The notes beneath the pieces were generated by a model. It was not told the DNA's origin, made no database searches, and saw only the letters and a program-made list of their open reading frames with translations. Positions 1 through 64,000 of a stretch of DNA of 64,000 nucleotides are shown here, piece after piece. The stretch covers positions 186,001 to 250,000 of the forward strand of contig JAFKHH010000015.1 in assembly GCA_017306865.1 (NCBI GenBank). Direction: 5' to 3'. Made by a program: the position numbers and the translations under genes. The number at the start of each line of letters is the position of its first letter. The first letter of the stretch is position 1. The DNA is from Filimonas sp. GTDB taxonomy: Bacteria > Bacteroidota > Bacteroidia > Chitinophagales > Chitinophagaceae.

Positions 1-1553
1 ATGTTCAAGCCTGTAGCTGGCTTAGAATAAGCGTTTGGTCCGAACTGTATAATGTTTTCGCTGTTTGTCATAATCGGCTCCAACTGGTCTTTCGGCATCT
101 TCATGTAATCCACGATCGTCCAGGCTGGCCCACGCTTAGAAGGAAATTTGTTATCGTACAATTCTTCTGTCAGGTATTCTACGAATGTGTTCAAGCCTTC
201 ATCCATCCATGTCCATTGACGCTCGTCGCTATTCACGATCATAGGGAAGAAGTTGTGACCCACTTCGTGGATAATCACACCCAGCATGCCGTTCTTAGCT
301 GCTTCGCTATAAGTACCGTCTTTTTCAGTACGGCCATAGTTGAAGCAGATCATTGGGTATTCCATACCATTCGCAGCTTCTATACTTTGTGCAACAGGGT
401 ATGGGTAAGGGATGGTAAATTTGGAATAGCTCTTAATAGTGTGCGCTACAGCTTTGGAAGAGAATTTCCTGTACAGGCCATACGCTTCTTTACCATAGAA
501 ACTCATACACATTACTTTCTTGCCCTCTACGTTTGCAGCCAGTGCATCCCAAACGAATTTGCGGGAAGAAGTCCATGCAAAGTCACGCACCATATCCGCC
601 TTGAAGATCCACGTTTTAGTAGCAGTGCTTTTTGTTTTCTCCGCCTGTTTAGCTTCATCTAAAGTAAAGATCTCAACAGGTTCTTTTGTAGAAGCCTGTG
701 CCTGTTGCCAGCGCGCCAGGTGTTTTGCATCCAGCACCTGTGCATAGTTCTGGCACTCACCTGTACCGCCCACTACGTGGTCAGCAGGTACAGTCATTTG
801 TACTTTAAAGTTGCCAAAAGTCAGTGCAAACTCACCACGTCCCGTAAACTGGTGGTTCTGCCAGCCCTGGAAGTCACTGTACACGCAAAGGCGTGGATAC
901 CACTGTGTCATAGTAAACAAGTGGTTGCCATCTTCAGGGAAGTATTCATAACCGCCGCGGCCACCGCCTGCTATACGGTCTGTAATGTTATAGTTCCAGT
1001 CAATGTTGAATACGAAAGTCTGGCCTGGTTTCAATTGAGCAGGCAGCTCTACGCGCATCATTGTTTTGTTCACTGTGTATTTCAGTGCCTTACCTGTTGC
1101 GTCAGTGATCTTAGTGATGTTGTCACCATAACCATTTTCGTTTTTCTGTGCAGCCATCTTATCCAGCGTGCCCGCTTCTATAGAGCCGTTGCGGATAGAC
1201 GAACCGTCCTGGTAATTGGCATTCTTGGTAGAGCTATGCTCATTCTCGTCCAGTTGCAGCCACAGGTAAGTTAATACGTCAGGAGAGTTGTTGTAGTAAG
1301 TAATGGTTTCGCTACCAGTCAGTTTCAGCGCTTTCTCATCCAGCTTACACTTGATGTCGTAGTCAGCACGTTGCTGCCAGTACTTAGGGCCCGGCGCACC
1401 ACTTGCTGTGCGGTACTCATTCGGCGTAGGCAGAATAGTGCCCAGTTGTTCAAACTTGTTACCATGGTTTGAACCCGGGTTGTTCTGAATGTTTTGCGCA
1501 TTGGCGCCAATAGCAGCAGCCAAGACAGAAGTGCACAAAAGCAGTTTTCTCAT
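1..1553 (-). CDS. M1 family zinc metallopeptidase, secreted (C-terminus off the left edge)
   Basis: About 517 residues are visible; the gene continues beyond the window start, so the C-terminal part is missing. It begins with a signal peptide (MRKLLLCTSVLAAAIGANAQ) at position 1553. The M1 zinc signature HEVGH lies at residues 429-433 (bases 255-269), followed after the usual spacing by WMDEGLNTFVEY, whose Glu is the third zinc ligand. A GMEYPM motif about 35 residues earlier corresponds to the exopeptidase GxMEN-type motif. The family removes N-terminal residues from peptides. The N-terminal half, with a beta-sheet domain rich in Trp/Tyr, fits the family. Export points to a periplasmic or outer-surface role. 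The next gene downstream on the same strand side is HupE-like. Identification to family is secure; substrate is unknown. Confidence 0.92.
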   Translation of the reverse strand, partial: MRKLLLCTSVLAAAIGANAQNIQNNPGSNHGNKFEQLGTILPTPNEYRTASGAPGPKYWQQRADYDIKCKLDEKALKLTGSETITYYNNSPDVLTYLWLQLDENEHSSTKNANYQDGSSIRNGSIEAGTLDKMAAQKNENGYGDNITKITDATGKALKYTVNKTMMRVELPAQLKPGQTFVFNIDWNYNITDRIAGGGRGGYEYFPEDGNHLFTMTQWYPRLCVYSDFQGWQNHQFTGRGEFALTFGNFKVQMTVPADHVVGGTGECQNYAQVLDAKHLARWQQAQASTKEPVEIFTLDEAKQAEKTKSTATKTWIFKADMVRDFAWTSSRKFVWDALAANVEGKKVMCMSFYGKEAYGLYRKFSSKAVAHTIKSYSKFTIPYPYPVAQSIEAANGMEYPMICFNYGRTEKDGTYSEAAKNGMLGVIIHEVGHNFFPMIVNSDERQWTWMDEGLNTFVEYLTEELYDNKFPSKRGPAWTIVDYMKMPKDQLEPIMTNSENIIQFGPNAYSKPATGLN

Positions 1554-1590
1554 GATGTGTTATTTAATAAAAAGTTTCTATTCGATACTT

Positions 1591-1669
1591 TGATTTGAGA
1601 TTTGATATTTAAAATTTGAAATGATGTCCTTAGAATAATCTCAAATCATAAATCTCAAATTTCAAATTG
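1591..1669. repeat. Inverted repeat of the TTTGAAATTT family (family B)
   Basis: Left arm about 1591-1622 (gatttgagatttgatattt...) and right arm about 1639-1669 (...aatctcaaatttcaaatt) are near reverse complements. The right arm runs over the stop codon (1662-1664) of the HupE-like gene. The same word set recurs at 12071-12100, 12189-12228, 31400-31515, 35693-35725, 51034-51063 and 56071-56096. Confidence 0.7.
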
Positions 1670-2246
1670 CTTTCAGTCTTTCTATCGCCATCTCCAATGC
1701 TACAGCAGCAATACCTCCACTTACAAACACCAGGAAGTCCCGGCGATTGAAGCGAAGCAAACGAACACATATAAAGGAGATTAGCAATACGATAGCCACG
1801 ATAACCAGTTGGCCTACTTCAAGGCCAAGGTTGAAGGCGAGTAACTGTACAACAATATTATGGTCTCTGCCAAGCATGCTCTTGAGTAAAGTGCTGAAGC
1901 CAAGCCCATGTATTAAGCCAAATATCAATGCAAAAAGGTAGATAACCGGAAGTTTTGCGGTAAAACGAAAATCTTTTACGGTAAGATTGCTCAATGCCGT
2001 TATAATAATGGTAACGGCGATCAAAAATTCTGTCCAGTCCCGCGAAATATGTATAATGTCTAGTGTACTTAATGCGAGCGTGATGGAGTGTCCGATAGTG
2101 AAGGCGGTAACAAGTACGAGTAGTTTTTTCCAATCAGTCCACAAATACCGTAGACATAGCGCTGTTACAAACAGTATATGATCTATGCCATTCAGATCTG
2201 TGATATGTTCAATACCTGTAGGGAAAAAAATACCAAAATCACTCAT
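1662..2246 (-). CDS. HupE/UreJ-like integral membrane protein
   Basis: This is a 194-residue protein made almost entirely of hydrophobic helices (about six), consistent with an inner-membrane protein. Histidine-bearing motifs GIDHIL (near residue 21), IGHSITL (near 51) and GLIHGLGFS (near 113) match the HupE/UreJ_2 family, proposed to be nickel or metal permease-like proteins. No hydrogenase or urease genes are nearby, so a nickel role is not supported here. In Bacteroidota this family commonly sits beside a secreted M1 peptidase and a DUF6702 protein, as here (established from family knowledge, not verified). It is divergent from the DUF6702-like gene with a 138-bp gap. Confidence 0.85.
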   Translation of the reverse strand: MSDFGIFFPTGIEHITDLNGIDHILFVTALCLRYLWTDWKKLLVLVTAFTIGHSITLALSTLDIIHISRDWTEFLIAVTIIITALSNLTVKDFRFTAKLPVIYLFALIFGLIHGLGFSTLLKSMLGRDHNIVVQLLAFNLGLEVGQLVIVAIVLLISFICVRLLRFNRRDFLVFVSGGIAAVALEMAIERLKAI

Positions 2247-2384
2247 GCTGTTCTCATGCTTTACTGATCAGTGACAACTGTTTAAGATCCGTTAACAATT
2301 GGGCTGATACTGAAAAGTTTTACAATTGAGGTTAAAGTTGGCAATATAATTAAGACTTTTGTGGCCACAAAATAATATACGCAG

Positions 2385-2873
2385 ATGGCAAACGTACTGG
2401 TACAGCTATTAATGATGAGTTGGTTGAGTGTGGCACATCCCTTTTATGTGTCTATGACGGACATTAATCACAACACCGGCACGAAAGAACTAGAGGTAAG
2501 CGTACGCATCTTTACTGATGACCTGGAAGCGACACTGCGCAAAACATTTGGCGGTAAAATGGATGTGCTGCATCCGCAGGATAAGAACAAAATGAACCAG
2601 ATGATCACTACGTATATTCAAAGCCATCTGCAACTGCAGGTAGATGGTAAACCTGTGCAACTGTCTTTTGTTGGGTATGAACAGCAGGAGGAAAGCATCT
2701 GGACGTATATGGAAGTGAAGAACGTAGCCAGTGTAAAAAAGCTGTCGCTCAAAAATAATTTACTGCACGACTACAATACGAACCAGATAAACATGATGCA
2801 CGTAAAAGCAAACGGCAAGGAACAAAGCTATAAGCTGGACTATCCGAATACGGATGTGACGTTTACATGGTGA
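2385..2873 (+). CDS. DUF6702-like secreted protein
   Basis: This 162-residue protein has a hydrophobic N-terminus ending in SVA, followed by HPFYVSMTDINHN, a start typical of DUF6702 proteins that accompany HupE/UreJ and M1 peptidase genes in Bacteroidota. The rest is a predicted beta-rich domain with VRIFTDDLEATLRKTFG and a C-terminal YPNTDVTFTW. No catalytic motif is visible. Function is unknown; the neighbourhood suggests a periplasmic partner of the HupE-like protein. The family assignment rests on recalled sequence style and context, so it should be confirmed by a profile search. Confidence 0.75.
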   Translation: MANVLVQLLMMSWLSVAHPFYVSMTDINHNTGTKELEVSVRIFTDDLEATLRKTFGGKMDVLHPQDKNKMNQMITTYIQSHLQLQVDGKPVQLSFVGYEQQEESIWTYMEVKNVASVKKLSLKNNLLHDYNTNQINMMHVKANGKEQSYKLDYPNTDVTFTW

Positions 2874-3106
2874 GGTGGTGAGGTGTGAATGGTGAAAATT
2901 TCAGGACTTATTGCTAAATGGTTACATTGTTTAATTGTTGTTTGAAGAAGCAATTAAGCAATGCGGTTAAAAGATATTCTATATCTTACTTAAAAGATAA
3001 ATGACATCACGCTCTTGCAGATATGGAATATTTGGTGATTAAGTCAATTGCCAGGAAGTCATCAATTATGCATTTAATAGGCTACTCACAACTGACCACT
3101 GACCAC
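2874..3106. repeat. Intergenic repeat block (families A and C)
   Basis: There is no gene here. A family-A hairpin spans 2911-2967 (aaatggttacattgtttaa against caattaagcaatgcggtt). Family-C words (gtgagtggtgaggtgtg; ctcacaactgaccactgacc) lie at 2874-2890 and 3083-3113. The latter runs to the 3' end of the methyltransferase gene. Confidence 0.6.
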
Positions 3107-3697
3107 TCACTTTTGCATTATCACAAACAACTCAAACCCGGCCCTTGGTGCAATAGAGTTGTAACATGGCTCCATGGTAGTGAGTTTGAAAAGAGGAGAG
3201 AAGAGATGTATATATTCTTCTTTGTTACCACCAAAAGGCGGCTCGCTTTTACCTTCAAATTCACGATTGAATAATACCCCAACCAGTTTGCCACCGGGCT
3301 TTAAGAGTTCATGCACTTTGTGTACATAATCTTTTCGCAGGCTTGGGTCTAATGCACAGAAAAATGTTTGCTCAACGATCAGGTCATATTCACCTTTCAG
3401 CTCAAAGAAATCTTCATTAATGATCCTGATCTTTCCTTCATAAGCAACGCCCAATTGCTCCCATAGTTTGTCGATCAGTTTGTCTGAAATATCAATTAAT
3501 GTGACATCGCTAAAACCTTTGTTTAGTAAGTAATGCGCCTCATACGCATTGCCACAGCCGGGTATAAGAATGGCAGCCTCTTTATTAGTAAGCTGGTCAA
3601 AATATTCCTGTAACGGCGGCGATACCTTGCCCATGTCCCAGTGTGTATCTGCGCTGTCATAGCGTTTGTTCCAATATTCTGCGTCGAAGTGGCTCAT
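3107..3697 (-). CDS. TPMT-family SAM-dependent methyltransferase
   Basis: This is a 196-residue class I methyltransferase. The N-terminus MSHFDAEYWNKRYDSADTHW, with WDMGKVSPPLQEYF following, is typical of the thiopurine S-methyltransferase (TPMT)-like family. The SAM-binding glycine motif is LIPGCGNAYEAHYL (residues about 43-56), followed by an acidic loop (VTLIDIS). DLIVEQTFFCALDPSLR matches the region after motif II in this family. It is a cytosolic enzyme that probably methylates a thiol, selenium, tellurium or halide acceptor; the acceptor cannot be read from the sequence. The gene is monocistronic and convergent with the DUF6702-like gene. Confidence 0.85.
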   Translation of the reverse strand: MSHFDAEYWNKRYDSADTHWDMGKVSPPLQEYFDQLTNKEAAILIPGCGNAYEAHYLLNKGFSDVTLIDISDKLIDKLWEQLGVAYEGKIRIINEDFFELKGEYDLIVEQTFFCALDPSLRKDYVHKVHELLKPGGKLVGVLFNREFEGKSEPPFGGNKEEYIHLFSPLFKLTTMEPCYNSIAPRAGFELFVIMQK

Positions 3698-3971
3698 GGT
3701 GTTATTGTTTCAGAAGTTTACAAGTTTCAAGGTTTCATGGTTTGGGAGATTGAAGCTACGATAATGAGCTATAAAATCGGAAAAGGAGCAGTAAATGAGA
3801 TTCCAATATTGCTGGTAAATGATAGATCATATATCAATAGTAGCTTTGTTGGTTCAAGTCAATTAAGTGATTATCAGTAGATAATTTCGGAAAATAAAAA
3901 ATGGAATAAAATCATATATTTGGTTTAGTGCCGATGATTTTATCTGTCAATCCGGAAAATACCTAAACAAA

Positions 3972-4970
3972 ATGTTACAAATTTCTTACTACACTGGTTG
4001 CAGAAAATGTTTAAAAACTGAGGGCATCCGCTCATTTTATATGGTTGATGGAGCTAGTTTAAGCGATTATAAGAAGCAAGCTGAGTACCAAGTTATGCGA
4101 CAGATAGAGAATTGGCGAAAAGAGGATGGGCACCTTTGCCCTCTTTGTGGTTCTCCAAATGTTGAGCTTACAGATATTCAGGTTGATAATTATCCTCTTT
4201 ATAACTACGAAAATTTAGTTGCAAGAAATAGGATTACTAATGAAGAAATGTTTATGTTAAACATTGACAAGAGAGAATATGGATTAGATGTCAATGATGG
4301 TGGCAAAAATTATCCTGATATGGATTTTATTAATGATTGCTTTCTAAAACTTGTCGAGACTGTTTCTCAAATATCTAACGACAAATTCGTTCCACATAAA
4401 AGAGGTAGTTTTTTCATTTGCTTCACGGGAAATTATAATCTTGAGACAGGAAAGTTTAATGTTACAATTGAAAGATTTCGATTTCATGGAGTTACAAAGA
4501 CTGATATTGCCAATGGTGTGAACAAAATGCTTTTGCGATATGGTATATCAGATTTTTCAATGATAATCGAAAGTGAAACATCTTCAGAAACTAATTTAGA
4601 ACTGGATTTTATATGGAAATCATCCGACCATTTGAGGTTTGAAAATGGCAAACATGTTTCAGGTCCTCATGGAGGTGCAAGAAGGGCAGTTAGAGTTGAA
4701 CCTAACAGTGGTGGACAAGGCGTAATTGTAACACTATACAACCTTGACGGGAATCATCCTGTTTGGCAAAATAATATTCAAATGGCACCCAAACAGATGG
4801 ACGTGATACAGCAAACAAATAACAAAATAGTTTTGCGAGGTTACGGACATGACGACATGGGAGGTTCATTTGCCGACTATGGGTTGACAATTTTTCATAA
4901 CGACGGAAATATTGAAAAATGCGTATTGCATATGCATGATCGGGGCGTTGATATAGAATATTTATGTTGA
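3972..4970 (+). CDS. Unrecognised protein with N-terminal CxxC...CxxC (zinc-ribbon-like)
   Basis: I do not recognise this 332-residue protein. It has two cysteine pairs, C10-x-x-C13 and C56-PL-C59, spaced as a zinc-ribbon-like knuckle. The C-terminal half contains FENGKHVSGPHGGARRAVRV and ends with HMHDRGVDIEYLC. There is no signal peptide or membrane segment, so it is probably cytosolic. Base composition is visibly more AT-rich than the flanking genes, as is the next gene at 5165, suggesting the two were acquired together. No antitoxin, phage or transposon genes accompany them. Confidence 0.6.
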   Translation: MLQISYYTGCRKCLKTEGIRSFYMVDGASLSDYKKQAEYQVMRQIENWRKEDGHLCPLCGSPNVELTDIQVDNYPLYNYENLVARNRITNEEMFMLNIDKREYGLDVNDGGKNYPDMDFINDCFLKLVETVSQISNDKFVPHKRGSFFICFTGNYNLETGKFNVTIERFRFHGVTKTDIANGVNKMLLRYGISDFSMIIESETSSETNLELDFIWKSSDHLRFENGKHVSGPHGGARRAVRVEPNSGGQGVIVTLYNLDGNHPVWQNNIQMAPKQMDVIQQTNNKIVLRGYGHDDMGGSFADYGLTIFHNDGNIEKCVLHMHDRGVDIEYLC

Positions 4971-4991
4971 ATGAATAACAGCATTTTTCCT

Positions 4992-5038
4992 CACAATGTC
5001 TCTTACTCTTAGCTTTGTGTGCTGGCAAGGACATTGTG
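4992..5038 (+). terminator. Possible terminator hairpin
   Basis: CACAATGTC (4992-5000) pairs perfectly with GACATTGTG (5030-5038) across a 29-nt loop shortly after the stop of the 3972 gene. No clear T-run follows, so a terminator role is weak. Confidence 0.25.
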
Positions 5039-5164
5039 TAAATAGCTTAGAGGCTATAAACCTAAACTGCTGCCACAATGTTCCTCTCTTCGCACATTCC
5101 CACGCGGAGGAGACGATGCGGAGAGAAATCTTTATAACAATTAATAACCCTAATCAAATAAATC

Positions 5165-5686
5165 ATGAATCATAGCAATTTAGTTCAGTTAATCGAAAAT
5201 TTTGCAGCACGTTCTCAGTCAAGAGAAACTTTCGACTTAATGAAAACGTTTCAAAGCCTATCCGCTGATCAATTTAAAAGAAATGAGGCACTTAAACTTT
5301 TACAGGAGGGAATCGACATCTATCAACAGACCGATGATTATTCTAAAGCAATTGGAAAAATTGATCTATCGCTCAGACTTTTTCCATCAGCAAGCGGCTA
5401 TTTTAATAGAGGTGTCATTAATTGGTGTGAGCATAAGTATTATGAATGCTTTAAAGACCAATGTGCTACCCTGATTTTTTCAGCAGATGAGTATCCTCTA
5501 TCATATTTTTATTTGGCACACTCATTATATAATGTGGCAGGAGATACAGAAAAAACTTCTTTGAAAGCTGAGCAAATAATTCTTGACTTCATTATTGAAA
5601 ATTTAAAGGAAGGACAGCGAAGAGGAGATGAAAATGCACATAAAATGATTCATCATGTCATTCAGCATAGGGATGAATTAATCTAA
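5165..5686 (+). CDS. Unrecognised cytosolic protein, TPR-like helical repeats
   Basis: This 173-residue, helix-rich protein has no signal peptide. The stretch from about residue 50 to 125 (YQQTDDYSKAIGKIDLSLRL, SGYFNRGVINWCEHKYYEC, YPLSYFYLAHSLYNV) has the size and aromatic/alanine spacing of two to three tetratricopeptide repeats, suggesting a protein-interaction role. It is AT-rich like the gene at 3972 and in the same orientation, with a 194-bp gap. It may be part of the same acquired islet. Function unknown. Confidence 0.55.
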   Translation: MNHSNLVQLIENFAARSQSRETFDLMKTFQSLSADQFKRNEALKLLQEGIDIYQQTDDYSKAIGKIDLSLRLFPSASGYFNRGVINWCEHKYYECFKDQCATLIFSADEYPLSYFYLAHSLYNVAGDTEKTSLKAEQIILDFIIENLKEGQRRGDENAHKMIHHVIQHRDELI

Positions 5687-5785
5687 CAGTTTTCAGAAAG
5701 ATTTAAATACGTCTATCCTTCTAAATGTTTATTATTAATACCCATGTAAATATTTTGCTTCATATAAATAAATGCACACCTGATT

Positions 5786-5905
5786 ATCAGTCAATTTTTT
5801 TATACAAATAGCCACCACTTCATAACTATTATTAGAATATCGTGCATTTGTGGTTATGAACAATTGAGAAAATATCAAGCTTATACTCGTGGATATCTTT
5901 GTAAA
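5786..5905 (-). pseudogene. Decayed 3' fragment of a PF05426-type lyase gene
   Basis: The minus strand reads TTNARYSNNSYEVVAICIKK, aligning without gaps to TANAQYPDNGYEAAAIRIKK near the C-terminus of the intact lyase-family gene at 6038-7228. Immediately upstream, in a different frame, it reads YKDIHEYKLD, matching YKQIHEYKPD of the same gene. The remnant therefore carries a frameshift and lacks everything N-terminal. It lies about 130 bp downstream of the intact copy and in the same orientation, so it is probably the tail of a former tandem paralogue. The open frame around it (5735-5971) has no function of its own. Confidence 0.75.
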
Positions 5906-6037
5906 TTTCACCGCATTCTTGTAAATACGTGATAAAAACAGCTCGCAAAAAACACTAAAACCGTCCAACAAAATTTCCGCGCATTCCGTGTTTTCTGCGA
6001 GCCAAATATCTCTCTCCGCCCTCTGCGGTGAGAACTT

Positions 6038-7228
6038 TTACATCGCCGACATCAAATTAGTGATCGGGTCACCACTTGGTTTTTTAATGCGGATAGCCGC
6101 TGCCTCATAACCATTATCCGGGTATTGCGCATTTGCGGTCATCAGCAGGAAATAAATGCCATCAGGTTTGTATTCGTGGATCTGTTTGTATTCCCATTTC
6201 TTTTCGCCCACAGCATACGGCCACAGCCAATCCAGCGCCAGCTTAATGCCCCTGCCATCTGTTGTTTTATAGTTCCAGATATCTACACCCGCTTTTTGTG
6301 CAAGCGTGGCAACCTTAAACCAGGCATCTATATTGAATGTGCTATAACCCAGGGCTGTTGTACGTTCCAGTTCCAACGGTTGTTTACCGTCTTTTTCTAT
6401 TTGCACCGGTATGCGCAGCAAAGATTTTTGTGCATACTCCTTCGCAAAGTCCTTTTTACCTAAGAAAAGAGAAAAAGTAAGCATCTGCATGTCATACCAC
6501 GTGCCGTGGTTGTTTAGTGCATTGTGTTCGTCATTGCCGTTTTTGCTTGTCAGCATCCAGTTGCGGTAGTCTTCAAACCAGTTACGCAATTGCTGGTCAA
6601 TAGCCGGTGTTAATGCAGCAGAGCCTTCCAGCAGCACAATGGCATCTGTAAGAGAAGTGAGCGATACAGTTTCGATAATACCAATACCTCGTCCATCGTT
6701 CACGCCCGGAACTGCCTGCGCATAGTTCAGGTTAGGATTCATACGGGTAGCTTTATCTATAAACCAGAATTGTAATAGTTGTGTACCCTTAACGGCATAT
6801 TTTTCATCGCCGGTAAAATAGTAGGCGAGTGAGAGATAGCGACATGCACGTTCTATTGTGCCCATGTTGGATTTATCTGTGATCTTGTTGATCTCTGGAT
6901 TACGCTCGCCATCCTTCCTGATGTATGGTTTGCCATCGGGTTTGGTCGGATCGGGCCAGAAATAAGGTGCCATACTCATATAGTCATGCTTATCGCCACT
7001 AGGTGGGGTGAAGCTTTTTTCAAGGATAGACTTGGGAACTAAGGTGAGTAACTTGTTGCTTTCTTCAACGATGGGCTTTACAAGTGCGACAACGTCACCA
7101 TCGCGTTTCTGATACAGGGCTTTGGCTTTACTTAGCCTGGCACTGTCCAGTAGCAATGTACTTTTTTCCTGTGCGGACAAAGAAAAGGCAAACAATAAGG
7201 CGGCAATCAATAAAGGCATTTTTTTCAT
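6038..7228 (-). CDS. Alginate_lyase-domain (PF05426) secreted polysaccharide lyase
   Basis: This 396-residue protein starts at 7228 with signal peptide MKKMPLLIAALLFAFSLSAQ; an upstream in-frame ATG at 7294 would precede the signal peptide and is not chosen. It has APYFWPDPTKPDGKPYIRKD, MNPNLNYAQAVPG and HNALNNHGTWYDMQ, the last carrying the Asn-His pair used in the active site of the PL5/PL38-like alpha-toroid lyases. Such enzymes cleave uronate polymers (alginate, glucuronan) by beta-elimination. The intact paralogue in the PUL (49779) shares these motifs. It stands alone, with a decayed paralogous tail downstream. Exact PL family and substrate are undetermined. Confidence 0.85.
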   Translation of the reverse strand: MKKMPLLIAALLFAFSLSAQEKSTLLLDSARLSKAKALYQKRDGDVVALVKPIVEESNKLLTLVPKSILEKSFTPPSGDKHDYMSMAPYFWPDPTKPDGKPYIRKDGERNPEINKITDKSNMGTIERACRYLSLAYYFTGDEKYAVKGTQLLQFWFIDKATRMNPNLNYAQAVPGVNDGRGIGIIETVSLTSLTDAIVLLEGSAALTPAIDQQLRNWFEDYRNWMLTSKNGNDEHNALNNHGTWYDMQMLTFSLFLGKKDFAKEYAQKSLLRIPVQIEKDGKQPLELERTTALGYSTFNIDAWFKVATLAQKAGVDIWNYKTTDGRGIKLALDWLWPYAVGEKKWEYKQIHEYKPDGIYFLLMTANAQYPDNGYEAAAIRIKKPSGDPITNLMSAM

Positions 7229-7324
7229 AAAACAAATCGTTGTTTGACTATAGAACCTGTAAGCTACAAATCGTTTAATGAATAAAATGCGCAACAGGTA
7301 AATATAACGTTTGACTTTAGGTAA

Positions 7325-7362
7325 AATAAAAAACTACCGCAACGTGTTACCGGAGCGGTAGT
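7325..7362 (-). terminator. Terminator-like hairpin in the leader side of the lyase gene
   Basis: Read on the minus strand, an 8-bp perfect stem (ACTACCGC ... GCGGTAGT, 14-nt loop) is followed by TTTTTATTTT, the form of an intrinsic terminator. There is no minus-strand gene to its right. It lies about 100 bp upstream of the lyase start, so it could be an attenuator or end a short untranslated RNA. Confidence 0.4.
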
Positions 7363-7804
7363 AAATGGGTTTGACGAAATCTGTTTTTATGGAGGGTTTG
7401 TAAAGTCTCAAGTGCAAACAGGGGCGAGGGTTGCCTATATTTTGAATGGTTGCGCTGAATTGATAGTGCAAGTAACATCGTTTTTTGATCACAAAACACA
7501 TGATGATTTTCTTTTAAGCATGTATTAATGGCTGTTTAATAAACCACAGTGGGATTAAGGCGTTTTAAATATCGAACAAGGAACAAGGAATGTCGAATAA
7601 TGCTCAACGTTCAATGTTCAATTTCCATTGGGCGTTGAGCATTTTCTTCCTATCAAGAGAGGCAGTTGCGGTGCAATCGTGCCTTTCATTGCCGTTCACT
7701 TTAGTGAACGATGGAATTTTTTTGGAAAAGGCATATTATTTCATGAAATTTGAAATAGTTGCATAGCGCAACTAATGGATGTTAGTTTGTATTGGTTCAA
7801 TCAT

Positions 7805-7812
7805 TATTTTTG
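7805..7812 (+). promoter_or_regulatory. Bacteroidota -7 box for the acyl-CoA dehydrogenase gene
   Basis: TATTTTTG matches the TAnnTTTG consensus and lies 24 bp before the ATG at 7836. The -33 element is weak: TTAG at 7782-7785 has the right 19-nt spacing, TTTG at 7786-7789 does not. Confidence 0.45.
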
Positions 7813-7835
7813 CGAAGCCAAAAAAATAATACAGC

Positions 7836-8990
7836 ATGCAATTTCAATTAAGCGAAGAGCATTTGATGATTCAAAAAGCTGCCAGGGATTTTGCAAGGAA
7901 CGAATGCCTGCCAGGAGTAATAGAAAGGGATGAACACCAGAAGTTTCCAAAAGAACAGATCTTAAAGTTAGCCGAATTGGGCTTTATGGGTATGATGGTG
8001 GATCCCAAGTACGGAGGGGCTGGTATGGACACCGTTAGTTACGTATTGGCTATGGAGGAAGTGAGTAAGATAGATGCAAGCGTAAGCGTTTGTATGAGTG
8101 TAAACAATAGCTTGGTATGCTGGGGACTAGAGGCGTTTGGTACAGAGGAGCAGAAGCAAAAATACCTGACACCGCTGGCACAGGGAAAGAAAGACGGAGA
8201 ATTGTATATAGGCGCATTCCTGCTGAGTGAGCCGGAAGCGGGCAGCGATGCGACGTCACAACGTACAACAGCGGAGGAAAAGGATGATCATTACTTACTG
8301 AGTGGTACAAAAAACTGGATCACGAACGGTTCTTCTGCAAGTGTGTACCTGGTAATTGCACAAACAGATGTCAGCAAAGGGCCAAAAGGCATTAATGCGT
8401 TTATCGTAGAGAAAAACTCTCCGGGCGTAACTGTTGCCGCCAAAGAGAATAAGATGGGCATTCGCGGTAGTGATACGCACAGCATACTGTTTACAGATGT
8501 AAAAGTGCCAAAAGAAAACCGTATTGGTGCTGATGGCTTCGGTTTTACATTCGCTATGAAGGTATTAGCCGGAGGCCGCATTGGTATTGCCTCCCAGGCA
8601 TTAGGTATTGCAAGTGGCGCATATGAGCTGTCATTGCAGTATTCCAAAGAAAGAAAGGCTTTTGGTAAGGAAATCATGAACCACCAGGCCATCCAGTTCA
8701 AGCTGGCTGATATGGCAACAAGAATAGAAGCTGCACGCCTGCTTTGCCTGAAAGCTGCATGGCAAAAAGACCAGCATGAAGATTATACATTAAGTTCTTC
8801 TATGGCTAAGGTTTTTGCATCCGAGACGGCTATGTGGACGGCAACAGAAGCTGTACAGATCCATGGCGGCTATGGATACGTAAAAGAGTACCATGTAGAG
8901 CGATTGATGCGTGATGCTAAGATCACACAGATATACGAGGGTACGAGTGAGGTACAGCGTATAGTGATCAGCAGGAGCATTTTGAAATAG
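7836..8990 (+). CDS. Acyl-CoA dehydrogenase (short/medium chain type)
   Basis: This 384-residue FAD flavoenzyme is full length for the family. It has the N-terminal helical domain, the central SEPEAGSDA motif, the WITNG strand, and the C-terminal helical domain with VQIHGGYGYVKEY. The catalytic base is Glu368 in IYEGTSEVQR, the position used by short- and medium-chain enzymes. It oxidises acyl-CoA to enoyl-CoA, passing electrons to ETF, in fatty-acid or branched-chain amino-acid breakdown. It appears monocistronic with its own promoter. Chain-length preference cannot be fixed from sequence reading alone. Confidence 0.93.
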   Translation: MQFQLSEEHLMIQKAARDFARNECLPGVIERDEHQKFPKEQILKLAELGFMGMMVDPKYGGAGMDTVSYVLAMEEVSKIDASVSVCMSVNNSLVCWGLEAFGTEEQKQKYLTPLAQGKKDGELYIGAFLLSEPEAGSDATSQRTTAEEKDDHYLLSGTKNWITNGSSASVYLVIAQTDVSKGPKGINAFIVEKNSPGVTVAAKENKMGIRGSDTHSILFTDVKVPKENRIGADGFGFTFAMKVLAGGRIGIASQALGIASGAYELSLQYSKERKAFGKEIMNHQAIQFKLADMATRIEAARLLCLKAAWQKDQHEDYTLSSSMAKVFASETAMWTATEAVQIHGGYGYVKEYHVERLMRDAKITQIYEGTSEVQRIVISRSILK

Positions 8991-9525
8991 CTTACACAGT
9001 TTTAGTGTTTCAATGTTTCAATAGTTTACTTAGTTTCACCGCCTTGGGTCGTGTTTGCTCTATTTAAGTAAATACGTAGTAGGCCGAAGCAAAGTTTTTC
9101 ACCACATAGGAGCATAAGGTACATAGGCATATAGGAAGGATCAGGGCTTTTTATTGATAGCATTAACTGATTCATGCAAGAGCGCATAGAGCACATAGAA
9201 AGGCCGCTTTACGCCCTCTGTGTCCTTCTTTGCGGCCTTTGCGATACTTAGCATCTTTGCGTGAAATGTCATAAGCGAATGGTTTCGAATGAAACTATTG
9301 AAACACTGAAACTTCTGAAACCGGGCTTCAAATGAAACTTGTAATCAATTGAACAATGCAGCCTTACAGGCTGATGTATGTACATCTTATATTTGGCTTG
9401 ATTATTGATTTTTTACTACCATGCCGTTGGTAAACCTATTTAAAAAGCCTGCCCGGTATAAAAACTAAAGCAGGCTTTTTACTTTAAAAAACACCAGAAC
9501 TTCAAACACTAACCTTATAAAGATC
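8991..9525. repeat. 535-bp intergenic repeat block
   Basis: No gene is seen. It contains family-G words (tttcaatgtttcaatagttt; gaaactattgaaacactgaa), a fragment of family M (gccttgggtcgtgtttgctc, 9043-9062), family-F words (cacataggagcataaggtac) and family-D words (cctctgtgtccttctttgcg, 9219-9238; gcgatacttagcatctttgc). A terminator-like hairpin closes the block at 9442-9480. Confidence 0.6.
9442..9480 (+). terminator. Intrinsic terminator-like hairpin
   Basis: AAAAAGCCTGC (9442-9452) pairs with GCAGGCTTTTT (9470-9480) around a 17-nt loop, giving A-run, stem and T-run on both strands. It sits 45 bp before the next gene and probably ends leftover transcription from the acyl-CoA dehydrogenase side. 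Confidence 0.65.
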
Positions 9526-10695
9526 ATGAGCTGGCTTATGCGGACTGGTATAGCCTTGGGTATGTTGCTTTTATCAGTATTCAATGGGTATGCGGAGGAT
9601 TCTATTACCGTTTATAAACTACTGCAAAGGCTGGAAAACATCCAGTTGGCACGGGACTCTGCATTCCCTCCGGGTTCTTTTCCTTCTTACAGAAAATACA
9701 GCACGCGTGATGATGTCTATAAAAAGGATGACAATGCTTTTTTTACGGCACTCATTGCATTTACATTAAAACAGCATCAGTCTATGTACACGCCGGCAGA
9801 AAAGTTGCTGGCAGACCGTATTATAAACAGGACGAAGGAGTATTACCAGCTATTCCGTAATACGACCGGGCGGCATACGTATAATTTCTGGCGTACAAAT
9901 CCACCTGTTGTTTTTCCCAATGGCGATTGGCTGAACTGGATGAATAAAACACACAAGCTTCCGGATGATATTGATGATACGGTTATGATACTGATGGCAA
10001 CCGATACAGATGAGCATGTTGCTAAGAGTGTGCATACACTAATGGCCCAATATGCCAATACAAAAAAACGGACGAGTAAAAGCGCCTATAAGAAGTACAG
10101 GCGAATGCCGGTGTACTCTACCTGGTTTGGTGAAAAAATGCCGGTAGATATAGATGTTTGTGTGTTAAGCAATGCACTCAATTTTGTACACCAATTTCAT
10201 TTAAAATATACCCAAAGCGATTCGGCCACCGTTAAACTACTAGGTGATGTAATGGCGCATAAGTATTATTTAACCAACCCTGCATTTATTTCCCCTCACT
10301 ATGCACGAACGCCTATTATCCTGTATCATTTTGCCCGTATGATCCAACAGGGAAAGATTCATGAGTTTGATCAATATAAGCCACAGCTAATAGCAGATGC
10401 ACAGGATTGCTATCGTAAGGCGGATAACTTTCTCGACCAGGTATTGTTGTCATCTGCGTTATATATGCTTGGCTCTAAACCGGGAACAATGATGTTGCAA
10501 ACGGATGCAACATTCGATGTGCTGCTGGAGAAAAATGATTTTGTTTTTTTTGTCGCCAATATGAGTGCGATAATGCCTGCCAAAATGCGACAGCTAATGA
10601 CATCAGCAAAGTTGGGTACGTTTTATTATTACTGTCCCGCCTATAATAACGTGCTGCTACTGGAAAATCTTTTGTTAGCGAGAGGCACTATGTAA
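9526..10695 (+). CDS. Secreted alpha-helical protein with DDxDDT motif, unknown function
   Basis: This 389-residue protein has an N-terminal signal peptide (cleavage likely after GYA) and an otherwise soluble helical body. The segment KLPDDIDDTVMILMA (residues about 145-159) resembles the DxDD acid motif of class II terpene/squalene cyclases, and PVDIDVCVLSNALNF (about 205-219) looks like a second conserved helix. Together they suggest an alpha/alpha-toroid fold. Export makes a true terpene cyclase unlikely; a carbohydrate-binding or processing toroid is an alternative. I do not recognise the family. There is no operon partner: YggS follows after 106 bp of repeats. Confidence 0.7.
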   Translation: MSWLMRTGIALGMLLLSVFNGYAEDSITVYKLLQRLENIQLARDSAFPPGSFPSYRKYSTRDDVYKKDDNAFFTALIAFTLKQHQSMYTPAEKLLADRIINRTKEYYQLFRNTTGRHTYNFWRTNPPVVFPNGDWLNWMNKTHKLPDDIDDTVMILMATDTDEHVAKSVHTLMAQYANTKKRTSKSAYKKYRRMPVYSTWFGEKMPVDIDVCVLSNALNFVHQFHLKYTQSDSATVKLLGDVMAHKYYLTNPAFISPHYARTPIILYHFARMIQQGKIHEFDQYKPQLIADAQDCYRKADNFLDQVLLSSALYMLGSKPGTMMLQTDATFDVLLEKNDFVFFVANMSAIMPAKMRQLMTSAKLGTFYYYCPAYNNVLLLENLLLARGTM

Positions 10696-10801
10696 GGAAG
10701 GAGGTGTGAGTGGTCAATGGTCAGTTGTGAGTGAGCTTATTGACGATTCCCGTCTCCCGATTCACGATTATCATTAATTTTGCCCACAAATTTCCTTTAG
10801 C
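10696..10801. repeat. Repeat words (families C and E) plus possible -7 box
   Basis: Family-C (gtgagtggtcaatggtcagt, 10707-10726) and family-E (cccgattcacgattatcatt) words fill the gap. TAATTTTG at 10775-10782 fits the TAnnTTTG -7 consensus for the YggS gene, but no matching -33 element is apparent. Confidence 0.45.
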
Positions 10802-11455
10802 ATGGCGGTGAATGAAGCGCAATACAAATTAATTATAGAAGAATTAGCTAAGAAGCAGGTACAGTTAGTTGCTGTAAGCAAGATCAAACCGGTGGAAGAT
10901 ATACAAGCTTTGTATGATCTTGGGCAAAGGGACTTTGGGGAAAATTATGTGCAGGAGCTGGTAGATAAGCAAGCGCAATTACCTGCAGATATTCACTGGC
11001 ATTTTATCGGTCATTTGCAAAGCAATAAGGTAAAATACATTGCTCCGTTTGTGCATTTGATACATGGCATAGACAGCACCAAACTATTGCAGGAGGTAAA
11101 TAAACAGGCGCTTAAAAATAACCGCACCATAGATTGCCTGCTGCAAGTACACATAGCACAGGAAGAAACAAAATTTGGGATGGATGCAACTGAGCTTGCT
11201 GAGGCAATGAAGCTTGTTGCAAGCAATGCTTTGCCAAATGTCCGTGTCAAAGGACTGATGGGGATGGCTTCATTCAGCGATGATGCTGCAACTGTACGAA
11301 ATGAATTCGGGCAATTAAAAGCGTTATTTGACCAATACGCAAGTAATACATTTACAACTTTGTCTATGGGCATGAGCGGCGATTACCAGATGGCAATAGA
11401 GGAAGGCAGTACAATGGTACGGATAGGGAGCTTGTTGTTTGGTGCGAGGGGCTAG
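10802..11455 (+). CDS. YggS/PLPBP family pyridoxal phosphate-binding protein
   Basis: This 217-residue single-domain TIM barrel has the usual length for the family. The PLP lysine is in LVAVSKIKP near residue 27, followed by the family motif FGENYVQELVDK and IHWHFIGHLQSNKVKY. MGMASFSDD, LSMGMSGDYQMAIEEG and the terminal VRIGSLLFGARG are further signatures. The family is non-enzymatic, cytosolic and involved in PLP homeostasis and amino-acid balance. A GNAT gene follows after 66 bp of repeats; a functional link is not evident. Confidence 0.95.
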   Translation: MAVNEAQYKLIIEELAKKQVQLVAVSKIKPVEDIQALYDLGQRDFGENYVQELVDKQAQLPADIHWHFIGHLQSNKVKYIAPFVHLIHGIDSTKLLQEVNKQALKNNRTIDCLLQVHIAQEETKFGMDATELAEAMKLVASNALPNVRVKGLMGMASFSDDAATVRNEFGQLKALFDQYASNTFTTLSMGMSGDYQMAIEEGSTMVRIGSLLFGARG

Positions 11456-11521
11456 AAGATTGTTCAATTGTTTTATTGTTCAATTGTTATTATTCACAAC
11501 TGACTACTCACAATTCACACT
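11456..11521. repeat. Repeat words (families A and C) filling the YggS-GNAT gap
   Basis: The gap consists of gattgttcaattgttttatt and ttcaattgttattattcac (family A), then cacaactgactactcacaat (family C), ending directly at the GNAT start codon. No promoter was recognised. Confidence 0.55.
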
Positions 11522-12070
11522 ATGATAATCACTACAGTTACTTCAGAAAAGGAATTAGACGAAATACATGCATTAAACAAAGCCTCATTGAAGTTTAATT
11601 TATCGGAAGAGGAAAAGAAACAGGAAGGTTTTGTTACCTGGTTATACTCACCGGAACTCTTACGCCAGATGCACTCACTACAGCCTAGCATTATTGCAAA
11701 AGATGGAGATAGAGTAGTTGGCTATGCACTGGTTACACCACGGGAGGCGCGTGCATTTCATAAAGACCTTGAAACGATGATCACGCATACACAGGATATT
11801 CCATATAAAGGCTTGCCGCTGATAGCGCATAACTACTACATTATGGGGCAGATCTGTATAGATAAAGATTACAGGGGTAAAGGGCTGTTCCGGTTATTGT
11901 ACGAGAAACATAAAGAGTTGTATAGCGGTAAGTATGATATGCTGGTTACGGAAGTATCGACCAACAATAAACGTTCGCAGGCTGCCCATGAAAAAGTTGG
12001 CTTTGTAACGATCAATACTTACCCGGATGCAGAAGATGAGTGGAATGTGGTAGTGTGGGATTGGAGATAA
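11522..12070 (+). CDS. GNAT family N-acetyltransferase
   Basis: This 182-residue single GNAT domain carries the acetyl-CoA pyrophosphate-binding signature in motif A, DYRGKGLFRLLYEKH (residues about 118-132), preceded by the beta4 strand MGQICID. Beta5 and the C-terminal motif (EVSTNNKRSQAAHEKVGF) follow, where Asn/Ser and the HEKVGF turn are typical. It would transfer acetyl from acetyl-CoA to an unknown amine. It is convergent with the S9 peptidase gene; a perfect 27-bp hairpin lies between. Confidence 0.88.
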   Translation: MIITTVTSEKELDEIHALNKASLKFNLSEEEKKQEGFVTWLYSPELLRQMHSLQPSIIAKDGDRVVGYALVTPREARAFHKDLETMITHTQDIPYKGLPLIAHNYYIMGQICIDKDYRGKGLFRLLYEKHKELYSGKYDMLVTEVSTNNKRSQAAHEKVGFVTINTYPDAEDEWNVVVWDWR

Positions 12071-12111
12071 GGATTTGAAATTTGAAATTTCAGATTTGAA
12101 ATGAATATTGT

Positions 12112-12172
12112 TTAATTGTTAAAGGGTTAAATTGTTATAACACATATAACAATTTAACCCTTTAACAATTAA
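12112..12172. terminator. Perfect 27-bp hairpin between convergent genes
   Basis: Arms 12112-12138 and 12146-12172 are exact reverse complements (AT-rich, core aaagggttaaattg) with a 7-nt loop. The words belong to family A. A second hairpin follows: ATGTGTCAAT (12176-12185) with ATTGACACAT (12199-12208). Both sit between convergent genes, so bidirectional termination is plausible. Confidence 0.6.
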
Positions 12173-12223
12173 GCCATGTGTCAATGAATCATTTTCAAAT
12201 TGACACATCTTCAAATTTTCAAA

Positions 12224-14140
12224 TTACTTCAGCGTTTCTTCCAGCCAGCTATAAAACTCATGCTGCCATACAAGTGCATTCTGCGCTTTTAGCACCCAAT
12301 GGTTTTCTTCAGGGAAGTATAATAGTTTGCTTTTAATACCTTTCAGTTGTGCCGCCTGGAATGCCTGTAAGCCTTGTTCAATAGGTACGCGGTAATCCCT
12401 GCCGCCTTGTACGATCATAATAGGCGTATCCCATTTATCTACAAAATTGCTTGGGCTTTGGCTGAAAGAGCGTTGTGCTACAGCGTTGTTTTTCTCCCAA
12501 TATGCACCGCCTTTCTCCCAATTCTCAAAGAACAATTCTTCCGTAGTGCCGTACATGCTTCTGAAATCAAAAATACCATCATGCGCAATGAATGTTTTAA
12601 AACGGTGATTGTGCATGCCTGCTAATGCAAATACAGAATAACCGCCAAAGCTTGCTCCGATACAACCAAGCCTGCTTTTATCAACAAAAGATTCTTTGCT
12701 TACAGCATCAATCGCTTTCAGGTAGTCCTGCATTACCAGTCCGCCCCAGTCTTTACTTACCTGTTCATTCCATTGTGTACCATGCCCCGGCATACCTCTG
12801 CGGTTAGGCGCTACGATCACATATCCTTGTGAAGCCATTAACTGGAAATTCCAACGGAAGGAATACATCTGCGTCAGTGGTGACTGTGGGCCACCCTGGC
12901 AGTATAATAACGTCGGGTATTTTTTGCTCTTGTCAAAGTTTGGCGGATAGATCACCCAAACCAGCATTTGCTTATTGTCGGAAGTTGTTACAAATCTTCT
13001 TTCTGTTTTACACATACCGATGTTGCTATAAGCGGCATCATTTACATGCGTTAGCTGGGCAAGCGAGCCATCCTCAGTATTTACCGTGTACAGCTCTGCT
13101 GCATGGTTCATATCTGTTCTGGCTACTACAAGTGTATTGCCTTTCTGTGCCACAATACTGCTTACATCAAAGTCACCTTTAGTGATCTGTTTGATAACAG
13201 GCATTACTGCCAGTGCACCCGGATAGGTTACCGAGAATAGTTGTAATGTACCATTGATAGGAGCGATGAAGAAAACGTATTTACCATCTTCACTCCATTT
13301 AAAACTTTCTACATGAATATCGTCACGCTGTGCGGTCAGGTTTACCTTACCTCCAAGGCTGGTCGTAACCATAATATCATTCTTGTCACTTTCGTAGCCA
13401 TCACGCTTCATGCGCAGCCATGCCATAGCGCCACCACTGCTGAATGCAGGCGCTACATCGTAACCTTTATTTTCTTCTGTCAGGTTCTTTGTAGTGCCGG
13501 AAGCAAGATCGTACTCATACAGGTCTGTATTCGTGCTTACTGCATACGCAGTACCGTATTTTTTCTTGGTAACATAGATGATCTTTTTACTGTCGGAGCT
13601 CCAGATAAAATCTTCATCGCCGCCAAATGGTTTTTGCGGACAGTCATAAGCCTCATTTGGCATAATGTCTTTTTCCTCACCAGCCTTGCCATTCACCAGC
13701 GGTGCTACAAATACGTGCCCGAAGTTGCCGTCTTCCCATGTATCCCAGTGGCGATAGTTAAGGGATGAATATATCTGTACGTTTGATTTAGTAAGCGAAG
13801 GGTAAAAATCACTGCCAAATACTTTCTTGATCTTTACTTCTTTGCTACTGATCACATATTTTCCATCAGGGGAAGTGCGGTCACTTGCAACAAGGCTATC
13901 TGCGCTGGCAACCTCCACAGGAGTGCCCCCGCCAACAGGGATCTTATACGTTTTAGTATTTGTTTTATTCTGCGCCACATCAGGAATGCCTACTGTGTAC
14001 ACAATAAATTGTTTGTCTTTTGAAAGCCCCACGCCATTTACACGGCCCAGTTGCCAGAGCATTTCCGGTGTCAGGTTTTGTTGTGCGGTTGCACCTAAAG
14101 CGCCGGCGCACAATAAGCCAGAGAGTAAAAGATACTTCAT
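12224..14140 (-). CDS. S9 family prolyl oligopeptidase-type peptidase, exported
   Basis: This 638-residue protein starts at 14140 with signal peptide MKYLLLSGLLCAGALGATAQ; an upstream ATG at 14179 is not used because it precedes the signal. An N-terminal WD40-like/beta-propeller region (repeated SxDGKYV-type strands such as SEDGKYVFFIA) leads to a C-terminal alpha/beta hydrolase. The catalytic triad is Ser497 in GASFGGY, Asp582 in QGGRDYRVP and His614 in PEENHWV. The domain order matches DPP4/acylaminoacyl peptidases, which release dipeptides or acylated residues. It is probably periplasmic and monocistronic. Confidence 0.93.
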   Translation of the reverse strand: MKYLLLSGLLCAGALGATAQQNLTPEMLWQLGRVNGVGLSKDKQFIVYTVGIPDVAQNKTNTKTYKIPVGGGTPVEVASADSLVASDRTSPDGKYVISSKEVKIKKVFGSDFYPSLTKSNVQIYSSLNYRHWDTWEDGNFGHVFVAPLVNGKAGEEKDIMPNEAYDCPQKPFGGDEDFIWSSDSKKIIYVTKKKYGTAYAVSTNTDLYEYDLASGTTKNLTEENKGYDVAPAFSSGGAMAWLRMKRDGYESDKNDIMVTTSLGGKVNLTAQRDDIHVESFKWSEDGKYVFFIAPINGTLQLFSVTYPGALAVMPVIKQITKGDFDVSSIVAQKGNTLVVARTDMNHAAELYTVNTEDGSLAQLTHVNDAAYSNIGMCKTERRFVTTSDNKQMLVWVIYPPNFDKSKKYPTLLYCQGGPQSPLTQMYSFRWNFQLMASQGYVIVAPNRRGMPGHGTQWNEQVSKDWGGLVMQDYLKAIDAVSKESFVDKSRLGCIGASFGGYSVFALAGMHNHRFKTFIAHDGIFDFRSMYGTTEELFFENWEKGGAYWEKNNAVAQRSFSQSPSNFVDKWDTPIMIVQGGRDYRVPIEQGLQAFQAAQLKGIKSKLLYFPEENHWVLKAQNALVWQHEFYSWLEETLK

Positions 14141-14474
14141 AACCAAGCATTTAAAATTAGATTGCAAATATAGAGGCAATATTGGTGAATTGTTGAATTG
14201 TTATAAGGTTGCGTATTTCACGCAAAAGCGCCAAGTATCGCAAAGGCCGCAAAGACATGTGTAGTGAGTGGTGAGTGGTCAGTTGTGAGTACTACCTCTG
14301 TGTTCTCTGCGTTACCTATCGCAAAGGTCGCAAAGGGTACGCAGAGACCGCAAAGCCATACTGTGAGTAAGCTCATTCACAACTGACCACTCACTACTCA
14401 CCATTTAATCTCCGCGCAACTCCCCGTTCTCTGCGACTCTGCGGTGAATTAGTCGCGCAGCGCTCTAAAACAAT
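14141..14474. repeat. 334-bp intergenic repeat block with nested C and D hairpins
   Basis: No gene is seen. Family-C arms gtgagtggtgagtggtcagt (from 14265) and actgaccactcactactcac (to 14401) pair with one mismatch over about 25 bp and enclose a family-D hairpin (tctgcgttacctatcgcaaa / gcaaagggtacgcagag, about 14304-14346). Further D words lie at 14220-14255 and 14405-14450. Confidence 0.7.
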
Positions 14475-15974
14475 TTAATTCTCCTTCACAAATGTATAAG
14501 GATCGTACTCCAGGAAGTCGCTGACTTTCAGGTCTACAGAAACAACTTTGTTATTTTGAATTTTAAACTTAGTAGGGAATATGCCAAATGCTATATGATT
14601 GTAACTAAGCAGCCATTCATTATTGTCCATATATTCCAGCCTGGCACGTAGTTGCCCATGGTCAGGCAGTTCTACATTCAATACGTTGCCCGATGCGGTG
14701 ATCTTAATAGTGCCCATTAATTCGTTTTTGTAAGAGCCTGTATAAGCGCTAACCGGCAGGGCAGGGGCTTTACCTGTTACACGTGCCTGTAGTGCTTTTA
14801 TATCCGAGATAGTCTTCGCCTGTTCTTTTTTGAAACCCGGTAAAGCTTCCTTGCTTTTGTTTACAAAAGGTACACCGAAGTAAGCATCGAGTATCTGCAT
14901 ACGCAACAGTTCAAAAAAGGATTGATTGTCATTGTTGGTAAGGATGGTAATGCCCAATCCCTCTTCAGGTACAAAGCAGGTATTGGTAACAAAACCATCG
15001 GCCCCGCCTGTGTGCCAGAGTACACGCCTGTTCTGGTAATAACGCTGAAATACGCCCAGCCCGTAAAAGACAGAACCTGCTTTGTTCGTCAGTGTATTTG
15101 CCTCCCGCGTGCGTTGCAATACAGCCCACGGCATAATGTGTTTACCCTCATAGCGCCCGCTATCCAACTGGAACATAAGCCAGTGCGTAAGGTCTTTTAC
15201 ATTACTTACTATGCTGCCAGCCGGGCCTATATTGTCTACCTGGTCGTAGGGGATAGGCGTTACCTCGCCTGTAAATGCAGAGGTGTAAGGACGTGCCGCG
15301 TTAGGCATCTCACTCATGCCTAAGCCAAGCGTATGGGTATTCGCCATTTTTAAAGGCATAAGAATGCTGTCATATACGTACACTTCCCACGGTTTGCCTG
15401 ACACTACAGGGATTACCTCACCTGCAGTGAGAAAGCAGCTATTGCAATAGCCAAAACTGTTGCGAAAGCCCGCTACAGGTTTTAGCAACTTCATTTTATC
15501 CATGATCTGCCTGCGGCTCAGGGAGCTGTTCCAAAAAGTAAAATCGCCCTGGAACGTTTTTGTACCAAGGTGGTGCGTCAGCATATCGCGCACTGTTACC
15601 AGGTCTGTTGTATTCTTGTCATACAATGTATAACCCGGGAAAAATTTAGTGATCTTATCATCAAGGGAGAGTTTCTGATTGTACTCTAACTGTGCCAGCG
15701 CTGTGCCGGTAAATAGTTTACTATTACTGGCTATCATAAACAGCGTGTTTTCATCCACAGGTTCTTTTGTTGCCACATCACGCACACCAAAACCTTTCAT
15801 GTACACTACTTTGCCGTCTTTGACAATGGCTATCGCCAATCCTGGAATGCTCCAGTCCCTGATCCCGTCTTCTATATACTGATCCAGGTCTTTGGTAATA
15901 AAGGAAGGTGTCTGCGTTTGAGCCGTTGCGCTGATAGCGGTGGACAATGCAAGGCCAAGTAATAGTTTTCTCAT
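14475..15974 (-). CDS. Serine beta-lactamase-like hydrolase (class C/EstB-type) with C-terminal domain
   Basis: This 499-residue protein has a signal peptide (MRKLLLGLALSTAISATAQ). The penicillin-binding fold motifs are S83-N-S-K86 (SxxK), Y176-C-N178 (YxN) and H321-T-G (HTG, in place of KTG), the pattern of the Beta-lactamase (PF00144) family that includes esterases, D-aminopeptidases and class C-like enzymes. The last about 100 residues (AYTGSYKNELMGTIKITAS...) form a DUF3471-like beta domain common in this family. It is periplasmic. Antibiotic resistance should not be assumed; most members act on peptides or esters. Confidence 0.9.
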   Translation of the reverse strand: MRKLLLGLALSTAISATAQTQTPSFITKDLDQYIEDGIRDWSIPGLAIAIVKDGKVVYMKGFGVRDVATKEPVDENTLFMIASNSKLFTGTALAQLEYNQKLSLDDKITKFFPGYTLYDKNTTDLVTVRDMLTHHLGTKTFQGDFTFWNSSLSRRQIMDKMKLLKPVAGFRNSFGYCNSCFLTAGEVIPVVSGKPWEVYVYDSILMPLKMANTHTLGLGMSEMPNAARPYTSAFTGEVTPIPYDQVDNIGPAGSIVSNVKDLTHWLMFQLDSGRYEGKHIMPWAVLQRTREANTLTNKAGSVFYGLGVFQRYYQNRRVLWHTGGADGFVTNTCFVPEEGLGITILTNNDNQSFFELLRMQILDAYFGVPFVNKSKEALPGFKKEQAKTISDIKALQARVTGKAPALPVSAYTGSYKNELMGTIKITASGNVLNVELPDHGQLRARLEYMDNNEWLLSYNHIAFGIFPTKFKIQNNKVVSVDLKVSDFLEYDPYTFVKEN

Positions 15975-16094
15975 ACCTGTAAATGTGCTTGAAAGTTAGT
16001 GATAAAGTTTCAGAAGTTTCATAGTTTCACTACTTCAAAAATGGCAAAGAACACTTTGAAACGTTGAAACAAGTAAACACTGAAATTACTATTT
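15975..16094. repeat. Family-G repeat words (GTTTCA/TGAAAC)
   Basis: Between divergent genes, gtttcagaagtttcatagtt (from 16007) faces ctttgaaacgttgaaacaag and aacactgaaatt (to 16088). The words form an imperfect hairpin. No clear promoter boxes were recognised. Confidence 0.5.
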
Positions 16095-16655
16095 ATGGAA
16101 AAGGCTTTTGCAAATACGTATTGCGGAGTGGTAGAGCATATGCCAAAGGATGGCGTACACCGTATTTACCATGATACGGAATATGGTTTTCCGCTAAAAG
16201 GGGATGATGCGCTTTTTGGCAGGCTGGTGCTGGAGATAAACCAGGCGGGATTAAGCTGGACGACTATTCTGAATAAGAAGGATAATTTCTTTAAGGCGTA
16301 TGATAATTTCTCTGTGAAGAAAGTGGCGAAGTATGATGAGAAGAAGGTGGAGAAGCTGATGCAGGATGCGGGCATTATCCGGAATAAGCTGAAAATAAAT
16401 GCAGCTATTCATAATGCAACGGTGATATTAAGCATGCAAAAGGAGTTTGGCTCTTTTGAAGCGTGGCTGGATCAGCATCATCCATTGACAAAAGATGAGT
16501 GGGTGAAATTGTTTAAAAAGCATTTCCGCTTTACAGGCGGAGAGATCGTAAACGAATTCCTGATGAGTTCCGGTTACCTGCCGGGCGCACATCACAAAGA
16601 CTGCCCGCAATACAAGAAGGTGTTGAAGCTGAAACCGAAGTGGGCGACGACGTGA
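16095..16655 (+). CDS. tag: DNA-3-methyladenine glycosylase I
   Basis: This 186-residue protein has the length and order of Tag: YCGVVEHMPKDGVHRIYHDTEYG at the start, INQAGLSWTTILNKK, VEKLMQDAGIIRNKLKI, FRFTGGEIVNEFLMSSGYL, and a C-terminal HHKDC. The zinc ligands of Tag (Cys near residue 10, His in YHDTEYG, and His/Cys in HxxxC) are all present. It removes N3-methyladenine (and N3-methylguanine) from alkylated DNA, starting base-excision repair. It is followed by 191 bp of repeats before the polyprenyl synthase. Confidence 0.94.
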   Translation: MEKAFANTYCGVVEHMPKDGVHRIYHDTEYGFPLKGDDALFGRLVLEINQAGLSWTTILNKKDNFFKAYDNFSVKKVAKYDEKKVEKLMQDAGIIRNKLKINAAIHNATVILSMQKEFGSFEAWLDQHHPLTKDEWVKLFKKHFRFTGGEIVNEFLMSSGYLPGAHHKDCPQYKKVLKLKPKWATT

Positions 16656-16846
16656 AACGTGAATCGATAATCGTGAATGAATAAACTTTTGCGTTCTTTG
16701 CGTATTCTTTGTGTCCTCTGCGTTACATATATCGCAAAGCGCGCAGAGGATACGCAAAGTACATAGAGGGTGAAACATGAATGGGCTTACTCACAACTGA
16801 CAACTCACCATTCACCGCCTCAATCGCAACATACAAACCAAGATAC
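16656..16846. repeat. Repeat block (E, D, C) that extends into an upstream start of the next ORF
   Basis: Family-E words (gtgaatcgataatcgtgaat, 16660-16679) precede a family-D hairpin: ctttgcgtattctttgtgtc...ctctgcg (16697-16724) against cgcagaggatacgcaaag (16744-16761). Family C (cttactcacaactgacaact) then follows from 16786. The 16781 ATG, in frame with the next gene, lies in this repeat. Confidence 0.6.
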
Positions 16847-17809
16847 ATGCAACTGGCAAAGGACGTAATTGCCCCGGAGTTAAACATATTTACCGAGTAT
16901 TATGAAAATGCTGTCAAAAGCAATGCGCTTTTGATGGACAGGGTAATGAGTTACCTCGTAGCTAAAAAGGGAAAACTGATGCGACCTATGTTTGTATTGT
17001 TATGTGCAAAGCTGGGTGGGGAGGTAAATGAGCAAAGCTATCGCGCGGCAACGTTGGTAGAAATGTTGCACACTGCTTCGCTGGTACATGACGATATGGT
17101 GGATGATGCTTCTGAGCGGCGCGGCAATTTCTCTGTAAATGCACTCTGGAAAAATAAGGTAGCTGTTATGTCCGGCGATTATCTTTTCGCCTCCGGTCTT
17201 ATTTTATCTCTCGCAAATGGCGATACGCAAATACTGAAAATTTATAATGAGGCTATCCAACAAATGATCGAAAGTGAGCTATTGCAGATGGTGAAATCGC
17301 GTAAGCCCGATCTGAGTGAGGAAGCCTATTTTAAAATCATTAATGCTAAAACGGCTTCTTTTTTGGCTGCGGCATGCGCCGCAGGTGCAGCTTCTACCAT
17401 GAAGGATGAAGCGGTTATACAAAAGATCCATTCTTTTGGAACCAAGGCAGGGATGGCTTTTCAGCTAAAAGATGACTTGTTCGATTTTGGTGTGGATGAT
17501 GTAGGCAAACCAATCGGGAACGATATTAAAGAAAAAAAGATTACGCTGCCATTGATCTATACTTTGCAAAACAGTGCGCCTGCTATAAAGAAGAAACTGT
17601 TGTATATAGTGCATCATAAAAACGAAGATGCAGAACAGGTGGCGCATGCGATCGATGTAGTGCGCGCATCTGGCGGCATTGCATACACAGAACAGGTGAT
17701 GAATCAATACCGTGACGACGCATTAGAACTATTGTATGAATTTCCCGCATCTGATAGCCGGTCTGCATTGGAAGAAATGGTACGTTATATTACGGACAGG
17801 AAGTATTGA
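16847..17809 (+). CDS. trans-Polyprenyl diphosphate synthase
   Basis: This all-helical prenyltransferase has 320 residues from ATG 16847. The in-frame ATG at 16781 would add 22 residues encoded by intergenic repeat and is judged unlikely. First aspartate-rich motif: D82-D83-M-V-D86 in LVHDDMVDDASERRG; second: D209-D210-L-F-D213 in FQLKDDLFDF, with GKPIGNDIKEKKITLPLIY after it. These bind Mg and the allylic diphosphate. The family condenses isopentenyl diphosphate to chains that prime menaquinone; chain length (C30-C40) is not readable. The stop codon merges with a hairpin repeat. Confidence 0.92.
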   Translation: MQLAKDVIAPELNIFTEYYENAVKSNALLMDRVMSYLVAKKGKLMRPMFVLLCAKLGGEVNEQSYRAATLVEMLHTASLVHDDMVDDASERRGNFSVNALWKNKVAVMSGDYLFASGLILSLANGDTQILKIYNEAIQQMIESELLQMVKSRKPDLSEEAYFKIINAKTASFLAAACAAGAASTMKDEAVIQKIHSFGTKAGMAFQLKDDLFDFGVDDVGKPIGNDIKEKKITLPLIYTLQNSAPAIKKKLLYIVHHKNEDAEQVAHAIDVVRASGGIAYTEQVMNQYRDDALELLYEFPASDSRSALEEMVRYITDRKY

Positions 17810-17925
17810 TTGTTGAATTGTTTAATGGATATATTGTTGTCAAAAGAGGCAGCAGAGAATGTAAAAGGGTGGTCCACTTTCTAAAAGTGGACCACCCTTT
17901 TACATTCAATAACAATTAAACCATA
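17807..17925. repeat. Composite A-K-A hairpin, copy 1
   Basis: The inner K stem is perfect over 24 bp (17857-17880 with 17884-17907, loop CTA): GAATGTAAAAGGGTGG... with the arm closing ...CCCTTTTACATTC. It is enclosed by family-A words (ttgattgttgaattgtttaa; aataacaattaaacc). The left end overlaps the TGA stop of the polyprenyl synthase gene. Copy 2 lies at 18716-18884. Confidence 0.85.
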
Positions 17926-18021
17926 CTCGTATGTTATTTCAGTAAATAATCAATCTAAAAAATAAAAAAATACCAAATGATAAGAAGATATAGGTTAGCC
18001 TAAGACAGGCATGATTGCTGC

Positions 18022-18029
18022 TATTTTCG
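18022..18029 (+). promoter_or_regulatory. Possible -7 box for the lipoprotein gene
   Basis: TATTTTCG is one base off TAnnTTTG and lies 17 bp before the ATG at 18047. TTAG about 23 bp upstream is a poor -33 match. Confidence 0.3.
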
Positions 18030-18046
18030 CACGTAAATTTTAAAAA

Positions 18047-18712
18047 ATGAAACTTATGAAAATTGCCTCTTATTTTTTGATGGTTTTCTTTTCAGTCTCA
18101 ATTTTGGCTTGCTCTAAAAGCAAAGATGATGACCAGGTAAATTCCTATGAAAAGCTAGTAACTCCCGCAGTAGATAGCGTAATAAAGGCCATGGGTATTA
18201 CAGTAAACAAAGGAGTTACCCCGCCTAATATCGAAGGGACGTATGTCGTGAGTAAGAGTTATGTTACCAAATCAAACTTTAATGATGCATTGCTCCATAT
18301 TGTAACCGGGATTGATACTACTACCTATTTTAATCAAAATAACAGCAAGCTAAGTATAGATTGTAAAAGCCGTTTTAAATATACCTATACTTCCGGAAAA
18401 AGCCAGATCTCGACCGGTAATGGTTATTTCATTAGTGGAGAAGGAAATAAGTTCACGGTTATTTCATCCAATTATGGAGAGTTGACAGATAATATTACAG
18501 GCAAGACTGCAAAGTATAGAACAGTAGGAGTGGTGTCTGGTGAAATTGTAAAAAATGATAACGGTACAATAAAAGGTATTCAAAATTATCAGAGCGCTAC
18601 TATTATGCAGGAGGTTTACCAGGAACCATCATTGGTGATTAAACCTAATCAGGCGAGAATGGGACAAAACGGAACTGGTGCAACTAGTGCCTTTGTTCCT
18701 AAAATAGATTAA
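18047..18712 (+). CDS. Surface lipoprotein, unknown function
   Basis: This 221-residue protein has a lipoprotein signal: hydrophobic stretch then SILAC at residues 18-22. The residues after the lipidated Cys are SKSKDDD, matching the Bacteroidota lipoprotein export signal (Ser/Lys then acidic run), so surface exposure is likely. The mature part is polar and beta-rich (IEGTYVVSKSYVTKSNFN, YTSGKSQISTGNGYFISGEG), like small lipocalin-sized domains; no family recognised. The gene is AT-rich and bracketed by two near-identical composite hairpins, suggesting it was inserted or duplicated as a module. Confidence 0.75.
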   Translation: MKLMKIASYFLMVFFSVSILACSKSKDDDQVNSYEKLVTPAVDSVIKAMGITVNKGVTPPNIEGTYVVSKSYVTKSNFNDALLHIVTGIDTTTYFNQNNSKLSIDCKSRFKYTYTSGKSQISTGNGYFISGEGNKFTVISSNYGELTDNITGKTAKYRTVGVVSGEIVKNDNGTIKGIQNYQSATIMQEVYQEPSLVIKPNQARMGQNGTGATSAFVPKID

Positions 18713-18715
18713 GTA

Positions 18716-18884
18716 TTGATTGTTCCATTGCTAAATGGATATATTGTTATCAAACTGGTCGGTAAGTGACTGGTTAATGAGGACACAAGCCAGGGCCGAG
18801 AATGTAACAGGGTGGTCCACTTTCTAAAAGTGGACCACCCTGTTACATTCAATAACAATTTATCCATTAAACAATACAACAATT
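18716..18884. repeat. Composite A-K-A hairpin, copy 2
   Basis: The inner K stem is again perfect over 24 bp (18800-18823 with 18827-18850, loop CTA). Relative to copy 1 an A-T pair is replaced by a C-G pair (GTAACAGGG/CCCTGTTAC). Outer family-A words (ttgattgttccattgctaaa; aataacaatttatccattaa) flank it, with an extra family-M fragment (aggacacaagccagggcc) in the left part. Confidence 0.85.
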
Positions 18885-18888
18885 CTCT

Positions 18889-20247
18889 CTATACAAACGC
18901 ACTAAACCCTGTAATTGCCCGCCCCACTATCAACGAATTAATCTCTTTCGTGCCTTCATAAGAATAAATAGCTTCTGCATCTGCTACAAAGCGGGCTACA
19001 TCATATTGCAGCAGTATGCCATTGCCGCCCATCACTTCGCGGGCACGGCTTACTATATCGCGTGTGCGAAGGGAGCAAAATACTTTGGCTAACGAAGCGT
19101 GCTCGTCCGTCAACTTACCTTCATCCTGCAACTGTGATAAGCGGAAGACCATTGCCTGCATGGCTGTCAGGTTAGACAACATTTCCACCAGGTGATTTTG
19201 TATGAGCTGAAACGCCGCAATAGGTTTACCAAACTGCTTGCGCTCACGTGTATATTTAAGTGCGCTCTCATACGCACCACGTGCGCAGCCTACCGCCTCC
19301 CATGCCACACCGGCGCGCGTCATGCGCAGTACAGCAGAAGTGTCTTTAAAACTATTGGCATTTTGCAAGCGGTCACTTTCTGAAACTACACAATCAGTCA
19401 ATGTGATTAAACCATTTTGCACTACGCGCAATGCCATCTTATCCTGTATTTTTTCTACGCTCATACCGGGATTGCCCTTGCGTATAAGAAACCCTTTTAC
19501 ATTATCATCATCTAAGTCGCGCGCCCAAATAATAGTTACATCCGAGAACGTAGCATTGCCAATCCATTTTTTCTGCCCGTTCAGTATCCATTCATCGCCA
19601 TTGCGTTTTGCTGTAGTAGTTAGCCCACCTGCCGCGCCGGAACCTACTTCCGGTTCTGTAAGCCCGAATGCACCAATCAGTTTCATTTGCTGCATATCTG
19701 GCAGCCATTCCTGTTTTTGTACTTCCGATCCCAGCAGGTAAATAGAGCCCATTGCCAGGCCGCTTTGCACACCAAAAAATGTAGCGATAGAGGAGTCTAT
19801 ACGTGCCATTTCCATAGCGAGTATGCCTTCCATTACGTTAGACAGACCGGGGCAACCATAGCCTTTGTAGGTAACGCCACAGATATTTAATTCAGCCAGC
19901 TTAGGTATTAGTTCGTGCGGAAACTCTGCTGTAAGCCAGTATTTGTTAATGATCGGGTGTACCTCTGTTTCCATAAAGTGCCGCACCTTTAGTTGCAGCG
20001 CTCTTTCTTCATCCGATATAGTTTCGGAAAGCTGGTAAAAGTCGCCATTAATAGGAGGTAGCTCTTTTTGTTTTCTGCCATTACTACTTAGCATTTTCAT
20101 CAAGCCTTTCAACTGCTTGTCGTCAAGTTTACTAACGTTGTGCATCACTTCTCCTAAGTCTACCTTAGCAGCCAGTTTGTTCAGTGCATCAAGATCGATG
20201 TTCTGGTATAACTGATAAGCCTGTTTGATTTTTTTAAATATGGACAT
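18889..20247 (-). CDS. Acyl-CoA dehydrogenase family protein, glutaryl-CoA dehydrogenase-like
   Basis: This 452-residue protein has about 60 extra N-terminal residues compared with typical members (a helical FKKIKQAYQLYQNIDLDALN region). The dehydrogenase core has GVTYKGYGCPGLSNVMEG, FGLTEPEVGSGAAG, KKWIGNATFSD, RKQFGKPIAAFQLIQNHL and MGGNGILLQYDVAR. The catalytic Glu is in YEGTKEINSLIVGRAITG, a segment that resembles glutaryl-CoA dehydrogenases more than short-chain enzymes. Proposed role: FAD-dependent oxidation (possibly with decarboxylation) of a dicarboxylic or aromatic acyl-CoA. The substrate is inferred only. Confidence 0.88.
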   Translation of the reverse strand: MSIFKKIKQAYQLYQNIDLDALNKLAAKVDLGEVMHNVSKLDDKQLKGLMKMLSSNGRKQKELPPINGDFYQLSETISDEERALQLKVRHFMETEVHPIINKYWLTAEFPHELIPKLAELNICGVTYKGYGCPGLSNVMEGILAMEMARIDSSIATFFGVQSGLAMGSIYLLGSEVQKQEWLPDMQQMKLIGAFGLTEPEVGSGAAGGLTTTAKRNGDEWILNGQKKWIGNATFSDVTIIWARDLDDDNVKGFLIRKGNPGMSVEKIQDKMALRVVQNGLITLTDCVVSESDRLQNANSFKDTSAVLRMTRAGVAWEAVGCARGAYESALKYTRERKQFGKPIAAFQLIQNHLVEMLSNLTAMQAMVFRLSQLQDEGKLTDEHASLAKVFCSLRTRDIVSRAREVMGGNGILLQYDVARFVADAEAIYSYEGTKEINSLIVGRAITGFSAFV

Positions 20248-20793
20248 AGCTGTTGGTTGAATTGTTTAACTGGCAAATTGTTTAATTGTTTTGTATGTAG
20301 TGAGAATAATGTAGCCGGCAATTGTACTACTATCATCGTTCCTTGTGTCACTCACTTGTACTTCCGGTTCTGTATTCAGCATAACCAAACGAATAGCTAA
20401 TTGTTGTATAGTATGGAAACAATGAAGGAATTTAACAATTCAAAAGATATAATTGCTAATGGTTAGATTGTTTAATTGTTGTGAGCGATGCTGGTGTTCT
20501 TGTTCAATAAAGGGCAAACAGTTGAAGTGTGCGACGCAACTAAAGTTAAATAGTAGCACAACTGTTAGGATCAAAAGAACATACTACGCCCTGTATGAAA
20601 AGGATAGTAGTATTGTGTACATATATAAATACTATGTCGTTTAGTTTGAGAGCTTAAAAATGAATAATTAAGAGTGGGCCACTTTTTAAATGCAGGCATA
20701 AACAGGAAGATATGCTTTTCGAAAGTGGCCCACTCTGGCCTATTCAACCATTAAACAATGCAACAATTTAACCAGGCAACCATTCACCAACCC
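20248..20793. repeat. 546-bp intergenic repeat block with two J elements and K3
   Basis: No gene is seen. Family A (gaattgtttaactggcaaat) opens the block. A J element lies at about 20312-20385 (ccggcaattgtactactatc...cttgtgtcactcacttgtac) and a second, inverted J at about 20510-20575 (gaagtgtgcgacgcaact ... atagtagcacaactgtta). K3 follows: AGAGTGGGCCACTTT (20671-20685) with AAAGTGGCCCACTCT (20722-20736), a perfect 15-bp stem. Family A closes it (ctattcaaccattaaacaat). Confidence 0.75.
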
Positions 20794-21378
20794 TTAAACA
20801 TTCAGCCGGGCAAAATAATCCTTCAGCTCTTCATCATTCAGCACATAATCAGCTTCTATGGCTTTGATGGCTTGTAGCGGCATATAGGGTATTTCTGCTG
20901 AGTCGGGGTGCTGCACTATGATGGTACCGCCATTGCGCTTTGCAGCTTTTAAGCCTTCCACACCATCCGCATTAGCACCGGAGAGTAATATGCAGGTAAG
21001 TTTATTGCCAAATACTTCTGCGGCAGATGAAAAAGTGACATCAATACTGGGGCGGCTATAGTTTACTTTCTCTGATACGTCCAGTGAAAAAGTTTTATCA
21101 TTCTCTATCAGCAAGTGATAATCGGGAGGAACTATGTAGATGATGTTTTGCTGAATAGGGTCTTTTTCTTCTGCTTCTTTTACAGGTACTGTTGTTTTGG
21201 CGGAGAGCAGTTCTGTGAGGATAAGATCGTTGATGTTTTTGCGGTGTACAACAATGATGATGGCTTTTGATACAGGTACGCGAAGTTCCGGTAGCACCTG
21301 CAACAGTACATCAAGACTGCCGGCAGAACCACCAATGATTAATAATTCATCAGCAAAGGGTACTACACTTTTCTCCAT
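20794..21378 (-). CDS. CheB-type protein-glutamate methylesterase, stand-alone domain
   Basis: This 194-residue protein is only the CheB catalytic domain; the receiver domain of chemotaxis CheB is absent. The triad is Ser18 (IIGGSAGS), His45 (VVHRKN) and Asp138 (SGANADGVEGL). The family hydrolyses glutamyl methyl esters or deamidates glutamine on sensor proteins. Its start overlaps the end of the CheR gene by 16 bp, indicating translational coupling. No chemoreceptor, CheA, CheW or flagellar genes are present, so the pair probably modifies signalling proteins other than classical chemoreceptors, perhaps the neighbouring hybrid kinases (inference). Confidence 0.92.
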   Translation of the reverse strand: MEKSVVPFADELLIIGGSAGSLDVLLQVLPELRVPVSKAIIIVVHRKNINDLILTELLSAKTTVPVKEAEEKDPIQQNIIYIVPPDYHLLIENDKTFSLDVSEKVNYSRPSIDVTFSSAAEVFGNKLTCILLSGANADGVEGLKAAKRNGGTIIVQHPDSAEIPYMPLQAIKAIEADYVLNDEELKDYFARLNV

Positions 21379-22178
21379 ATTTTTTCTTTATTACCTAGTT
21401 GCCTGTAATGGGCCGTAATGGAAGAAAATTTGATCGTTTCTTTGGAACCGAGTGCAAGATAACCAAGTGTCTCGAGGCTTTGGTCAAACAGCCTGAAAAC
21501 TTTATTCTGCAGGTCTTTGTCGAAATAGATCAGCACATTCCTGCACACGATCAGTTGAAACTCATTGAACGAACTGTCTGACACAAGGTTGTGCGTGGAG
21601 ATGACAATTTTTTCACCTAATGATTTATTGAAGATTGCCCACTCATATTGCGCAGTATAGTAATCTGACAGGCTGCTTGTACCACCTGATGTGTGATAAT
21701 TTTCTGAATACTGCTTCATCTGAGATAAAGGGAATATGCCTTTACGCATTTTCTCTAAAACGGAAGGATTAATGTCTGTTGCATATAGCAGGGATTTGTG
21801 CAGCAGGTTTGCTTCTTTCAGCAAGATGGCCATAGAGTACACTTCCTCGCCTGTAGAGCAGCCTGCATGCCATATGCGTATAATAGGGCGGGCAGCAAGA
21901 TTGGGAATGACTTCCTCGCGCAGTGTTTTGTAGAAGAGCGGATCGCGAAACATTTCAGTTACGTTTACCGTAACCTGTTCTACAAATCGTAACAGGTAAT
22001 CATTATCCGTTCTCACTTTGTACCTGAACTCTGCAAATGAGGGGAACCTGTCTGTTATAAACAGGTTGGATATTCTTCTTTTCAGCGATGCTTTAGAGTA
22101 ATTGGTAAAGTCGTAGCCGTGTATCTCCAGCAGGTCATTGATCAATAATTCTACGTCTTCATCTTTAATTATAAACAT
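21363..22178 (-). CDS. CheR-type protein-glutamate O-methyltransferase
   Basis: This 271-residue protein starts at 22178 (MFIIKDEDVELLINDLLEI). The in-frame ATG at 22298 would add 40 residues read from a family-D repeat and is not chosen. It has the CheR N-terminal helical domain (HGYDFTNYSKASLKRRISN), the SAM motif RIWHAGCSTGEEVYS, SLLYATDINPSVLEKMRKGIF and the late LIVCRNVLIYFDKDLQ, all classical CheR signatures. It transfers methyl groups to glutamates of a receptor or kinase. It overlaps the CheB gene. Confidence 0.94.
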   Translation of the reverse strand: MFIIKDEDVELLINDLLEIHGYDFTNYSKASLKRRISNLFITDRFPSFAEFRYKVRTDNDYLLRFVEQVTVNVTEMFRDPLFYKTLREEVIPNLAARPIIRIWHAGCSTGEEVYSMAILLKEANLLHKSLLYATDINPSVLEKMRKGIFPLSQMKQYSENYHTSGGTSSLSDYYTAQYEWAIFNKSLGEKIVISTHNLVSDSSFNEFQLIVCRNVLIYFDKDLQNKVFRLFDQSLETLGYLALGSKETIKFSSITAHYRQLGNKEKIWRKV

Positions 22179-22356
22179 CGGAAACAGGTTTGAGTGATGG
22201 AGAGTCGTTAGTTGTGAAAGGATTTTTCTTTGTGGCCTCTGCGTATCCTCTGTGTCCTTTGCGTTACTTTTTATCGCAAAGAACGCAGAGATTAGCAAAG
22301 AACACAGAGGCTAACCTTCAAGAAAGTAAAACTCACAACTGACTGCTCACCACTTA
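22179..22356. repeat. Intergenic block with family-D hairpin and C words
   Basis: Left arm cctctgcgtatcctctgtgt and cctttgcgttac (22232-22268) faces cgcaaagaacgcagag and agcaaagaacacagagg (22274-22312). Family-C words (ctcacaactgactgctcacc) follow at 22331-22350. It is read through in the CheR upstream frame. Confidence 0.6.
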
Positions 22357-22728
22357 CTATAAATATTGTTTCAGCAAATACAGCAACTTATCTACATCTA
22401 CTGGTTTTGAAATATAATGATCGGCACCGGCGCTCAGTGCCTTTTCCCTGTCACCGATCATGGCTTGTGCGGTAACTGCTATCACCGGTATTTTTTCAAT
22501 GCCCGGCATTTTCCTGATCGTTGTTACCGTTTCATAACCGTCCATATCAGGCATCATTATATCCAGCAGTACGATCCTGATCGTTTTGTCTGCTGCCAGT
22601 AGCGTTAACCCATCCTGGGCAGATGATGCCGAAATGCAAACAAAACCTTTTGCTTTTAATACAGCCGTCAATGCAAAGATGTTCCGGGCATCATCGTCTA
22701 TGATCAATATTTTATCAGGGCCTTCCAT
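22357..22728 (-). CDS. Single-domain response regulator
   Basis: This 123-residue protein is just a receiver domain. The acidic pocket is DDDARN at residues 11-16, the phospho-acceptor is Asp56 (VLLDIMMPDMDGYE), the switch Thr86 (VTAQAM) and Lys108 (YISKPVDV). It closely resembles the third receiver of the neighbouring hybrid kinase (same MMPxMDGYET, GDREKxxxAGAxxYIxKPVD pattern), suggesting duplication. With no output domain it likely relays or buffers phosphate in the hybrid kinase system or interacts with another protein. Same strand as CheR and the kinase. Confidence 0.94.
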   Translation of the reverse strand: MEGPDKILIIDDDARNIFALTAVLKAKGFVCISASSAQDGLTLLAADKTIRIVLLDIMMPDMDGYETVTTIRKMPGIEKIPVIAVTAQAMIGDREKALSAGADHYISKPVDVDKLLYLLKQYL

Positions 22729-22977
22729 TATTAAAGAGATTGAATATTATTTTTCACTTTTATAAATTAGTATCGCAAAGAACACAGAGAAAACGCAGAG
22801 GTCGCAAAGAATGGCCACAGAGATACCGAAGGATTTTAAAGAGTCGCGTAGCGGCTTTGCCTATGTGATCTATGTACTCTTGAGTAAATCAATTTTACTA
22901 TTACTTAATAGTCCTAAATTCATTCTATGTGTCTATGTACCTATTGTGCCTATGTGGTTAAAAATATCCGCTTCGAT
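22729..22977. repeat. Repeat words (D and F) between REC and hybrid kinase genes
   Basis: Family-D words (cgcaaagaacacagagaaaa, 22773-22792) and family-F words (gcctatgtgatctatgtact; ctatgtacctattgtgccta) occupy the gap. No gene or promoter recognised. Confidence 0.5.
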
Positions 22978-25900
22978 CTACACATTCCGTTCATACAGCC
23001 ACACACGCAACAGCGATAACAACTGGTCTGTATCCACAGGTTTGGTAATGTAGTCGGATGCACCTGCATTTATACATTTCTCCCTATCGCCGGTCATTGC
23101 TTTTGCAGTCACTGCTATTACCGGCAATTGTTTTAATTGCGGGTCTTTACGAATACGCCCGATCGTTTCATAACCATCCATTTCAGGCATCATCATATCC
23201 ATCAGTACAATGTCGGTATTTGGGTGGTCTATCAACTGGCGTAACGCATCTTTACCATCTATAGCGGTAAGTACGTTCATATTGTACAGCTCCAGTGTCT
23301 TAGTAAGAGAGAATATATTACGCACATCATCATCTACCACCAATACTGTTTTGTTGCGCAATACTTCGTTCAGTGCGCCCAGTCGTTTAAATATCTCTTT
23401 TGTTTCCTTCGGTTTTATATTTTCTTCTACCAGGTGCAGGAAAATGGAAACCTCATCTAATATGCGCTGGTAGGAATGCGCTGTTTTTACTACGATAGAA
23501 TCTGCATATTGTTTAATGCGCATTTCTTCCGCATGGGAAAGGCTCTTGCCCGTGAATACAATAATTGGCAGGTTTTCCAGCCCTTCCTGCTTTTTCACTT
23601 CATCCAGCGTTTCATAAGAGCGTTGTGTCGGAATGCCCATATCAAGTATTACACAGTCCACCTGCTTATCCTGCAAAGCTGTGATACCATCTTCCACATT
23701 ATCTTTTACTTCCGTTGTTACATTGAAGTTTTCGAGGAAGTAGGCGAGTGCTTTTGCATGTTTGGTATTTTCTTCTACGATCAATACTTTTTTAGGATCG
23801 CGTGTGAGTACCTGTTCTATCTTCTGGAAGATGTCCTGTAGTTTTTCAAAAGCCACCGGCTTGTTAATAAAATCAACAGCGCCATTGAGCAGGCTTTCCT
23901 TCTTCACTTCAAAAGAAGACATAATGTGAACAGGTATATGCCTTGTCAGCGGATTTTGTTTCAACTCACTCATTACCTGCCAGCCATTTTTTACCGGCAG
24001 TTGTATATCCAGCAATATACCACGGGGCTTAAATTTCATGGCAAGCTCTACACCTTCATCCCCACGTACTGCAATAATGGCTTTGTATTTTTTACTGCGT
24101 GCAAAGTCTAATAACGATTTAGCAAAATGTGTATCATCTTCAATAATGAGTATGACCGGATCTGTGTTGGTAATAGTATCCCTGTCGTCAGGTACGCTAT
24201 CCGGTATAATGTCTGTCGTGTATTTATTGTCATCTTTTTTCTCTATAGACATGGCAGGTTCTCCCGGTACAAAGAGTGTTGCGTTGCTGCTGATTGGCTG
24301 GTCTGCCGGAGCCTGTGCCGCATACTGCGGGGCTGTAGGCAGGTACAATATAAATTCACTTCCTTCGCCCGGTACACTGCTAAGGGCAATATCTCCGTGC
24401 AGCAACTTTGCCAGTTGGCGGCTGATAGAAAGGCCAAGCCCTGTTCCACCGTATTTTCTCCTGGTAGAACCATCTGCCTGCTGAAATGCTTCAAATATCA
24501 GTCTTTGTTTTTCCTGTGGAATGCCTATGCCGGTATCTTTTACTGCGATAGCTATAACGCCTTGTTGGTTTGATGCATTGTCAAATGATAGTGACACATA
24601 TCCTTGTGACGTAAATTTCAATGCGTTTGACAACAGGTTGCGGACGATCTGCTCAACCCTGAGTTTATCCGTCTGGATTATTGTATCTGGTGAGATGTTC
24701 ATGTGGATCTGGAGATCTATTTTTTTCTCCTGTGCCACGGGGCCAAACAACACCTTCATTTCATCTGCTATCAGGTTCACTGTTACATCTGTGTATTCCA
24801 GCTCCATTTTACCTGACTCAATCTTGCTTAGATCAAGTATTTCATCGATCAGGGAAAGCAGGCCTCTGCCGGAGCTTTGTATTACTTGTGCATATTCTAC
24901 CTGGTCGTTAGACAGGTTATGTTCCCCATTTTCGGATAGCAGGCGGGAGAGAAGGAGTATAGAGTTTAATGGTGTTCTCAGTTCGTGAGACATGTTTGCC
25001 AGGAACTCAGATTTATATCGCGTGCTTAATTCCAGCTCTTCTGCTTTCGCCTGTATTTCGAAGTTGCGCTGTACGATCAGTTCATTTTTGTCTTCTACCA
25101 TCCTCGTACGCTCTTCCAGCTCCTGGTTGGCCTGCATCAGTTCTTCCTGTTGTACCCGCAGTTCCTCTTCAGATGCCTGTAATTTTTGCGTCTGCATTTC
25201 CAGCTCTGTGTTCAACCCTTCTAGCTCACTATGCTGCGCCTGTAATTCCTCTGCCTGTGATTGTGTTTCTTCCAACAGTTCTTGCAGCCGTTTCCTGTTC
25301 TGTGTACTGTTAATAGCAATGCCGATATTGTGAGATACAGTTTTTAGATATTTTATATCCCATTCTGAAAAACCTTTGGTAGATCCTAGTTCTATGGCGC
25401 CTTTTACAACTATGCCGTCAAATACAGGCAAGGCAATTATTTCTGTTGGTTTTATTTCGCCGGTTGCATAGGTAATGGCAACTGCATCTGCGGGAATATG
25501 GGTCAACGATATTTCCCTGCCGGAAGCAACAGCCTGCCCTGTTAACCCTTCACCAACCTTAATTATATCTCGTTTGCCGCTGTGGTCAAATGCGTAACCA
25601 CTATAAAGGCGAAGCGTTTCCGCATTATCTTTTACATACAATGCGCCAACAGATGCTTTTGTATAACCGGCTATAATATTGATAATATCGCCGGATAAAC
25701 CTTCCATTGTTTTTTCGCCGATCATTGCATCATTTAACTGTGCTACGCCTTTTTGCAACCATTCCTGGCTGGCAAGCGTATTAAACGAATATTCCAGCGA
25801 TGCCGCCATTGAATTAAGAGAGTAGGAGAGCGCACCCAATCCGTCTGATCCTTCATCTGTAGTCCGTACTGCATAGTTACCGGCAGATATTTTTTCTGCA

Positions 25901-26595
25901 ATATTTTGTATAATGCCAATGCGGCGCGAGATATCTGCATCTTTAGCTTCCAGCTCGCGCTGCAATTTCTCCCTTTGTTCAAAATCATTTTTTACACGCA
26001 TATAAAAGAATAGTGTGATAATGATAGAGAGCAATGCTGCTATGACAATGAGTACAGGCGTGTACACTGCAAAACGGCTGAGGTTGGCATTACGCTGGAT
26101 CAATAATGTATTTTCCCTGTCCTCCATAGTGCGTACTACGCTGCGTGCGAGGTCCATTGTCTGCTTGCCCCTTTCCAAATCAGTGGAGGTAAGCACCTCC
26201 CCGCGATCTTTTTTGGCAATAACCTCTTCCAGTATGGTCATCCGTTTAGAAACAATATTTGCCAGATCATCTGCACTTTTTGTTTGCACATCATTATCGA
26301 TAGTCAGGTCGCGGATACGCTGAATAGTGTTCAGCGCTTTGTCCTTAGCACCTATGTAGGGAGAGAGGAATGCCTTGTCGTTTGCCAGCAGGTAACCTCG
26401 CTGGCCTGTTTCGGCATCTTTCAGCGTAGAGATGGTAGACTCCAGCTCCGTGATCACCTTGTTTGTATGCTCCACCCATCTTGCGCTTTCAATCAGCTTC
26501 TGAATGCTTACAAAAGAAGCAACCGAACTGATGATAAGTAGTAATAGCGAAAGACCGAAGCCGATGAGTAGATTTCTTTTAAAAGCTGCTCTCAT
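22978..26595 (-). CDS. Large hybrid histidine kinase CHASE3-HAMP-GAF-HisKA-HATPase-REC-REC-REC
   Basis: 1205 residues. Order: TM1 (about 10-30); periplasmic CHASE3 sensor with LKDAETGQRGYLLANDKAFL (about 59-78); TM2 (about 178-199); HAMP (about 200-275); GAF (about 290-430); coiled coil (about 435-525); HisKA with His537 (NMSHELRTPLN); HATPase with NALKF, DTGIGIP and GGTGLGLSI; then three receivers with Asp863, Asp985 and Asp1133. The second receiver is divergent (VEENTKH in place of the acidic pair, MGIPTQRS after Asp). It senses an unknown periplasmic or GAF-bound cue. The cluster with REC, CheR, CheB and REC-PAS-kinase suggests a phosphorelay with methylation-based adaptation (inference). 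Confidence 0.94.
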   Translation of the reverse strand: MRAAFKRNLLIGFGLSLLLLIISSVASFVSIQKLIESARWVEHTNKVITELESTISTLKDAETGQRGYLLANDKAFLSPYIGAKDKALNTIQRIRDLTIDNDVQTKSADDLANIVSKRMTILEEVIAKKDRGEVLTSTDLERGKQTMDLARSVVRTMEDRENTLLIQRNANLSRFAVYTPVLIVIAALLSIIITLFFYMRVKNDFEQREKLQRELEAKDADISRRIGIIQNIAEKISAGNYAVRTTDEGSDGLGALSYSLNSMAASLEYSFNTLASQEWLQKGVAQLNDAMIGEKTMEGLSGDIINIIAGYTKASVGALYVKDNAETLRLYSGYAFDHSGKRDIIKVGEGLTGQAVASGREISLTHIPADAVAITYATGEIKPTEIIALPVFDGIVVKGAIELGSTKGFSEWDIKYLKTVSHNIGIAINSTQNRKRLQELLEETQSQAEELQAQHSELEGLNTELEMQTQKLQASEEELRVQQEELMQANQELEERTRMVEDKNELIVQRNFEIQAKAEELELSTRYKSEFLANMSHELRTPLNSILLLSRLLSENGEHNLSNDQVEYAQVIQSSGRGLLSLIDEILDLSKIESGKMELEYTDVTVNLIADEMKVLFGPVAQEKKIDLQIHMNISPDTIIQTDKLRVEQIVRNLLSNALKFTSQGYVSLSFDNASNQQGVIAIAVKDTGIGIPQEKQRLIFEAFQQADGSTRRKYGGTGLGLSISRQLAKLLHGDIALSSVPGEGSEFILYLPTAPQYAAQAPADQPISSNATLFVPGEPAMSIEKKDDNKYTTDIIPDSVPDDRDTITNTDPVILIIEDDTHFAKSLLDFARSKKYKAIIAVRGDEGVELAMKFKPRGILLDIQLPVKNGWQVMSELKQNPLTRHIPVHIMSSFEVKKESLLNGAVDFINKPVAFEKLQDIFQKIEQVLTRDPKKVLIVEENTKHAKALAYFLENFNVTTEVKDNVEDGITALQDKQVDCVILDMGIPTQRSYETLDEVKKQEGLENLPIIVFTGKSLSHAEEMRIKQYADSIVVKTAHSYQRILDEVSIFLHLVEENIKPKETKEIFKRLGALNEVLRNKTVLVVDDDVRNIFSLTKTLELYNMNVLTAIDGKDALRQLIDHPNTDIVLMDMMMPEMDGYETIGRIRKDPQLKQLPVIAVTAKAMTGDREKCINAGASDYITKPVDTDQLLSLLRVWLYERNV

Positions 26596-26809
26596 TTATT
26601 TGTGGTTTCATTTATTTTTCAAAAAAAATCGAAAGGGTTTCATTGAAGTTTCAAAGACTACAAATTTCACATCCCATACTTTTCAATTAACCGAAAGGTC
26701 CATTAAGGTGATACAAGGGCTTTCTCTGTGCTCCTTGTGAATATCGTTGCGTGCTTTGTGGTTACATTGTTTTCAATAAGAAACAGTGAAACCTTGCAAA
26801 CTGCTGAAA
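26596..26809. repeat. Repeat words (G and D) between kinase genes
   Basis: Family-G (gggtttcattgaagtttcaa; gaaaccttgcaaactgctga) and D-like words (ctctgtgctccttgtgaata, tgctttgtggttac) fill the gap. No gene seen. Confidence 0.45.
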
Positions 26810-28375
26810 CTAACTTTGCCTTAATGGTAAAACAATTGTAAAAGTTGCTCCTTCCAATTCCCTGCTGGATGCGGTGATAATACCATTGTGTTTGTCTACG
26901 ATCTTTTTTACAATCGCAAGGCCAATGCCGGTTCCCTCGTATGCATCTTTCGGGTGCAGGCGTTGAAAAATGGTAAAGATCTTGTCGAGGTAAATTTCAT
27001 TAAAGCCGATGCCATTATCCGTAATGCTGATCTTTATGTATTTACCAGTCTTAGCTTCCGGTGTGCCAGCCGATAACGTGGCAACACGTGTTGCCTTCAC
27101 CTCTATTTTGCTTGGTATATCTGGCCTGGAATATTTTAGCGCATTGCTAATAATATTCTGAAACAATTGCGTTGCCTGCAAGGGAATCATTTCTACCTGT
27201 GGTAATTCATCCATTGCAATTGTTGCATTCTTTTCCTGTATCAGTATTTCAAAATCACTTAGCACATCTTTAATGGTTTTATTCAGGTCTGTGACCTGGA
27301 AAGCCTGTGATGCAGACAGCTTGGTATAGCTCAGCAGGTCCTGTATCAGTTGTGTCATGCGGGAAGAGGAAAGGATCACTTTATCTATATAATTCTGCGC
27401 CTTTTCATCTTGTTGCAAATATTTGTCTTTCACCACGTGGCTGAATATCTGGATCTTTCGCAATGGCTCTTGTAAGTCATGTGAGGTGATCCATGCAAAC
27501 TGGCGTAGTTCTGTGTTAGCTACTTCCAGCTCCTTATTCGCTTCCTGCAAGGCTGTTGTACGCTCATATACCTTTTGCTCCAGCGTTTCTGCTGCCAGCT
27601 TTTGCTCGTCTATATCAGTAAATATGCCCACCCATTTAATTACTACATCAGCTTTTTTTACAGGCGTCATACTCAGCAGATGGTAGCGGTAATCATGCGC
27701 ACCCTGTTTTTTGATCATTACTTCAGCCACATACTGGCTTTGCGATGCAATGGCTTTTTGAAAACAGGTTGCAATGCTTTCCGTACCGGGCATTGTTTCC
27801 GGGAAGGTGTACATGCTGGCATATTGATGCCAGTGCTGGTTTACATACTCAATAGTACCGTTTGACTGTGCGGTAAATGCTATGTTGGGTATAGATTCCA
27901 GTATAGAGCGCAGCTCTTCTACATTATACTGTAAGTGCTGCTCTGCCTGCTTCCTGTATTCTATCTCTGCTTTTAATTCCTGTTGTATATTATTCAGCTC
28001 TAACGTTTGCTCGTAGAGGCGGTAAAAGGTTTTCACCTTTAGTAAGAGAATATCCGGGTCAAATGGTTTTACTACATAGTCTATGCCGCCAGAGGTATAG
28101 CCTTTAGTGATAAATCTTTTTTCCGTATTAACGGCGGATAAAAATATGATGGGAATGTCTTTGGCTTTGTTGAAGCCGGAAATTGCTTCTGCTACTTCGA
28201 AGCCATCCATATCCGGCATTTGAACATCGAGGATAATAAGCGCATAGGTATTCTTCAATATCTTCCGCAACGCTTCCTCTCCGGAAAGCGCAAAATCTAC
28301 TTTGAAATGATGAATTTCAAGTAGCGTTTTCAGCGAAAAGATATTTTCCTGCTTATCATCTACAATTAATATCAT
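26810..28375 (-). CDS. Response regulator-sensor kinase: REC-PAS-HisKA-HATPase
   Basis: 521 residues, no membrane segment. N-terminal receiver with DDKQEN pocket and Asp50 (LIILDVQMPDMDGFE), coiled linker, PAS-like domain (about 150-255: SIPNIAFTAQSNGTIEYVNQ), second coiled coil, then a phytochrome-type dimerisation domain with His299 (ITSHDLQEPLRK) and HATPase (NIISNALKYS, DNGIGF, GTGIGLAIV). A receiver at the N-terminus places it downstream of another kinase, probably the CHASE3 hybrid kinase next to it. Its own output partner may be the single REC protein. The relay order is inferred from context only. Confidence 0.93.
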   Translation of the reverse strand: MILIVDDKQENIFSLKTLLEIHHFKVDFALSGEEALRKILKNTYALIILDVQMPDMDGFEVAEAISGFNKAKDIPIIFLSAVNTEKRFITKGYTSGGIDYVVKPFDPDILLLKVKTFYRLYEQTLELNNIQQELKAEIEYRKQAEQHLQYNVEELRSILESIPNIAFTAQSNGTIEYVNQHWHQYASMYTFPETMPGTESIATCFQKAIASQSQYVAEVMIKKQGAHDYRYHLLSMTPVKKADVVIKWVGIFTDIDEQKLAAETLEQKVYERTTALQEANKELEVANTELRQFAWITSHDLQEPLRKIQIFSHVVKDKYLQQDEKAQNYIDKVILSSSRMTQLIQDLLSYTKLSASQAFQVTDLNKTIKDVLSDFEILIQEKNATIAMDELPQVEMIPLQATQLFQNIISNALKYSRPDIPSKIEVKATRVATLSAGTPEAKTGKYIKISITDNGIGFNEIYLDKIFTIFQRLHPKDAYEGTGIGLAIVKKIVDKHNGIITASSRELEGATFTIVLPLRQS

Positions 28376-28649
28376 AGTTACTTATTAGGGTAGTGGCTTC
28401 TCGATGGTTAAATTGCTTAATGGCTAAATTGTTTTGTTGTTGTTTGTGAGGACACCAATGCTATTAAATTAACCACAAGGTTCACAATGGTAGCACAAAG
28501 AACACAAGGGCTTCTCTTTGTATTCCTCGTGAAATAGCCTTGTGAATCTTTGTGGTTAAACTCCCATTATCAATAGTATTGATAATACTGCAAACCAACG
28601 GATCATTCAAAACAATTAAACAATACAACAATGTAACAATTGTTACACC
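28376..28649. repeat. Nested A-(D-like)-A repeat block
   Basis: Family-A arm (ggttaaattgcttaatggct, from 28405) and opposing arm (aaacaattaaacaatacaac, from 28612) enclose words ccacaaggttcacaatgg ... ccttgtgaatctttgtggtt (28473-28556), which themselves pair imperfectly. No gene seen. Confidence 0.6.
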
Positions 28650-30218
28650 TCACTTATGCTCTCCAAACTCCCGTCTCAGGCAATCAGCTATTTCGCCTAA
28701 CGTGCAATTGTTTTCCACCGCTTCTATAACGTATGGCATCAGGTTGCTACCGTCTTTGGCAGCAGTTGCAATCTGGTTCATGCATCGCGCTGCGTCTGCT
28801 GCGGAGCGTTCGCTACGCAGTTTTGCCAGCCGCTCGCTTTGTACTTCTCTTATACTATCGTCAATTTTAAATACGGGTGTATCGTTCGTTTCTTTAATTT
28901 CAAACTTATTTACCCCTACAATGATCTTACTGCCGTTCTCTATATCCTGCTGGTATTTATAAGCGCTACGCGCAATTTCGTTTTGAATAAATCCCTGTTC
29001 TATTGCACTTACGCTGCCGCCCATTTCATCTATCTGGTTGATGAGGTCCCATGCCTTTTGTTCCACCTCATCCGTAAGACTTTCAATAAAAAAGCTGCCA
29101 GCTAATGGATCTACTGTATCCGCTACACCACTTTCATAAGCAGTGATCTGCTGGGTACGTAATGCAATGCGTGCCGCCTCTTCTGTAGGTAAGCTAAGCG
29201 CCTCGTCATAACCATTGGTATGCAGGCTTTGTGTACCACCCAGTACAGCAGCAAGAGTTTGTATTGTTACACGGCTAATGTTGTTCAAAGGTTGCTGCGC
29301 AGTTAGCGTGCTGCCACCTGTTTGTGTATGGAAACGCAGCATCATTGCTTTTGTATCTGTAGCCCCCAGGTCTTTCATTATCCTGGCCCACATCCGGCGC
29401 GCTGCACGAAACTTAGCTACTTCTTCAAACAGGTTATTGTGCGCATTGAAAAAGAAGGAGAGGCGTTTACCAAATACATTTATATCCAGCCCTTTTTCCA
29501 GTGCGGCCTTTACGTATGCTTTTCCGTTGCTTAATGTAAATGCGATTTCCTGTACAGCAGTGCTGCCGGCCTCGCGGATGTGATAGCCGGAAATAGAGAT
29601 GGTGTTCCATTTAGGCAATTCTTTGCTGCACCATTCAAAAACGTCGGTAATGATGCGCATAGAAGGTTTAGGCGGATAAATATAAGTCCCCCTTGCAGCA
29701 TACTCTTTCAGGATGTCATTCTGTATTGTCCCGTTAAGTTTCTTCAAATCTGCGCCTTGTTTTTTTGCCAGAGCCACGTATAATGCCAGTAAGATGAAAC
29801 CTGTGGCATTAATGGTCATCGAGGTACTTACCTCATCAAGCTTTATGCCATCAAACAGGCGTGCGATATCCTCAAGGCTGTCTATGGCAACACCTACTTT
29901 ACCTACTTCGCCCTCAGCCAGCGTGTGATCGCTATCGTAGCCGATTTGCGTAGGTAAATCGAAGGCAACACTTAATCCCATTACGCCCTGGGATAATAAA
30001 TAATGATACCTTTTATTGCTTTCTTCTGCTGTAGAAAACCCGGCGTATTGACGCATTGTCCAAAATTTTCCCCGATACATATCCGGTTGTACCCCACGTG
30101 TGAAAGGGAATTGTCCCGGCGCCTCATTATTGTTGTCAAGAAATGAGGCTATATCAGCCTTCGTATAGACTTCTTTTATTTCAATGTCACTATCGGTGAA
30201 AACTTGTTTTTCAGGCAT
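28650..30218 (-). CDS. Methylmalonyl-CoA mutase family, large subunit without B12 domain
   Basis: This 522-residue protein is the catalytic TIM-barrel domain alone. It contains [20 protein letters not shown], the family entry segment, [42 protein letters not shown] and [20 protein letters not shown]. The C-terminal cobalamin-binding domain of fused mutases is missing, so a separate small subunit must exist elsewhere, as in two-gene mutases. It interconverts (R)-methylmalonyl-CoA and succinyl-CoA (or a related acyl-CoA isomerisation). No epimerase or MeaB-like chaperone is in the window. Confidence 0.93.
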
Positions 30219-30268
30219 ACAATCGTTTTTAAAAGAATTTGAAAATTTGAAAATGAAGCGATTTGAAA

Positions 30269-30334
30269 ATTGTTTAATGGCTTAATGGTTATATTGTTTT
30301 CCAACAATTAAACAATGTAACCATGCAACAATTA
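30269..30334. repeat. Family-A hairpin overlapping a stop codon
   Basis: Left arm attgtttaatggcttaatgg (from 30269) and right arm aattaaacaatgtaaccatg plus caacaatt (to 30333) pair with few mismatches. The right arm covers the stop codon (30332-30334) of the gene at 30332-30835. Confidence 0.75.
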
Positions 30335-30835
30335 AAGTAATTTCTTCGCTTCATAGCTTAACGCTTCTGCCACCACTTCGTGCAGTGCGCCGCGTTTATC
30401 GTTCATCAGGTATTCGATCAGGCGCTTGTTCAGGTCTTTACCTGTTGCATTAGGGGGCAGGGAGCTGGCAAGCTGGTTTATAGCAAGCAGGTTTTGCTCC
30501 TTAAGGTTCTTTACTGCATTCCAGGCTGCAGGCGTTACATAGATCTGCTGAGTAATGTTGTATTCAAACTCTTCCCGGATATTATGTGTAAGTAAATGTT
30601 GCATATCCCTGGCAGACAGTTCGTTTTGAGACAGCCTGCTAATGAGGTTGGGTAAAGCAATTCTTTCCACCAGTAAGGTCAGGCGTTCATAAGCCTGTAG
30701 TTGTAATTGTTGGCTTCCTTGTACTTTCTGTTGTTCTTCCACCTTTGCCTTGCGTTGCAGGTAAAAAAGATACCCAAGCAGGGCCGCGATCATACACCCG
30801 ATCAGCACCGTTAACGCAATTGTCGTATCCAGCAT
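30332..30835 (-). CDS. Membrane-anchored conserved protein, unknown function
   Basis: 167 residues: one N-terminal transmembrane helix (residues about 5-27, IALTVLIGCMIAALLGYLFY), a short charged coiled segment (QRKAKVEEQQKVQGSQQ), then a soluble helical domain on the cytoplasmic side with YERLTLLVERIALPNLISRL and HNIREEFEYNITQQIYVTPA. I recall such proteins as a Bacteroidota-restricted DUF family (DUF7935-like), without known function. It lies between the mutase gene (113-bp gap) and the divergent IscA-like gene. Confidence 0.75.
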   Translation of the reverse strand: MLDTTIALTVLIGCMIAALLGYLFYLQRKAKVEEQQKVQGSQQLQLQAYERLTLLVERIALPNLISRLSQNELSARDMQHLLTHNIREEFEYNITQQIYVTPAAWNAVKNLKEQNLLAINQLASSLPPNATGKDLNKRLIEYLMNDKRGALHEVVAEALSYEAKKLL

Positions 30836-30880
30836 ATTTGTATTTTGCTCAAATGTAAGGGATTAGGAAAGGAAGAAGTA

Positions 30881-30975
30881 AATTGTTACATGGTTATATT
30901 ATTGAATTGTTCTATGGCTAAATGGTTTGAAAAAACAATTAAACAATATAGCCATTCGGCAATCAAACAATTCTT
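30881..30975. repeat. Family-A long imperfect hairpin
   Basis: Arms tacatggttatattattgaa, ctatggctaaatggtttg and opposing caattaaacaatatagccat, caatcaaacaattc form an extended AT-rich hairpin just upstream of the IscA promoter. Confidence 0.65.
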
Positions 30976-31001
30976 CATTTTCCGCAATCCGAAAATCTGC
31001 T

Positions 31002-31034
31002 TTTGGGGTGAAAATCAGATTGTTTGTATTTTTG
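31002..31034 (+). promoter_or_regulatory. Bacteroidota promoter for the IscA-like gene
   Basis: -33 element TTTG (31002-31005) and -7 element TATTTTTG (31027-31034) match the Bacteroidota sigma consensus TTTG/TAnnTTTG with 21 nt between them. Transcription would start about 15 bp before the ATG at 31055. This is the best promoter match in the window. Confidence 0.65.
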
Positions 31035-31054
31035 CTGAATAACTCGATTGATAC

Positions 31055-31399
31055 ATGGAAGCAATAGCAACAGCACCCGTTACATTTACTGAAGGAGCCA
31101 TCAAAGAAATTAAAAGGCTGATGACCGAAGATGGTTTTGACCAATCCCAATACCTGCGTGTAGGCGTTAAAGGTGGTGGTTGTAGCGGTTTGAGCTATGT
31201 TTTAGGCTTTGACAAGAAAGAAGAAGGCGACGCAATGTTTGACATAGAAGGCGTTACCTGCATCATGAATACCGGGCACCAGTTATACCTGTATGGTATG
31301 CAGATAGACTGGCAAGATGGCCTGAACAGCAGAGGTTTCACCTTTACCAACCCTAATGCCAGCGGCACGTGCGGTTGTGGAACGTCATTCTCCGTGTAA
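31055..31399 (+). CDS. Iron-sulfur cluster assembly accessory protein, IscA/ErpA/HesB type
   Basis: 114 residues, full length for A-type carriers. The three cluster-binding cysteines are Cys43 (KGGGCSGLSYVL) and Cys106/Cys108 (SGTCGCGTSF). It carries or hands over [2Fe-2S]/[4Fe-4S] clusters to apoproteins in the cytosol. It has its own promoter; the following gene encodes a cytochrome c after 192 bp of family-B repeats, so co-transcription is uncertain. Confidence 0.95.
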   Translation: MEAIATAPVTFTEGAIKEIKRLMTEDGFDQSQYLRVGVKGGGCSGLSYVLGFDKKEEGDAMFDIEGVTCIMNTGHQLYLYGMQIDWQDGLNSRGFTFTNPNASGTCGCGTSFSV

Positions 31400-31591
31400 T
31401 TTGAAATTTGAAATTTCAGATTTGAAATAATTTAGACACATAGCTACATTGTACCTATGTGTTTTTCTTATTATATAACCTGCTTATAATTTCAAATCTC
31501 AAATTTCAAATCAAAAATTTCCGTTTTCCCCGAAAAAATTATCGGATTTCGTTACTTTTCCTATCTTCAGAGCTTTAAATGAAGCACTTAT
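31400..31591. repeat. Family-B inverted repeat upstream of the cytochrome gene
   Basis: Left arm tttgaaatttgaaatttcag (from 31400) and right arm ataatttcaaatctcaaatt plus tcaaat (to about 31511) enclose family-F words (acacatagctacattgtacc, tatgtgttttt). The last 80 bp form the leader of the cytochrome gene. Confidence 0.65.
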
Positions 31592-32011
31592 ATGTTTAAA
31601 ACCCACAGAAAAAAACTATTGGTAACACTTGCAATGGTCGGTTGCGTAGCCGTAAGTGTTGCAGCTTATACCCCTGATGTGAAAGAACAGCCACGCAAAA
31701 GAAACCTGAAGGTATTACCTGAGAATATTAGTAAGGACAGCTTGCATGATGTAATGGAAGGATTTAACGACGCCTTAGGCGTGAAATGTAATTTCTGCCA
31801 TGCACCGCGCAAAGATGATGCGACTAAACTGGATTTTGGCAGTGATGATAAGCCGGAAAAAGACATCGCACGTTCTATGATGCGTATGACGGCAGACATC
31901 AATGGAAAATATTTCAACTTCAACAGCTCTACCCGTCCTGATACCATCAGGGCCGTATCTTGTATGACTTGCCACAAAGGCAATGCGCATATTAATGATG
32001 TTGCTAAATAG
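31592..32011 (+). CDS. Diheme c-type cytochrome, reaction-centre cytochrome c-like
   Basis: 139 residues with an N-terminal export signal (residues about 8-26). Two covalent heme sites: C66-NF-C69-H70 and C124-MT-C127-H128. The segment NLKVLPENISKDSLHDVMEG before the first heme and TADINGKYF between hemes match the CytoC_RC-type small cytochromes found in many non-photosynthetic Bacteroidota. Likely a periplasmic electron carrier; the partner is unknown. A strong terminator follows. Confidence 0.9.
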   Translation: MFKTHRKKLLVTLAMVGCVAVSVAAYTPDVKEQPRKRNLKVLPENISKDSLHDVMEGFNDALGVKCNFCHAPRKDDATKLDFGSDDKPEKDIARSMMRMTADINGKYFNFNSSTRPDTIRAVSCMTCHKGNAHINDVAK

Positions 32012-32038
32012 AAGCGAATTGTACTGAATAATATGTTA

Positions 32039-32069
32039 GAGGCGACGTTCACAGAACGTCGCCTCTTTT
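32039..32069 (+). terminator. Intrinsic terminator after the cytochrome gene
   Basis: GAGGCGACGTT (32039-32049) pairs perfectly with AACGTCGCCTC (32055-32065), loop 5 nt, followed by TTTTG. It lies 28 bp after the stop and between convergent genes. Confidence 0.85.
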
Positions 32070-32095
32070 GTTTGTTATTTTCCAGGGAAAGAAAA

Positions 32096-32650
32096 TTATA
32101 GCTGTTGCTTCATCTTCAATGTAGTAAGGTCGTATAACAACATGGCGCCGCTCTCTGTCTTATCACGTTTCTGATTTCTGTTAACATCAAAATAGCCGGA
32201 TACGATAAGTGTGCCCGTAGTTTCATTTACAGCGTAGGATGCAACATAGAAGGTGTCTTCTGTCAACTGTTTTAATTTTTCTCCGCTGGGTGTATAGAGC
32301 AATAATTGTCGCGGATCTGCCCAATCAATTCCTTTTCTATTGTCTATATCTACAGTGTTGGCAGTCACCAGGACGTAATTAATTTTCAGGCTATCGATCT
32401 TTATTTGTTCTACATGGCCTACACGTCCGCCTGGCGGAAAGTCCACTACGGTACTTGCGCCGGTTGCTGTGTTGATGAATAACAGGTTGCTGTTTACATT
32501 TCCCATCTTAGACCAGCTTTCTTCTGTGGCAACAGTGTACACCGTACCCTTCAGGTGCAGGAACTTATTGTATTCGTAAATGATCTTAGACTGGGCTGTT
32601 GCAAATAGAGTGGGCATAACAAGGAAAGCACATAAGAGTAGTTTTTTCAT
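32096..32650 (-). CDS. Exported protein, unknown function (beta-strand repeats)
   Basis: 184 residues with a clear signal peptide (MKKLLLCAFLVMPTLFATAQ). The mature protein reads as successive beta strands (LKGTVYTVATEESW, LLFINTATGASTVVDF, LLLYTPSGEKLKQLTEDTFY, AMLLYDLTTLKMKQQL), resembling part of a beta-propeller. SGYFDVNRNQKRDKTESGA is an Asp/Asn-rich turn that could bind calcium. No family was recognised. Confidence 0.65.
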   Translation of the reverse strand: MKKLLLCAFLVMPTLFATAQSKIIYEYNKFLHLKGTVYTVATEESWSKMGNVNSNLLFINTATGASTVVDFPPGGRVGHVEQIKIDSLKINYVLVTANTVDIDNRKGIDWADPRQLLLYTPSGEKLKQLTEDTFYVASYAVNETTGTLIVSGYFDVNRNQKRDKTESGAMLLYDLTTLKMKQQL

Positions 32651-32751
32651 TTTTGCAAGGTTTTAGATTGGACCAAAAATGAAAAATATTTACTGGCCTT
32701 GCAATGCCTGTTACCGGATATAGGACTATTTTAACGTTAGCTGTTTTAGAA

Positions 32752-33561
32752 TTAGCCGATCGCTTTCTCCTTTTTGCGGTTTTTTGCTATTGCCATTAAT
32801 TGTGATATGCTAAACCAGTAAAAACCAATATTACAAATAGCAACTATAATCACCATCGCAGAAAAACCATCTTTTGAATATCCATGGTAAACGATATAGG
32901 TAAAAACCGGGCATAACAATAATATGATCCAGAAGGCTGGTGCAGATTTCTTAGATGGCGGTACATGGTTGCTGACGCGCTTGGTGGGTGTAGCATCTCT
33001 TGCTGCCATGGCCTGCTGATAAGCCACTGAGGTTTTCGGAAAGCTATCAGAAAGACTGAAGCCCGTACCAGATGCGATCAGGTCATCGTTAAACAGGTAA
33101 CGAATCTCAGAAGGCTTGTCTTGTTCAATGGCATCAATTTCCTTATACAATGTTTCTAAAAAATCTTTGTTACTCGAATAGAAATTAGCCATCTCCAATG
33201 TACTGAGTATAATATGATCATTCGCCTGGAATTGTGCTGTTACATAACGAACGAAATCATCATAGAGTGGTAACAGATGCGAGTAATGGCGTTGCAGAAA
33301 TTGCCCGGTGCGGGTGGAATTGCGTTCAAAAGCTTCATGGCTTATGGCAAAGTCAAGCGGAGAGGGAACATCACTGAGCAATTCATCAATCGCCGCTTCG
33401 TTACCTGTTTCCAGTAACTCATCGTATTGCTCCCAGGCTGGTTTGTGCTTGTCCAGGATCGATTTATCTAAAAGGCCGATCCAGAAAAAAGGAAGGGAGT
33501 TGTTGGCTTCAAATAAGTTGTCTTCTCCTTTATCAATGTACAGGTAACTTCTGTTTCCCAT
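32752..33561 (-). CDS. Unknown protein with two C-terminal membrane helices
   Basis: 269 residues from ATG 33561 (MGNRSYLYIDKGEDNLFEAN). The longer frame starting at 33675 begins inside the 142-bp tandem repeat and is not chosen. The N-terminal about 190 residues are soluble and acidic; two hydrophobic segments (about 205-225 and 233-255) and a basic tail (KNRKKEKAIG) follow, so the soluble part is probably cytosolic and tail-anchored. No family recognised. It shares orientation with the MFS gene upstream, separated by the tandem array. Confidence 0.65.
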   Translation of the reverse strand: MGNRSYLYIDKGEDNLFEANNSLPFFWIGLLDKSILDKHKPAWEQYDELLETGNEAAIDELLSDVPSPLDFAISHEAFERNSTRTGQFLQRHYSHLLPLYDDFVRYVTAQFQANDHIILSTLEMANFYSSNKDFLETLYKEIDAIEQDKPSEIRYLFNDDLIASGTGFSLSDSFPKTSVAYQQAMAARDATPTKRVSNHVPPSKKSAPAFWIILLLCPVFTYIVYHGYSKDGFSAMVIIVAICNIGFYWFSISQLMAIAKNRKKEKAIG

Positions 33562-33645
33562 ATAGGTTTGGTTTTGCGTACGGTTAACATACAAAAACCG
33601 TACAAAAGTAGTTGCGATCCTATTGGTCGATAGAGCCGGCAAAAC

Positions 33646-34017
33646 AATCATACTAGTCTCCTGACTAGTATGCAAAAGATGATCGACTCTGTCGATAGAT
33701 CTTACGTCTGTGATCTTTTGAAATTTCTATATGGTCGACAGAGTCGACAAGACAGCGCCTCCCAGTCAGGAGACTGGGAGGATACACAATCATACTAGTC
33801 TCCTGACTAGTATGTAAAGGATGATCGACTCTGTCGATAAATCTTACGCCTACGATCTTTTGAAATTTCTGTATGGTCGACAGAATCGACAAGACAGTGT
33901 CTCCCAGTCAGGAGACTAGGAGGATACACAATCATACTAGTCTCCCGACTAGTATGCAAAGGGTGATCGACTCTGTCGATAGATCTTACGCCTGCGATCT
34001 TTTGAAATTCCTGTATG
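33646..34017. repeat. 142-bp tandem repeat, about 2.6 copies, containing the MFS gene 3' end
   Basis: Copies start at 33646, 33788 and 33930 (period exactly 142). Each unit holds three hairpins: CATACTAGT/ACTAGTATG, CGACTCTGTCGA/TCGACAGAGTCG and CCTCCCAGTC/GACTGGGAGG. Each unit also carries a copy of the last about 10 codons of the MFS gene on the minus strand (YRNFKRSQ then stop); stops lie at 33702, 33844 and 33986, again 142 apart. Only the third is attached to the real gene. Left of copy 1, ggtcgatagagccggcaaaa (from 33625) looks like a further shortened copy. Confidence 0.9.
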
Positions 34018-35200
34018 CCAGTATCGTACTGGCTAAGGTTAAAATACCACCTAACAAAAATGCGGCTCCGGGAAACAGGAAGGGTGCTTTATTGCTGGTA
34101 AAATAGCCGAACAGGTTGGTCATAATAGGAGGGCCAATGAAAGCAGTAATGCTCATCAGGCTTGTTAGTGCGCCTTGCAATTCGCCCTGTTCATTAGACG
34201 GAACCTGTGCAGAGATAATGCCCTGTATAGATGGGCCCGCGATACCGCCCAATGCATATGGTATCATAAAGGCATACATCATCCAGCTTTTACTAGCAAA
34301 AGCAAAAAGCGTAAACCCAATGGTATATAATAACAATCCGATGTAGACACTGCGTTCCTGCCCCAGCTTAGGAATAGCAATGCGTATAAGGCCACCTTGT
34401 ACGAGTGCGATCAGTAAACCTACAAATGCCAATGAAAGCCCTACCTGCAGCTCATCCCAGCTAAATTTCTGCATAGTGAAGAACGTCCATACACTTTGTA
34501 TAGACTGTCCCGCGATGTAAACAAGTATCAGCGACGCAGCCAGGCCTACAATGGCCGGATGTTTTTTCAATTGAATCAATGACCCAATCGGATTTGCCCG
34601 CTTCCATTCGAAAGGCCTGCGATTTTCTTTAGGCAAAGATTCAGGCAATACAAAATAGCCATACAGGCAGTTAAGTAAACTCAAGCCTGCCGCCGCAAGA
34701 AAGGGGACGCGCATACCAAAATGCCCCAGCACACCACCCAATGCCGGACCTATGATAAAGCCTACACCAAAAGCAACGCCGATGAGGCCAAAGTTTTGCG
34801 CTCGCTTTTCAGGCGTACTAATGTCAGCTATATATGCACTGGCTGTGGTAAAGCTGGCGCCTGTAATACCTGAGATTACACGACCTACGAATAACCACCA
34901 GATAGAAGGAGCGAAGGCGAGGAACAGGTAGTCTATACCAAAACCAAGCAGCGAGAAAAGTAATACAGGCCGCCTGCCATACTTATCACTTAAGTTGCCC
35001 AGTACAGGTGCAAAGCCAAACTGTACGATGGCGTATGCAAATGAAAGCCAGCCGCTGTATTTGGCTGCAACACTGTTGTCACCATGAATAAGGTTTTTGA
35101 TCAGATCAGGTATAACAGGTACGATAATACCCAGGCCAATAACATCTATTAAGAGTGTGATGAAGATAAAACCGAGTGCAGCTTCTTTCTTGTTTCGCAT
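33986..35200 (-). CDS. MFS transporter, TetA/DHA1-like
   Basis: 404 residues from ATG 35200 ([20 protein letters not shown]); an upstream ATG at 35242 precedes the first helix and is not chosen. Twelve hydrophobic segments are readable. The DHA1 motif A-like [20 protein letters not shown] follows TM2 and [15 protein letters not shown] resembles antiporter motif C. TetA-like proteins export drugs by proton antiport, but in Bacteroidota many such annotations are unproven. The final codons are duplicated downstream in a tandem array. Confidence 0.9.
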
Positions 35201-35365
35201 ATACAATCTAAAAGTTGCGCAAAGTAAGGGAGAAAATGTCAATGGCAGGAGGGAAGAATGATGAACGTAAAAACGTGAGTCGGGAGACAGGAAACGTGAA
35301 TGACTTACCCGGGTTCAGTCTTCTTCGGGTTCTTTAGGCTTTGCCTTGGTTCGTGTCCGCATATG

Positions 35366-35400
35366 AATCCTGGCAGGTCTTTAAGACCTGCCAGGATTTT
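35366..35400. repeat. Family-I palindrome, copy 1
   Basis: AATCCTGGCAGGTCT pairs with AGACCTGCCAGGATT around a 3-nt loop, followed by TT then GCAAGTGACTTAC. Compare copy 2 at 35619. Confidence 0.8.
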
Positions 35401-35423
35401 GCAAGTGACTTACTATCGGGTTA

Positions 35424-35490
35424 AGATTGGGCCACTTTCAAAAAAGTATCTATTTCTGGTTATCAATGCACTTAAAAAGTGGCCCAATCT
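35424..35490. repeat. Family-K hairpin, copy 4
   Basis: AGATTGGGCCACTTT (35424-35438) pairs perfectly with AAAGTGGCCCAATCT (35476-35490); 37-nt loop. Differs from K3 by a compensated G-C to T-A change. Confidence 0.8.
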
Positions 35491-35503
35491 GGCGCTTTTT
35501 TTT

Positions 35504-35529
35504 CGCCTTGGTTCGTGTCTTCACGAACC
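35504..35529. repeat. Family-M hairpin
   Basis: GGTTCGTG (35510-35517) pairs with CACGAACC (35522-35529) around TCTT, preceded by CGCCTT. Relatives at 53062-53082 and 57734-57765; partial at 35344-35357. Confidence 0.7.
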
Positions 35530-35618
35530 TGTTGCATGCCGGGCTGATGCATACGGATTACAAATCCGTATTACCTGGGTTCGACATGCCCTTCGAAACA
35601 TGTCGAGCAGCATAGAAT

Positions 35619-35653
35619 AATCCTGAAAGGTCTTAAAGACCTTTCAGGATTTT
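35619..35653. repeat. Family-I palindrome, copy 2
   Basis: AATCCTGAAAGGTCT pairs with AGACCTTTCAGGATT. Two stem pairs differ from copy 1 (GGC/GCC to GAA/TTC) and both remain paired. The right flank TTTGCAGGCAACTTAC resembles the right flank of copy 1. Confidence 0.8.
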
Positions 35654-35730
35654 GCAGGCAACTTACGTCGGGTTATCGCATAGTACATAGCCATTTCAAA
35701 TCTAAAATCTAAAATTTCCAATCTCTTTAT

Positions 35731-35809
35731 TCAAACGTTTTCGTAAAGGTAAATCGATCGAAAAGTTCTTTTCTATATACGCTTAATATACTCACTACAA
35801 CGTTTTACT
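35731..35809. promoter_or_regulatory. Candidate operator motifs upstream of susC
   Basis: TCAAACGTTTTCGTAA (35731-35746) is centred on the palindrome AAACGTTT, like LacI/PurR-family operators. A second site, CAACGTTTTACTG (35798-35810), shares AACGTTTTACT with a site at 41966-41976 upstream of the GH2 gene, and with TATAACGTTTGAC at 7303-7315. The number of sites is small, so this is only a candidate. Confidence 0.3.
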
Positions 35810-36079
35810 GACAAAAGAGCTTATAAATCGGGTAATTGGCGGAAATAATTATCAAAAAAATAGTACTTAATTGCATCAATCTTCGATTTTAAACAATTTT
35901 AACCTTTACTGCTATGGAAATGACTTGCCTCTATTTACCCTGTATGTACCTGCGATCGTACCCAGGTATATCGTAACAAAGTTTTCTTTTCACCAAATAA
36001 ATAAACTATCAACGGGACTACTCATTAACTAACAGCTTATCAGCACCCAATGCTGGCTATTTAAAAAACTGATTGCTAT

Positions 36080-39000
36080 ATGGAAAAAAAATGCCTGCGA
36101 GGTAAAGGCATATCGCTGAAGCAGCGTATGCGCACTTTTGCACTGCTATTTATGTTACTGCAAATCTGCTTTCTCTCCAATGTGTTTGCACAAACTATCT
36201 CTGTAAACGGTGTTGTCAAAGACGGGAAAGGTTCTCCGGTTTCCGGCGTTACGGTTAACGTAAAAGGCACTGCTATTAATTCAATTACAGATATAGACGG
36301 AAAGTACAATGTGAAAGTACCAACCGCATCGTCTGTACTTGTTTTCACATTTGTTGGTTTTACAACAAAAGAGGAAACTGTAGACAGTAGAAAAACGATC
36401 AACGTAACCATGAGCGAATCTTCATCTGACCTGGATGAAGTGATCATCGTTGGTTATGGTGCATCTACCAAGAAAAAAGACCTGACCGGTGCTATTGGTA
36501 CAGTTAGCTCAAAACAGATCAACGAAAGACAGCCTGTAACGTTGTTCGATGCCTTACAAGGACAAGTGTCTGGTGTAATGGTAATGAATGACAATGGCGA
36601 TCCTGCGGGACAAGGTTCTATCCAGATCCGCGGCGCATCTACCATTAACTCCGGTAATGGCCCGCTGTATGTGATCGACGGTATTATGAGTGACAATGCC
36701 AACTACATTAACCCGAACGACATTGAGTCTATTGAAGTATTTAAAGACGCATCATCTGCTGCTATTTATGGCGCACGTGGTGCGAACGGCGTTATCCTGA
36801 TCACTACTAAAAAAGGTAAAGACGGACGTCCGTTGATCAATGCAACGTACACACACACGATCGGTCAGTTAGCACATAAACTGCGCACTACGAGTGCAGA
36901 TGAATTGCGTTTGTACCGTAAAATGCGTGGTGATGGTAATGCAGGTGCTAACGTAGACTCACTGAACCCATACCTGAACCAGGATAATGATTTCCAGGAC
37001 CTGATGTTCAGAACTGCGCACAAACAAGTGTTTACAGTAAGTGCAAGCGGTGGACAGAAAGGACTGACTTTCTATACAGGCGCGACTTATACAGATGACC
37101 GTTCTATTGTGATCAATAGCTGGATCAAAAGAATACAGGCTCGCGCAAACATAGAATACCAGGCATCTAAAAAATTGAAAATAGTAAACAACCTTTCTGT
37201 GTCTTACCAAACGGGTAACGATATTCCTGTGGCAACGGCATTGAAAGTGGTATTTGATAGAAACCCTTGGACTGCAATAACAAGGCCGGACGGTTCTTAT
37301 ACTGGTTATGTAGAATCTAAACGTAACCCTGTTGCACAAGCGTTATTCAGCAAATCTGAAAAGAACCTGTTCACTGCACAGTACAATACACGTTTAGAAT
37401 ACCTGATCTATAAAGACCTGCGTTTCACAACCAGCTTCAACATTAGCTGGAACAATAACAGAAGCATTGACTTCGTGCCTAGTTCATTAACATCTACTGG
37501 TACAGGCGATGCAACAGGTGCAAACGGCTTTACGCAGTCAGCGTATTGGGAATACCAGGCGTTCTTCAACTACAATAAAACGATCAAGGGTAAACATAAT
37601 TTCACTGGTTTATTGGGTTTCAGTGCAGATAAAAAACGTACGGATAACTTCAATATCAGCATGAACAACTTCCTTGATGAAAGCGTGTTCACTTCAAACG
37701 CTGCACAAACAATTAACCTGACTAAAACAGGTACAGATGCCAGCTCTGCTACAGATGCTTCTGTATTTGGCAGATTGGGTTATAACTACTCTGGTAAATA
37801 TATCTTAGAAGGTTCTTTCAGAACGGACGGTTCTTCCAAATTCGGTGCAAACAATAAATTCGGTACTTTCTATGCAGGATCAGCAGCATGGCGCTTTTCA
37901 CAGGAAACCTTCATGACATGGGCTAGTCCATATATTACCGATGGTAAATTACGTTTAAGCGTTGGACAAACAGGTAACGACCGTATTGATGATAACGCTT
38001 CCCGTACACTGATCAACTATGGTGGTGAATACTACAATGGTAGCAGTGTGGCAGCTCCAAACAGCAGGTTGGGTAACCCTAACATTAAGTGGGAAACAAC
38101 TACACAGAAAGACCTCGGTTTAGACCTTACGTTCAATAAAGGTAAGATCACTTTTACTGCTGATTACTATATGAAAACAACCAGCAACCTGCTGTATAAC
38201 CAAAAACTGGCAGGAGAAAGTGGTGTAACTGACGTATATGTAAACATCGGTACGTTGCAGACAAATGGTCTTGAACTGAACCTGACTGCTACTCCGGTAA
38301 CTACTAAGAATTTTCAATGGCAGGTAACTGGTAACGTTACTTTCCAAAGCTCTAAAATTAAAGAACTGGCAAACCATCAGTCATTCATTTCTGGTGACAA
38401 ATGGTTGATCCAGGAAGGTGGACGTTTAGGTGATTTCTATGTATTCCAGAATTTAGGTGTTTACCAATGGAATGAGTCAAACGCATATGATCCGGCTTCC
38501 GGCCGCAAGCTGGGTGTTGTATTGGGTGCAGATGGCAAACCAAACGGTTCATATACTTTAGACGGTAAACCATTTGCTGGTACACCACAGGCAAAATATA
38601 CCAATGGCCTGAAATTATTGGGTGGTGATACAGAATGGCTGGACCTGAACAATGATGGTGTGATAGATGACAAAGATCGCGTGATAGCAGGTAATGCCGT
38701 ACCAAAACAATTCTTCGGTTTCATCAATACTTTCCGCTATAAAAACTTCACTTTAAACTTCATGTTTAATGGTAACCTTGGCTACCAGATCTACAACGGT
38801 GTGAAGAACGCACAGAACGCAAACAGCTCTACTTATTCTCCGCCATCTTGGGATGCGATCCTGGGTTCATGGCAGAAACAAGGCGACATTGCTACATATC
38901 CTTACTTCCCTGCAAAAGATACGCGCTATGGTATCAGGAACGGTATCAACAGCCTGTACGTAGAAGATGGTTCTTTCATCAGGTTAACAAGTGCTAAACT

Positions 39001-39205
39001 GACTTACACATTTAGCGGCAAGTTTATCCAGCAGGTGAAAATGAAATCACTGGGTGTGTACATCTTCGGAAACAACCTGGGCACATGGACTAAATACTCA
39101 TGGTATGATCCTGAGTTCAGTTCTTCTGGCCTTAACATCGGCGCAGACAATGGTAAATATCCAAAGAGAAGAGAAATCGGTTTAGGTATCAATGCAAATT
39201 TCTAA
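36080..39205 (+). CDS. SusC/RagA family TonB-dependent outer-membrane transporter
   Basis: 1041 residues. N-terminal signal (LLFMLLQICFLSNVFAQ, about residues 22-38), a CarboxypepD_reg-like domain (about 40-120, VNGVVKDGKGSPVSGVTVNV), the SusC hallmark DEVIIVGYGASTKKKDLTGA at about 120-139, plug domain (LQGQVSGVMVMNDNGDPAGQ; IQIRGASTINSGNGPLYVID), then a 22-strand barrel ending in INANF with a terminal Phe. No STN domain, so no direct sigma/anti-sigma signalling is indicated. It imports oligosaccharides captured with SusD into the periplasm. First gene of the PUL. Confidence 0.97.
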   Translation: MEKKCLRGKGISLKQRMRTFALLFMLLQICFLSNVFAQTISVNGVVKDGKGSPVSGVTVNVKGTAINSITDIDGKYNVKVPTASSVLVFTFVGFTTKEETVDSRKTINVTMSESSSDLDEVIIVGYGASTKKKDLTGAIGTVSSKQINERQPVTLFDALQGQVSGVMVMNDNGDPAGQGSIQIRGASTINSGNGPLYVIDGIMSDNANYINPNDIESIEVFKDASSAAIYGARGANGVILITTKKGKDGRPLINATYTHTIGQLAHKLRTTSADELRLYRKMRGDGNAGANVDSLNPYLNQDNDFQDLMFRTAHKQVFTVSASGGQKGLTFYTGATYTDDRSIVINSWIKRIQARANIEYQASKKLKIVNNLSVSYQTGNDIPVATALKVVFDRNPWTAITRPDGSYTGYVESKRNPVAQALFSKSEKNLFTAQYNTRLEYLIYKDLRFTTSFNISWNNNRSIDFVPSSLTSTGTGDATGANGFTQSAYWEYQAFFNYNKTIKGKHNFTGLLGFSADKKRTDNFNISMNNFLDESVFTSNAAQTINLTKTGTDASSATDASVFGRLGYNYSGKYILEGSFRTDGSSKFGANNKFGTFYAGSAAWRFSQETFMTWASPYITDGKLRLSVGQTGNDRIDDNASRTLINYGGEYYNGSSVAAPNSRLGNPNIKWETTTQKDLGLDLTFNKGKITFTADYYMKTTSNLLYNQKLAGESGVTDVYVNIGTLQTNGLELNLTATPVTTKNFQWQVTGNVTFQSSKIKELANHQSFISGDKWLIQEGGRLGDFYVFQNLGVYQWNESNAYDPASGRKLGVVLGADGKPNGSYTLDGKPFAGTPQAKYTNGLKLLGGDTEWLDLNNDGVIDDKDRVIAGNAVPKQFFGFINTFRYKNFTLNFMFNGNLGYQIYNGVKNAQNANSSTYSPPSWDAILGSWQKQGDIATYPYFPAKDTRYGIRNGINSLYVEDGSFIRLTSAKLTYTFSGKFIQQVKMKSLGVYIFGNNLGTWTKYSWYDPEFSSSGLNIGADNGKYPKRREIGLGINANF

Positions 39206-39247
39206 GCGATACAAAACTGAAGTGTTAAAACATTAAACCAGGAAAAA

Positions 39248-40774
39248 GTGAAAAAATTAATCAACATAGCAATAGCTGCAGCATCAGTAGTGGCAATGGG
39301 AAGCTGTAAAAAATTCCTGAATCAGCCGCCGCTGTCACAGGGTGAAACTTCCAATTATTATAAAAGCGGCAAAGACATGAATGCCGCAATAGCAGGGGTT
39401 TATTCAGCATTGCAAACGCAAATGCTGGGTGATGGCACCAGCAAATACGGCGGCAACTTTAATTATTGGGGTGAAGGCCGTGCAGATAACTTTGAAAGAT
39501 CAGGTTATCCCAATACTACGATCACAGAACTTGCATTAAATGGATTGACTACCGGTAACAGTGCTACAGACTGGAGTGGTTTGTACCAGGTAATCAATCG
39601 CGCAAACTATTGTATCAAATATTTTCCACGCATTCCGGCGCTCGACAATACTGTTACACCAACTGTATTGGCAAATGCAATGGCGCAGGTATATGCTGTA
39701 CGCGCATTGTCTTATTTCTACATTGTAAGATTATGGGGCGACCCGGTTGTATGGACGGATCCTTATGAGGATATTAGCCAGCCGAGCGCACGCCCGAGAA
39801 CAGCGGCAGCAACAGTACTGGATACCGTTGTAATTGCTGATTTGCAAAAAGCGTATGGCCTCATTACAAAAAATGCTACACCTAACGTGTACAATGTAGG
39901 TGAAGCGGCTATTGCTGCCATGCTTGCAGATGCTTATATGTGGAAGAAAGATTATCCTAATGCTGTAACATGGATTGGTAATGTGTTCAAAGCAAAAGGG
40001 CCTACTGGTGCAGTGTACACAGGCACAAGCGGAGCAAACCTGGAGCCTATCTCTACCTGGAAAAACCTGTTTGTAGCACCTTATGCATCTGTTGAGAGCA
40101 TTTGGAGCATCAACTGGGACCAGGCGTATAATGGTTGTGCATGTTTGCCAATGGGTATAGCAAAAAGTAACTCACCAGTGAGCGTAGACTCTTTGTTTAA
40201 AGCTACATGGAGAGTAAATACCAAGATTGATCAGCGTCTTGTAAAATCAATCGATACTCTTGCAGGTAATAACCATGATAACATTGTACCTAAGTTTTAC
40301 AATATAGCAGGTAATGCAGTGCCAACAGGTACAGGCGCACCTGACGCACAACAGTACAATGTGTACCCGGTAATGTATCGCCTCGGTGATATCTACCTAT
40401 TGTATGCAGAGGCATTGAACAAACTGAGTGATCCGACAAATGCATTGAAATACCTGAACTATGTACGTGTACGTGCTGGTCTGCCTGCTTATTTAGCAAC
40501 TGACCCGGCTGTTACCGGTACTGCAAATCTTGAAAATGCAATATTGGATGAAAGGCATTTTGAACTGTTTGGAGAAGGAAAAAGATGGTTTGATCTGGTA
40601 AGAACAGATCACGTAAAACAAGTGCTCGACCCGATTTTGAAGATTAGGCAGGTTAGATTTGGTTCTCCTGCTACAGGCTTCGATCCGGGACCGAACAACG
40701 GTAAATATTTGTGGCCATTACACCGCGATGTATTGACTGCAAATAAAATAATCTCTCAAAACAAAGATTATTAA
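39248..40774 (+). CDS. SusD/RagB family outer-membrane glycan-binding lipoprotein
   Basis: 508 residues starting with GTG at 39248 (42 bp after susC), chosen because it begins the lipoprotein signal MKKLINIAIAAASVVAMGSC; lipidated Cys20. SusD features: FLNQPPLSQGETSNYYKSGK near the N-terminus, the TPR helices (AMAQVYAVRALSYFYIVRLW), and the C-terminal LDERHFELFGEGKRWFDLVR signature. It forms the lid of the SusC channel and binds the glycan on the cell surface. Coupled to susC and the FAS1-like gene as the PUL core operon. Confidence 0.97.
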   Translation: MKKLINIAIAAASVVAMGSCKKFLNQPPLSQGETSNYYKSGKDMNAAIAGVYSALQTQMLGDGTSKYGGNFNYWGEGRADNFERSGYPNTTITELALNGLTTGNSATDWSGLYQVINRANYCIKYFPRIPALDNTVTPTVLANAMAQVYAVRALSYFYIVRLWGDPVVWTDPYEDISQPSARPRTAAATVLDTVVIADLQKAYGLITKNATPNVYNVGEAAIAAMLADAYMWKKDYPNAVTWIGNVFKAKGPTGAVYTGTSGANLEPISTWKNLFVAPYASVESIWSINWDQAYNGCACLPMGIAKSNSPVSVDSLFKATWRVNTKIDQRLVKSIDTLAGNNHDNIVPKFYNIAGNAVPTGTGAPDAQQYNVYPVMYRLGDIYLLYAEALNKLSDPTNALKYLNYVRVRAGLPAYLATDPAVTGTANLENAILDERHFELFGEGKRWFDLVRTDHVKQVLDPILKIRQVRFGSPATGFDPGPNNGKYLWPLHRDVLTANKIISQNKDY

Positions 40775-40793
40775 TCATCTAACGACAAAGACA

Positions 40794-41462
40794 ATGAAAA
40801 AGTTATCATTTATCATAGCTGCAGCCACATTTGCCATCACTGCTTCCGTAAGTCTTTCCAGTTGCTCCATCTTCGGGCTTGACTGGCAGAAAGATTATCA
40901 CAGGGTAGTAGACACAGTAGACGCACATGTGTACAAAAACGCGTGGGACTACCTGAAACAACGTAGTATAGAAAACAAAACGGATACAATTTTTAAAAGA
41001 ATGTATGACGGCATCATCTACAGTGGTATGGATACTGCAGAGTATATGAAGACAGACAGAACATTCATCTTCCTGCACAATGATGCGATTTACAGAAGCA
41101 AAGCAACAGACTGTTACTTTGGCGCTGTAAAAGATACATTGGGTAAAACATTAGGTACTACATGGACTACTTACAGAAAATCTGATGTAAAAGCGTACCT
41201 GCAATACCTGATAGTAGAAGGCCAGTATTCTCACTACAATCTGCCTATTACAAACATATCTGTACAAACAATCGGCCCTAAATCATTCTTCCCGCTTGCA
41301 CCAGATGCAAAAATGAAAATGATGGTGCTGAACGGATCTAACGGTAACACACAGGACGACCCGATCATGCTGAACGCACTGATCTACGTTCGTACCTCTG
41401 ATATTATGCCTACAAACGGTGTAATACATGTAATAGACAAATACCTGACCCCTCAGCAATAA
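40794..41462 (+). CDS. FAS1 (fasciclin)-like surface lipoprotein of the PUL
   Basis: 222 residues, 19 bp after susD, with lipobox LSSC (Cys24). The mature protein reads like a divergent single FAS1 domain: AWDYLKQRSI (helix alpha1), MKTDRTFIFLHNDAIYR where FAS1 proteins have FxPxNxAF, and the terminal NGVIHVIDKYLTP that matches the FAS1 signature (NGxIHVID). SusD-adjacent FAS1-type proteins are probably surface glycan-binding proteins; that role is inferred. A terminator follows, closing a three-gene uptake operon. Confidence 0.8.
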   Translation: MKKLSFIIAAATFAITASVSLSSCSIFGLDWQKDYHRVVDTVDAHVYKNAWDYLKQRSIENKTDTIFKRMYDGIIYSGMDTAEYMKTDRTFIFLHNDAIYRSKATDCYFGAVKDTLGKTLGTTWTTYRKSDVKAYLQYLIVEGQYSHYNLPITNISVQTIGPKSFFPLAPDAKMKMMVLNGSNGNTQDDPIMLNALIYVRTSDIMPTNGVIHVIDKYLTPQQ

Positions 41463-41491
41463 AGGTTAATTGGTAATATAGCAATCAAAAT

Positions 41492-41520
41492 AATGAGCCC
41501 CTCGTGGGCTCATTGTTTTT
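41492..41520 (+). terminator. Intrinsic terminator after the susCD-FAS1 operon
   Basis: AATGAGCCC (41492-41500) pairs perfectly with GGGCTCATT (41506-41514), loop CTCGT, followed by GTTTTT. It lies 30 bp after the stop. Confidence 0.85.
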
Positions 41521-41963
41521 GGGTGGGCGTTTCACGCAAAGACGCTAAGCATCGCAAAGCCGCAAAGAATTATTTGTAAATCGTGAGACGTGAATGAAGA
41601 ATGTGAGTTGTGAGTTGACAGTTGTGAGTGAAGAAAAAAACTCTGCGTTAACTCTCCGTCCTCTGCGTCTCCGCGGTGAATCAAAGTTGTGCATCGACTT
41701 CTTATGTGCGCTATGTACCTACTGCTTCTATGTGTTTAAAAAACTCCTTTGTAATCCGTTTGCTAAAGCGAAACGGTAATGAAAGGCTTTCTTGTATTAA
41801 AAATGAAGTGAAATTGCTGTAAGCTTGCATTGAAAAATTCATCCTCATTTCCTCTGCGTTAACTCTCCGTTCTCTGCGTCTCCGCGGTAAATCCAGCCTC
41901 CTTATATAAAACCTTCGCTCAAATCCAGCAATTCACCCATTTAACAATTTCTCCATTCTATTT

Positions 41964-42017
41964 ATAACGTTTTACTTCTCCATAGCGGTTTTTATTAAAG
42001 CGAATGGCACTATATTG
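41964..42017 (+). promoter_or_regulatory. Candidate operator and -7 box of the GH2 gene
   Basis: TATAACGTTTTACTT (41964-41978) repeats the motif seen before susC. TATATTGC at about 42010-42017 is a partial TAnnTTTG match just upstream of the ATG at 42023. Confidence 0.3.
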
Positions 42018-42022
42018 CCGTT

Positions 42023-44482
42023 ATGAATATGAAAAAGCATGTTTTAGCGATTGGCTTGCTGCTGGCTGCTACGTTTTCCCAGGCGCAGCAGAGTACCCGG
42101 CTCAATAACAACTGGGACTTCTTAAAACAGGATCTGGGTGGTATATGGGAGGCCGTAAGGCCGGTGGGGAAAGGCAACCCGGAAAGTGTGCCTTTGTGGC
42201 AATCGGTAACGCTGCCCCATTGTGTAAATGCAGAAGATGCGGTTGATCCCGATGTAAATTACTACCAGGGACCGGCATGGTACAAAACACAGTTAGCAAT
42301 CAATAATCCATACGCCAACGGAAGAACGTTATTGCATTTTGAAGGCGCAGGACAGAAAACGGATGTATATGTGTACACCACAAAAGTGGGTTCACATGTA
42401 GGCGGCTATGATGAGTGGACGGTAGACATAACAGATGCCGTAGCGGCATTTACTAAAACAGATGTTTATCAAAAACAGTTCAAGGGGAACATACCTGTTT
42501 CCATACGCACAGATAATTCCCGTGACCTGGAAATGATCCCTTCCAATTTGTCAGACTTCAATGTGTATGGCGGTATCTATCGTTATTTAAACCTTATATA
42601 TACACCTGCATTATCCATTGATAAAATATTTGCAACACCTGTAACAGATGCAGCAGGCAAGCAAGGAACACTAAACGTAAAAGCACGTTTGTATAATCCG
42701 GCTAAAGCCAGCAATGCAGAAGCAACAGTTAAATTGCTTGACCCTAAAGGGAATGTTGTACAGCAAAAGCAGGCAACCTTGTCTTCTTTGAACGGTGATG
42801 TAACCCTGGCAGATTTTACAGTGAAAACGCCACAGTTATGGTCACCTGAAACACCAGCTTTATACACCGTACAGGTAAGTGTAACAAACAATGGCGTTAC
42901 CTGCACACAGACAACAAAAACAGCTTTCCGCAATTTTGAATTTGTAACGAAAGGGCCGTTCATGCTTAACGGCAAAAGATTGTTGTTGCGTGGTACACAC
43001 AGGCATGAAGATTTTGCTGGCGTAGCTGCTGCACTCACAGAAGATATGATCCGCAATGAGATGGTATTGATGAAAGAGATGGGCGTAAACTTCATCCGTC
43101 TTGGGCATTACCAGAACTCCCGCATCGCACTGAATCTTTGCGATAGTCTTGGTATTGTTGCATGGGAAGAAATACCCTGGTGCCGCGGCGGTCTGGGTGG
43201 TGATGTATATAAAGAGCAGGCAAGACGCATGCTTACCAATATGATTGAGCAACACTACAATCACCCGTCTGTGATCATCTGGGGATTGGGTAATGAAAAC
43301 GACTGGCCCGGCGACTTCCCGGAGTTTGATAAAGAGAAGATCCGTGCATTTATGAAAGAGTTGAACACCTTGTCTCATAAACTCGATCCTTCTCGCAAAA
43401 CTGCTATCCGTAGATGCGATTTCTGTAAAGATATTGTAGACGTATATTCTCCTTCTATCTGGGCTGGCTGGTACCGCGGTATCTATACCGAATACAAACA
43501 AACCTCTAAAGACGAGTTTGATAAAGTAGAGCATTTTCTACATGTAGAGTGGGGTGGAGACAGCCACGCCGGTCGTAACTCTGAAAATCCGGATAAAGCA
43601 TTAGTACAAATAAAAACAGGTGGAGGTACAGATGAGCGTGCCGGTGATGCGTCTTTATATGGCGGCGCAGCACGTGTATCTAAAGACGGTGACTGGAGTG
43701 AGTCCTATATCTGTAATTTATTTGACTGGCATCTTAAAGAACAGGAAACAATGCCTTGGTTGACTGGTGCAGCCGCGTGGATCTTCAAAGATTTCTCTAC
43801 ACCCGTACGTCCGGACAATCCTGTTCCATACATGAACCAGAAAGGCGTAGTGGAACGCGATCTTACAAAGAAAGAAGCCTATTACGTATTTCAGTCATAC
43901 TGGACAGCAAAACCAATGGCACACATCTACGGGCATAACTGGCCGGTAAGATGGGGTGATGCAGGTGAGGAGAAAATGGTGAAAGTATATTCTAATTGTG
44001 ATGAAGCAGAACTGTTCCTCAATGGTAAAAGCTTTGGTGTAAAAAAACGCAACAGCCAGGACTTTCCTGCCGCTGGCCTGCGTTGGAATCTCGTGTTCAA
44101 TGCGGGTAACAACACGGTAAAAGTAGTTGCGAAAAAAGGTAAAGAAACTGTAACAGACGAAATCAGTTTTGCATACCAAACAGAGAAATGGGGCAAGCCT
44201 TCCAGGCTTGTATTTGAGAAAATAAAAGAAGAAAACGGTATTGCAACTGTGCAGGTAAAACTGCTGGACGATAAAAATGTGTTGTGTCTTGACGCTGTTA
44301 ACTGGGTTCGTTTTGGCCTTGCAGGTGATGGCAAACTCATCGACAACCAGGGTACATCCAGCGGATCAAGATTGGTACAGGTATATAATGGCCGCGCCAT
44401 CATCCGCATTAAAACAAACAACGGAAAAAGTGTAGCAAGCGTAAAAAGTGATGGGGTAGGAACAGCGTTTCTCAATCTATAA
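42023..44482 (+). CDS. Glycoside hydrolase family 2 (beta-galactosidase/glucuronidase-like)
   Basis: 819 residues with signal peptide (MKKHVLAIGLLLAATFSQAQ). GH2 order: sugar-binding jelly-roll (NNNWDFLKQDL, HFEGAGQKTDVYV), immunoglobulin-like domain, TIM barrel with acid/base N424-E425 (WGLGNEND) and nucleophile Glu509 (LHVEWGGDSH), then DUF4982-like and Ig-like C-terminal domains (VYSNCDEAELFLNGKSFGV). It removes terminal beta-linked galactose, glucuronate or similar; specificity is undetermined. Probably periplasmic. Confidence 0.93.
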   Translation: MNMKKHVLAIGLLLAATFSQAQQSTRLNNNWDFLKQDLGGIWEAVRPVGKGNPESVPLWQSVTLPHCVNAEDAVDPDVNYYQGPAWYKTQLAINNPYANGRTLLHFEGAGQKTDVYVYTTKVGSHVGGYDEWTVDITDAVAAFTKTDVYQKQFKGNIPVSIRTDNSRDLEMIPSNLSDFNVYGGIYRYLNLIYTPALSIDKIFATPVTDAAGKQGTLNVKARLYNPAKASNAEATVKLLDPKGNVVQQKQATLSSLNGDVTLADFTVKTPQLWSPETPALYTVQVSVTNNGVTCTQTTKTAFRNFEFVTKGPFMLNGKRLLLRGTHRHEDFAGVAAALTEDMIRNEMVLMKEMGVNFIRLGHYQNSRIALNLCDSLGIVAWEEIPWCRGGLGGDVYKEQARRMLTNMIEQHYNHPSVIIWGLGNENDWPGDFPEFDKEKIRAFMKELNTLSHKLDPSRKTAIRRCDFCKDIVDVYSPSIWAGWYRGIYTEYKQTSKDEFDKVEHFLHVEWGGDSHAGRNSENPDKALVQIKTGGGTDERAGDASLYGGAARVSKDGDWSESYICNLFDWHLKEQETMPWLTGAAAWIFKDFSTPVRPDNPVPYMNQKGVVERDLTKKEAYYVFQSYWTAKPMAHIYGHNWPVRWGDAGEEKMVKVYSNCDEAELFLNGKSFGVKKRNSQDFPAAGLRWNLVFNAGNNTVKVVAKKGKETVTDEISFAYQTEKWGKPSRLVFEKIKEENGIATVQVKLLDDKNVLCLDAVNWVRFGLAGDGKLIDNQGTSSGSRLVQVYNGRAIIRIKTNNGKSVASVKSDGVGTAFLNL

Positions 44483-44681
44483 AGTGTAGAAATGTACGAT
44501 GTTAGATGTGGGATGTAATGTGAAAACCAGCTTTATATCAATAGCGGATGGGATGAATAAAAAACATAGTGTAATGAGTACTTCGCATACTATTATTCCT
44601 GTGTATTAAAGGAACTTTGTATTTCGCTTTTGATATATTAATATTTTACATCGTACATCTAACATTGTACATGAAATTTTC
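44483..44681. repeat. Family-H inverted repeat
   Basis: ATGTACGATGTTAGATGT (44492-44509) pairs with ACATCTAACATtGTACAT (44655-44672), one mismatch. The identical 18-mer recurs at 52950-52967 downstream of the first GH29 gene. Confidence 0.75.
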
Positions 44682-47234
44682 TTGTCCATGTGTAAAATCA
44701 AACTACTCGCATTAGCATGTTTATTGTCTGCGGTTGCAACAGCCCAGCCAGATCCCTCATTGAAGTTGTGGTATCAGCGCCCTGCCAAAGTATGGGAAGA
44801 AGCCTTGCCGCTAGGCAATGGCAAAATGGGAGCAATGGTCTTTGGTGGTGTAACCAAAGAGCGCTTCCAGATGAATGATAATACCCTTTGGTCTGGTTTT
44901 CCCAATCCGGGAAATAATCCCGATGGGCCAACCTACTTGCCGCAAGTACGCGAAGCCATTTTTGCAGGCGATTACAATAAAGGCGCAGCCCTGTGGAAGA
45001 AAATGCAAGGGCCGTATTCAGCACGTTACCTGCCCATGAGCGATCTGTGGATCGATTTCAATTTAAAAGATACCAACGCAGTACAGTACAACCGAACACT
45101 TGACCTGAATACTGCCGTTTCTACAACTACCTACAAAGCAGACGGTGTTACCTATACGCGTGAAGCATTTACCAGCTTTCCTGCGAAAGCAATGCTGATA
45201 AAACTGGCAGCAGATAAAAAAGGCGCTATCAATGCGACTGTTTCACTGACAAGTAAACTGCATTTTGTAACAGCCACTACCAGCAGTAACTATCTTGTAT
45301 TAACAGGCAAAGCGCCAAAGATTGTTGCTAACAGGGCTTCAGAACCAATACAGGTAGGTTACGATGAAAACCCGAAAGGCGAAGGAATGACATTTGAAGT
45401 AAATGTAAAGATCGTAGCCAAAGACGGTAAAGTAACTGCTGTGGGTGATAAACTGCAAATACAGGATGCGACCAATGTTACTATTTACGTAACAGATGCA
45501 ACCAGCTTCAACGGCTTTGATAAATCACCAGGCTTGCAAGGCAAAGACCCTGCAGTGGAAGCAAAAGCAAACATGAACAAAGTTGCTGCGCAATCTTATG
45601 AGCAATTGAAAGCTGCGCATATTGCAGACTATACAGCATTGTTCAATCGCGTTAGTTTCAACTTAGGTACAACGGCAGCAAGCAAATTACCTACAGACGA
45701 ACGCCTGAAACAATTTGGCAAAACGAATAACGACCTGCAACTACCTGTTTTATACTACCAGTACGGCCGGTATTTAATGATCGCCTGTTCCCGCCCCGGT
45801 TCACGCCCGTCAAACCTGCAAGGTTTGTGGAACGACCTTGTACAGCCGCCGTGGGGCAGCAACTATACAACGAACATCAATACACAAATGAATTACTGGC
45901 TGGCAGAGAATACCAATCTTTCAGAATGTCACACACCGCTGTTTGACTTTATGAAAGAGCTAAGTATCAACGGCGCACAAACAGCTAAGATCAATCATAA
46001 CATCAATGAAGGCTGGTGCTGCTATCACAACTCTGATCTGTGGGCAAAAACATCTCCTCCCGGCGGTTGGGACAAAGATCCGAAGTCTACACCACGCTGG
46101 TCTGCATGGCCTATGGCCGGCGCATGGTTCAGCACACACCTGTGGGAGCATTATCAATACACTGGCGATAAAGCATTCTTACAAAAGAATTATCCATTGA
46201 TGAAAGGTGCAGCGCAATTTATGTTGCACTGGTTAGTAAAAGATCCTGAAAGCGGGAAGCTTGTAACCATTCCTTCATCATCTCCTGAAAACACCATGAA
46301 GGTTGGCGGTAAAGAATACGAAATCACTATGGCATCCACAATGGATATGTCTATTCTCCGCGAACTTTTCACTGATTGTATCAGGGCCGCTGCTGTCGTA
46401 AATGACAACGCATTCAAAGCTCAATGTGAAACCGCATTGGCTCAATTATATCCGTTCCATATAGGGCAATACGGGCAAATACAGGAGTGGTTTAAAGATT
46501 ACGATGATCCGAATGACAAACATCGCCACATCTCTCAATTGTTTGGCCTGTACCCGGGCAGCCAGATCTCCGTGTACAATACACCGGAGTTAGCTGCTGC
46601 AGCAAAACAAAGTCTTATACAGCGCGGTGATGTAAGCACCGGTTGGTCTATGGCATGGAAAACAAATTGGTGGGCACGTTTGCAAGACGGCAACCACGCC
46701 TATAAAATATTGACAGGCGCACTGACCTTTATTGATCCCACAGTAGAGAAAGCACAGATGAGTGGCGGCGGTGCATATCCCAATTTATTTGATGCGCATC
46801 CACCATTCCAGATTGACGGCAACTTCGGCGCAACAGCAGGTATGACGGAAATGCTCATGCAAAGCTATGATGGAGCTATAACGCTATTGCCTGCATTACC
46901 TGATGTATGGAAAGAAGGAAGTATCAAAGGCATCAAAGCGCGTGGTAATTACCTGCTCAATATCGAGTGGAAAAACAATAAGCTCGTTAAAGCAACCATC
47001 ACTGCAAACGAAAGTGGCAATTGCCGCATCCGCACACATACCCCGGCAAAAGTATTGGAAGCAAAATACACACCCGCAGCAGGAGGAAACAATAACCCGC
47101 TGATGCTGGCATACGGTGTACCTGATTATAAAAAAAGCGAGAAAGCCACATTGTTGCAACTCGATATTCCAAAAGAATACGTAATAGAGTTTAAGGCAGA
47201 GAAAGGCAAAACATATACGATAGTAGGGGAGTAA
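44682..47234 (+). CDS. Glycoside hydrolase family 95 (alpha-L-fucosidase / alpha-L-galactosidase)
   Basis: 850 residues with signal peptide ending TAQ. GH95 N-terminal beta domain (LKLWYQRPAKVWEEALPLGN; KERFQMNDNTLWSG), (alpha/alpha)6 barrel with RPSNLQGLWNDLVQPPWGSN, NTQMNYWLAENTNLSECHTP, the active-site PSSSPENTMK and FQIDGNFGATAGMTEML, where Glu and Asn/Asp positions used by the family are present. It removes terminal alpha-1,2-L-fucose or alpha-L-galactose by inversion. With two GH29 genes it signals abundant fucose-like side chains on the substrate. Confidence 0.95.
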   Translation: MSMCKIKLLALACLLSAVATAQPDPSLKLWYQRPAKVWEEALPLGNGKMGAMVFGGVTKERFQMNDNTLWSGFPNPGNNPDGPTYLPQVREAIFAGDYNKGAALWKKMQGPYSARYLPMSDLWIDFNLKDTNAVQYNRTLDLNTAVSTTTYKADGVTYTREAFTSFPAKAMLIKLAADKKGAINATVSLTSKLHFVTATTSSNYLVLTGKAPKIVANRASEPIQVGYDENPKGEGMTFEVNVKIVAKDGKVTAVGDKLQIQDATNVTIYVTDATSFNGFDKSPGLQGKDPAVEAKANMNKVAAQSYEQLKAAHIADYTALFNRVSFNLGTTAASKLPTDERLKQFGKTNNDLQLPVLYYQYGRYLMIACSRPGSRPSNLQGLWNDLVQPPWGSNYTTNINTQMNYWLAENTNLSECHTPLFDFMKELSINGAQTAKINHNINEGWCCYHNSDLWAKTSPPGGWDKDPKSTPRWSAWPMAGAWFSTHLWEHYQYTGDKAFLQKNYPLMKGAAQFMLHWLVKDPESGKLVTIPSSSPENTMKVGGKEYEITMASTMDMSILRELFTDCIRAAAVVNDNAFKAQCETALAQLYPFHIGQYGQIQEWFKDYDDPNDKHRHISQLFGLYPGSQISVYNTPELAAAAKQSLIQRGDVSTGWSMAWKTNWWARLQDGNHAYKILTGALTFIDPTVEKAQMSGGGAYPNLFDAHPPFQIDGNFGATAGMTEMLMQSYDGAITLLPALPDVWKEGSIKGIKARGNYLLNIEWKNNKLVKATITANESGNCRIRTHTPAKVLEAKYTPAAGGNNNPLMLAYGVPDYKKSEKATLLQLDIPKEYVIEFKAEKGKTYTIVGE

Positions 47235-47496
47235 CGTTTCAGTTGTTTGCTGGTTTCTCTGTTTCATGACAGAAATAATGAGCCCGGCAGTTGTGCTACT
47301 ATCATCGTTCCTTGCGTCGCACACTTGTACTGAAGTTCTTTATTCAACACAACCAGCAGCCAAACCTGACAGGTCTTCAACACCTGTCAGGTTTGGCTGC
47401 TGAATAGGCAAAGAACAAAGAGAAAATCTCCGTGACCTCTGCGTTTACTCTGCGTTCTTTGCGATACAAACACGGACGCATGTCCGTCTTATAAAA
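47235..47496. repeat. J element plus perfect family-I hairpin plus D words
   Basis: J element at about 47282-47345 (cccggcagttgtgctactat, ccttgcgtcgcacacttgta). Then a perfect 21-bp hairpin, arms 47354-47374 and 47382-47402 (AACCTGACAGGT core inside CAGCAGCC/GGCTGCTG), loop 7 nt. D words (cctctgcgtttactctgcgt) follow to 47464. Confidence 0.85.
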
Positions 47497-49644
47497 ATGA
47501 TTGCTATGACAAAACGATATTATTTTTTATTCATCCTTCTTTTCGCATTCACTGCAAATGCGCAAAACATACAATGGACACAAGTGCAGCCCGGCGTATG
47601 GAAAGCTGTAATTGGTAAACCGGAAGCATATGACCTGCTCAAAGCATCTGGCGCAACGCCTGCTACTACAGGCTTACAACAAATGGGCAAAGCAGATTTT
47701 CCGTTGCAACAACAGGATATTTCAGCACGCATCGTAGACGGCAAAGTGTACTTGCGTTTTCCTTTGCAAAAAGAAGAACAACTCTTCGGTTTCGGGCTTA
47801 ATTTCCAGACCGTTTACCAACGCGGTAAAATATTACAACTGCATGTAGATCATTTTGGCGGCAAAGACAACGGTAGAACACATGCACCAACACCATTCTA
47901 CGTTTCCTCAAAAGGCTATGGCGTATTTGTAAACGCAGCGCGATACATCAATGTATATGCAGGCTCCGCTGTAAGAAAAGACAGCAAGAACCCTCCGGTT
48001 GAAAAAGACCGCAACACAGATAAAAGCTGGGCATCAAGACCATACTCAGATGCAGTAGAAATGCTGGTGCCTGCAGGTGGTGTAGAAGTATATGTATTCA
48101 GTGGGCCTACTGCAATGGATGCAGTGCGCCGTTTCAATCTCTTCAATGGCGGCGGCGTATTACCGCCACGCTGGGGGTTAGGATTTACACAACGTGTAAA
48201 AACATTATATACCGCTGATGAAGTAAAAGCAGAAGCAAAAGCATTTGAAGAAAAAGGGTTTCCGCTAGATTTCATAGGGTTAGAACCCGGCTGGCAAAGC
48301 AAAGCCTATCCATGTACCCTGGAGTGGGACAAAACACGTTACCCTGACCCTGCTGCATTTGTAAAAGAAATGAAAGAGAAAGGCATTCGCCTCAACCTAT
48401 GGACGAATCCATATATCTCTTCCGCGGCATCTTACTACAAAGACTTACTGCCTTATACAGGTTCGCACACCGTATGGACAGGTGTAGTGCCAGACTTTAC
48501 CCTACCACAGGCACGCAACACTGTATTCGGGCAAATGAAAAAAAGCCAGGTAGACATTGGCGTAAGCGGTTATAAAATAGATGAAGTAGATGGTTACGAT
48601 CATTACCTCTGGCCCGATGTAGCCACCTTCCCATCCGGCTTATCAGGAGAGCAAATGCGCCAGACATTCGGACTATTAGTTCAGCGCTATACAGCAGACA
48701 TATATCATCAGAAGAATCAACGCACTTACGGCTTAGTACGCGCATCCAACGCTGGTGGCGTATCCATGCCTTACGTGATATATGATGATTACTACAACCA
48801 CGAAGATTTTATTACGGCACTCATCAATAGCGGCTTTGCCGGTGTATTGTGGACTCCCGAAGCACGCGCCTCTAAAACTGCTGAAGAATGGTTACGCAGG
48901 ATGCAGACCGTTGTATTCTCACCAATGGCCATGATCAACGCATGGTCAAGTGGTACAAAGCCATGGTCATACCCGGAAGTAGCCGACCAGATCAAAGCAA
49001 TGGCAACATTGCGTATGCAAATGATGCCTTATTGGTATTCCGCCTTTGCCCGTTATCACTTCGAAGGCATACCACCATTCAGGTCTATCAACCTGGAAGA
49101 AGGATTTTCTTACGAGCCGAAGAAAGAATCTGTCAATAAGAACCTGGAAGAAAACCCCTATGCAGAAGCTGTTTCCAAAGAAATAAAAGACCAATATATG
49201 GCAGGTGATGCACTATTGGTTGCGCCATTATTTGCAGGGCAAACAAGTCGTAAAGTTGTACTACCTAAAGGCAAATGGTACGATTTTTACACCGGTGCGT
49301 ATGCCGGTAATGGAGAAGTAATTACTGTAACACCGGGACTGGATAAAATACCTGTATATGTAAAAGATGGAAGCATTATACCCATGATGCCACCCATGTT
49401 ACATGCACCAAAGAAAGGAGAGAAAGTAGACCTGGAGATCAGGTATTATGGTGAAAAACCAGGACAGTATAAATTATATGATGATGACGGTGAAACTTTT
49501 GATTATGAAAAAGGTCAATACACCTGGCGCGACATCACCGTAACGAAAGATAACAATGGGCAATTGAAAGGAACCATATCCGCACCCGTAACAGGTAAGC
49601 CAAATACGGTGGGGAATGTGACATGGAAGTGGATGGGGAAGTAA
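47497..49644 (+). CDS. Glycoside hydrolase family 31
   Basis: 715 residues; signal peptide (MTKRYYFLFILLFAFTANAQ). GH31 fold: N-terminal beta-sandwich, barrel entry PPRWGLGFTQR, FIGLEPGWQ, nucleophile Asp362 in YKIDEVDG, then IYDDYYNHED (Asp431 is a candidate acid/base in place of the usual WxGD) and GVLWTPEARAS. The C-terminal beta domains carry GDALLVAPLF and LPKGKWYDFYTG. The family cuts alpha-linked glucose, xylose or galactose; the unusual acid/base region suggests a less common subfamily, so specificity is left open. Confidence 0.92.
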   Translation: MIAMTKRYYFLFILLFAFTANAQNIQWTQVQPGVWKAVIGKPEAYDLLKASGATPATTGLQQMGKADFPLQQQDISARIVDGKVYLRFPLQKEEQLFGFGLNFQTVYQRGKILQLHVDHFGGKDNGRTHAPTPFYVSSKGYGVFVNAARYINVYAGSAVRKDSKNPPVEKDRNTDKSWASRPYSDAVEMLVPAGGVEVYVFSGPTAMDAVRRFNLFNGGGVLPPRWGLGFTQRVKTLYTADEVKAEAKAFEEKGFPLDFIGLEPGWQSKAYPCTLEWDKTRYPDPAAFVKEMKEKGIRLNLWTNPYISSAASYYKDLLPYTGSHTVWTGVVPDFTLPQARNTVFGQMKKSQVDIGVSGYKIDEVDGYDHYLWPDVATFPSGLSGEQMRQTFGLLVQRYTADIYHQKNQRTYGLVRASNAGGVSMPYVIYDDYYNHEDFITALINSGFAGVLWTPEARASKTAEEWLRRMQTVVFSPMAMINAWSSGTKPWSYPEVADQIKAMATLRMQMMPYWYSAFARYHFEGIPPFRSINLEEGFSYEPKKESVNKNLEENPYAEAVSKEIKDQYMAGDALLVAPLFAGQTSRKVVLPKGKWYDFYTGAYAGNGEVITVTPGLDKIPVYVKDGSIIPMMPPMLHAPKKGEKVDLEIRYYGEKPGQYKLYDDDGETFDYEKGQYTWRDITVTKDNNGQLKGTISAPVTGKPNTVGNVTWKWMGK

Positions 49645-49778
49645 TTGTTTGATTGTTACATGGTTAAATTGTTTTTTAAAACATTGCGATCCTTGTGAAA
49701 ACGCTGTGATTTTTGTGGTTTTATTTCTTGGTGAATTCCTTGTGTCTTAGTGCCTCCGTGGCAGGAAAAATAACAAAC
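49645..49778. repeat. Repeat words (A, D-like) before the lyase gene
   Basis: Family A (ttgtttgattgttacatggt) directly follows the GH31 stop; D-like words (ccttgtgtcttagtgcctcc) run to the lyase start. No promoter recognised. Confidence 0.5.
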
Positions 49779-50939
49779 ATGAAAAGATTATTTTTTGTCA
49801 TTGCAGTATGTTTTAGTTGCACCGCGTTTGCTCAGTCTTCTGCTTACAAAGAAGTAGCTGCCACACTAAAGTCCCAGATACTGAAAGAAGCAGCATGGGC
49901 CATGCAGCAAAAGCCCGAAACGGTAACAGCTTCGCATTGTGAACGCAGTGCAGGCGGCAAACATGATTTTTATTCTGAAGGAGACTATTGGTGGCCTGAT
50001 CCCAAAAATCCAAACGGCCCGTATATTCAACGTGATGGGTTAAGCAATCCCGACAACTTTGTTGCACACCGTCTGGCAATGATCCGTTTTAGCCGTATAG
50101 TAGGCGCATTAGCTTCTGCCTATAAAATAACAGGCGACAAAAAATATGTAACACAAGCCCTTGTCCATATCAAAGCCTGGTTTGTAGATACCACCACCAT
50201 GATGAACCCGAATCTGCAGTATGCACAGGCGATCAAAGGCGTAGCTACAGGCAGAGGTATAGGCATCATAGATACTATACAGTTACTGGATGTTATTTAT
50301 GGTTTGATGGCAATGGAAAACGGCAAAGCAATAGATGCTGTTACATTGGAGAAGATCAAAGCATGGTTCAGGCAATATGAATTATGGCTTACCACACACC
50401 CGTATGGTAAGGATGAAATGAATGCAAAAAATAACCACGGCACCTGCTGGGTAATGCAAACTGCAGCATTTGCAAAGTTCACAAAGAACGATACATTGCT
50501 TGCATTCTGCCGCGACCGTTATAAAAATGTGTTGTTGCCGAATCAAATGGAGCAAGACGGCAGCTTTCCCCTGGAACTGAAGCGTACCAAGCCTTTCGGC
50601 TATGCCTTATTCAATCTCGACGCCATGTCTACCACCTGCCAGGTATTGTCTGACAAGAAAGACAATTTATGGAACTATAAGACAAACGACGGACGCTACA
50701 TGGAAAAAGGTATTGCCTTTATGCATCCGTTCATTGCAGACAAAAACAAATGGCCCTATGCAAAAGATGTAATGTATTGGGACAACTGGCCTGTGGCACA
50801 ACCCGCATTACTCTTTGGGGCAATAGCCTACAATAACAAAACATGGCTGGCAACATGGAAAAAACTGGAACACGATCCGCAGGTAGAAGAAGTGATCAGG
50901 AACTTACCGGTGAGACATCCGATACTTTACATTGAGTAA
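49779..50939 (+). CDS. Alginate_lyase-domain (PF05426) polysaccharide lyase of the PUL
   Basis: 386 residues from ATG 49779 (MKRLFFVIAVCFSCTAFAQ signal); the ATG at 49713 precedes the signal and is not chosen. Shares GDYWWPDPKNPNGPYIQRDG, MNPNLQYAQAIKG, GRGIGIIDT and KNNHGTCWVMQ (Asn-His active-site pair) with the lyase at 6038. An alpha-toroid lyase of the PL5/PL38-like group, cleaving uronate chains by beta-elimination. Its unsaturated products would feed GH88/GH105 encoded nearby. Confidence 0.87.
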   Translation: MKRLFFVIAVCFSCTAFAQSSAYKEVAATLKSQILKEAAWAMQQKPETVTASHCERSAGGKHDFYSEGDYWWPDPKNPNGPYIQRDGLSNPDNFVAHRLAMIRFSRIVGALASAYKITGDKKYVTQALVHIKAWFVDTTTMMNPNLQYAQAIKGVATGRGIGIIDTIQLLDVIYGLMAMENGKAIDAVTLEKIKAWFRQYELWLTTHPYGKDEMNAKNNHGTCWVMQTAAFAKFTKNDTLLAFCRDRYKNVLLPNQMEQDGSFPLELKRTKPFGYALFNLDAMSTTCQVLSDKKDNLWNYKTNDGRYMEKGIAFMHPFIADKNKWPYAKDVMYWDNWPVAQPALLFGAIAYNNKTWLATWKKLEHDPQVEEVIRNLPVRHPILYIE

Positions 50940-51063
50940 GTGAGTGGTGAATTGTCAATCGTGAGTCGTGAATCGATAATCGTGAATACGCCTTTGTGTT
51001 CTCTGCGTTTCCTCTGTGTCCTTTGCGATACAGAAATCTCAAATCTCAAATTTCAAATCTCAA
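50940..51063. repeat. Repeat words (C, E, D, B) before the GH29 gene
   Basis: gtgagtggtgaattgtcaat, gaatcgataatcgtgaatac, ctctgcgtttcctctgtgtc and ctcaaatctcaaatttcaaa run in series up to the start codon at 51064. Confidence 0.55.
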
Positions 51064-52944
51064 ATGAATAAACTGATTCTCGCATCCATACTCTCTATAA
51101 CCACGCTCTCTTCATTCGCCCAGGTCAAAGGCGATGAAGACAAAGAAATGTTCAACAACGCCAAAGACCGCGATCAGAAAGCCATTAAAGACGCACAAAA
51201 CGGCTGGTGGAAGAAAAGCATGGTTACACACGACCAGCGCATAGCGTGGTGGCGCGATGCAAAATTTGGCATGTTTGTACACTGGGGTATCTACTCCCTG
51301 CCCGGAGGCGAATGGAAAGGCAAAAAAGTAAGCGGTTATGCAGAACACCTCATGCGGAAAGAAAAAATATCGCGTGCTGAATATTTGGAATTAGCCCACC
51401 AGTTTAACCCTGTCAACTTCAATGCCGATGAGTGGATCCGTACCGCAAAAAATGCCGGTATGCGCTATTTTATTATCACAGCAAAGCACCACGATGGTTT
51501 TGCTATGTACGATTCTAAAGTAAGCGATTTTAATATAGTACAACAAACACCCTTTCATCGTGACCCGATGAAAGAGTTAGCGGCTGCCTGTAAAAAATAT
51601 GGGATCAAATTCGGGTTCTACTATTCCCACGCCTTCGATTGGGAGCATCCTGATGCACCGGGTAATGATTGGGAATATAAAAACCCCGGAGGCGATCAGA
51701 ATTTATATGGCGGAACCACATGGTACGACCAACACCCGGAACTGCTGACAAAAGCAAAAAAATATGTGGATGAAAAAGCCATTCCACAAATAAAAGAGTT
51801 GCTTACACAATATCATCCCGACATCCTGTGGTTTGATACGCCACATAAACTACCATTATCAGAAAATATACGCATACTGGAAGCCATACGCGCCACAGAC
51901 CCAAATGTAGTGGTGAATGGGAGATTGGTACGTAGCGGAAGTACGGGCAATATGGGCGACTATGCGAACACTGCCGACAGACCTGCTGAGTTTTATCCCG
52001 TTAATGGTGATTGGGAAGCCATTCCTACTACAAATGAATCTTATGGGTATAGCAAGTTTGACGATAGTCATAAACCCGCTTCCTTTTTTATACAACTAAT
52101 AGCTAAAGCTGCTGCACGCGGGGGCAACCTGCTGATGAACATTGGCCCCAAAGGCGATGGTACAATGGATAAGCGCGATCTGAAAATATTAGACAGCATC
52201 GGGCAATGGATGAATGTGAATAATGAAGCAGTATATCAAACCCACTCATCTGTATTGCCATTTCAAAGCTGGGGTGTAACTACACAAAAAGACAACAAAA
52301 TTTATCTCCACGTTTTTCAGTGGCCAAAAGATGGTAAACTATATGTAGGTGGCATCACTTTTGACAAAATAGCTAAAGCCAGCTTACTTGCAGATAAAAA
52401 GCAACTGTTAAGCATTATTGGTGCAGGGCAAAATGATTGTATCATAAATGTTTCCGGGAAGGTGCATAACAACATTAATACTGTAATAGTGCTGGAAACA
52501 AAAGGAACAATAAAGGCTGATTCCGTTATGTACATTGCGCCAAATACAGCCACAACAAGACTGCTCACATTTGATGCACAGCAACAGGGTAAAGGCTTCA
52601 GCTTTGCTGATGGCAAAGCCAACCACTACTATGTAGAAGGCTGGAAATCACTAGTTCAATCGTTGTCGTGGGATTTTAGGACTTCTGCTAAAGCAACTTA
52701 CCGTATTATTGTAAAATATGTGGCCGATAACAAAACTTCGGGAACGTTTGTGGTAGCAGCCGATGAGCTGAAGAAAGAAGAAAAAGTAGAAGCCACCAAA
52801 GGAAAGCCTGATGTGATCACGAAGGAATTAGGGAACATAACTTTAGCTCCGGGTGTTCACCGCATAGCATTGCAGGCGAAGGAAATAACGAATGAAGAGC
52901 TGGTGAAACCATTGGAAATAGTGTTGGAGAAGATTAGTGAATAG
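51064..52944 (+). CDS. Glycoside hydrolase family 29 alpha-L-fucosidase (with extra C-terminal domain)
   Basis: 626 residues from ATG 51064 (MNKLILASILSITTLSSFAQ signal). GH29 barrel: AKFGMFVHWGIYSLPGGEW, TAKHHDGFAMYDS, KFGFYYSHAFDWEHP, nucleophile Asp in DILWFDTPHK, and GGNLLMNIGPKGDG. Beyond the usual C-terminal beta domain it has a third beta domain (about 500-626) of carbohydrate-binding-module type. Removes alpha-linked L-fucose with retention. Differs from the shorter GH29 at 56256, suggesting they act on different linkages. Confidence 0.95.
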   Translation: MNKLILASILSITTLSSFAQVKGDEDKEMFNNAKDRDQKAIKDAQNGWWKKSMVTHDQRIAWWRDAKFGMFVHWGIYSLPGGEWKGKKVSGYAEHLMRKEKISRAEYLELAHQFNPVNFNADEWIRTAKNAGMRYFIITAKHHDGFAMYDSKVSDFNIVQQTPFHRDPMKELAAACKKYGIKFGFYYSHAFDWEHPDAPGNDWEYKNPGGDQNLYGGTTWYDQHPELLTKAKKYVDEKAIPQIKELLTQYHPDILWFDTPHKLPLSENIRILEAIRATDPNVVVNGRLVRSGSTGNMGDYANTADRPAEFYPVNGDWEAIPTTNESYGYSKFDDSHKPASFFIQLIAKAAARGGNLLMNIGPKGDGTMDKRDLKILDSIGQWMNVNNEAVYQTHSSVLPFQSWGVTTQKDNKIYLHVFQWPKDGKLYVGGITFDKIAKASLLADKKQLLSIIGAGQNDCIINVSGKVHNNINTVIVLETKGTIKADSVMYIAPNTATTRLLTFDAQQQGKGFSFADGKANHYYVEGWKSLVQSLSWDFRTSAKATYRIIVKYVADNKTSGTFVVAADELKKEEKVEATKGKPDVITKELGNITLAPGVHRIALQAKEITNEELVKPLEIVLEKISE

Positions 52945-53213
52945 ATATTATGTACGATGTTAGATGTACGGTGTAAAGAGAGTATGATACAGTGAGTGGT
53001 GAGTTGTCAGTTGTGAATGAGAAAACAATTTAACCATTGAACAATTAAACAATTTGGCTTCGCCTCGGTTCGTGTCCTCACGAACCGGAACATAACTGTC
53101 TCGTGAAGACACGAGCCAGGGCACGAAAAGTAGAAGGTAGTCAATTGTGAATGGGAAAACAATTTAACCATTCAACACTTAAACAATTTAAACAATTTGG
53201 CAAATTGAATATT
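52945..53213. repeat. Repeat block H, C, A, M, A
   Basis: Family H (52950-52967), C (gtgagtggtgagttgtcagt, 52994-53013), A (aatttaaccattgaacaatt), M hairpin GGTTCGTG/CACGAACC (53062-53082), a second M-like hairpin (gtctcgtgaagacacgagcc), then A again (ttaaccattcaacacttaaa) running to the GH88 start. Confidence 0.65.
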
Positions 53214-54413
53214 ATGGTGAGAAAATTTTTATTACCTGTTGTATGCTTAGCGTCAACCACCTTTGTGAATGCACAAAAACTTGATTTTGGTGACATTTTT
53301 AAAGATGCAGAGAAGCAGACACAAGTACTGATTAAGAACACAGATGAGGCAAGAAAAGAAAATGACAAACTTGTATCGCCTCGCACACTGGAAAATGGTA
53401 AACTCAAATTAGTTGCATCCAAAGACTGGACGAGTGGATTTTTCCCCGGCGTGCTGTGGTACATTTATGAGTTTAACAAGAAAGGGCAGTGGTTAGCAGA
53501 TGCGCAACGCTTTACGGCGCTCATAGAAAAAGAAAAGACAAATGGCACTACACACGATATGGGCTTTAAAGTGTATTGTAGTTTTGGTAATGGCTACCGC
53601 CTTACCAAAGACACAGGCTATAAAAGCGTACTTATTCAGTCAGCACAAACATTGGCCACCCGTTTCAGTCCTGTAGTAGGTTGTATCCGCTCATGGGACC
53701 ACCATGCAGACCAGTGGAAATTCCCGGTGATCATCGACAATATGATGAACCTGGAGCTGCTGTTTGAAGCCTCTAAATTATCTGGGGACTCATCTTATTA
53801 TAAAATTGCAGTAAGCCATGCTAATACAACAATGAAAAATCATTTCAGGGCGGACTATAGTTGCTACCATGTGGTAGACTACGATCCTGAAACAGGCAAA
53901 GTTGTACACAAGCAAACACACCAGGGATTCAGCGATGAGTCTGCATGGGCACGTGGACAGGCATGGGCGCTGTACGGCTATACTATGTGCTACCGCGAAA
54001 CAGGCGATCCTGCTTATTTAGCGCATGCAGAAAAAGTAGCGGCATACATTCTCAATAATCCGAATATGCCGAAAGACCTTGTACCTTATTGGGATTTCAA
54101 TGCGCCAAACATTCCGAATGAACCGCGCGACGCTTCTGCAGCAGCAGTTATTGCCTCTGGTTTGTATGAACTAAGCCAATACAGCAAAGGAAGCGCTAAA
54201 TATTACAAAGAGACAGCGGATAAGATCATAAACAGCCTTACAAAAAGCTATCGTGCAGACAAGGGTACTTACCAGGGCTTTATCTTAACGCAAAGCACCG
54301 GTTCTAAACCGGCAAACAGTGAAGTAGATGTACCACTGAACTATGCAGACTACTACTATCTCGAAGCATTGCTGAGAGCCAAAAAAATAAAGGAAGGGAA
54401 GAAACTCTTTTAA
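53214..54413 (+). CDS. Glycoside hydrolase family 88 unsaturated glucuronyl hydrolase
   Basis: 399 residues from ATG 53214 (MVRKFLLPVVCLASTTFVNAQ signal); the ATG at 53151 lies in a family-A repeat. GH88 (alpha/alpha)6 barrel: DWTSGFFPGVLWYIYE, THDMGFKVYCSFGNGYRLT, SWDHHADQWKFPVIIDNMMN (catalytic Asp in IIDNMMN), DESAWARGQAWALYGYTMCY and WDFNAPNIPNEPRDASAAAV. It hydrates the 4,5-double bond and releases unsaturated uronic acid from oligosaccharide ends made by lyases. Pairs functionally with the lyases in this locus. Confidence 0.95.
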   Translation: MVRKFLLPVVCLASTTFVNAQKLDFGDIFKDAEKQTQVLIKNTDEARKENDKLVSPRTLENGKLKLVASKDWTSGFFPGVLWYIYEFNKKGQWLADAQRFTALIEKEKTNGTTHDMGFKVYCSFGNGYRLTKDTGYKSVLIQSAQTLATRFSPVVGCIRSWDHHADQWKFPVIIDNMMNLELLFEASKLSGDSSYYKIAVSHANTTMKNHFRADYSCYHVVDYDPETGKVVHKQTHQGFSDESAWARGQAWALYGYTMCYRETGDPAYLAHAEKVAAYILNNPNMPKDLVPYWDFNAPNIPNEPRDASAAAVIASGLYELSQYSKGSAKYYKETADKIINSLTKSYRADKGTYQGFILTQSTGSKPANSEVDVPLNYADYYYLEALLRAKKIKEGKKLF

Positions 54414-54421
54414 ACTATCGC

Positions 54422-54450
54422 AAACAGGCACTGTCATAAGTGCCTGTTTT
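54422..54450 (+). terminator. Intrinsic terminator between GH88 and PL6 genes
   Basis: AAACAGGCAC (54422-54431) pairs with GTGCCTGTTT (54440-54449), loop 8 nt, followed by T and AATTT. It starts 9 bp after the GH88 stop and 25 bp before the PL6 ATG. Confidence 0.75.
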
Positions 54451-54474
54451 AATTTATACAAACCCGTCAGCCAT

Positions 54475-55848
54475 ATGAGAAAATTAAGTACACTTTTGAT
54501 TGCAACAGCATTGTTTGCACACGTACAGGTAAACGCAAAAGATTATACCGTTCACTCCGCCGCAGAATTGAGCCAATTAAGCCTCCAGGCAGGTGATAAA
54601 GTTATTTTAGCACAAGGAGACTGGAAAGATCAACAGTTAGTCTTTAAAGGAAAAGGAAAGGAAAACAAACCGATTATCTTAACTACCGATCAACCGGGAA
54701 AATTACAACTGACAGGTAATTCGCATCTGCTGATAGATGGTGAATATCTTGAAGTGAACGGCGTAACTTTTACAGATGGCTATTCTCTTAAAGGAGACGT
54801 TGTCGTATTCTCCGATGCATCGACCCATTGTCGCTTTACCAATTCTGCTATTATCAACTACAATCACCCGGATAAAAAAGTAGATTATAAATGGCTTTCC
54901 CTGCATGGCAATAACAACAGGGTAGACCATTGCTTCATGCAAGGGAAAACACACCAGGGTACAACCCTCGTAGTGTGGTTGTCCAATAAGGCAAATTATC
55001 ACCGCATAGACCATAACTATTTTGGCGAGCGCCCGGACCTCGGTGTGAATGGTGGCGAGACTATCCGTATAGGCACGAGCGATTGGTCTATGCACGACTC
55101 TTACACAACTGTAGAAGAAAACATATTTTATCATTGCAATGGTGAAATGGAAGTAGTCTCAAATAAAAGCTGCAACAATACCATTGCAAACAACCTGTTT
55201 TATGAATGTGTAGGCACGCTTACCTTACGTCATGGTAACAGCGTATCCGTATATGGTAATTATTTTATTGGCAATGGTGTGAAAGAAACAGGTGGCATCC
55301 GTATTATCGGCGAAAATCATCGCGTGTATAACAACTACCTGCAAGGGCTTACCGGCAAAGGGCTGAAAGCAGCCATCTCCATGATGAATGCTATGACCAA
55401 TCCACCACTGAATGGTTACTGGCAGGTAAAAAATCCTATTGTAGTAAATAATACCATTGTTGATTGCAAACAAGGATTCGATATTGGCGCCGGTAAAAAT
55501 GATACACGCACTGTTGTACCTGTTAATGGCGTTATAATGAATAATCTTGTGCAACATACTCCAGCGATACAGCTAACAGACCAGCCGGAGAAATTTACAA
55601 TCAGCAATAATATTATTTCAAACGATGCCGCAGCGGATGGTTTTACAGAACAGAAAAACGTATTAAAAAAACAAGATGGTTTGTACGTGCCGGATAATAG
55701 TGTTGTAAATACAGCAAAAGGCGATTATAGTTTTACGAATAATAAAAACATGGGCGCACCTGCCACAAATGCCGCACAACAAAAACTCTTAAAAGGTGAA
55801 GGTGTCGGCCCGGCGTGGATGAGCTTTGGTAAGGAATTGAAATTGTAA
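54475..55848 (+). CDS. Polysaccharide lyase family 6 (alginate lyase / chondroitinase B fold)
   Basis: 457 residues with signal peptide (MRKLSTLLIATALFAHVQVNA). Right-handed parallel beta-helix with PL6 motifs: NGVTFTDGY, LVVWLSNKANYHRIDHNYFG, NGGETIRIGTS, EVVSNKSC (catalytic Lys) and LTLRHGNSVSVYGNYF (catalytic Arg). Cleaves alginate, dermatan sulfate or related uronate-containing chains with Ca-assisted beta-elimination. In this setting the natural substrate may not be alginate. Located directly after a terminator, so expression may be partly separate from GH88. Confidence 0.93.
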   Translation: MRKLSTLLIATALFAHVQVNAKDYTVHSAAELSQLSLQAGDKVILAQGDWKDQQLVFKGKGKENKPIILTTDQPGKLQLTGNSHLLIDGEYLEVNGVTFTDGYSLKGDVVVFSDASTHCRFTNSAIINYNHPDKKVDYKWLSLHGNNNRVDHCFMQGKTHQGTTLVVWLSNKANYHRIDHNYFGERPDLGVNGGETIRIGTSDWSMHDSYTTVEENIFYHCNGEMEVVSNKSCNNTIANNLFYECVGTLTLRHGNSVSVYGNYFIGNGVKETGGIRIIGENHRVYNNYLQGLTGKGLKAAISMMNAMTNPPLNGYWQVKNPIVVNNTIVDCKQGFDIGAGKNDTRTVVPVNGVIMNNLVQHTPAIQLTDQPEKFTISNNIISNDAAADGFTEQKNVLKKQDGLYVPDNSVVNTAKGDYSFTNNKNMGAPATNAAQQKLLKGEGVGPAWMSFGKELKL

Positions 55849-56255
55849 GTGGTGGAATCGTGAATCGTGAGACGATAATCGTGAATAGGCTATTCTGTGG
55901 TTTCCGTGTCTCTGTGGCAAATTTTATGACGGGACGATGAAGTGTGCGACGCAAGGGACGATGCTATGAAAAACTATTGCCCGGACAGTAATATCGTGAA
56001 TCGTGAGACGATAATCGTGAATGGACTATTCTGTGTTTCCGTGTCTCTGTGGCAAAAGACCTTCCTATCTCAAATCTCAAATTTCAAATCTCAAATACCT
56101 TTATATACCATATATACATCGTAAACCGTATATCCCGCAAAGAAATGCCAATCTGTTTGAATAAATGGATAATCCCGCGGGCTTATACATCGTGAATAAT
56201 TGGTTAGTTGCAATAGATTTAAACCATTGATTTGCCATATAATACTCACCTCAAC
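55849..56255. repeat. 407-bp gap with a 136-bp direct duplication and a J element
   Basis: No gene is seen. A segment of E words plus ctgtg-tttccgtgtctctg occurs at 55857-55921 and again at 55993-56056 (period 136). Between them lies a J element, inverted (atgaagtgtgcgacgcaagg, 55938-55957). Family B (caaatctcaaatttcaaatc) follows at about 56075. The last 130 bp form the GH29 leader. Confidence 0.75.
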
Positions 56256-57680
56256 ATGAAAAAGATTTTAGTTACATTATTTGCACTGGCGATAGCCACG
56301 TCCTCACTTTTTGCACAGACGGACCAGGATAAAAAAATGGAATGGTGGCGCGAAGCCCGCTTTGGTATGTTCATTCACTGGGGCGTGTATTCTGTGCCCG
56401 CAGGTGTATATAAGGGGCATGAAATGGCGCGTGGTGGCGGTGAGTGGATCATGAACCGCTCTAAAATTCCTGTGGCGGAGTACCAGCAATATGCAAAACA
56501 ATTCAACCCGATCAAATACAATGCGGAAGCTTGGGTAAAACTGGCAAAAGACGCGGGTATGAAATACATAGTGATCACGGCGAAGCACCATGATGGTTTT
56601 GCCATGTTCAAATCAAACGCGAGCAAGTGGAACATTGCAGACGCAACACCTTATGGCAAAGATGTATTGAAAGCATTGGCTGACGCTTGCCGTAAGTATA
56701 AAATGAAATTAGGCTTTTATTATTCGCAGGCACAGGATTGGAACAATCCCGGGGGATCTGCTGCACGTAAAGTTGCTTCAGAGGGATGGCCCAATCCTGA
56801 TTCTGCGAAAATAGATGCTTACACAGAAGCGCATACAGGGCATTGGGACCCGGCGCAAACAACGGCTACCATGGCTGAGTACATAGACAAAGTAGCGGTG
56901 CCGCAGGTAAAAGAATTGCTGACAAACTATGGCGATGTAGCTGTATTGTGGTGGGATACGCCTACAAACATGACAGATGAGTTTGCTACAAAACTACAAG
57001 AGCAACTGAAACTGCAACCTAACATCATTACCAACGACAGGCTGAAACGTCCAAACTTTCCGGGCGATTATAAAACACCTGAGCAGAAAATCCCTAACCT
57101 GAAAGAACTGGATGGCCGCGACTGGGAAACCTGTATGACCATGAATGGTACATGGGGCTTTAAAAGCTACGACCACAAATGGAAAAGTGTAGAATTGTTG
57201 TTACGTAACTTAATTGATATCGCATCTAAAGGTGGTAACTATTTGCTGAATGTAGGCCCGACTGCAGAAGGTGAAATACCTGGTGAAAGCATAGAAGCAT
57301 TGAAACAAATGGGTGCATGGCTGAAAGTGAACGGCGAAGCAATCTACGGCACAAAAGCAAGCCCGCTGGATACACTTGGCTGGGGCCGTTGTACACGTAA
57401 AGAAAACGGTAATAACACTACGTTATACCTCTCCGTGTTTAACTGGCCTGCAAGTGGTAAACTAACTGTTACCGGTTTGAATAGTGATGTGCTGTCTGCT
57501 AAATTATTAGCCAACGGTTCTACGCTTAAAACAACAAAAAGCGGCAACGATCTTGTAATAGACGTACCGGCAACTGCTCCTGATAAAATTGCATCCGTTA
57601 TCAAGCTGGAAGTAAAAGGCAAGCTGGGTAAAGATGTAAAAAGCAAAGGAAAAGGACAGGAGAAGGCGTTGGATGAGTGA
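56256..57680 (+). CDS. Glycoside hydrolase family 29 alpha-L-fucosidase, shorter form
   Basis: 474 residues from ATG 56256 (MKKILVTLFALAIATSSLFAQ signal). Motifs: EARFGMFIHWGVYSVPAGVY, TAKHHDGFAMFKSN, KLGFYYSQAQDWNNPGG, nucleophile Asp in AVLWWDTPTNM, and GGNYLLNVGPTAEGEIP; one C-terminal beta domain. Ends in a Lys-rich tail (KGKLGKDVKSKGKGQEKALD). Likely periplasmic removal of alpha-L-fucose from imported oligosaccharides. Confidence 0.95.
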   Translation: MKKILVTLFALAIATSSLFAQTDQDKKMEWWREARFGMFIHWGVYSVPAGVYKGHEMARGGGEWIMNRSKIPVAEYQQYAKQFNPIKYNAEAWVKLAKDAGMKYIVITAKHHDGFAMFKSNASKWNIADATPYGKDVLKALADACRKYKMKLGFYYSQAQDWNNPGGSAARKVASEGWPNPDSAKIDAYTEAHTGHWDPAQTTATMAEYIDKVAVPQVKELLTNYGDVAVLWWDTPTNMTDEFATKLQEQLKLQPNIITNDRLKRPNFPGDYKTPEQKIPNLKELDGRDWETCMTMNGTWGFKSYDHKWKSVELLLRNLIDIASKGGNYLLNVGPTAEGEIPGESIEALKQMGAWLKVNGEAIYGTKASPLDTLGWGRCTRKENGNNTTLYLSVFNWPASGKLTVTGLNSDVLSAKLLANGSTLKTTKSGNDLVIDVPATAPDKIASVIKLEVKGKLGKDVKSKGKGQEKALDE

Positions 57681-57855
57681 TAACATTTAATTGTTGAATG
57701 GTTATATTGTTTAATTGTTGGGAACGTCTCGAACGCCCTGGTTTGTGTTTTCACGAACCAAGGCGTAACAACAATCTAACCATTCAACAATGCAACAATT
57801 AACCCATAGCTTGTTATAGAGGATCAATAACTGCTCAAAACTCAATTTGAACAGT
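57681..57855. repeat. Nested A-M-A hairpin
   Basis: Outer A arms (taattgttgaatggttatat from 57688; aacaatctaaccattcaaca from 57771) enclose a family-M hairpin at 57734-57765 (CGCCCTGGTTTGTG / CACGAACCAAGGCG). The left arm starts within 10 bp of the GH29 stop. Confidence 0.75.
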
Positions 57856-59391
57856 ATGCAAAAAAGTATTTCGTTTTTATGTTTCCTGCTACTGGCTGTG
57901 CTTACAAAAGCAGCAGTACATATAGATGTTACAAAATTTGGCGCAGTAGGTGACGGCAAAGTAATGAACACACAAGCCATACAGACTGCCATAGATAGTT
58001 GCAGCGCGCAAGGCGGCGGTAAAGTGGTATTCCCCGCAGGTACGTGGCTAAGCGGTACGCTGCTGTTGAAAACAGGCGTTACACTGTACCTGGATGAAAA
58101 AGCTACGCTGCTGGGCAGCACAGATATCGCAGACTATAAAGTAGTAGATGGTTTTAAGGATGGCTTAGGCCAGGCAATGGGTTATTGCTTTATCGGTGCG
58201 GTAGATGTACAGAATGTAGGACTGGAAGGCCTGGGCACAATAGACGGGCAAGGCAAGCTGGTACGCGAGTCCGGAGGAAAAGACAGGAGGCCTTTTCTTA
58301 TTCGCTTTGTAAGATGTAACAACGTCTCTGTAAAAGAAGTACGCCTGACCGGGCCTACTGCATGGACGCTGCATCTTTTCCGTTGTAAAAATATTATTGC
58401 AGACAAAGTAGTGATACGCAGCCGCGGCTTAGGTAATAACGACGGTATTGATATTGATTGTTGCGAAGATGTAGTGATCAGGAATTGTGATATAGATAGT
58501 GGTGATGATGCGATCTGTTTTAAAACCACCAGCCCGTTCCCTTGTAAAAATGTGCTGATAGAGAACATACACATCTTCACAAGAGAAGGCGCTATAAAAT
58601 TTGGTACAGAATCCGCAGGCAACTTTGAAAACATCAAAGTAAAAAATATTGAGATCATGTTTGCACGCGAAGGCGGCATCAAATTGTTCTCTGTAGACGG
58701 CTCTAAAATGAAAAACATAGAGATCAGTGATGTGGTCATGCACAAAGCACATCTGCCGATCATTGTTCGCTTAGGCGCAAGAATGAAAACCTTCCGTCCG
58801 GGCGATCCGAAACTGGAAGTTGGTTCTATCAGTAATGTAAAGATCAGGAATGTAAAAGTGTATGATGGCGACTGGATCGGTATATTAATGAGTGGTATTC
58901 CCGGCCATAATATTGATGGCCTTACCATGGAAAATATAGACATCAACGTAACAGGCAAAGGCACGCTGGATGATGCAAAACTAAAACCCGAAGAGAAAAT
59001 AGATGCCTATCCGGAGATCTATATTTTTGGCAGAAGGTTACCTGCCTACGGCATGTACCTGCGCCATGCGCAGAACATTACTATGAAAAATGTAAATCTG
59101 CATATAGATTCTACAGATGCACGACCAGCGATCATTGCCACAGATATAGCCAATATTACACTGACAGACTGGAAACTATCAACGAACAACTCCCAGGAGC
59201 CATTGATCAACCTGGACGCAGCTAAAAATATTGCATTAACGAACATAACACCTTCTGCAAAACCAGCTACCTTCTTATCTGTAACAGGAAAAGAAAGTAA
59301 AAAGATTACTGTAAAACAAAGCAAGTGGGGAGAGAAAGCAGCAGTAAAATTAGCTGATGAAGTAGAGAAAGGGACTGTAGTGTTTAATTGA
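57856..59391 (+). CDS. Glycoside hydrolase family 28 (polygalacturonase/rhamnogalacturonase-like)
   Basis: 511 residues from ATG 57856 (signal MQKSISFLCFLLLAVLTKA); a TTG nine bases upstream is in frame but unnecessary. Parallel beta-helix with pectate-lyase-superfamily start (DVTKFGAVGDGKVMNTQAIQ). Active-site motifs: NNDGIDIDCCEDV (NxD) and DSGDDAICFK (DD), then REGAIKFGTESAGNFENI at the place of GHG/RIK motifs, the variant seen in many bacterial exo-acting GH28. Hydrolyses alpha-linked galacturonic acid, probably from oligosaccharide ends. The last codons overlap a family-A repeat. Confidence 0.93.
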   Translation: MQKSISFLCFLLLAVLTKAAVHIDVTKFGAVGDGKVMNTQAIQTAIDSCSAQGGGKVVFPAGTWLSGTLLLKTGVTLYLDEKATLLGSTDIADYKVVDGFKDGLGQAMGYCFIGAVDVQNVGLEGLGTIDGQGKLVRESGGKDRRPFLIRFVRCNNVSVKEVRLTGPTAWTLHLFRCKNIIADKVVIRSRGLGNNDGIDIDCCEDVVIRNCDIDSGDDAICFKTTSPFPCKNVLIENIHIFTREGAIKFGTESAGNFENIKVKNIEIMFAREGGIKLFSVDGSKMKNIEISDVVMHKAHLPIIVRLGARMKTFRPGDPKLEVGSISNVKIRNVKVYDGDWIGILMSGIPGHNIDGLTMENIDINVTGKGTLDDAKLKPEEKIDAYPEIYIFGRRLPAYGMYLRHAQNITMKNVNLHIDSTDARPAIIATDIANITLTDWKLSTNNSQEPLINLDAAKNIALTNITPSAKPATFLSVTGKESKKITVKQSKWGEKAAVKLADEVEKGTVVFN

Positions 59392-59488
59392 TAAATTGTT
59401 GAATGGTTAACTATAAAACCTGTCAGGTTTATAAAAACAATTCAGCCATTCAACAATACAACCATCTAACTATATAACAATTGAATTC
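59392..59488. repeat. Nested A-I-A hairpin
   Basis: A arms (taaattgttgaatggttaac; caattcagccattcaacaat) enclose a small I palindrome AAACCTGTCAGGTTT (59416-59430). It occupies the whole gap. Confidence 0.7.
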
Positions 59489-60625
59489 ATGAAGAAAGTA
59501 TATAAACCATTATTCGTTCTATTCGCTGCAATGCAGGTAAATGCAAACGTGTTTGCACAATCCGGTGATTTGGAAAACTGGCCCAAAGGCACTTCTCCGC
59601 AAGAAGTAGGTAAAAAAGTAGCAGAGCATTTTAATGCATCTCCACACCAGAACTTTGGAAGGCCCACACCACCTACACGCATGACCTATCCTGAAACATG
59701 CGCATGGTATGGTGCATTACAATTTGCAAAAGAAAGCAATGATAAAGCATTGGCTGAAAAACTGAAAAATAGATTTGAGCCTTTGTTTACAACAGAAGCA
59801 GGTATGATCCCACCTGCAGAACACGTAGACTATACAGTGTTCGGCTCTGTGCCATTGGAACTGTATATACAGACAAAAGATAAACGTTACCTGGATATGG
59901 GATTGGCCTTTGCTGACAAGCAATGGGGAGAACCAACCGGTAAATATGTAAAACCGGAAGAAGCGAAAACATATGCAGACCGTGGCCTTACATGGCAGAC
60001 GCGTATGTGGATAGACGATATGTTTATGATCACGACCGTGCAAATGCAGGCTTACCGCGCAACGGGTGATAAGAAATACATGGAACGCACTGCAAAAGAA
60101 ATGACGGTGTACCTGGATTCGTTACAACGCCCGAATGGTTTGTTTTATCACGCGCCAGATGTACCTTTCTTCTGGGGACGCGGCGATGGCTGGATGGCAG
60201 TTGGTATGACGGATGTATTACGTGCGTTGCCGAAAGATAACCAGTATCGCGAGCGCATTATGAAAGGATATAAGCTAATGATGGCATCCCTCTTGCAACA
60301 CCAGGCTGCAAGCGGCATGTGGAACCAACTGATAGATGTGCCTGAAGCATGGCCGGAGACATCTGGTTCTGCTATGTTTACCTACGCACTCATTACTGGT
60401 GTAAAGAATGGCTGGCTGGATAAGAAAACATATGGCCCGGCCGCACGCAAAGCATGGCTGGCATTGATCACCTATATTGATGATAATAATGATGTGAAAG
60501 AAGTATGTGAGGGTACGAATAAGAAAAATGACCTGCAATATTACCTCAATCGCAAACGCAATGTAGGAGATATGCACGGACAAGCGCCGGTAATGTGGTG
60601 CGCGACAGCGTTGCTGAGAAAATAA
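59489..60625 (+). CDS. Glycoside hydrolase family 105 unsaturated rhamnogalacturonyl hydrolase
   Basis: 378 residues with signal peptide (MKKVYKPLFVLFAAMQVNANVFAQ). GH105 (alpha/alpha)6 barrel: TYPETCAWYGALQFA, QTRMWIDDMFMITTVQMQAY (catalytic Asp), GLFYHAPDVPFFWGRGDGW, SGMWNQLIDVPEAWPETSGS and the C-terminal DMHGQAPVMWCATALLRK. Removes unsaturated galacturonate (or glucuronate) from oligosaccharides produced by lyases; complements GH88 in this locus. Confidence 0.95.
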   Translation: MKKVYKPLFVLFAAMQVNANVFAQSGDLENWPKGTSPQEVGKKVAEHFNASPHQNFGRPTPPTRMTYPETCAWYGALQFAKESNDKALAEKLKNRFEPLFTTEAGMIPPAEHVDYTVFGSVPLELYIQTKDKRYLDMGLAFADKQWGEPTGKYVKPEEAKTYADRGLTWQTRMWIDDMFMITTVQMQAYRATGDKKYMERTAKEMTVYLDSLQRPNGLFYHAPDVPFFWGRGDGWMAVGMTDVLRALPKDNQYRERIMKGYKLMMASLLQHQAASGMWNQLIDVPEAWPETSGSAMFTYALITGVKNGWLDKKTYGPAARKAWLALITYIDDNNDVKEVCEGTNKKNDLQYYLNRKRNVGDMHGQAPVMWCATALLRK

Positions 60626-60857
60626 GAGTTAAGTACAAAGGACTAAGTACGAAGTACAAAATTGGGAAGCCAAAAGTTGTGTTGCCGGCTGTAGTATTAC
60701 TATTAGGCTTTACTTGCGTCGCACACTTCATCGGTTGGTATTCTATGGAACATTTTATAAAAGGTTACAAACCCTGGCAGGTCTTAAAGACCTGTCAGGT
60801 TTATAAAAACTTTGGGTTCCTTGGCATCGTTGCGTCTTGATGGCAAAAAACTTGTGT
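60626..60857. repeat. J element and family-I palindrome before the esterase gene
   Basis: J element at about 60675-60745 (gttgccggctgtagtattac, acttgcgtcgcacacttcat). Family-I palindrome 60769-60802 (AACCCTGGCAGGTCT / AGACCTGTCAGGTTT, one wobble-type G/T position). Paired words taagtacaaaggactaagta start the gap. Confidence 0.75.
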
Positions 60858-62804
60858 ATGAAAAATCTACTGTTTCTTTCTTTGCTGCTGACCTGCTTAT
60901 CCTCTTATGCACAGCAGTATGCTGTTACAGAAGAGAAAAGTGGTTCATGGCATGGGTTTACAAAAACTTCTTTCAAGATAGATGGGGTAGATGCATGGTA
61001 TGCATCGCCTGCAAAACCATTGCCTGGCAATCCGTGGATCTGGCGGGCTTACTTTCCTGACTGGCATGTAGCCATGGACAGCATTTTATTGCAACGCGGC
61101 TTTTACGTTGCCTATATTGAGGCAAAAGATCTGTATGGCGCACCTAAAGCAATGATGCTTTGGGATAAGTTGTATGACTATCTCGTAAACCAAAAACAGT
61201 TTGCTGCAAAAGTTGCGTTGGAAGGTGTAAGCCGTGGCGGTTTATATGTATATGGTTGGGCAAAGCGCAACCCGGAAAAAGTAAGCTGCATTTTTGCAGA
61301 AGCGCCCGTATGTGATTTCACCAGTTGGCCAGGCAAGTTAAAGAATGGCAGTGCTGCCAGTGATTGGAAAAAACTACTACTTGCCTATAATTTTACTGAG
61401 CAGCAGGCACAGCAATACAATGATCAGCCAAAAGATAATCTTGATGCACTGGCAGCATTCAAAGTTCCGATACTGCATGTAATACGTACAGATGACAAAT
61501 ATGTACCTTATGCAGATAATACAAAAGTCCTGGTTGCCAACTACATTGAAAAAGGAGGCCCCGCCACAGTTATTCCTATGACAAGAGGAGAGCAGGATAT
61601 GGATGGGCATCATTTTACCATTGAGCAACCTGCGGCGCTGGCTGATTGGGTATATGCAAACGCTTACCCGGTAAAGACGCTTTTACGGGCAGATGAATAT
61701 ATAAGGCCTTATGGCAACCTCAACAACTTTCTACATCGCATACAAACAGAAAAGAAAGCCACCATTGCTTTCCTCGGCGGCTCTATTACTAATATGAAAG
61801 GCTGGCGCGATAAAGTAGGCCAGTATCTTACAGAGTTATATCCAGAGGTTTCTTTCACTTTCATTAATGCCGGTATCCCTTCACTTGGCAGTTTGCCTCA
61901 TGCCTTTCGTGTACAACATGATGTACTGGATGAAGGACGCGTAGACCTTATGTTTATAGAGTCTGCGGTAAATGATCATGGCAATGGTACAACAGAACTG
62001 CAGCAACGAAAAGCCCTCGAAGGAATTATCCGCCATGCGCGCAAAGTAAATCCCGCTATGGATATGGTGATGATGGCGTTTGTAGATGAAGATAAAATAG
62101 CTGACTACAACAATGGCCGTGTACCATTGGAAATAAAAGTACACGACGATCTTGCTAACTATTACAAGCTGCCATTCATTAACCTGGCAGAAGAAGTAAG
62201 CCGTAAGATCGCTGCAAACGAATTTAACTGGCAATACGATTTTAAGAATCTGCATCCATCTCCATTCGGGCAAGAAATTTATTTTGGAACGATTAAACGT
62301 TTACTGCAAAAGCAACTCATAGGTATGCCGGCTTCCCGTCTGCAAACTGTAACGTTACCTGTTGCCTTGCAAAAACTCAATTATGAAAAAGGCCGTTATG
62401 TAGCGGTCACCCAGGTACAAAAAGAACAAGGCTTTGCCATTGTGCCAGACTGGCGTCCTGCGGATTCAGCGCATACACGTCCGGGCTTTGTAAAAGTACC
62501 GGTGCTGGAAGGTAAGAACGCAGGAGATAGTTTTGAGTTTACGTTTACCGGCACTACTGTTGGGCTGGCTACGCTCGCAGGGCCAGACGCAGGCATCATA
62601 TCTTACAGTATAGACGGCAAACCGGCGCAGCAGGTAGATCTTTACACAAAGTGGAGCAAAAATTTACACTTGCCCTGGTATGTATTGTTAGGAGACGATT
62701 TAAGCAATAAAAAGCATACAGTAAAAGTATCGATAACAGATACCCACAATACTTTATCAAAAGGGAACGCCTGCCGCATTGTTTATTTTCTTGTAAACGA
62801 ATAA
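60858..62804 (+). CDS. Two-domain esterase: alpha/beta hydrolase fused to SGNH hydrolase
   Basis: 648 residues from ATG 60858 (MKNLLFLSLLLTCLSSYAQ signal). N-terminal alpha/beta hydrolase (about 20-285): nucleophile Ser in LEGVSRGGLYV, Asp in RTDDKYVPY, His in DGHHFT. Next an SGNH domain (about 295-500): block I FLGGSITNMKGW, block III ESAVNDHGNG, block V NLHPSPFG; the Asp normally three residues before the His is Lys here, so it may use a Ser-His dyad. A C-terminal beta domain (about 510-648) ends it. Likely removes acetyl or methyl esters from PUL oligosaccharides. Confidence 0.88.
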   Translation: MKNLLFLSLLLTCLSSYAQQYAVTEEKSGSWHGFTKTSFKIDGVDAWYASPAKPLPGNPWIWRAYFPDWHVAMDSILLQRGFYVAYIEAKDLYGAPKAMMLWDKLYDYLVNQKQFAAKVALEGVSRGGLYVYGWAKRNPEKVSCIFAEAPVCDFTSWPGKLKNGSAASDWKKLLLAYNFTEQQAQQYNDQPKDNLDALAAFKVPILHVIRTDDKYVPYADNTKVLVANYIEKGGPATVIPMTRGEQDMDGHHFTIEQPAALADWVYANAYPVKTLLRADEYIRPYGNLNNFLHRIQTEKKATIAFLGGSITNMKGWRDKVGQYLTELYPEVSFTFINAGIPSLGSLPHAFRVQHDVLDEGRVDLMFIESAVNDHGNGTTELQQRKALEGIIRHARKVNPAMDMVMMAFVDEDKIADYNNGRVPLEIKVHDDLANYYKLPFINLAEEVSRKIAANEFNWQYDFKNLHPSPFGQEIYFGTIKRLLQKQLIGMPASRLQTVTLPVALQKLNYEKGRYVAVTQVQKEQGFAIVPDWRPADSAHTRPGFVKVPVLEGKNAGDSFEFTFTGTTVGLATLAGPDAGIISYSIDGKPAQQVDLYTKWSKNLHLPWYVLLGDDLSNKKHTVKVSITDTHNTLSKGNACRIVYFLVNE

Positions 62805-62810
62805 AGCCGT

Positions 62811-64000
62811 ATGAATAAAATTTCCCCGGATATGAAACCAGCAACCCTTTACCCGGTATGGCGCGTTGCCATACTGTTTTGCTTACTGATCTTAAAAATG
62901 TCAGTACAGGCACAAAAAATGCCTGCCTCCACTCAGCAGATCGCAGTATCAGTAGATACATTTAACAGCCGGATACCTGGCGAAAAAATACACCTGCATT
63001 TTGATAAACCTTATTATGCTGCCGGAGACACCATGTGGTTTAAAGCGTACCTGCTACAGGCAAGCACTCATGCCTTTTCGCCATATAGCGGCATTATATA
63101 TGTAGACCTGATCAATGATAGCAATAAGGTGGTAAAACGTCTTTCCTTTCCTGCTGCCTATGGCATAGGCTGGGGGCAAATACCGCTGGATGCTGAGACA
63201 GTGCCGGAAGGAGGCTACACGGTGTATGCTTATACGACCTGGTTAAGAAACTTCGGGCAGGATGCTTTTTATCGCCAGCACTTTATGATTGGAGGGTCTG
63301 AGCGGCAGTACTGGCTGGTAAAAGCCTCACATGAAACAAAAACTGTGAATGGAAAACAAGATGTACAACTTGCATTGCAACTATCAGACATTAACAACAA
63401 TCCTGTAAAACAACAACAGGTAATTGTAAAAGTATTGGCAGATGGGAAGAAGGTTTTGTCTGAAAGCGTGGACCAGACAAATGCGGATGGTGTTTTTAAA
63501 ACAACCTTTGCTGCAAACGAAAAATCTTCTTATAAAAACATCAGCATACTTGTACAGGATAAAAAAGATGCAAGTAAGAAAGTACTTTTCCCGGTAACAA
63601 AATACACAGAAGAGATGGACGTGCAGTTTATGCCGGAAGGGGGCTATATGGTAGCAGGTATACCTACACTCGTAGGCTTTAAAGCCATTGGCGCAGATGG
63701 CCTAGGGGTGGATGTACAAGGAAAGGTGATCGATAGCAAAAATAATACGGTGTCCAGTATCCAGTCCCTGCACAAAGGAATGGGCGCGTTTCCATTAACC
63801 CCGCAGCAAGGCGAATCATATACGGCCGTTATCACATCACCCGGAGGTTATACTGAAGCTTATCCATTGCCTGCGGTTAAAAATAGCGGCGTTGTCTTAC
63901 ACATTACGGACGACCAGGACAAGGATTCTATCCGGTTAAAAATATCTGTGTCACCAGATATGGTAAACGGCAAAGTATATCACCTGCTTTGTTTCTCTCG
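62811..64000 (+). CDS. Macroglobulin-like (MG-domain) exported protein, C-terminus off the right edge
   Basis: 396 codons are visible; the frame stays open to the window end. It starts 6 bp after the esterase stop, so the two are co-transcribed. An N-terminal membrane/signal segment (VWRVAILFCLLILKMSVQAQ) is followed by GEKIHLHFDKPYYAAGDTMW, the opening of an alpha-2-macroglobulin MG1/MG2-type beta domain, and further beta-sandwich modules (VPEGGYTVYAYTTWLRNFGQ; FMPEGGYMVAGIPTLVGFKA). Large Bacteroidota proteins of this kind often end in a TonB-plug-like region, not visible here. Whether it serves the PUL is open. Confidence 0.8.
   Translation, partial: MNKISPDMKPATLYPVWRVAILFCLLILKMSVQAQKMPASTQQIAVSVDTFNSRIPGEKIHLHFDKPYYAAGDTMWFKAYLLQASTHAFSPYSGIIYVDLINDSNKVVKRLSFPAAYGIGWGQIPLDAETVPEGGYTVYAYTTWLRNFGQDAFYRQHFMIGGSERQYWLVKASHETKTVNGKQDVQLALQLSDINNNPVKQQQVIVKVLADGKKVLSESVDQTNADGVFKTTFAANEKSSYKNISILVQDKKDASKKVLFPVTKYTEEMDVQFMPEGGYMVAGIPTLVGFKAIGADGLGVDVQGKVIDSKNNTVSSIQSLHKGMGAFPLTPQQGESYTAVITSPGGYTEAYPLPAVKNSGVVLHITDDQDKDSIRLKISVSPDMVNGKVYHLLCFS

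Follow-up and report, generated by a model that had tools for sequence, protein, structure and literature searches.

A conserved polysaccharide utilization locus of Filimonas sp. that may target a fucose-rich, colanic-acid-type exopolysaccharide

We analyzed a Sus-type polysaccharide utilization locus (PUL) in a stretch of 64,000 nucleotides from Filimonas sp. (contig JAFKHH010000015.1, positions 186,001 to 250,000; hereafter the window). We propose, with a probability of roughly 40%, that it serves the use of an O-acetylated, acidic, fucose-rich heteropolymer carrying alpha-D-galactose on fucose and 4-linked glucuronate, with a bacterial exopolysaccharide of the colanic acid type as the likeliest target. 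The sugars alpha-L-fucose, alpha-D-galactose and 4-linked glucuronate are fairly well supported, while the identity of the polymer, the activities of the cluster proteins and the order of the steps are those we infer below.

Gene content and conservation of the locus

Positions 36080–62804 hold 14 intact, closely spaced ORFs on the plus strand (Table 1). Adjacent susC and susD genes (TIGR04056, PF07980) are accompanied by 10 GH or lyase ORFs and an esterase, all in the same direction, as in a Sus-type PUL. The families named in a preliminary description of the region (SusCD, a FAS1-like protein, GH2, GH95, GH31, PF05426, two GH29, PL6 and GH28) all scored above the Pfam cut-offs, as did its GH88 and GH105 (two PF07470 proteins) and its double esterase (Peptidase_S9-type and SGNH domains in one protein). 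The families it had reported missing (PL1, PL9, PL11, GH78, GH106, GH43, PL7 and PL17) gave no Pfam match in the 14 ORFs either. Its boundaries enclose all 14 ORFs, but the cluster is probably longer, running past the window end to about contig base 258741 (window-equivalent 72741). The part beyond the window end adds another GH29, the third, together with a DUF4955-like protein and, on the opposite strand, a GH88; homologues of these occur in the flanks of relatives' clusters. The MG2-domain protein that straddles the window end has one homologue (43%, E <= 1e-20) in 23 extended relatives.

Table 1. Features of the locus, with coordinates in the window and profile or structure matches
Feature	Coordinates	Strand	Evidence
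SusC-type TonB-dependent transporter	36080..39205	+	TIGR04056 803 bits (cut-off 368); Pfam Plug and beta-barrel
SusD-type glycan-binding lipoprotein	39248..40774	+	PF07980 111 bits
FAS1-domain protein, third gene after SusCD	40794..41462	+	PF02469 (Fasciclin) 24.3 bits
GH2, putative beta-glucuronidase type	42023..44482	+	best PDB 6d7j/6dxu 1206 bits; NxK motif
GH95, putative alpha-L-fucosidase or alpha-L-galactosidase	44682..47234	+	PF22124 594 bits; PDB 2rdy 731 bits
GH31, putative PsGal31A-type alpha-galactosidase	47497..49644	+	PDB 4xpo 1210 bits; 72% identity
PF05426 uronate lyase (predicted)	49713..50939	+	Pfam 293 bits; PDB 3nfv 216 bits, 8bdq 136 bits
GH29 (a), putative alpha-L-fucosidase	51016..52944	+	PF01120 284 bits; PDB 9rzy 285 bits
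GH88, unsaturated glucuronyl hydrolase type	53151..54413	+	PF07470 50 bits; PDB 3wiw 375 bits
PL6 lyase, single domain	54475..55848	+	PF14592 (Chondroitinas_B) 319 bits; PDB 7o7a 492 bits
GH29 (b), putative alpha-L-fucosidase	56232..57680	+	PF01120 310 bits; PDB 9rzy 323 bits
Beta-helix hydrolase (GH28), accessory among soil relatives	57847..59391	+	PF00295 81 bits
GH105-type unsaturated uronyl hydrolase	59489..60625	+	PF07470 201 bits; PDB 3k11 119 bits
Two-domain esterase (alpha/beta hydrolase and SGNH)	60837..62804	+	PF00326 24.9 bits; PF13472 53.3 bits
MG2-domain protein, 928 residues, start only in window	62811..64000	+	PF01835 33.9 bits

Relatives were found via GH31, and 33 of the 62 full-length ones carry at least four of six core families. 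Within this set, chosen for those families, the core-family order is identical in 30 of 33, and the cluster is thus more than a chance arrangement. GH95 and PF05426 are the most constant (33/33 each), followed by GH29 (a) (30/33) and GH2 (26/33), while PL6 of either type occurs in 21/33 and is absent from the flank in 12/33. Among the 23 extended relatives, homologues of GH105 are found in 14, of the two-domain esterase in 12 and of GH28 in five; a GH3 lies next to the cluster in three and none is present in the window. GH27 occurs in two relatives, and so do SASA acetyl-esterase-like proteins. AraC homologues are located in the flanks of 12 of the 23, with none in the window or in locus L091, and a hybrid-regulator query matched only kinases at 22978–28375, in which Pfam shows no AraC domain. 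The host genera of the relatives are largely soil genera. The enzyme set, earlier called unusual, is so in comparison with textbook PULs, but it recurs widely among these relatives.

Predicted activities of the encoded proteins

The fucosidase neighbourhood of the alpha-galactosidase PsGal31A was reportedly remarked on in 2015, and its discoverers are said to have suspected a 'novel sugar degradation system'. The GH31 of the window is 72% identical to PsGal31A over 515 aligned residues and keeps all five residues compared (W486, Y274, R418, E366 and Y432), which are named for this enzyme, crystallised with fucose at +1, in the available text of PMC9491548. It is predicted to be an alpha-galactosidase of the same type. 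The best PDB matches of GH2 (6d7j and 6dxu) are both named beta-glucuronidase, and its residues 605–607 read N-Q-K, an NxK carboxylate motif that we take to be that of GH2 beta-glucuronidases; of the NCBIfam beta-glucuronidase cut-offs none was passed (best 306 vs 950). Judged by its sequence, GH2 would be of the beta-glucuronidase type. For GH95, a Thr/His discriminator between fucose and L-galactose at the -1 subsite, put forward in the available part of PMC4491172, was dropped as not diagnostic because the Thr-bearing XacAfc95 and Blon_2355 are fucosidases according to the accessible text of PMC10063614; GH95 might be an L-galactosidase instead of a fucosidase. Our literature search found no paper naming 9rzy, 9rzx, 9s0x or 9s00.

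PF05426 lyases of known activity have alginate or glucuronan as substrate. The nearest characterised relative found for the window PL6 is Pedsa0632 (57% identity), a PL6 subfamily 1 alginate lyase with which we identify PDB entry 7o7a; their pairing on the tree (89/87) is not strongly supported. Pedsa3628 was rejected as the nearest PL6, being 32–36% identical. Aligned with AlyGC, the window PL6 keeps a Lys and an Arg, presumably the catalytic residues. Entry 5gkq, an R241A mutant, also appears among the PL6 PDB matches. The best tree lends no support to a single PL6 lineage for the cluster (PUL_A needs 4 changes), but its starred branches are compatible with one origin and several of its branches are long.

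The FAS1 Pfam match is marginal (24.3 vs a cut-off of 22 bits). An AlphaFold2 model (pLDDT 86.4) aligned with the human FAS1 domain 7asg over 139 residues (VIA Z 17.2, rmsd 2.0), so that the assignment, weak by sequence, is firm by predicted structure. Its lipobox-type Cys24 is invariant in 30 aligned sequences, and we propose this lipoprotein as a candidate surface glycan-binding protein.

L-fucose genes and related systems

L-fucose dehydrogenase (NF052481, 409–410 bits, cut-off 300) is encoded in loci L030 and L067, and fucP (TIGR00885, 408 bits, cut-off 280) in locus L067. Altogether, 4/23 extended relatives carry a fucP-type gene, a fucose dehydrogenase gene or both within or next to the cluster, and the glucuronate gene uxuA lies in or near it in 4/23. 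No L-fucose genes were seen in the stretches read for 19/23, the upstream reading covering more than 10 kb in 17/23. In Filimonas, the upstream MFS gene (33986–35242) was rejected as a fucose permease; it matched neither the FucP-like transporter of the relatives nor any extended-flank ORF. The fucose genes of the genome were therefore sought elsewhere on the contig, where homologues of fucP, a dehydratase, an SDR, an FAH and fucose dehydrogenase lie in one stretch about 115 kb from the PUL, not adjacent to it. The GH31 type, the GH2 type and the L-fucose genes of 4/23 relatives strengthen the earlier proposal of a fucose-rich, acidic, esterified heteropolymer.

The PsGal31A (Pedsa_3617) cluster of Pedobacter (Pseudopedobacter) saltans resembles the window locus in having GH31, GH29, GH28 and PL6 homologues in one stretch. 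In contrast to the window locus, it contains two SusCD pairs and PL6 proteins of other types, 32–38% identical to the window PL6, and as read it has no GH2, GH95, GH88 or PF05426 homologue, which is a point against our preferred target. Pedsa3628, encoded in the same stretch, cuts poly-MG alginate, and Pedsa0632, unlike the window PL6, is encoded beside another PL6, taken to be Pedsa0631. Gut-type Bacteroidales (Bacteroides cellulosilyticus, B. oleiciplenus and Proteiniphilum MAGs) have a GH31 67–69% identical to that of the window, with a GH28 nearby. Unlike the window locus, the Bacteroides form (L080) includes GH97, GH36, DUF362 and a hybrid two-component regulator, whereas the Proteiniphilum form shares PF05426, PL6, GH29 and GH95 in a different order. 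The preliminary description had named a shared gene order with a PUL known to have another substrate as an observation that would speak against its reading; no such case appeared in the searches made.

Candidate target polymers

For a colanic-acid-type polymer, the chains would be caught and imported by SusC, SusD and the FAS1 lipoprotein, and acyl groups would be stripped by the esterases. The 4-linked uronates would serve as cutting sites for the PF05426 and PL6 lyases; GH88 (and GH105) would then remove unsaturated uronate and GH2 saturated beta-glucuronate. GH31 could take the exposed alpha-galactose off fucose, and L-fucose released by GH29 and GH95 would enter the L-fucose dehydrogenase pathway of the cell. 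The available account of the Pseudomonas 1.15 exopolysaccharide describes an O-acetylated polymer with GlcA-(1->3)-alpha-Gal-(1->3)-alpha-Fuc, and by analogy this known exopolysaccharide with the proposed linkage set supports our preferred reading. The GH3, GH27 and SASA acetyl-esterase-like proteins of some relatives and the uxuA genes of 4/23 fit it too, as does the match of GH88 to a structure of its own family (375 bits). Against it count the missing PL6 in 12/33 relatives, the lack of a GH3 and of any obvious endo-enzyme for a Glc-Fuc backbone in the window, and the L-fucose genes, which are not PUL-adjacent in Filimonas and were seen in none of the stretches of 19 relatives. The alginate-lyase activity of Pedsa0632 and Pedsa3628 also counts against it. 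GH28 and GH105 suggest galacturonate, which to our knowledge colanic-type polymers lack.

More tentatively, the cluster may represent a conserved, previously unassigned PUL class with which Chitinophagaceae and Sphingobacteriaceae eat fucose-rich capsules and biofilm slime of other bacteria (the colanic acid family). Its lyase slot would then be exchangeable, following the uronate of the prey polymer, and its FAS1 lipoprotein would be a surface glycan-binding protein of a new kind. In a literature search on colanic-acid PULs, 'colanic acid' was found just in the available text of a review, among the matches listed. If true, our proposal would name the food for a cluster present in many soil-type Bacteroidota, provide enzymes that strip fucose-rich bacterial slime, for biofilm control and fucosylated oligosaccharides, and explain the degradation system suspected by the discoverers of PsGal31A.

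A fungal (Mucoromycota) or non-sulfated algal or cyanobacterial fucose-glucuronate polymer is a doubtful target. Mucoran-type walls consist of Fuc, Gal, Man and GlcA, and their composition, like that of desmid mucilage, overlaps with the enzyme set; uxuA near the cluster in four relatives points the same way, but no mannosidase family is found in the 14 ORFs. Cereal-type root mucilage, rich in galactose and fucose with some glucuronate and eaten in the rhizosphere, is unlikely, even if it would suit the soil genera of the hosts. According to the available text of PMC7752898, maize nodal-root mucilage contains 39–42% Gal, 22–30% Fuc and 3–5% GlcA, with no other uronic acid detected by its authors, who also cite another study with 11.3% GlcA and 1% GalA. 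However, two uronate lyases seem too many for so little GlcA, and the Man (about 11–14%) and Ara (8–11%) of the maize mucilage have no dedicated family in the 14 ORFs. The accessible part of a maize-mucilage metagenome study (PMC6157868) leaves GH95 unmentioned and holds nothing on the cluster.

We consider a galacturonate-bearing target, either a pectic polymer bearing fucose or a Fucogel-like exopolysaccharide (galacturonic acid, L-fucose and D-galactose in the available text of PMC4392319), quite unlikely. It would account for GH28 and GH105, the latter with homologues in most extended relatives, and for the GH28 next to GH31 in Bacteroides relatives, but galacturonate as the polymer core is disfavoured because GH28 homologues occur in so few (5/23). 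For pectin, moreover, where an RG-I/RG-II PUL would be expected to hold GH78 or GH106 rhamnosidases, the GH78 profile PF17389 has 0 matches in the Filimonas genome and, by match positions, comes no closer than 60 kb to the PUL GH31 across 24 genomes; neither a pectin lyase nor a pectin methylesterase family occurs in the 14 ORFs. A plain polyuronate such as alginate, with the fucosidases as passengers, is highly improbable. The nearest PL6, Pedsa3628 near PsGal31A and the known PF05426 activities all point to alginate or, for the last, glucuronan, but no role on alginate is known for fucosidases or an alpha-galactosidase, and GH95, GH29 (a) and GH2 are more constant among the 33 relatives than PL6. 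PF05426 is as constant as GH95, so constancy does not argue against every polyuronate.

Within the earlier list of candidates, a colanic-acid-like exopolysaccharide fits best, whereas a sulfated algal fucan is disfavoured because no sulfatase signature occurs in the stretches scanned. The 14 ORFs gave no Pfam match to a sulfatase, as would be expected in a fucoidan PUL if present there, and a strict sulfatase signature, less sensitive than a profile, was found in 0/482 extended-flank ORF translations, 0/1371 from 80 loci and 0/14 window PUL proteins. Among the genome matches listed, the nearest sulfatase lies about 31 kb and the nearest GH43 about 29 kb from a PUL GH31.

Content and extent of the locus

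The Filimonas genome (6.15 Mb, 42 contigs) carries a cluster of 14 ORFs, all intact and on the same strand, within a window that spans bases 186001-250000 of contig C3. Pfam assigned them to SusC, SusD, Fasciclin, GH2, GH95, GH31, PF05426, GH29, GH88 and PL6, followed by a GH29, a GH28, a GH105-type PF07470 protein and a two-domain esterase, and thereby recovered every family named in the preliminary description. The contig runs on past the window (stretch L091), and homologues of three proteins encoded there occur in the flanks of relatives' clusters: the third GH29 (58–71% identity in five among the matches listed), the second GH88 (61–70% in three among the matches listed) and the DUF4955-like protein (62–65% in the eight among the matches listed). 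Judged from these homologues, the PUL very probably reaches window-equivalent position 72741. By eye, the 569-residue protein resembles GH67-type alpha-glucuronidases, for which it is a candidate.

The divergent MFS transporter gene lies immediately upstream of the PUL, and a FucP-type transporter holds the equivalent place in the related loci L012 and L067; the Filimonas protein is a different MFS and was ruled out as FucP-type. Away from the PUL lies a second PF05426 lyase (Pfam score 289 bits), which shares 37% identity with that of the PUL; the PF05426 family has five matches in this genome. A methylmalonyl-CoA mutase gene adjoins the signalling block.

Coordinates of the features discussed (window positions unless a contig, C3, or a locus, L, is named)
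Feature	Position	Strand	Remark
PUL, 14 ORFs	36080-62804	+	
MFS transporter	33986-35242	-	
Second PF05426 lyase	6038-7294	-	
CheB, CheR, two hybrid sensor kinases	20794-28375	-	consecutive; chemosensory-like signalling block
MG2-domain protein	L091, past the PUL	+	Pfam
569-residue protein	L091:11755-13464 (window-equivalent 65754-67463)	+	no Pfam match
Third GH29	L091, beyond the two preceding proteins	+	
Second GH88	L091, beyond the third GH29	-	
DUF4955-like protein	L091, beyond the second GH88	-	
L-fucose gene homologues and a GH29	C3:373391-382060		about 115 kb past the PUL
Beta-helix protein with C-terminal PDZ domain	L113:10170-12554		within a relative's cluster
Beta-helix protein with C-terminal PDZ domain	L139:2757-5096	-	within a relative's cluster

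The third gene encodes a FAS1-domain protein, whose structure model (pLDDT 86.4) best matched human TGFBIp, with Z 17.2 and 139 residues superposed at an rmsd of 2.0. Cys24 is invariant in 30 aligned sequences, consistent with a predicted lipoprotein, and we propose a cell-surface position and a putative role in glycan binding.

Conservation among relatives

Named bacterial genomes were scanned with the PUL GH31, and the 14 PUL proteins were compared by tblastn with the best 80 of 126 loci. At least 22 kb was available for 62/80, and 33 of these 62 contained at least four of six core families (GH2, GH95, PF05426, GH29a, GH88 and GH29b). GH95 and PF05426 were present in all 33, GH29a and GH88 in 30 each, GH29b in 28, GH2 in 26, SusD in 23 and FAS1 in 22. 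The counts for PL6 of either type (at least 21), SusC (at least 16), GH28 and esterase (at least 7 each) and GH105 (at least 3) are low bounds, since these genes, PL6 in part, often lie outside the 10-kb flank. Gene order was identical in 30/33 loci, the exceptions being two Proteiniphilum MAGs and one Bacteroidetes MAG (L060, L061, L064). The same-order hosts belong to Chitinophagaceae and Pedobacter, plus Botryobacter, a family placement that we partly presume. The 29 remaining full-length loci held at most three core families each, and 19 of them none. The PsGal31A-like GH31 was single-copy (E ≤ 1e-200) in 23/23 genomes searched, the L006 genome lying outside this count. The locus is real and of an ordinary kind, a PUL, and it belongs to a conserved substrate class; no assignment of this class was found in open-access literature listings.

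A strict sulfatase signature was absent from 482 ORF translations of the extended flanks, from 1371 translations of the 80 loci and from the 14 PUL proteins. The sulfatase profile had at least 16 matches elsewhere in the Filimonas genome; among the matches listed, the sulfatase nearest to any PUL GH31 was about 31 kb away. GH78 gave no match in the Filimonas genome and matches in 20/24 genomes, none of them within 60 kb of the PUL GH31 in the 24 genomes (nearest 67 kb, weak).

Enzyme set and candidate polymers

The PUL GH31 scored 1210 bits against PDB 4xpo versus 118 bits against YicI. The 4xpo protein is PsGal31A (Pedsa_3617) of Pedobacter (Pseudopedobacter) saltans, an alpha-galactosidase of family GH31 whose +1 subsite was seen occupied by fucose (PMC9491548). 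Both proteins share 72% identity over 515 aligned residues, and W486, Y274, R418, E366 and Y432 of PsGal31A are all retained. The 2015 report on PsGal31A is said to have already remarked on nearby fucosidase genes and to have proposed a "novel sugar degradation system". The PUL GH2 matched a structure that is named as a beta-glucuronidase (1206 bits) and contains the NxK motif of beta-glucuronidases, though it passes no NCBIfam beta-glucuronidase cut-off. GH88 matched 3wiw (375 bits), and PF05426 matched 3nfv (216 bits) and 8bdq (136 bits).

Such a set could strip side chains like [Pyr-Gal-(1->4)]-GlcA-(1->3)-Gal-alpha-(1->3)-Fuc: the lyases would open 4-linked GlcA, which GH88 or GH2 would then clear, GH31 would release alpha-Gal from fucose, GH29 and GH95 would set fucose free, and esterases would take off O-acetyl groups. 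Colanic acid is similar to the Pseudomonas 1.15 exopolysaccharide. For the latter, a freshwater product, the same linkages as in this chain are described together with O-acetyl groups (PMC6801904). We tentatively favour a colanic-acid-like, O-acetylated fucose/galactose/glucuronate polymer (probability about 0.40). The identity of the polymer is what we infer; there is better support for the presence in it of alpha-L-fucose, alpha-galactose and uronate.

A galacturonate-bearing target, now including Fucogel, appears unlikely. Fucogel, described as containing galacturonic acid, fucose and galactose (PMC4392319), would account for GH28 and GH105 too. For 23 clusters we included a further 20 kb of downstream sequence (14.9 kb in one case), and for 17 of these a further 20 kb of upstream sequence as well; homologues of GH28 were found in 5/23, of GH105 in 14/23, of the esterase in 12/23 and of GH3 in 3/23. 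In the Bacteroides form, by contrast, GH28 lies near GH31 in most loci among those listed, and because of this recurrence we raised the galacturonate alternative slightly and lowered the colanic-acid-like reading from 0.42. These Bacteroides loci are a second PUL type. Maize mucilage, with Gal, Fuc, Man, Ara and GlcA among its reported sugars (PMC7752898), fits less well, since enzymes for Man and Ara are missing from the PUL.

The Bacteroides relatives L080, L065 and L075 have the same GH31 alongside GH28, and L080 additionally has GH97, GH36, DUF362 and a hybrid two-component regulator.

Linked sugar genes and the variable lyase

L-fucose genes were found in or beside the cluster in 4/23 extended relatives, and none were seen in the stretches read of the other 19. 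In L030 and L045, an AraC-type regulator, an MFS transporter, a UxaA-family dehydratase and a fucose-dehydrogenase-type SDR lie between FAS1 and GH95. A divergent operon in L067 encodes fucP, LutA/B/C-like proteins, an FAH-family hydrolase and an L-fucose dehydrogenase, and L012 has the same set without the dehydrogenase in the stretch examined. The dehydrogenases of L067 (409.6) and L030 (409) passed the NCBIfam equivalog cut-off of 300, as did fucP of L067 its own (407.7 versus 280.4), while the FAH hydrolase stayed below its cut-off (388.5 versus 500). The distant Filimonas stretch holds homologues of fucP (70% identity), the dehydratase (70%), the SDR (65%), FAH (67%) and fucose dehydrogenase (74%). 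The glucuronate gene uxuA occurred in 4/23 extended flanks, of which three come from Niastella and Longitalea, two related genera.

The PUL PL6 matched 7o7a (492 bits), which we identify with Pedsa0632 on two grounds: the corresponding P. saltans gene codes for the N-terminus that the Pedsa0632 cloning primer specifies, and a second PL6 adjoins it, as expected for Pedsa0631/0632. Pedsa0632 is described as an endo poly-MG/poly-G alginate lyase and Pedsa3628 as a poly-MG lyase (PMC4954714). The Pedsa3628 and PsGal31A genes share one P. saltans stretch, which places alginate-active lyases near this GH31 elsewhere; either this speaks against a simple colanic reading, or the PL6 fold was recruited.

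On a 35-row tree, which several long branches make unsure, the cluster PL6 proteins fell into well-separated sets. One clade (100/100) has nine from Chitinophagaceae and one from Mucilaginibacter among its members. The other 15, including that of the PUL, imply four changes on the best tree, and the starred branches are compatible with a single origin. The PUL PL6 paired with Pedsa0632 at 89/87, a support that is not strong. At E ≤ 1e-50, PL6 was matched in 22 (Filimonas counted) of 147 genomes of the family, and only one besides Filimonas had a PL6 of at least 50% identity. A changing PL6 versus near-constant GH95, GH31, PF05426, GH29 and GH88 suggests a polymer class with constant side chains and variation at one cut site. 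The beta-helix proteins in L113 and L139 combine with a PDZ domain, an odd pairing for an enzyme.
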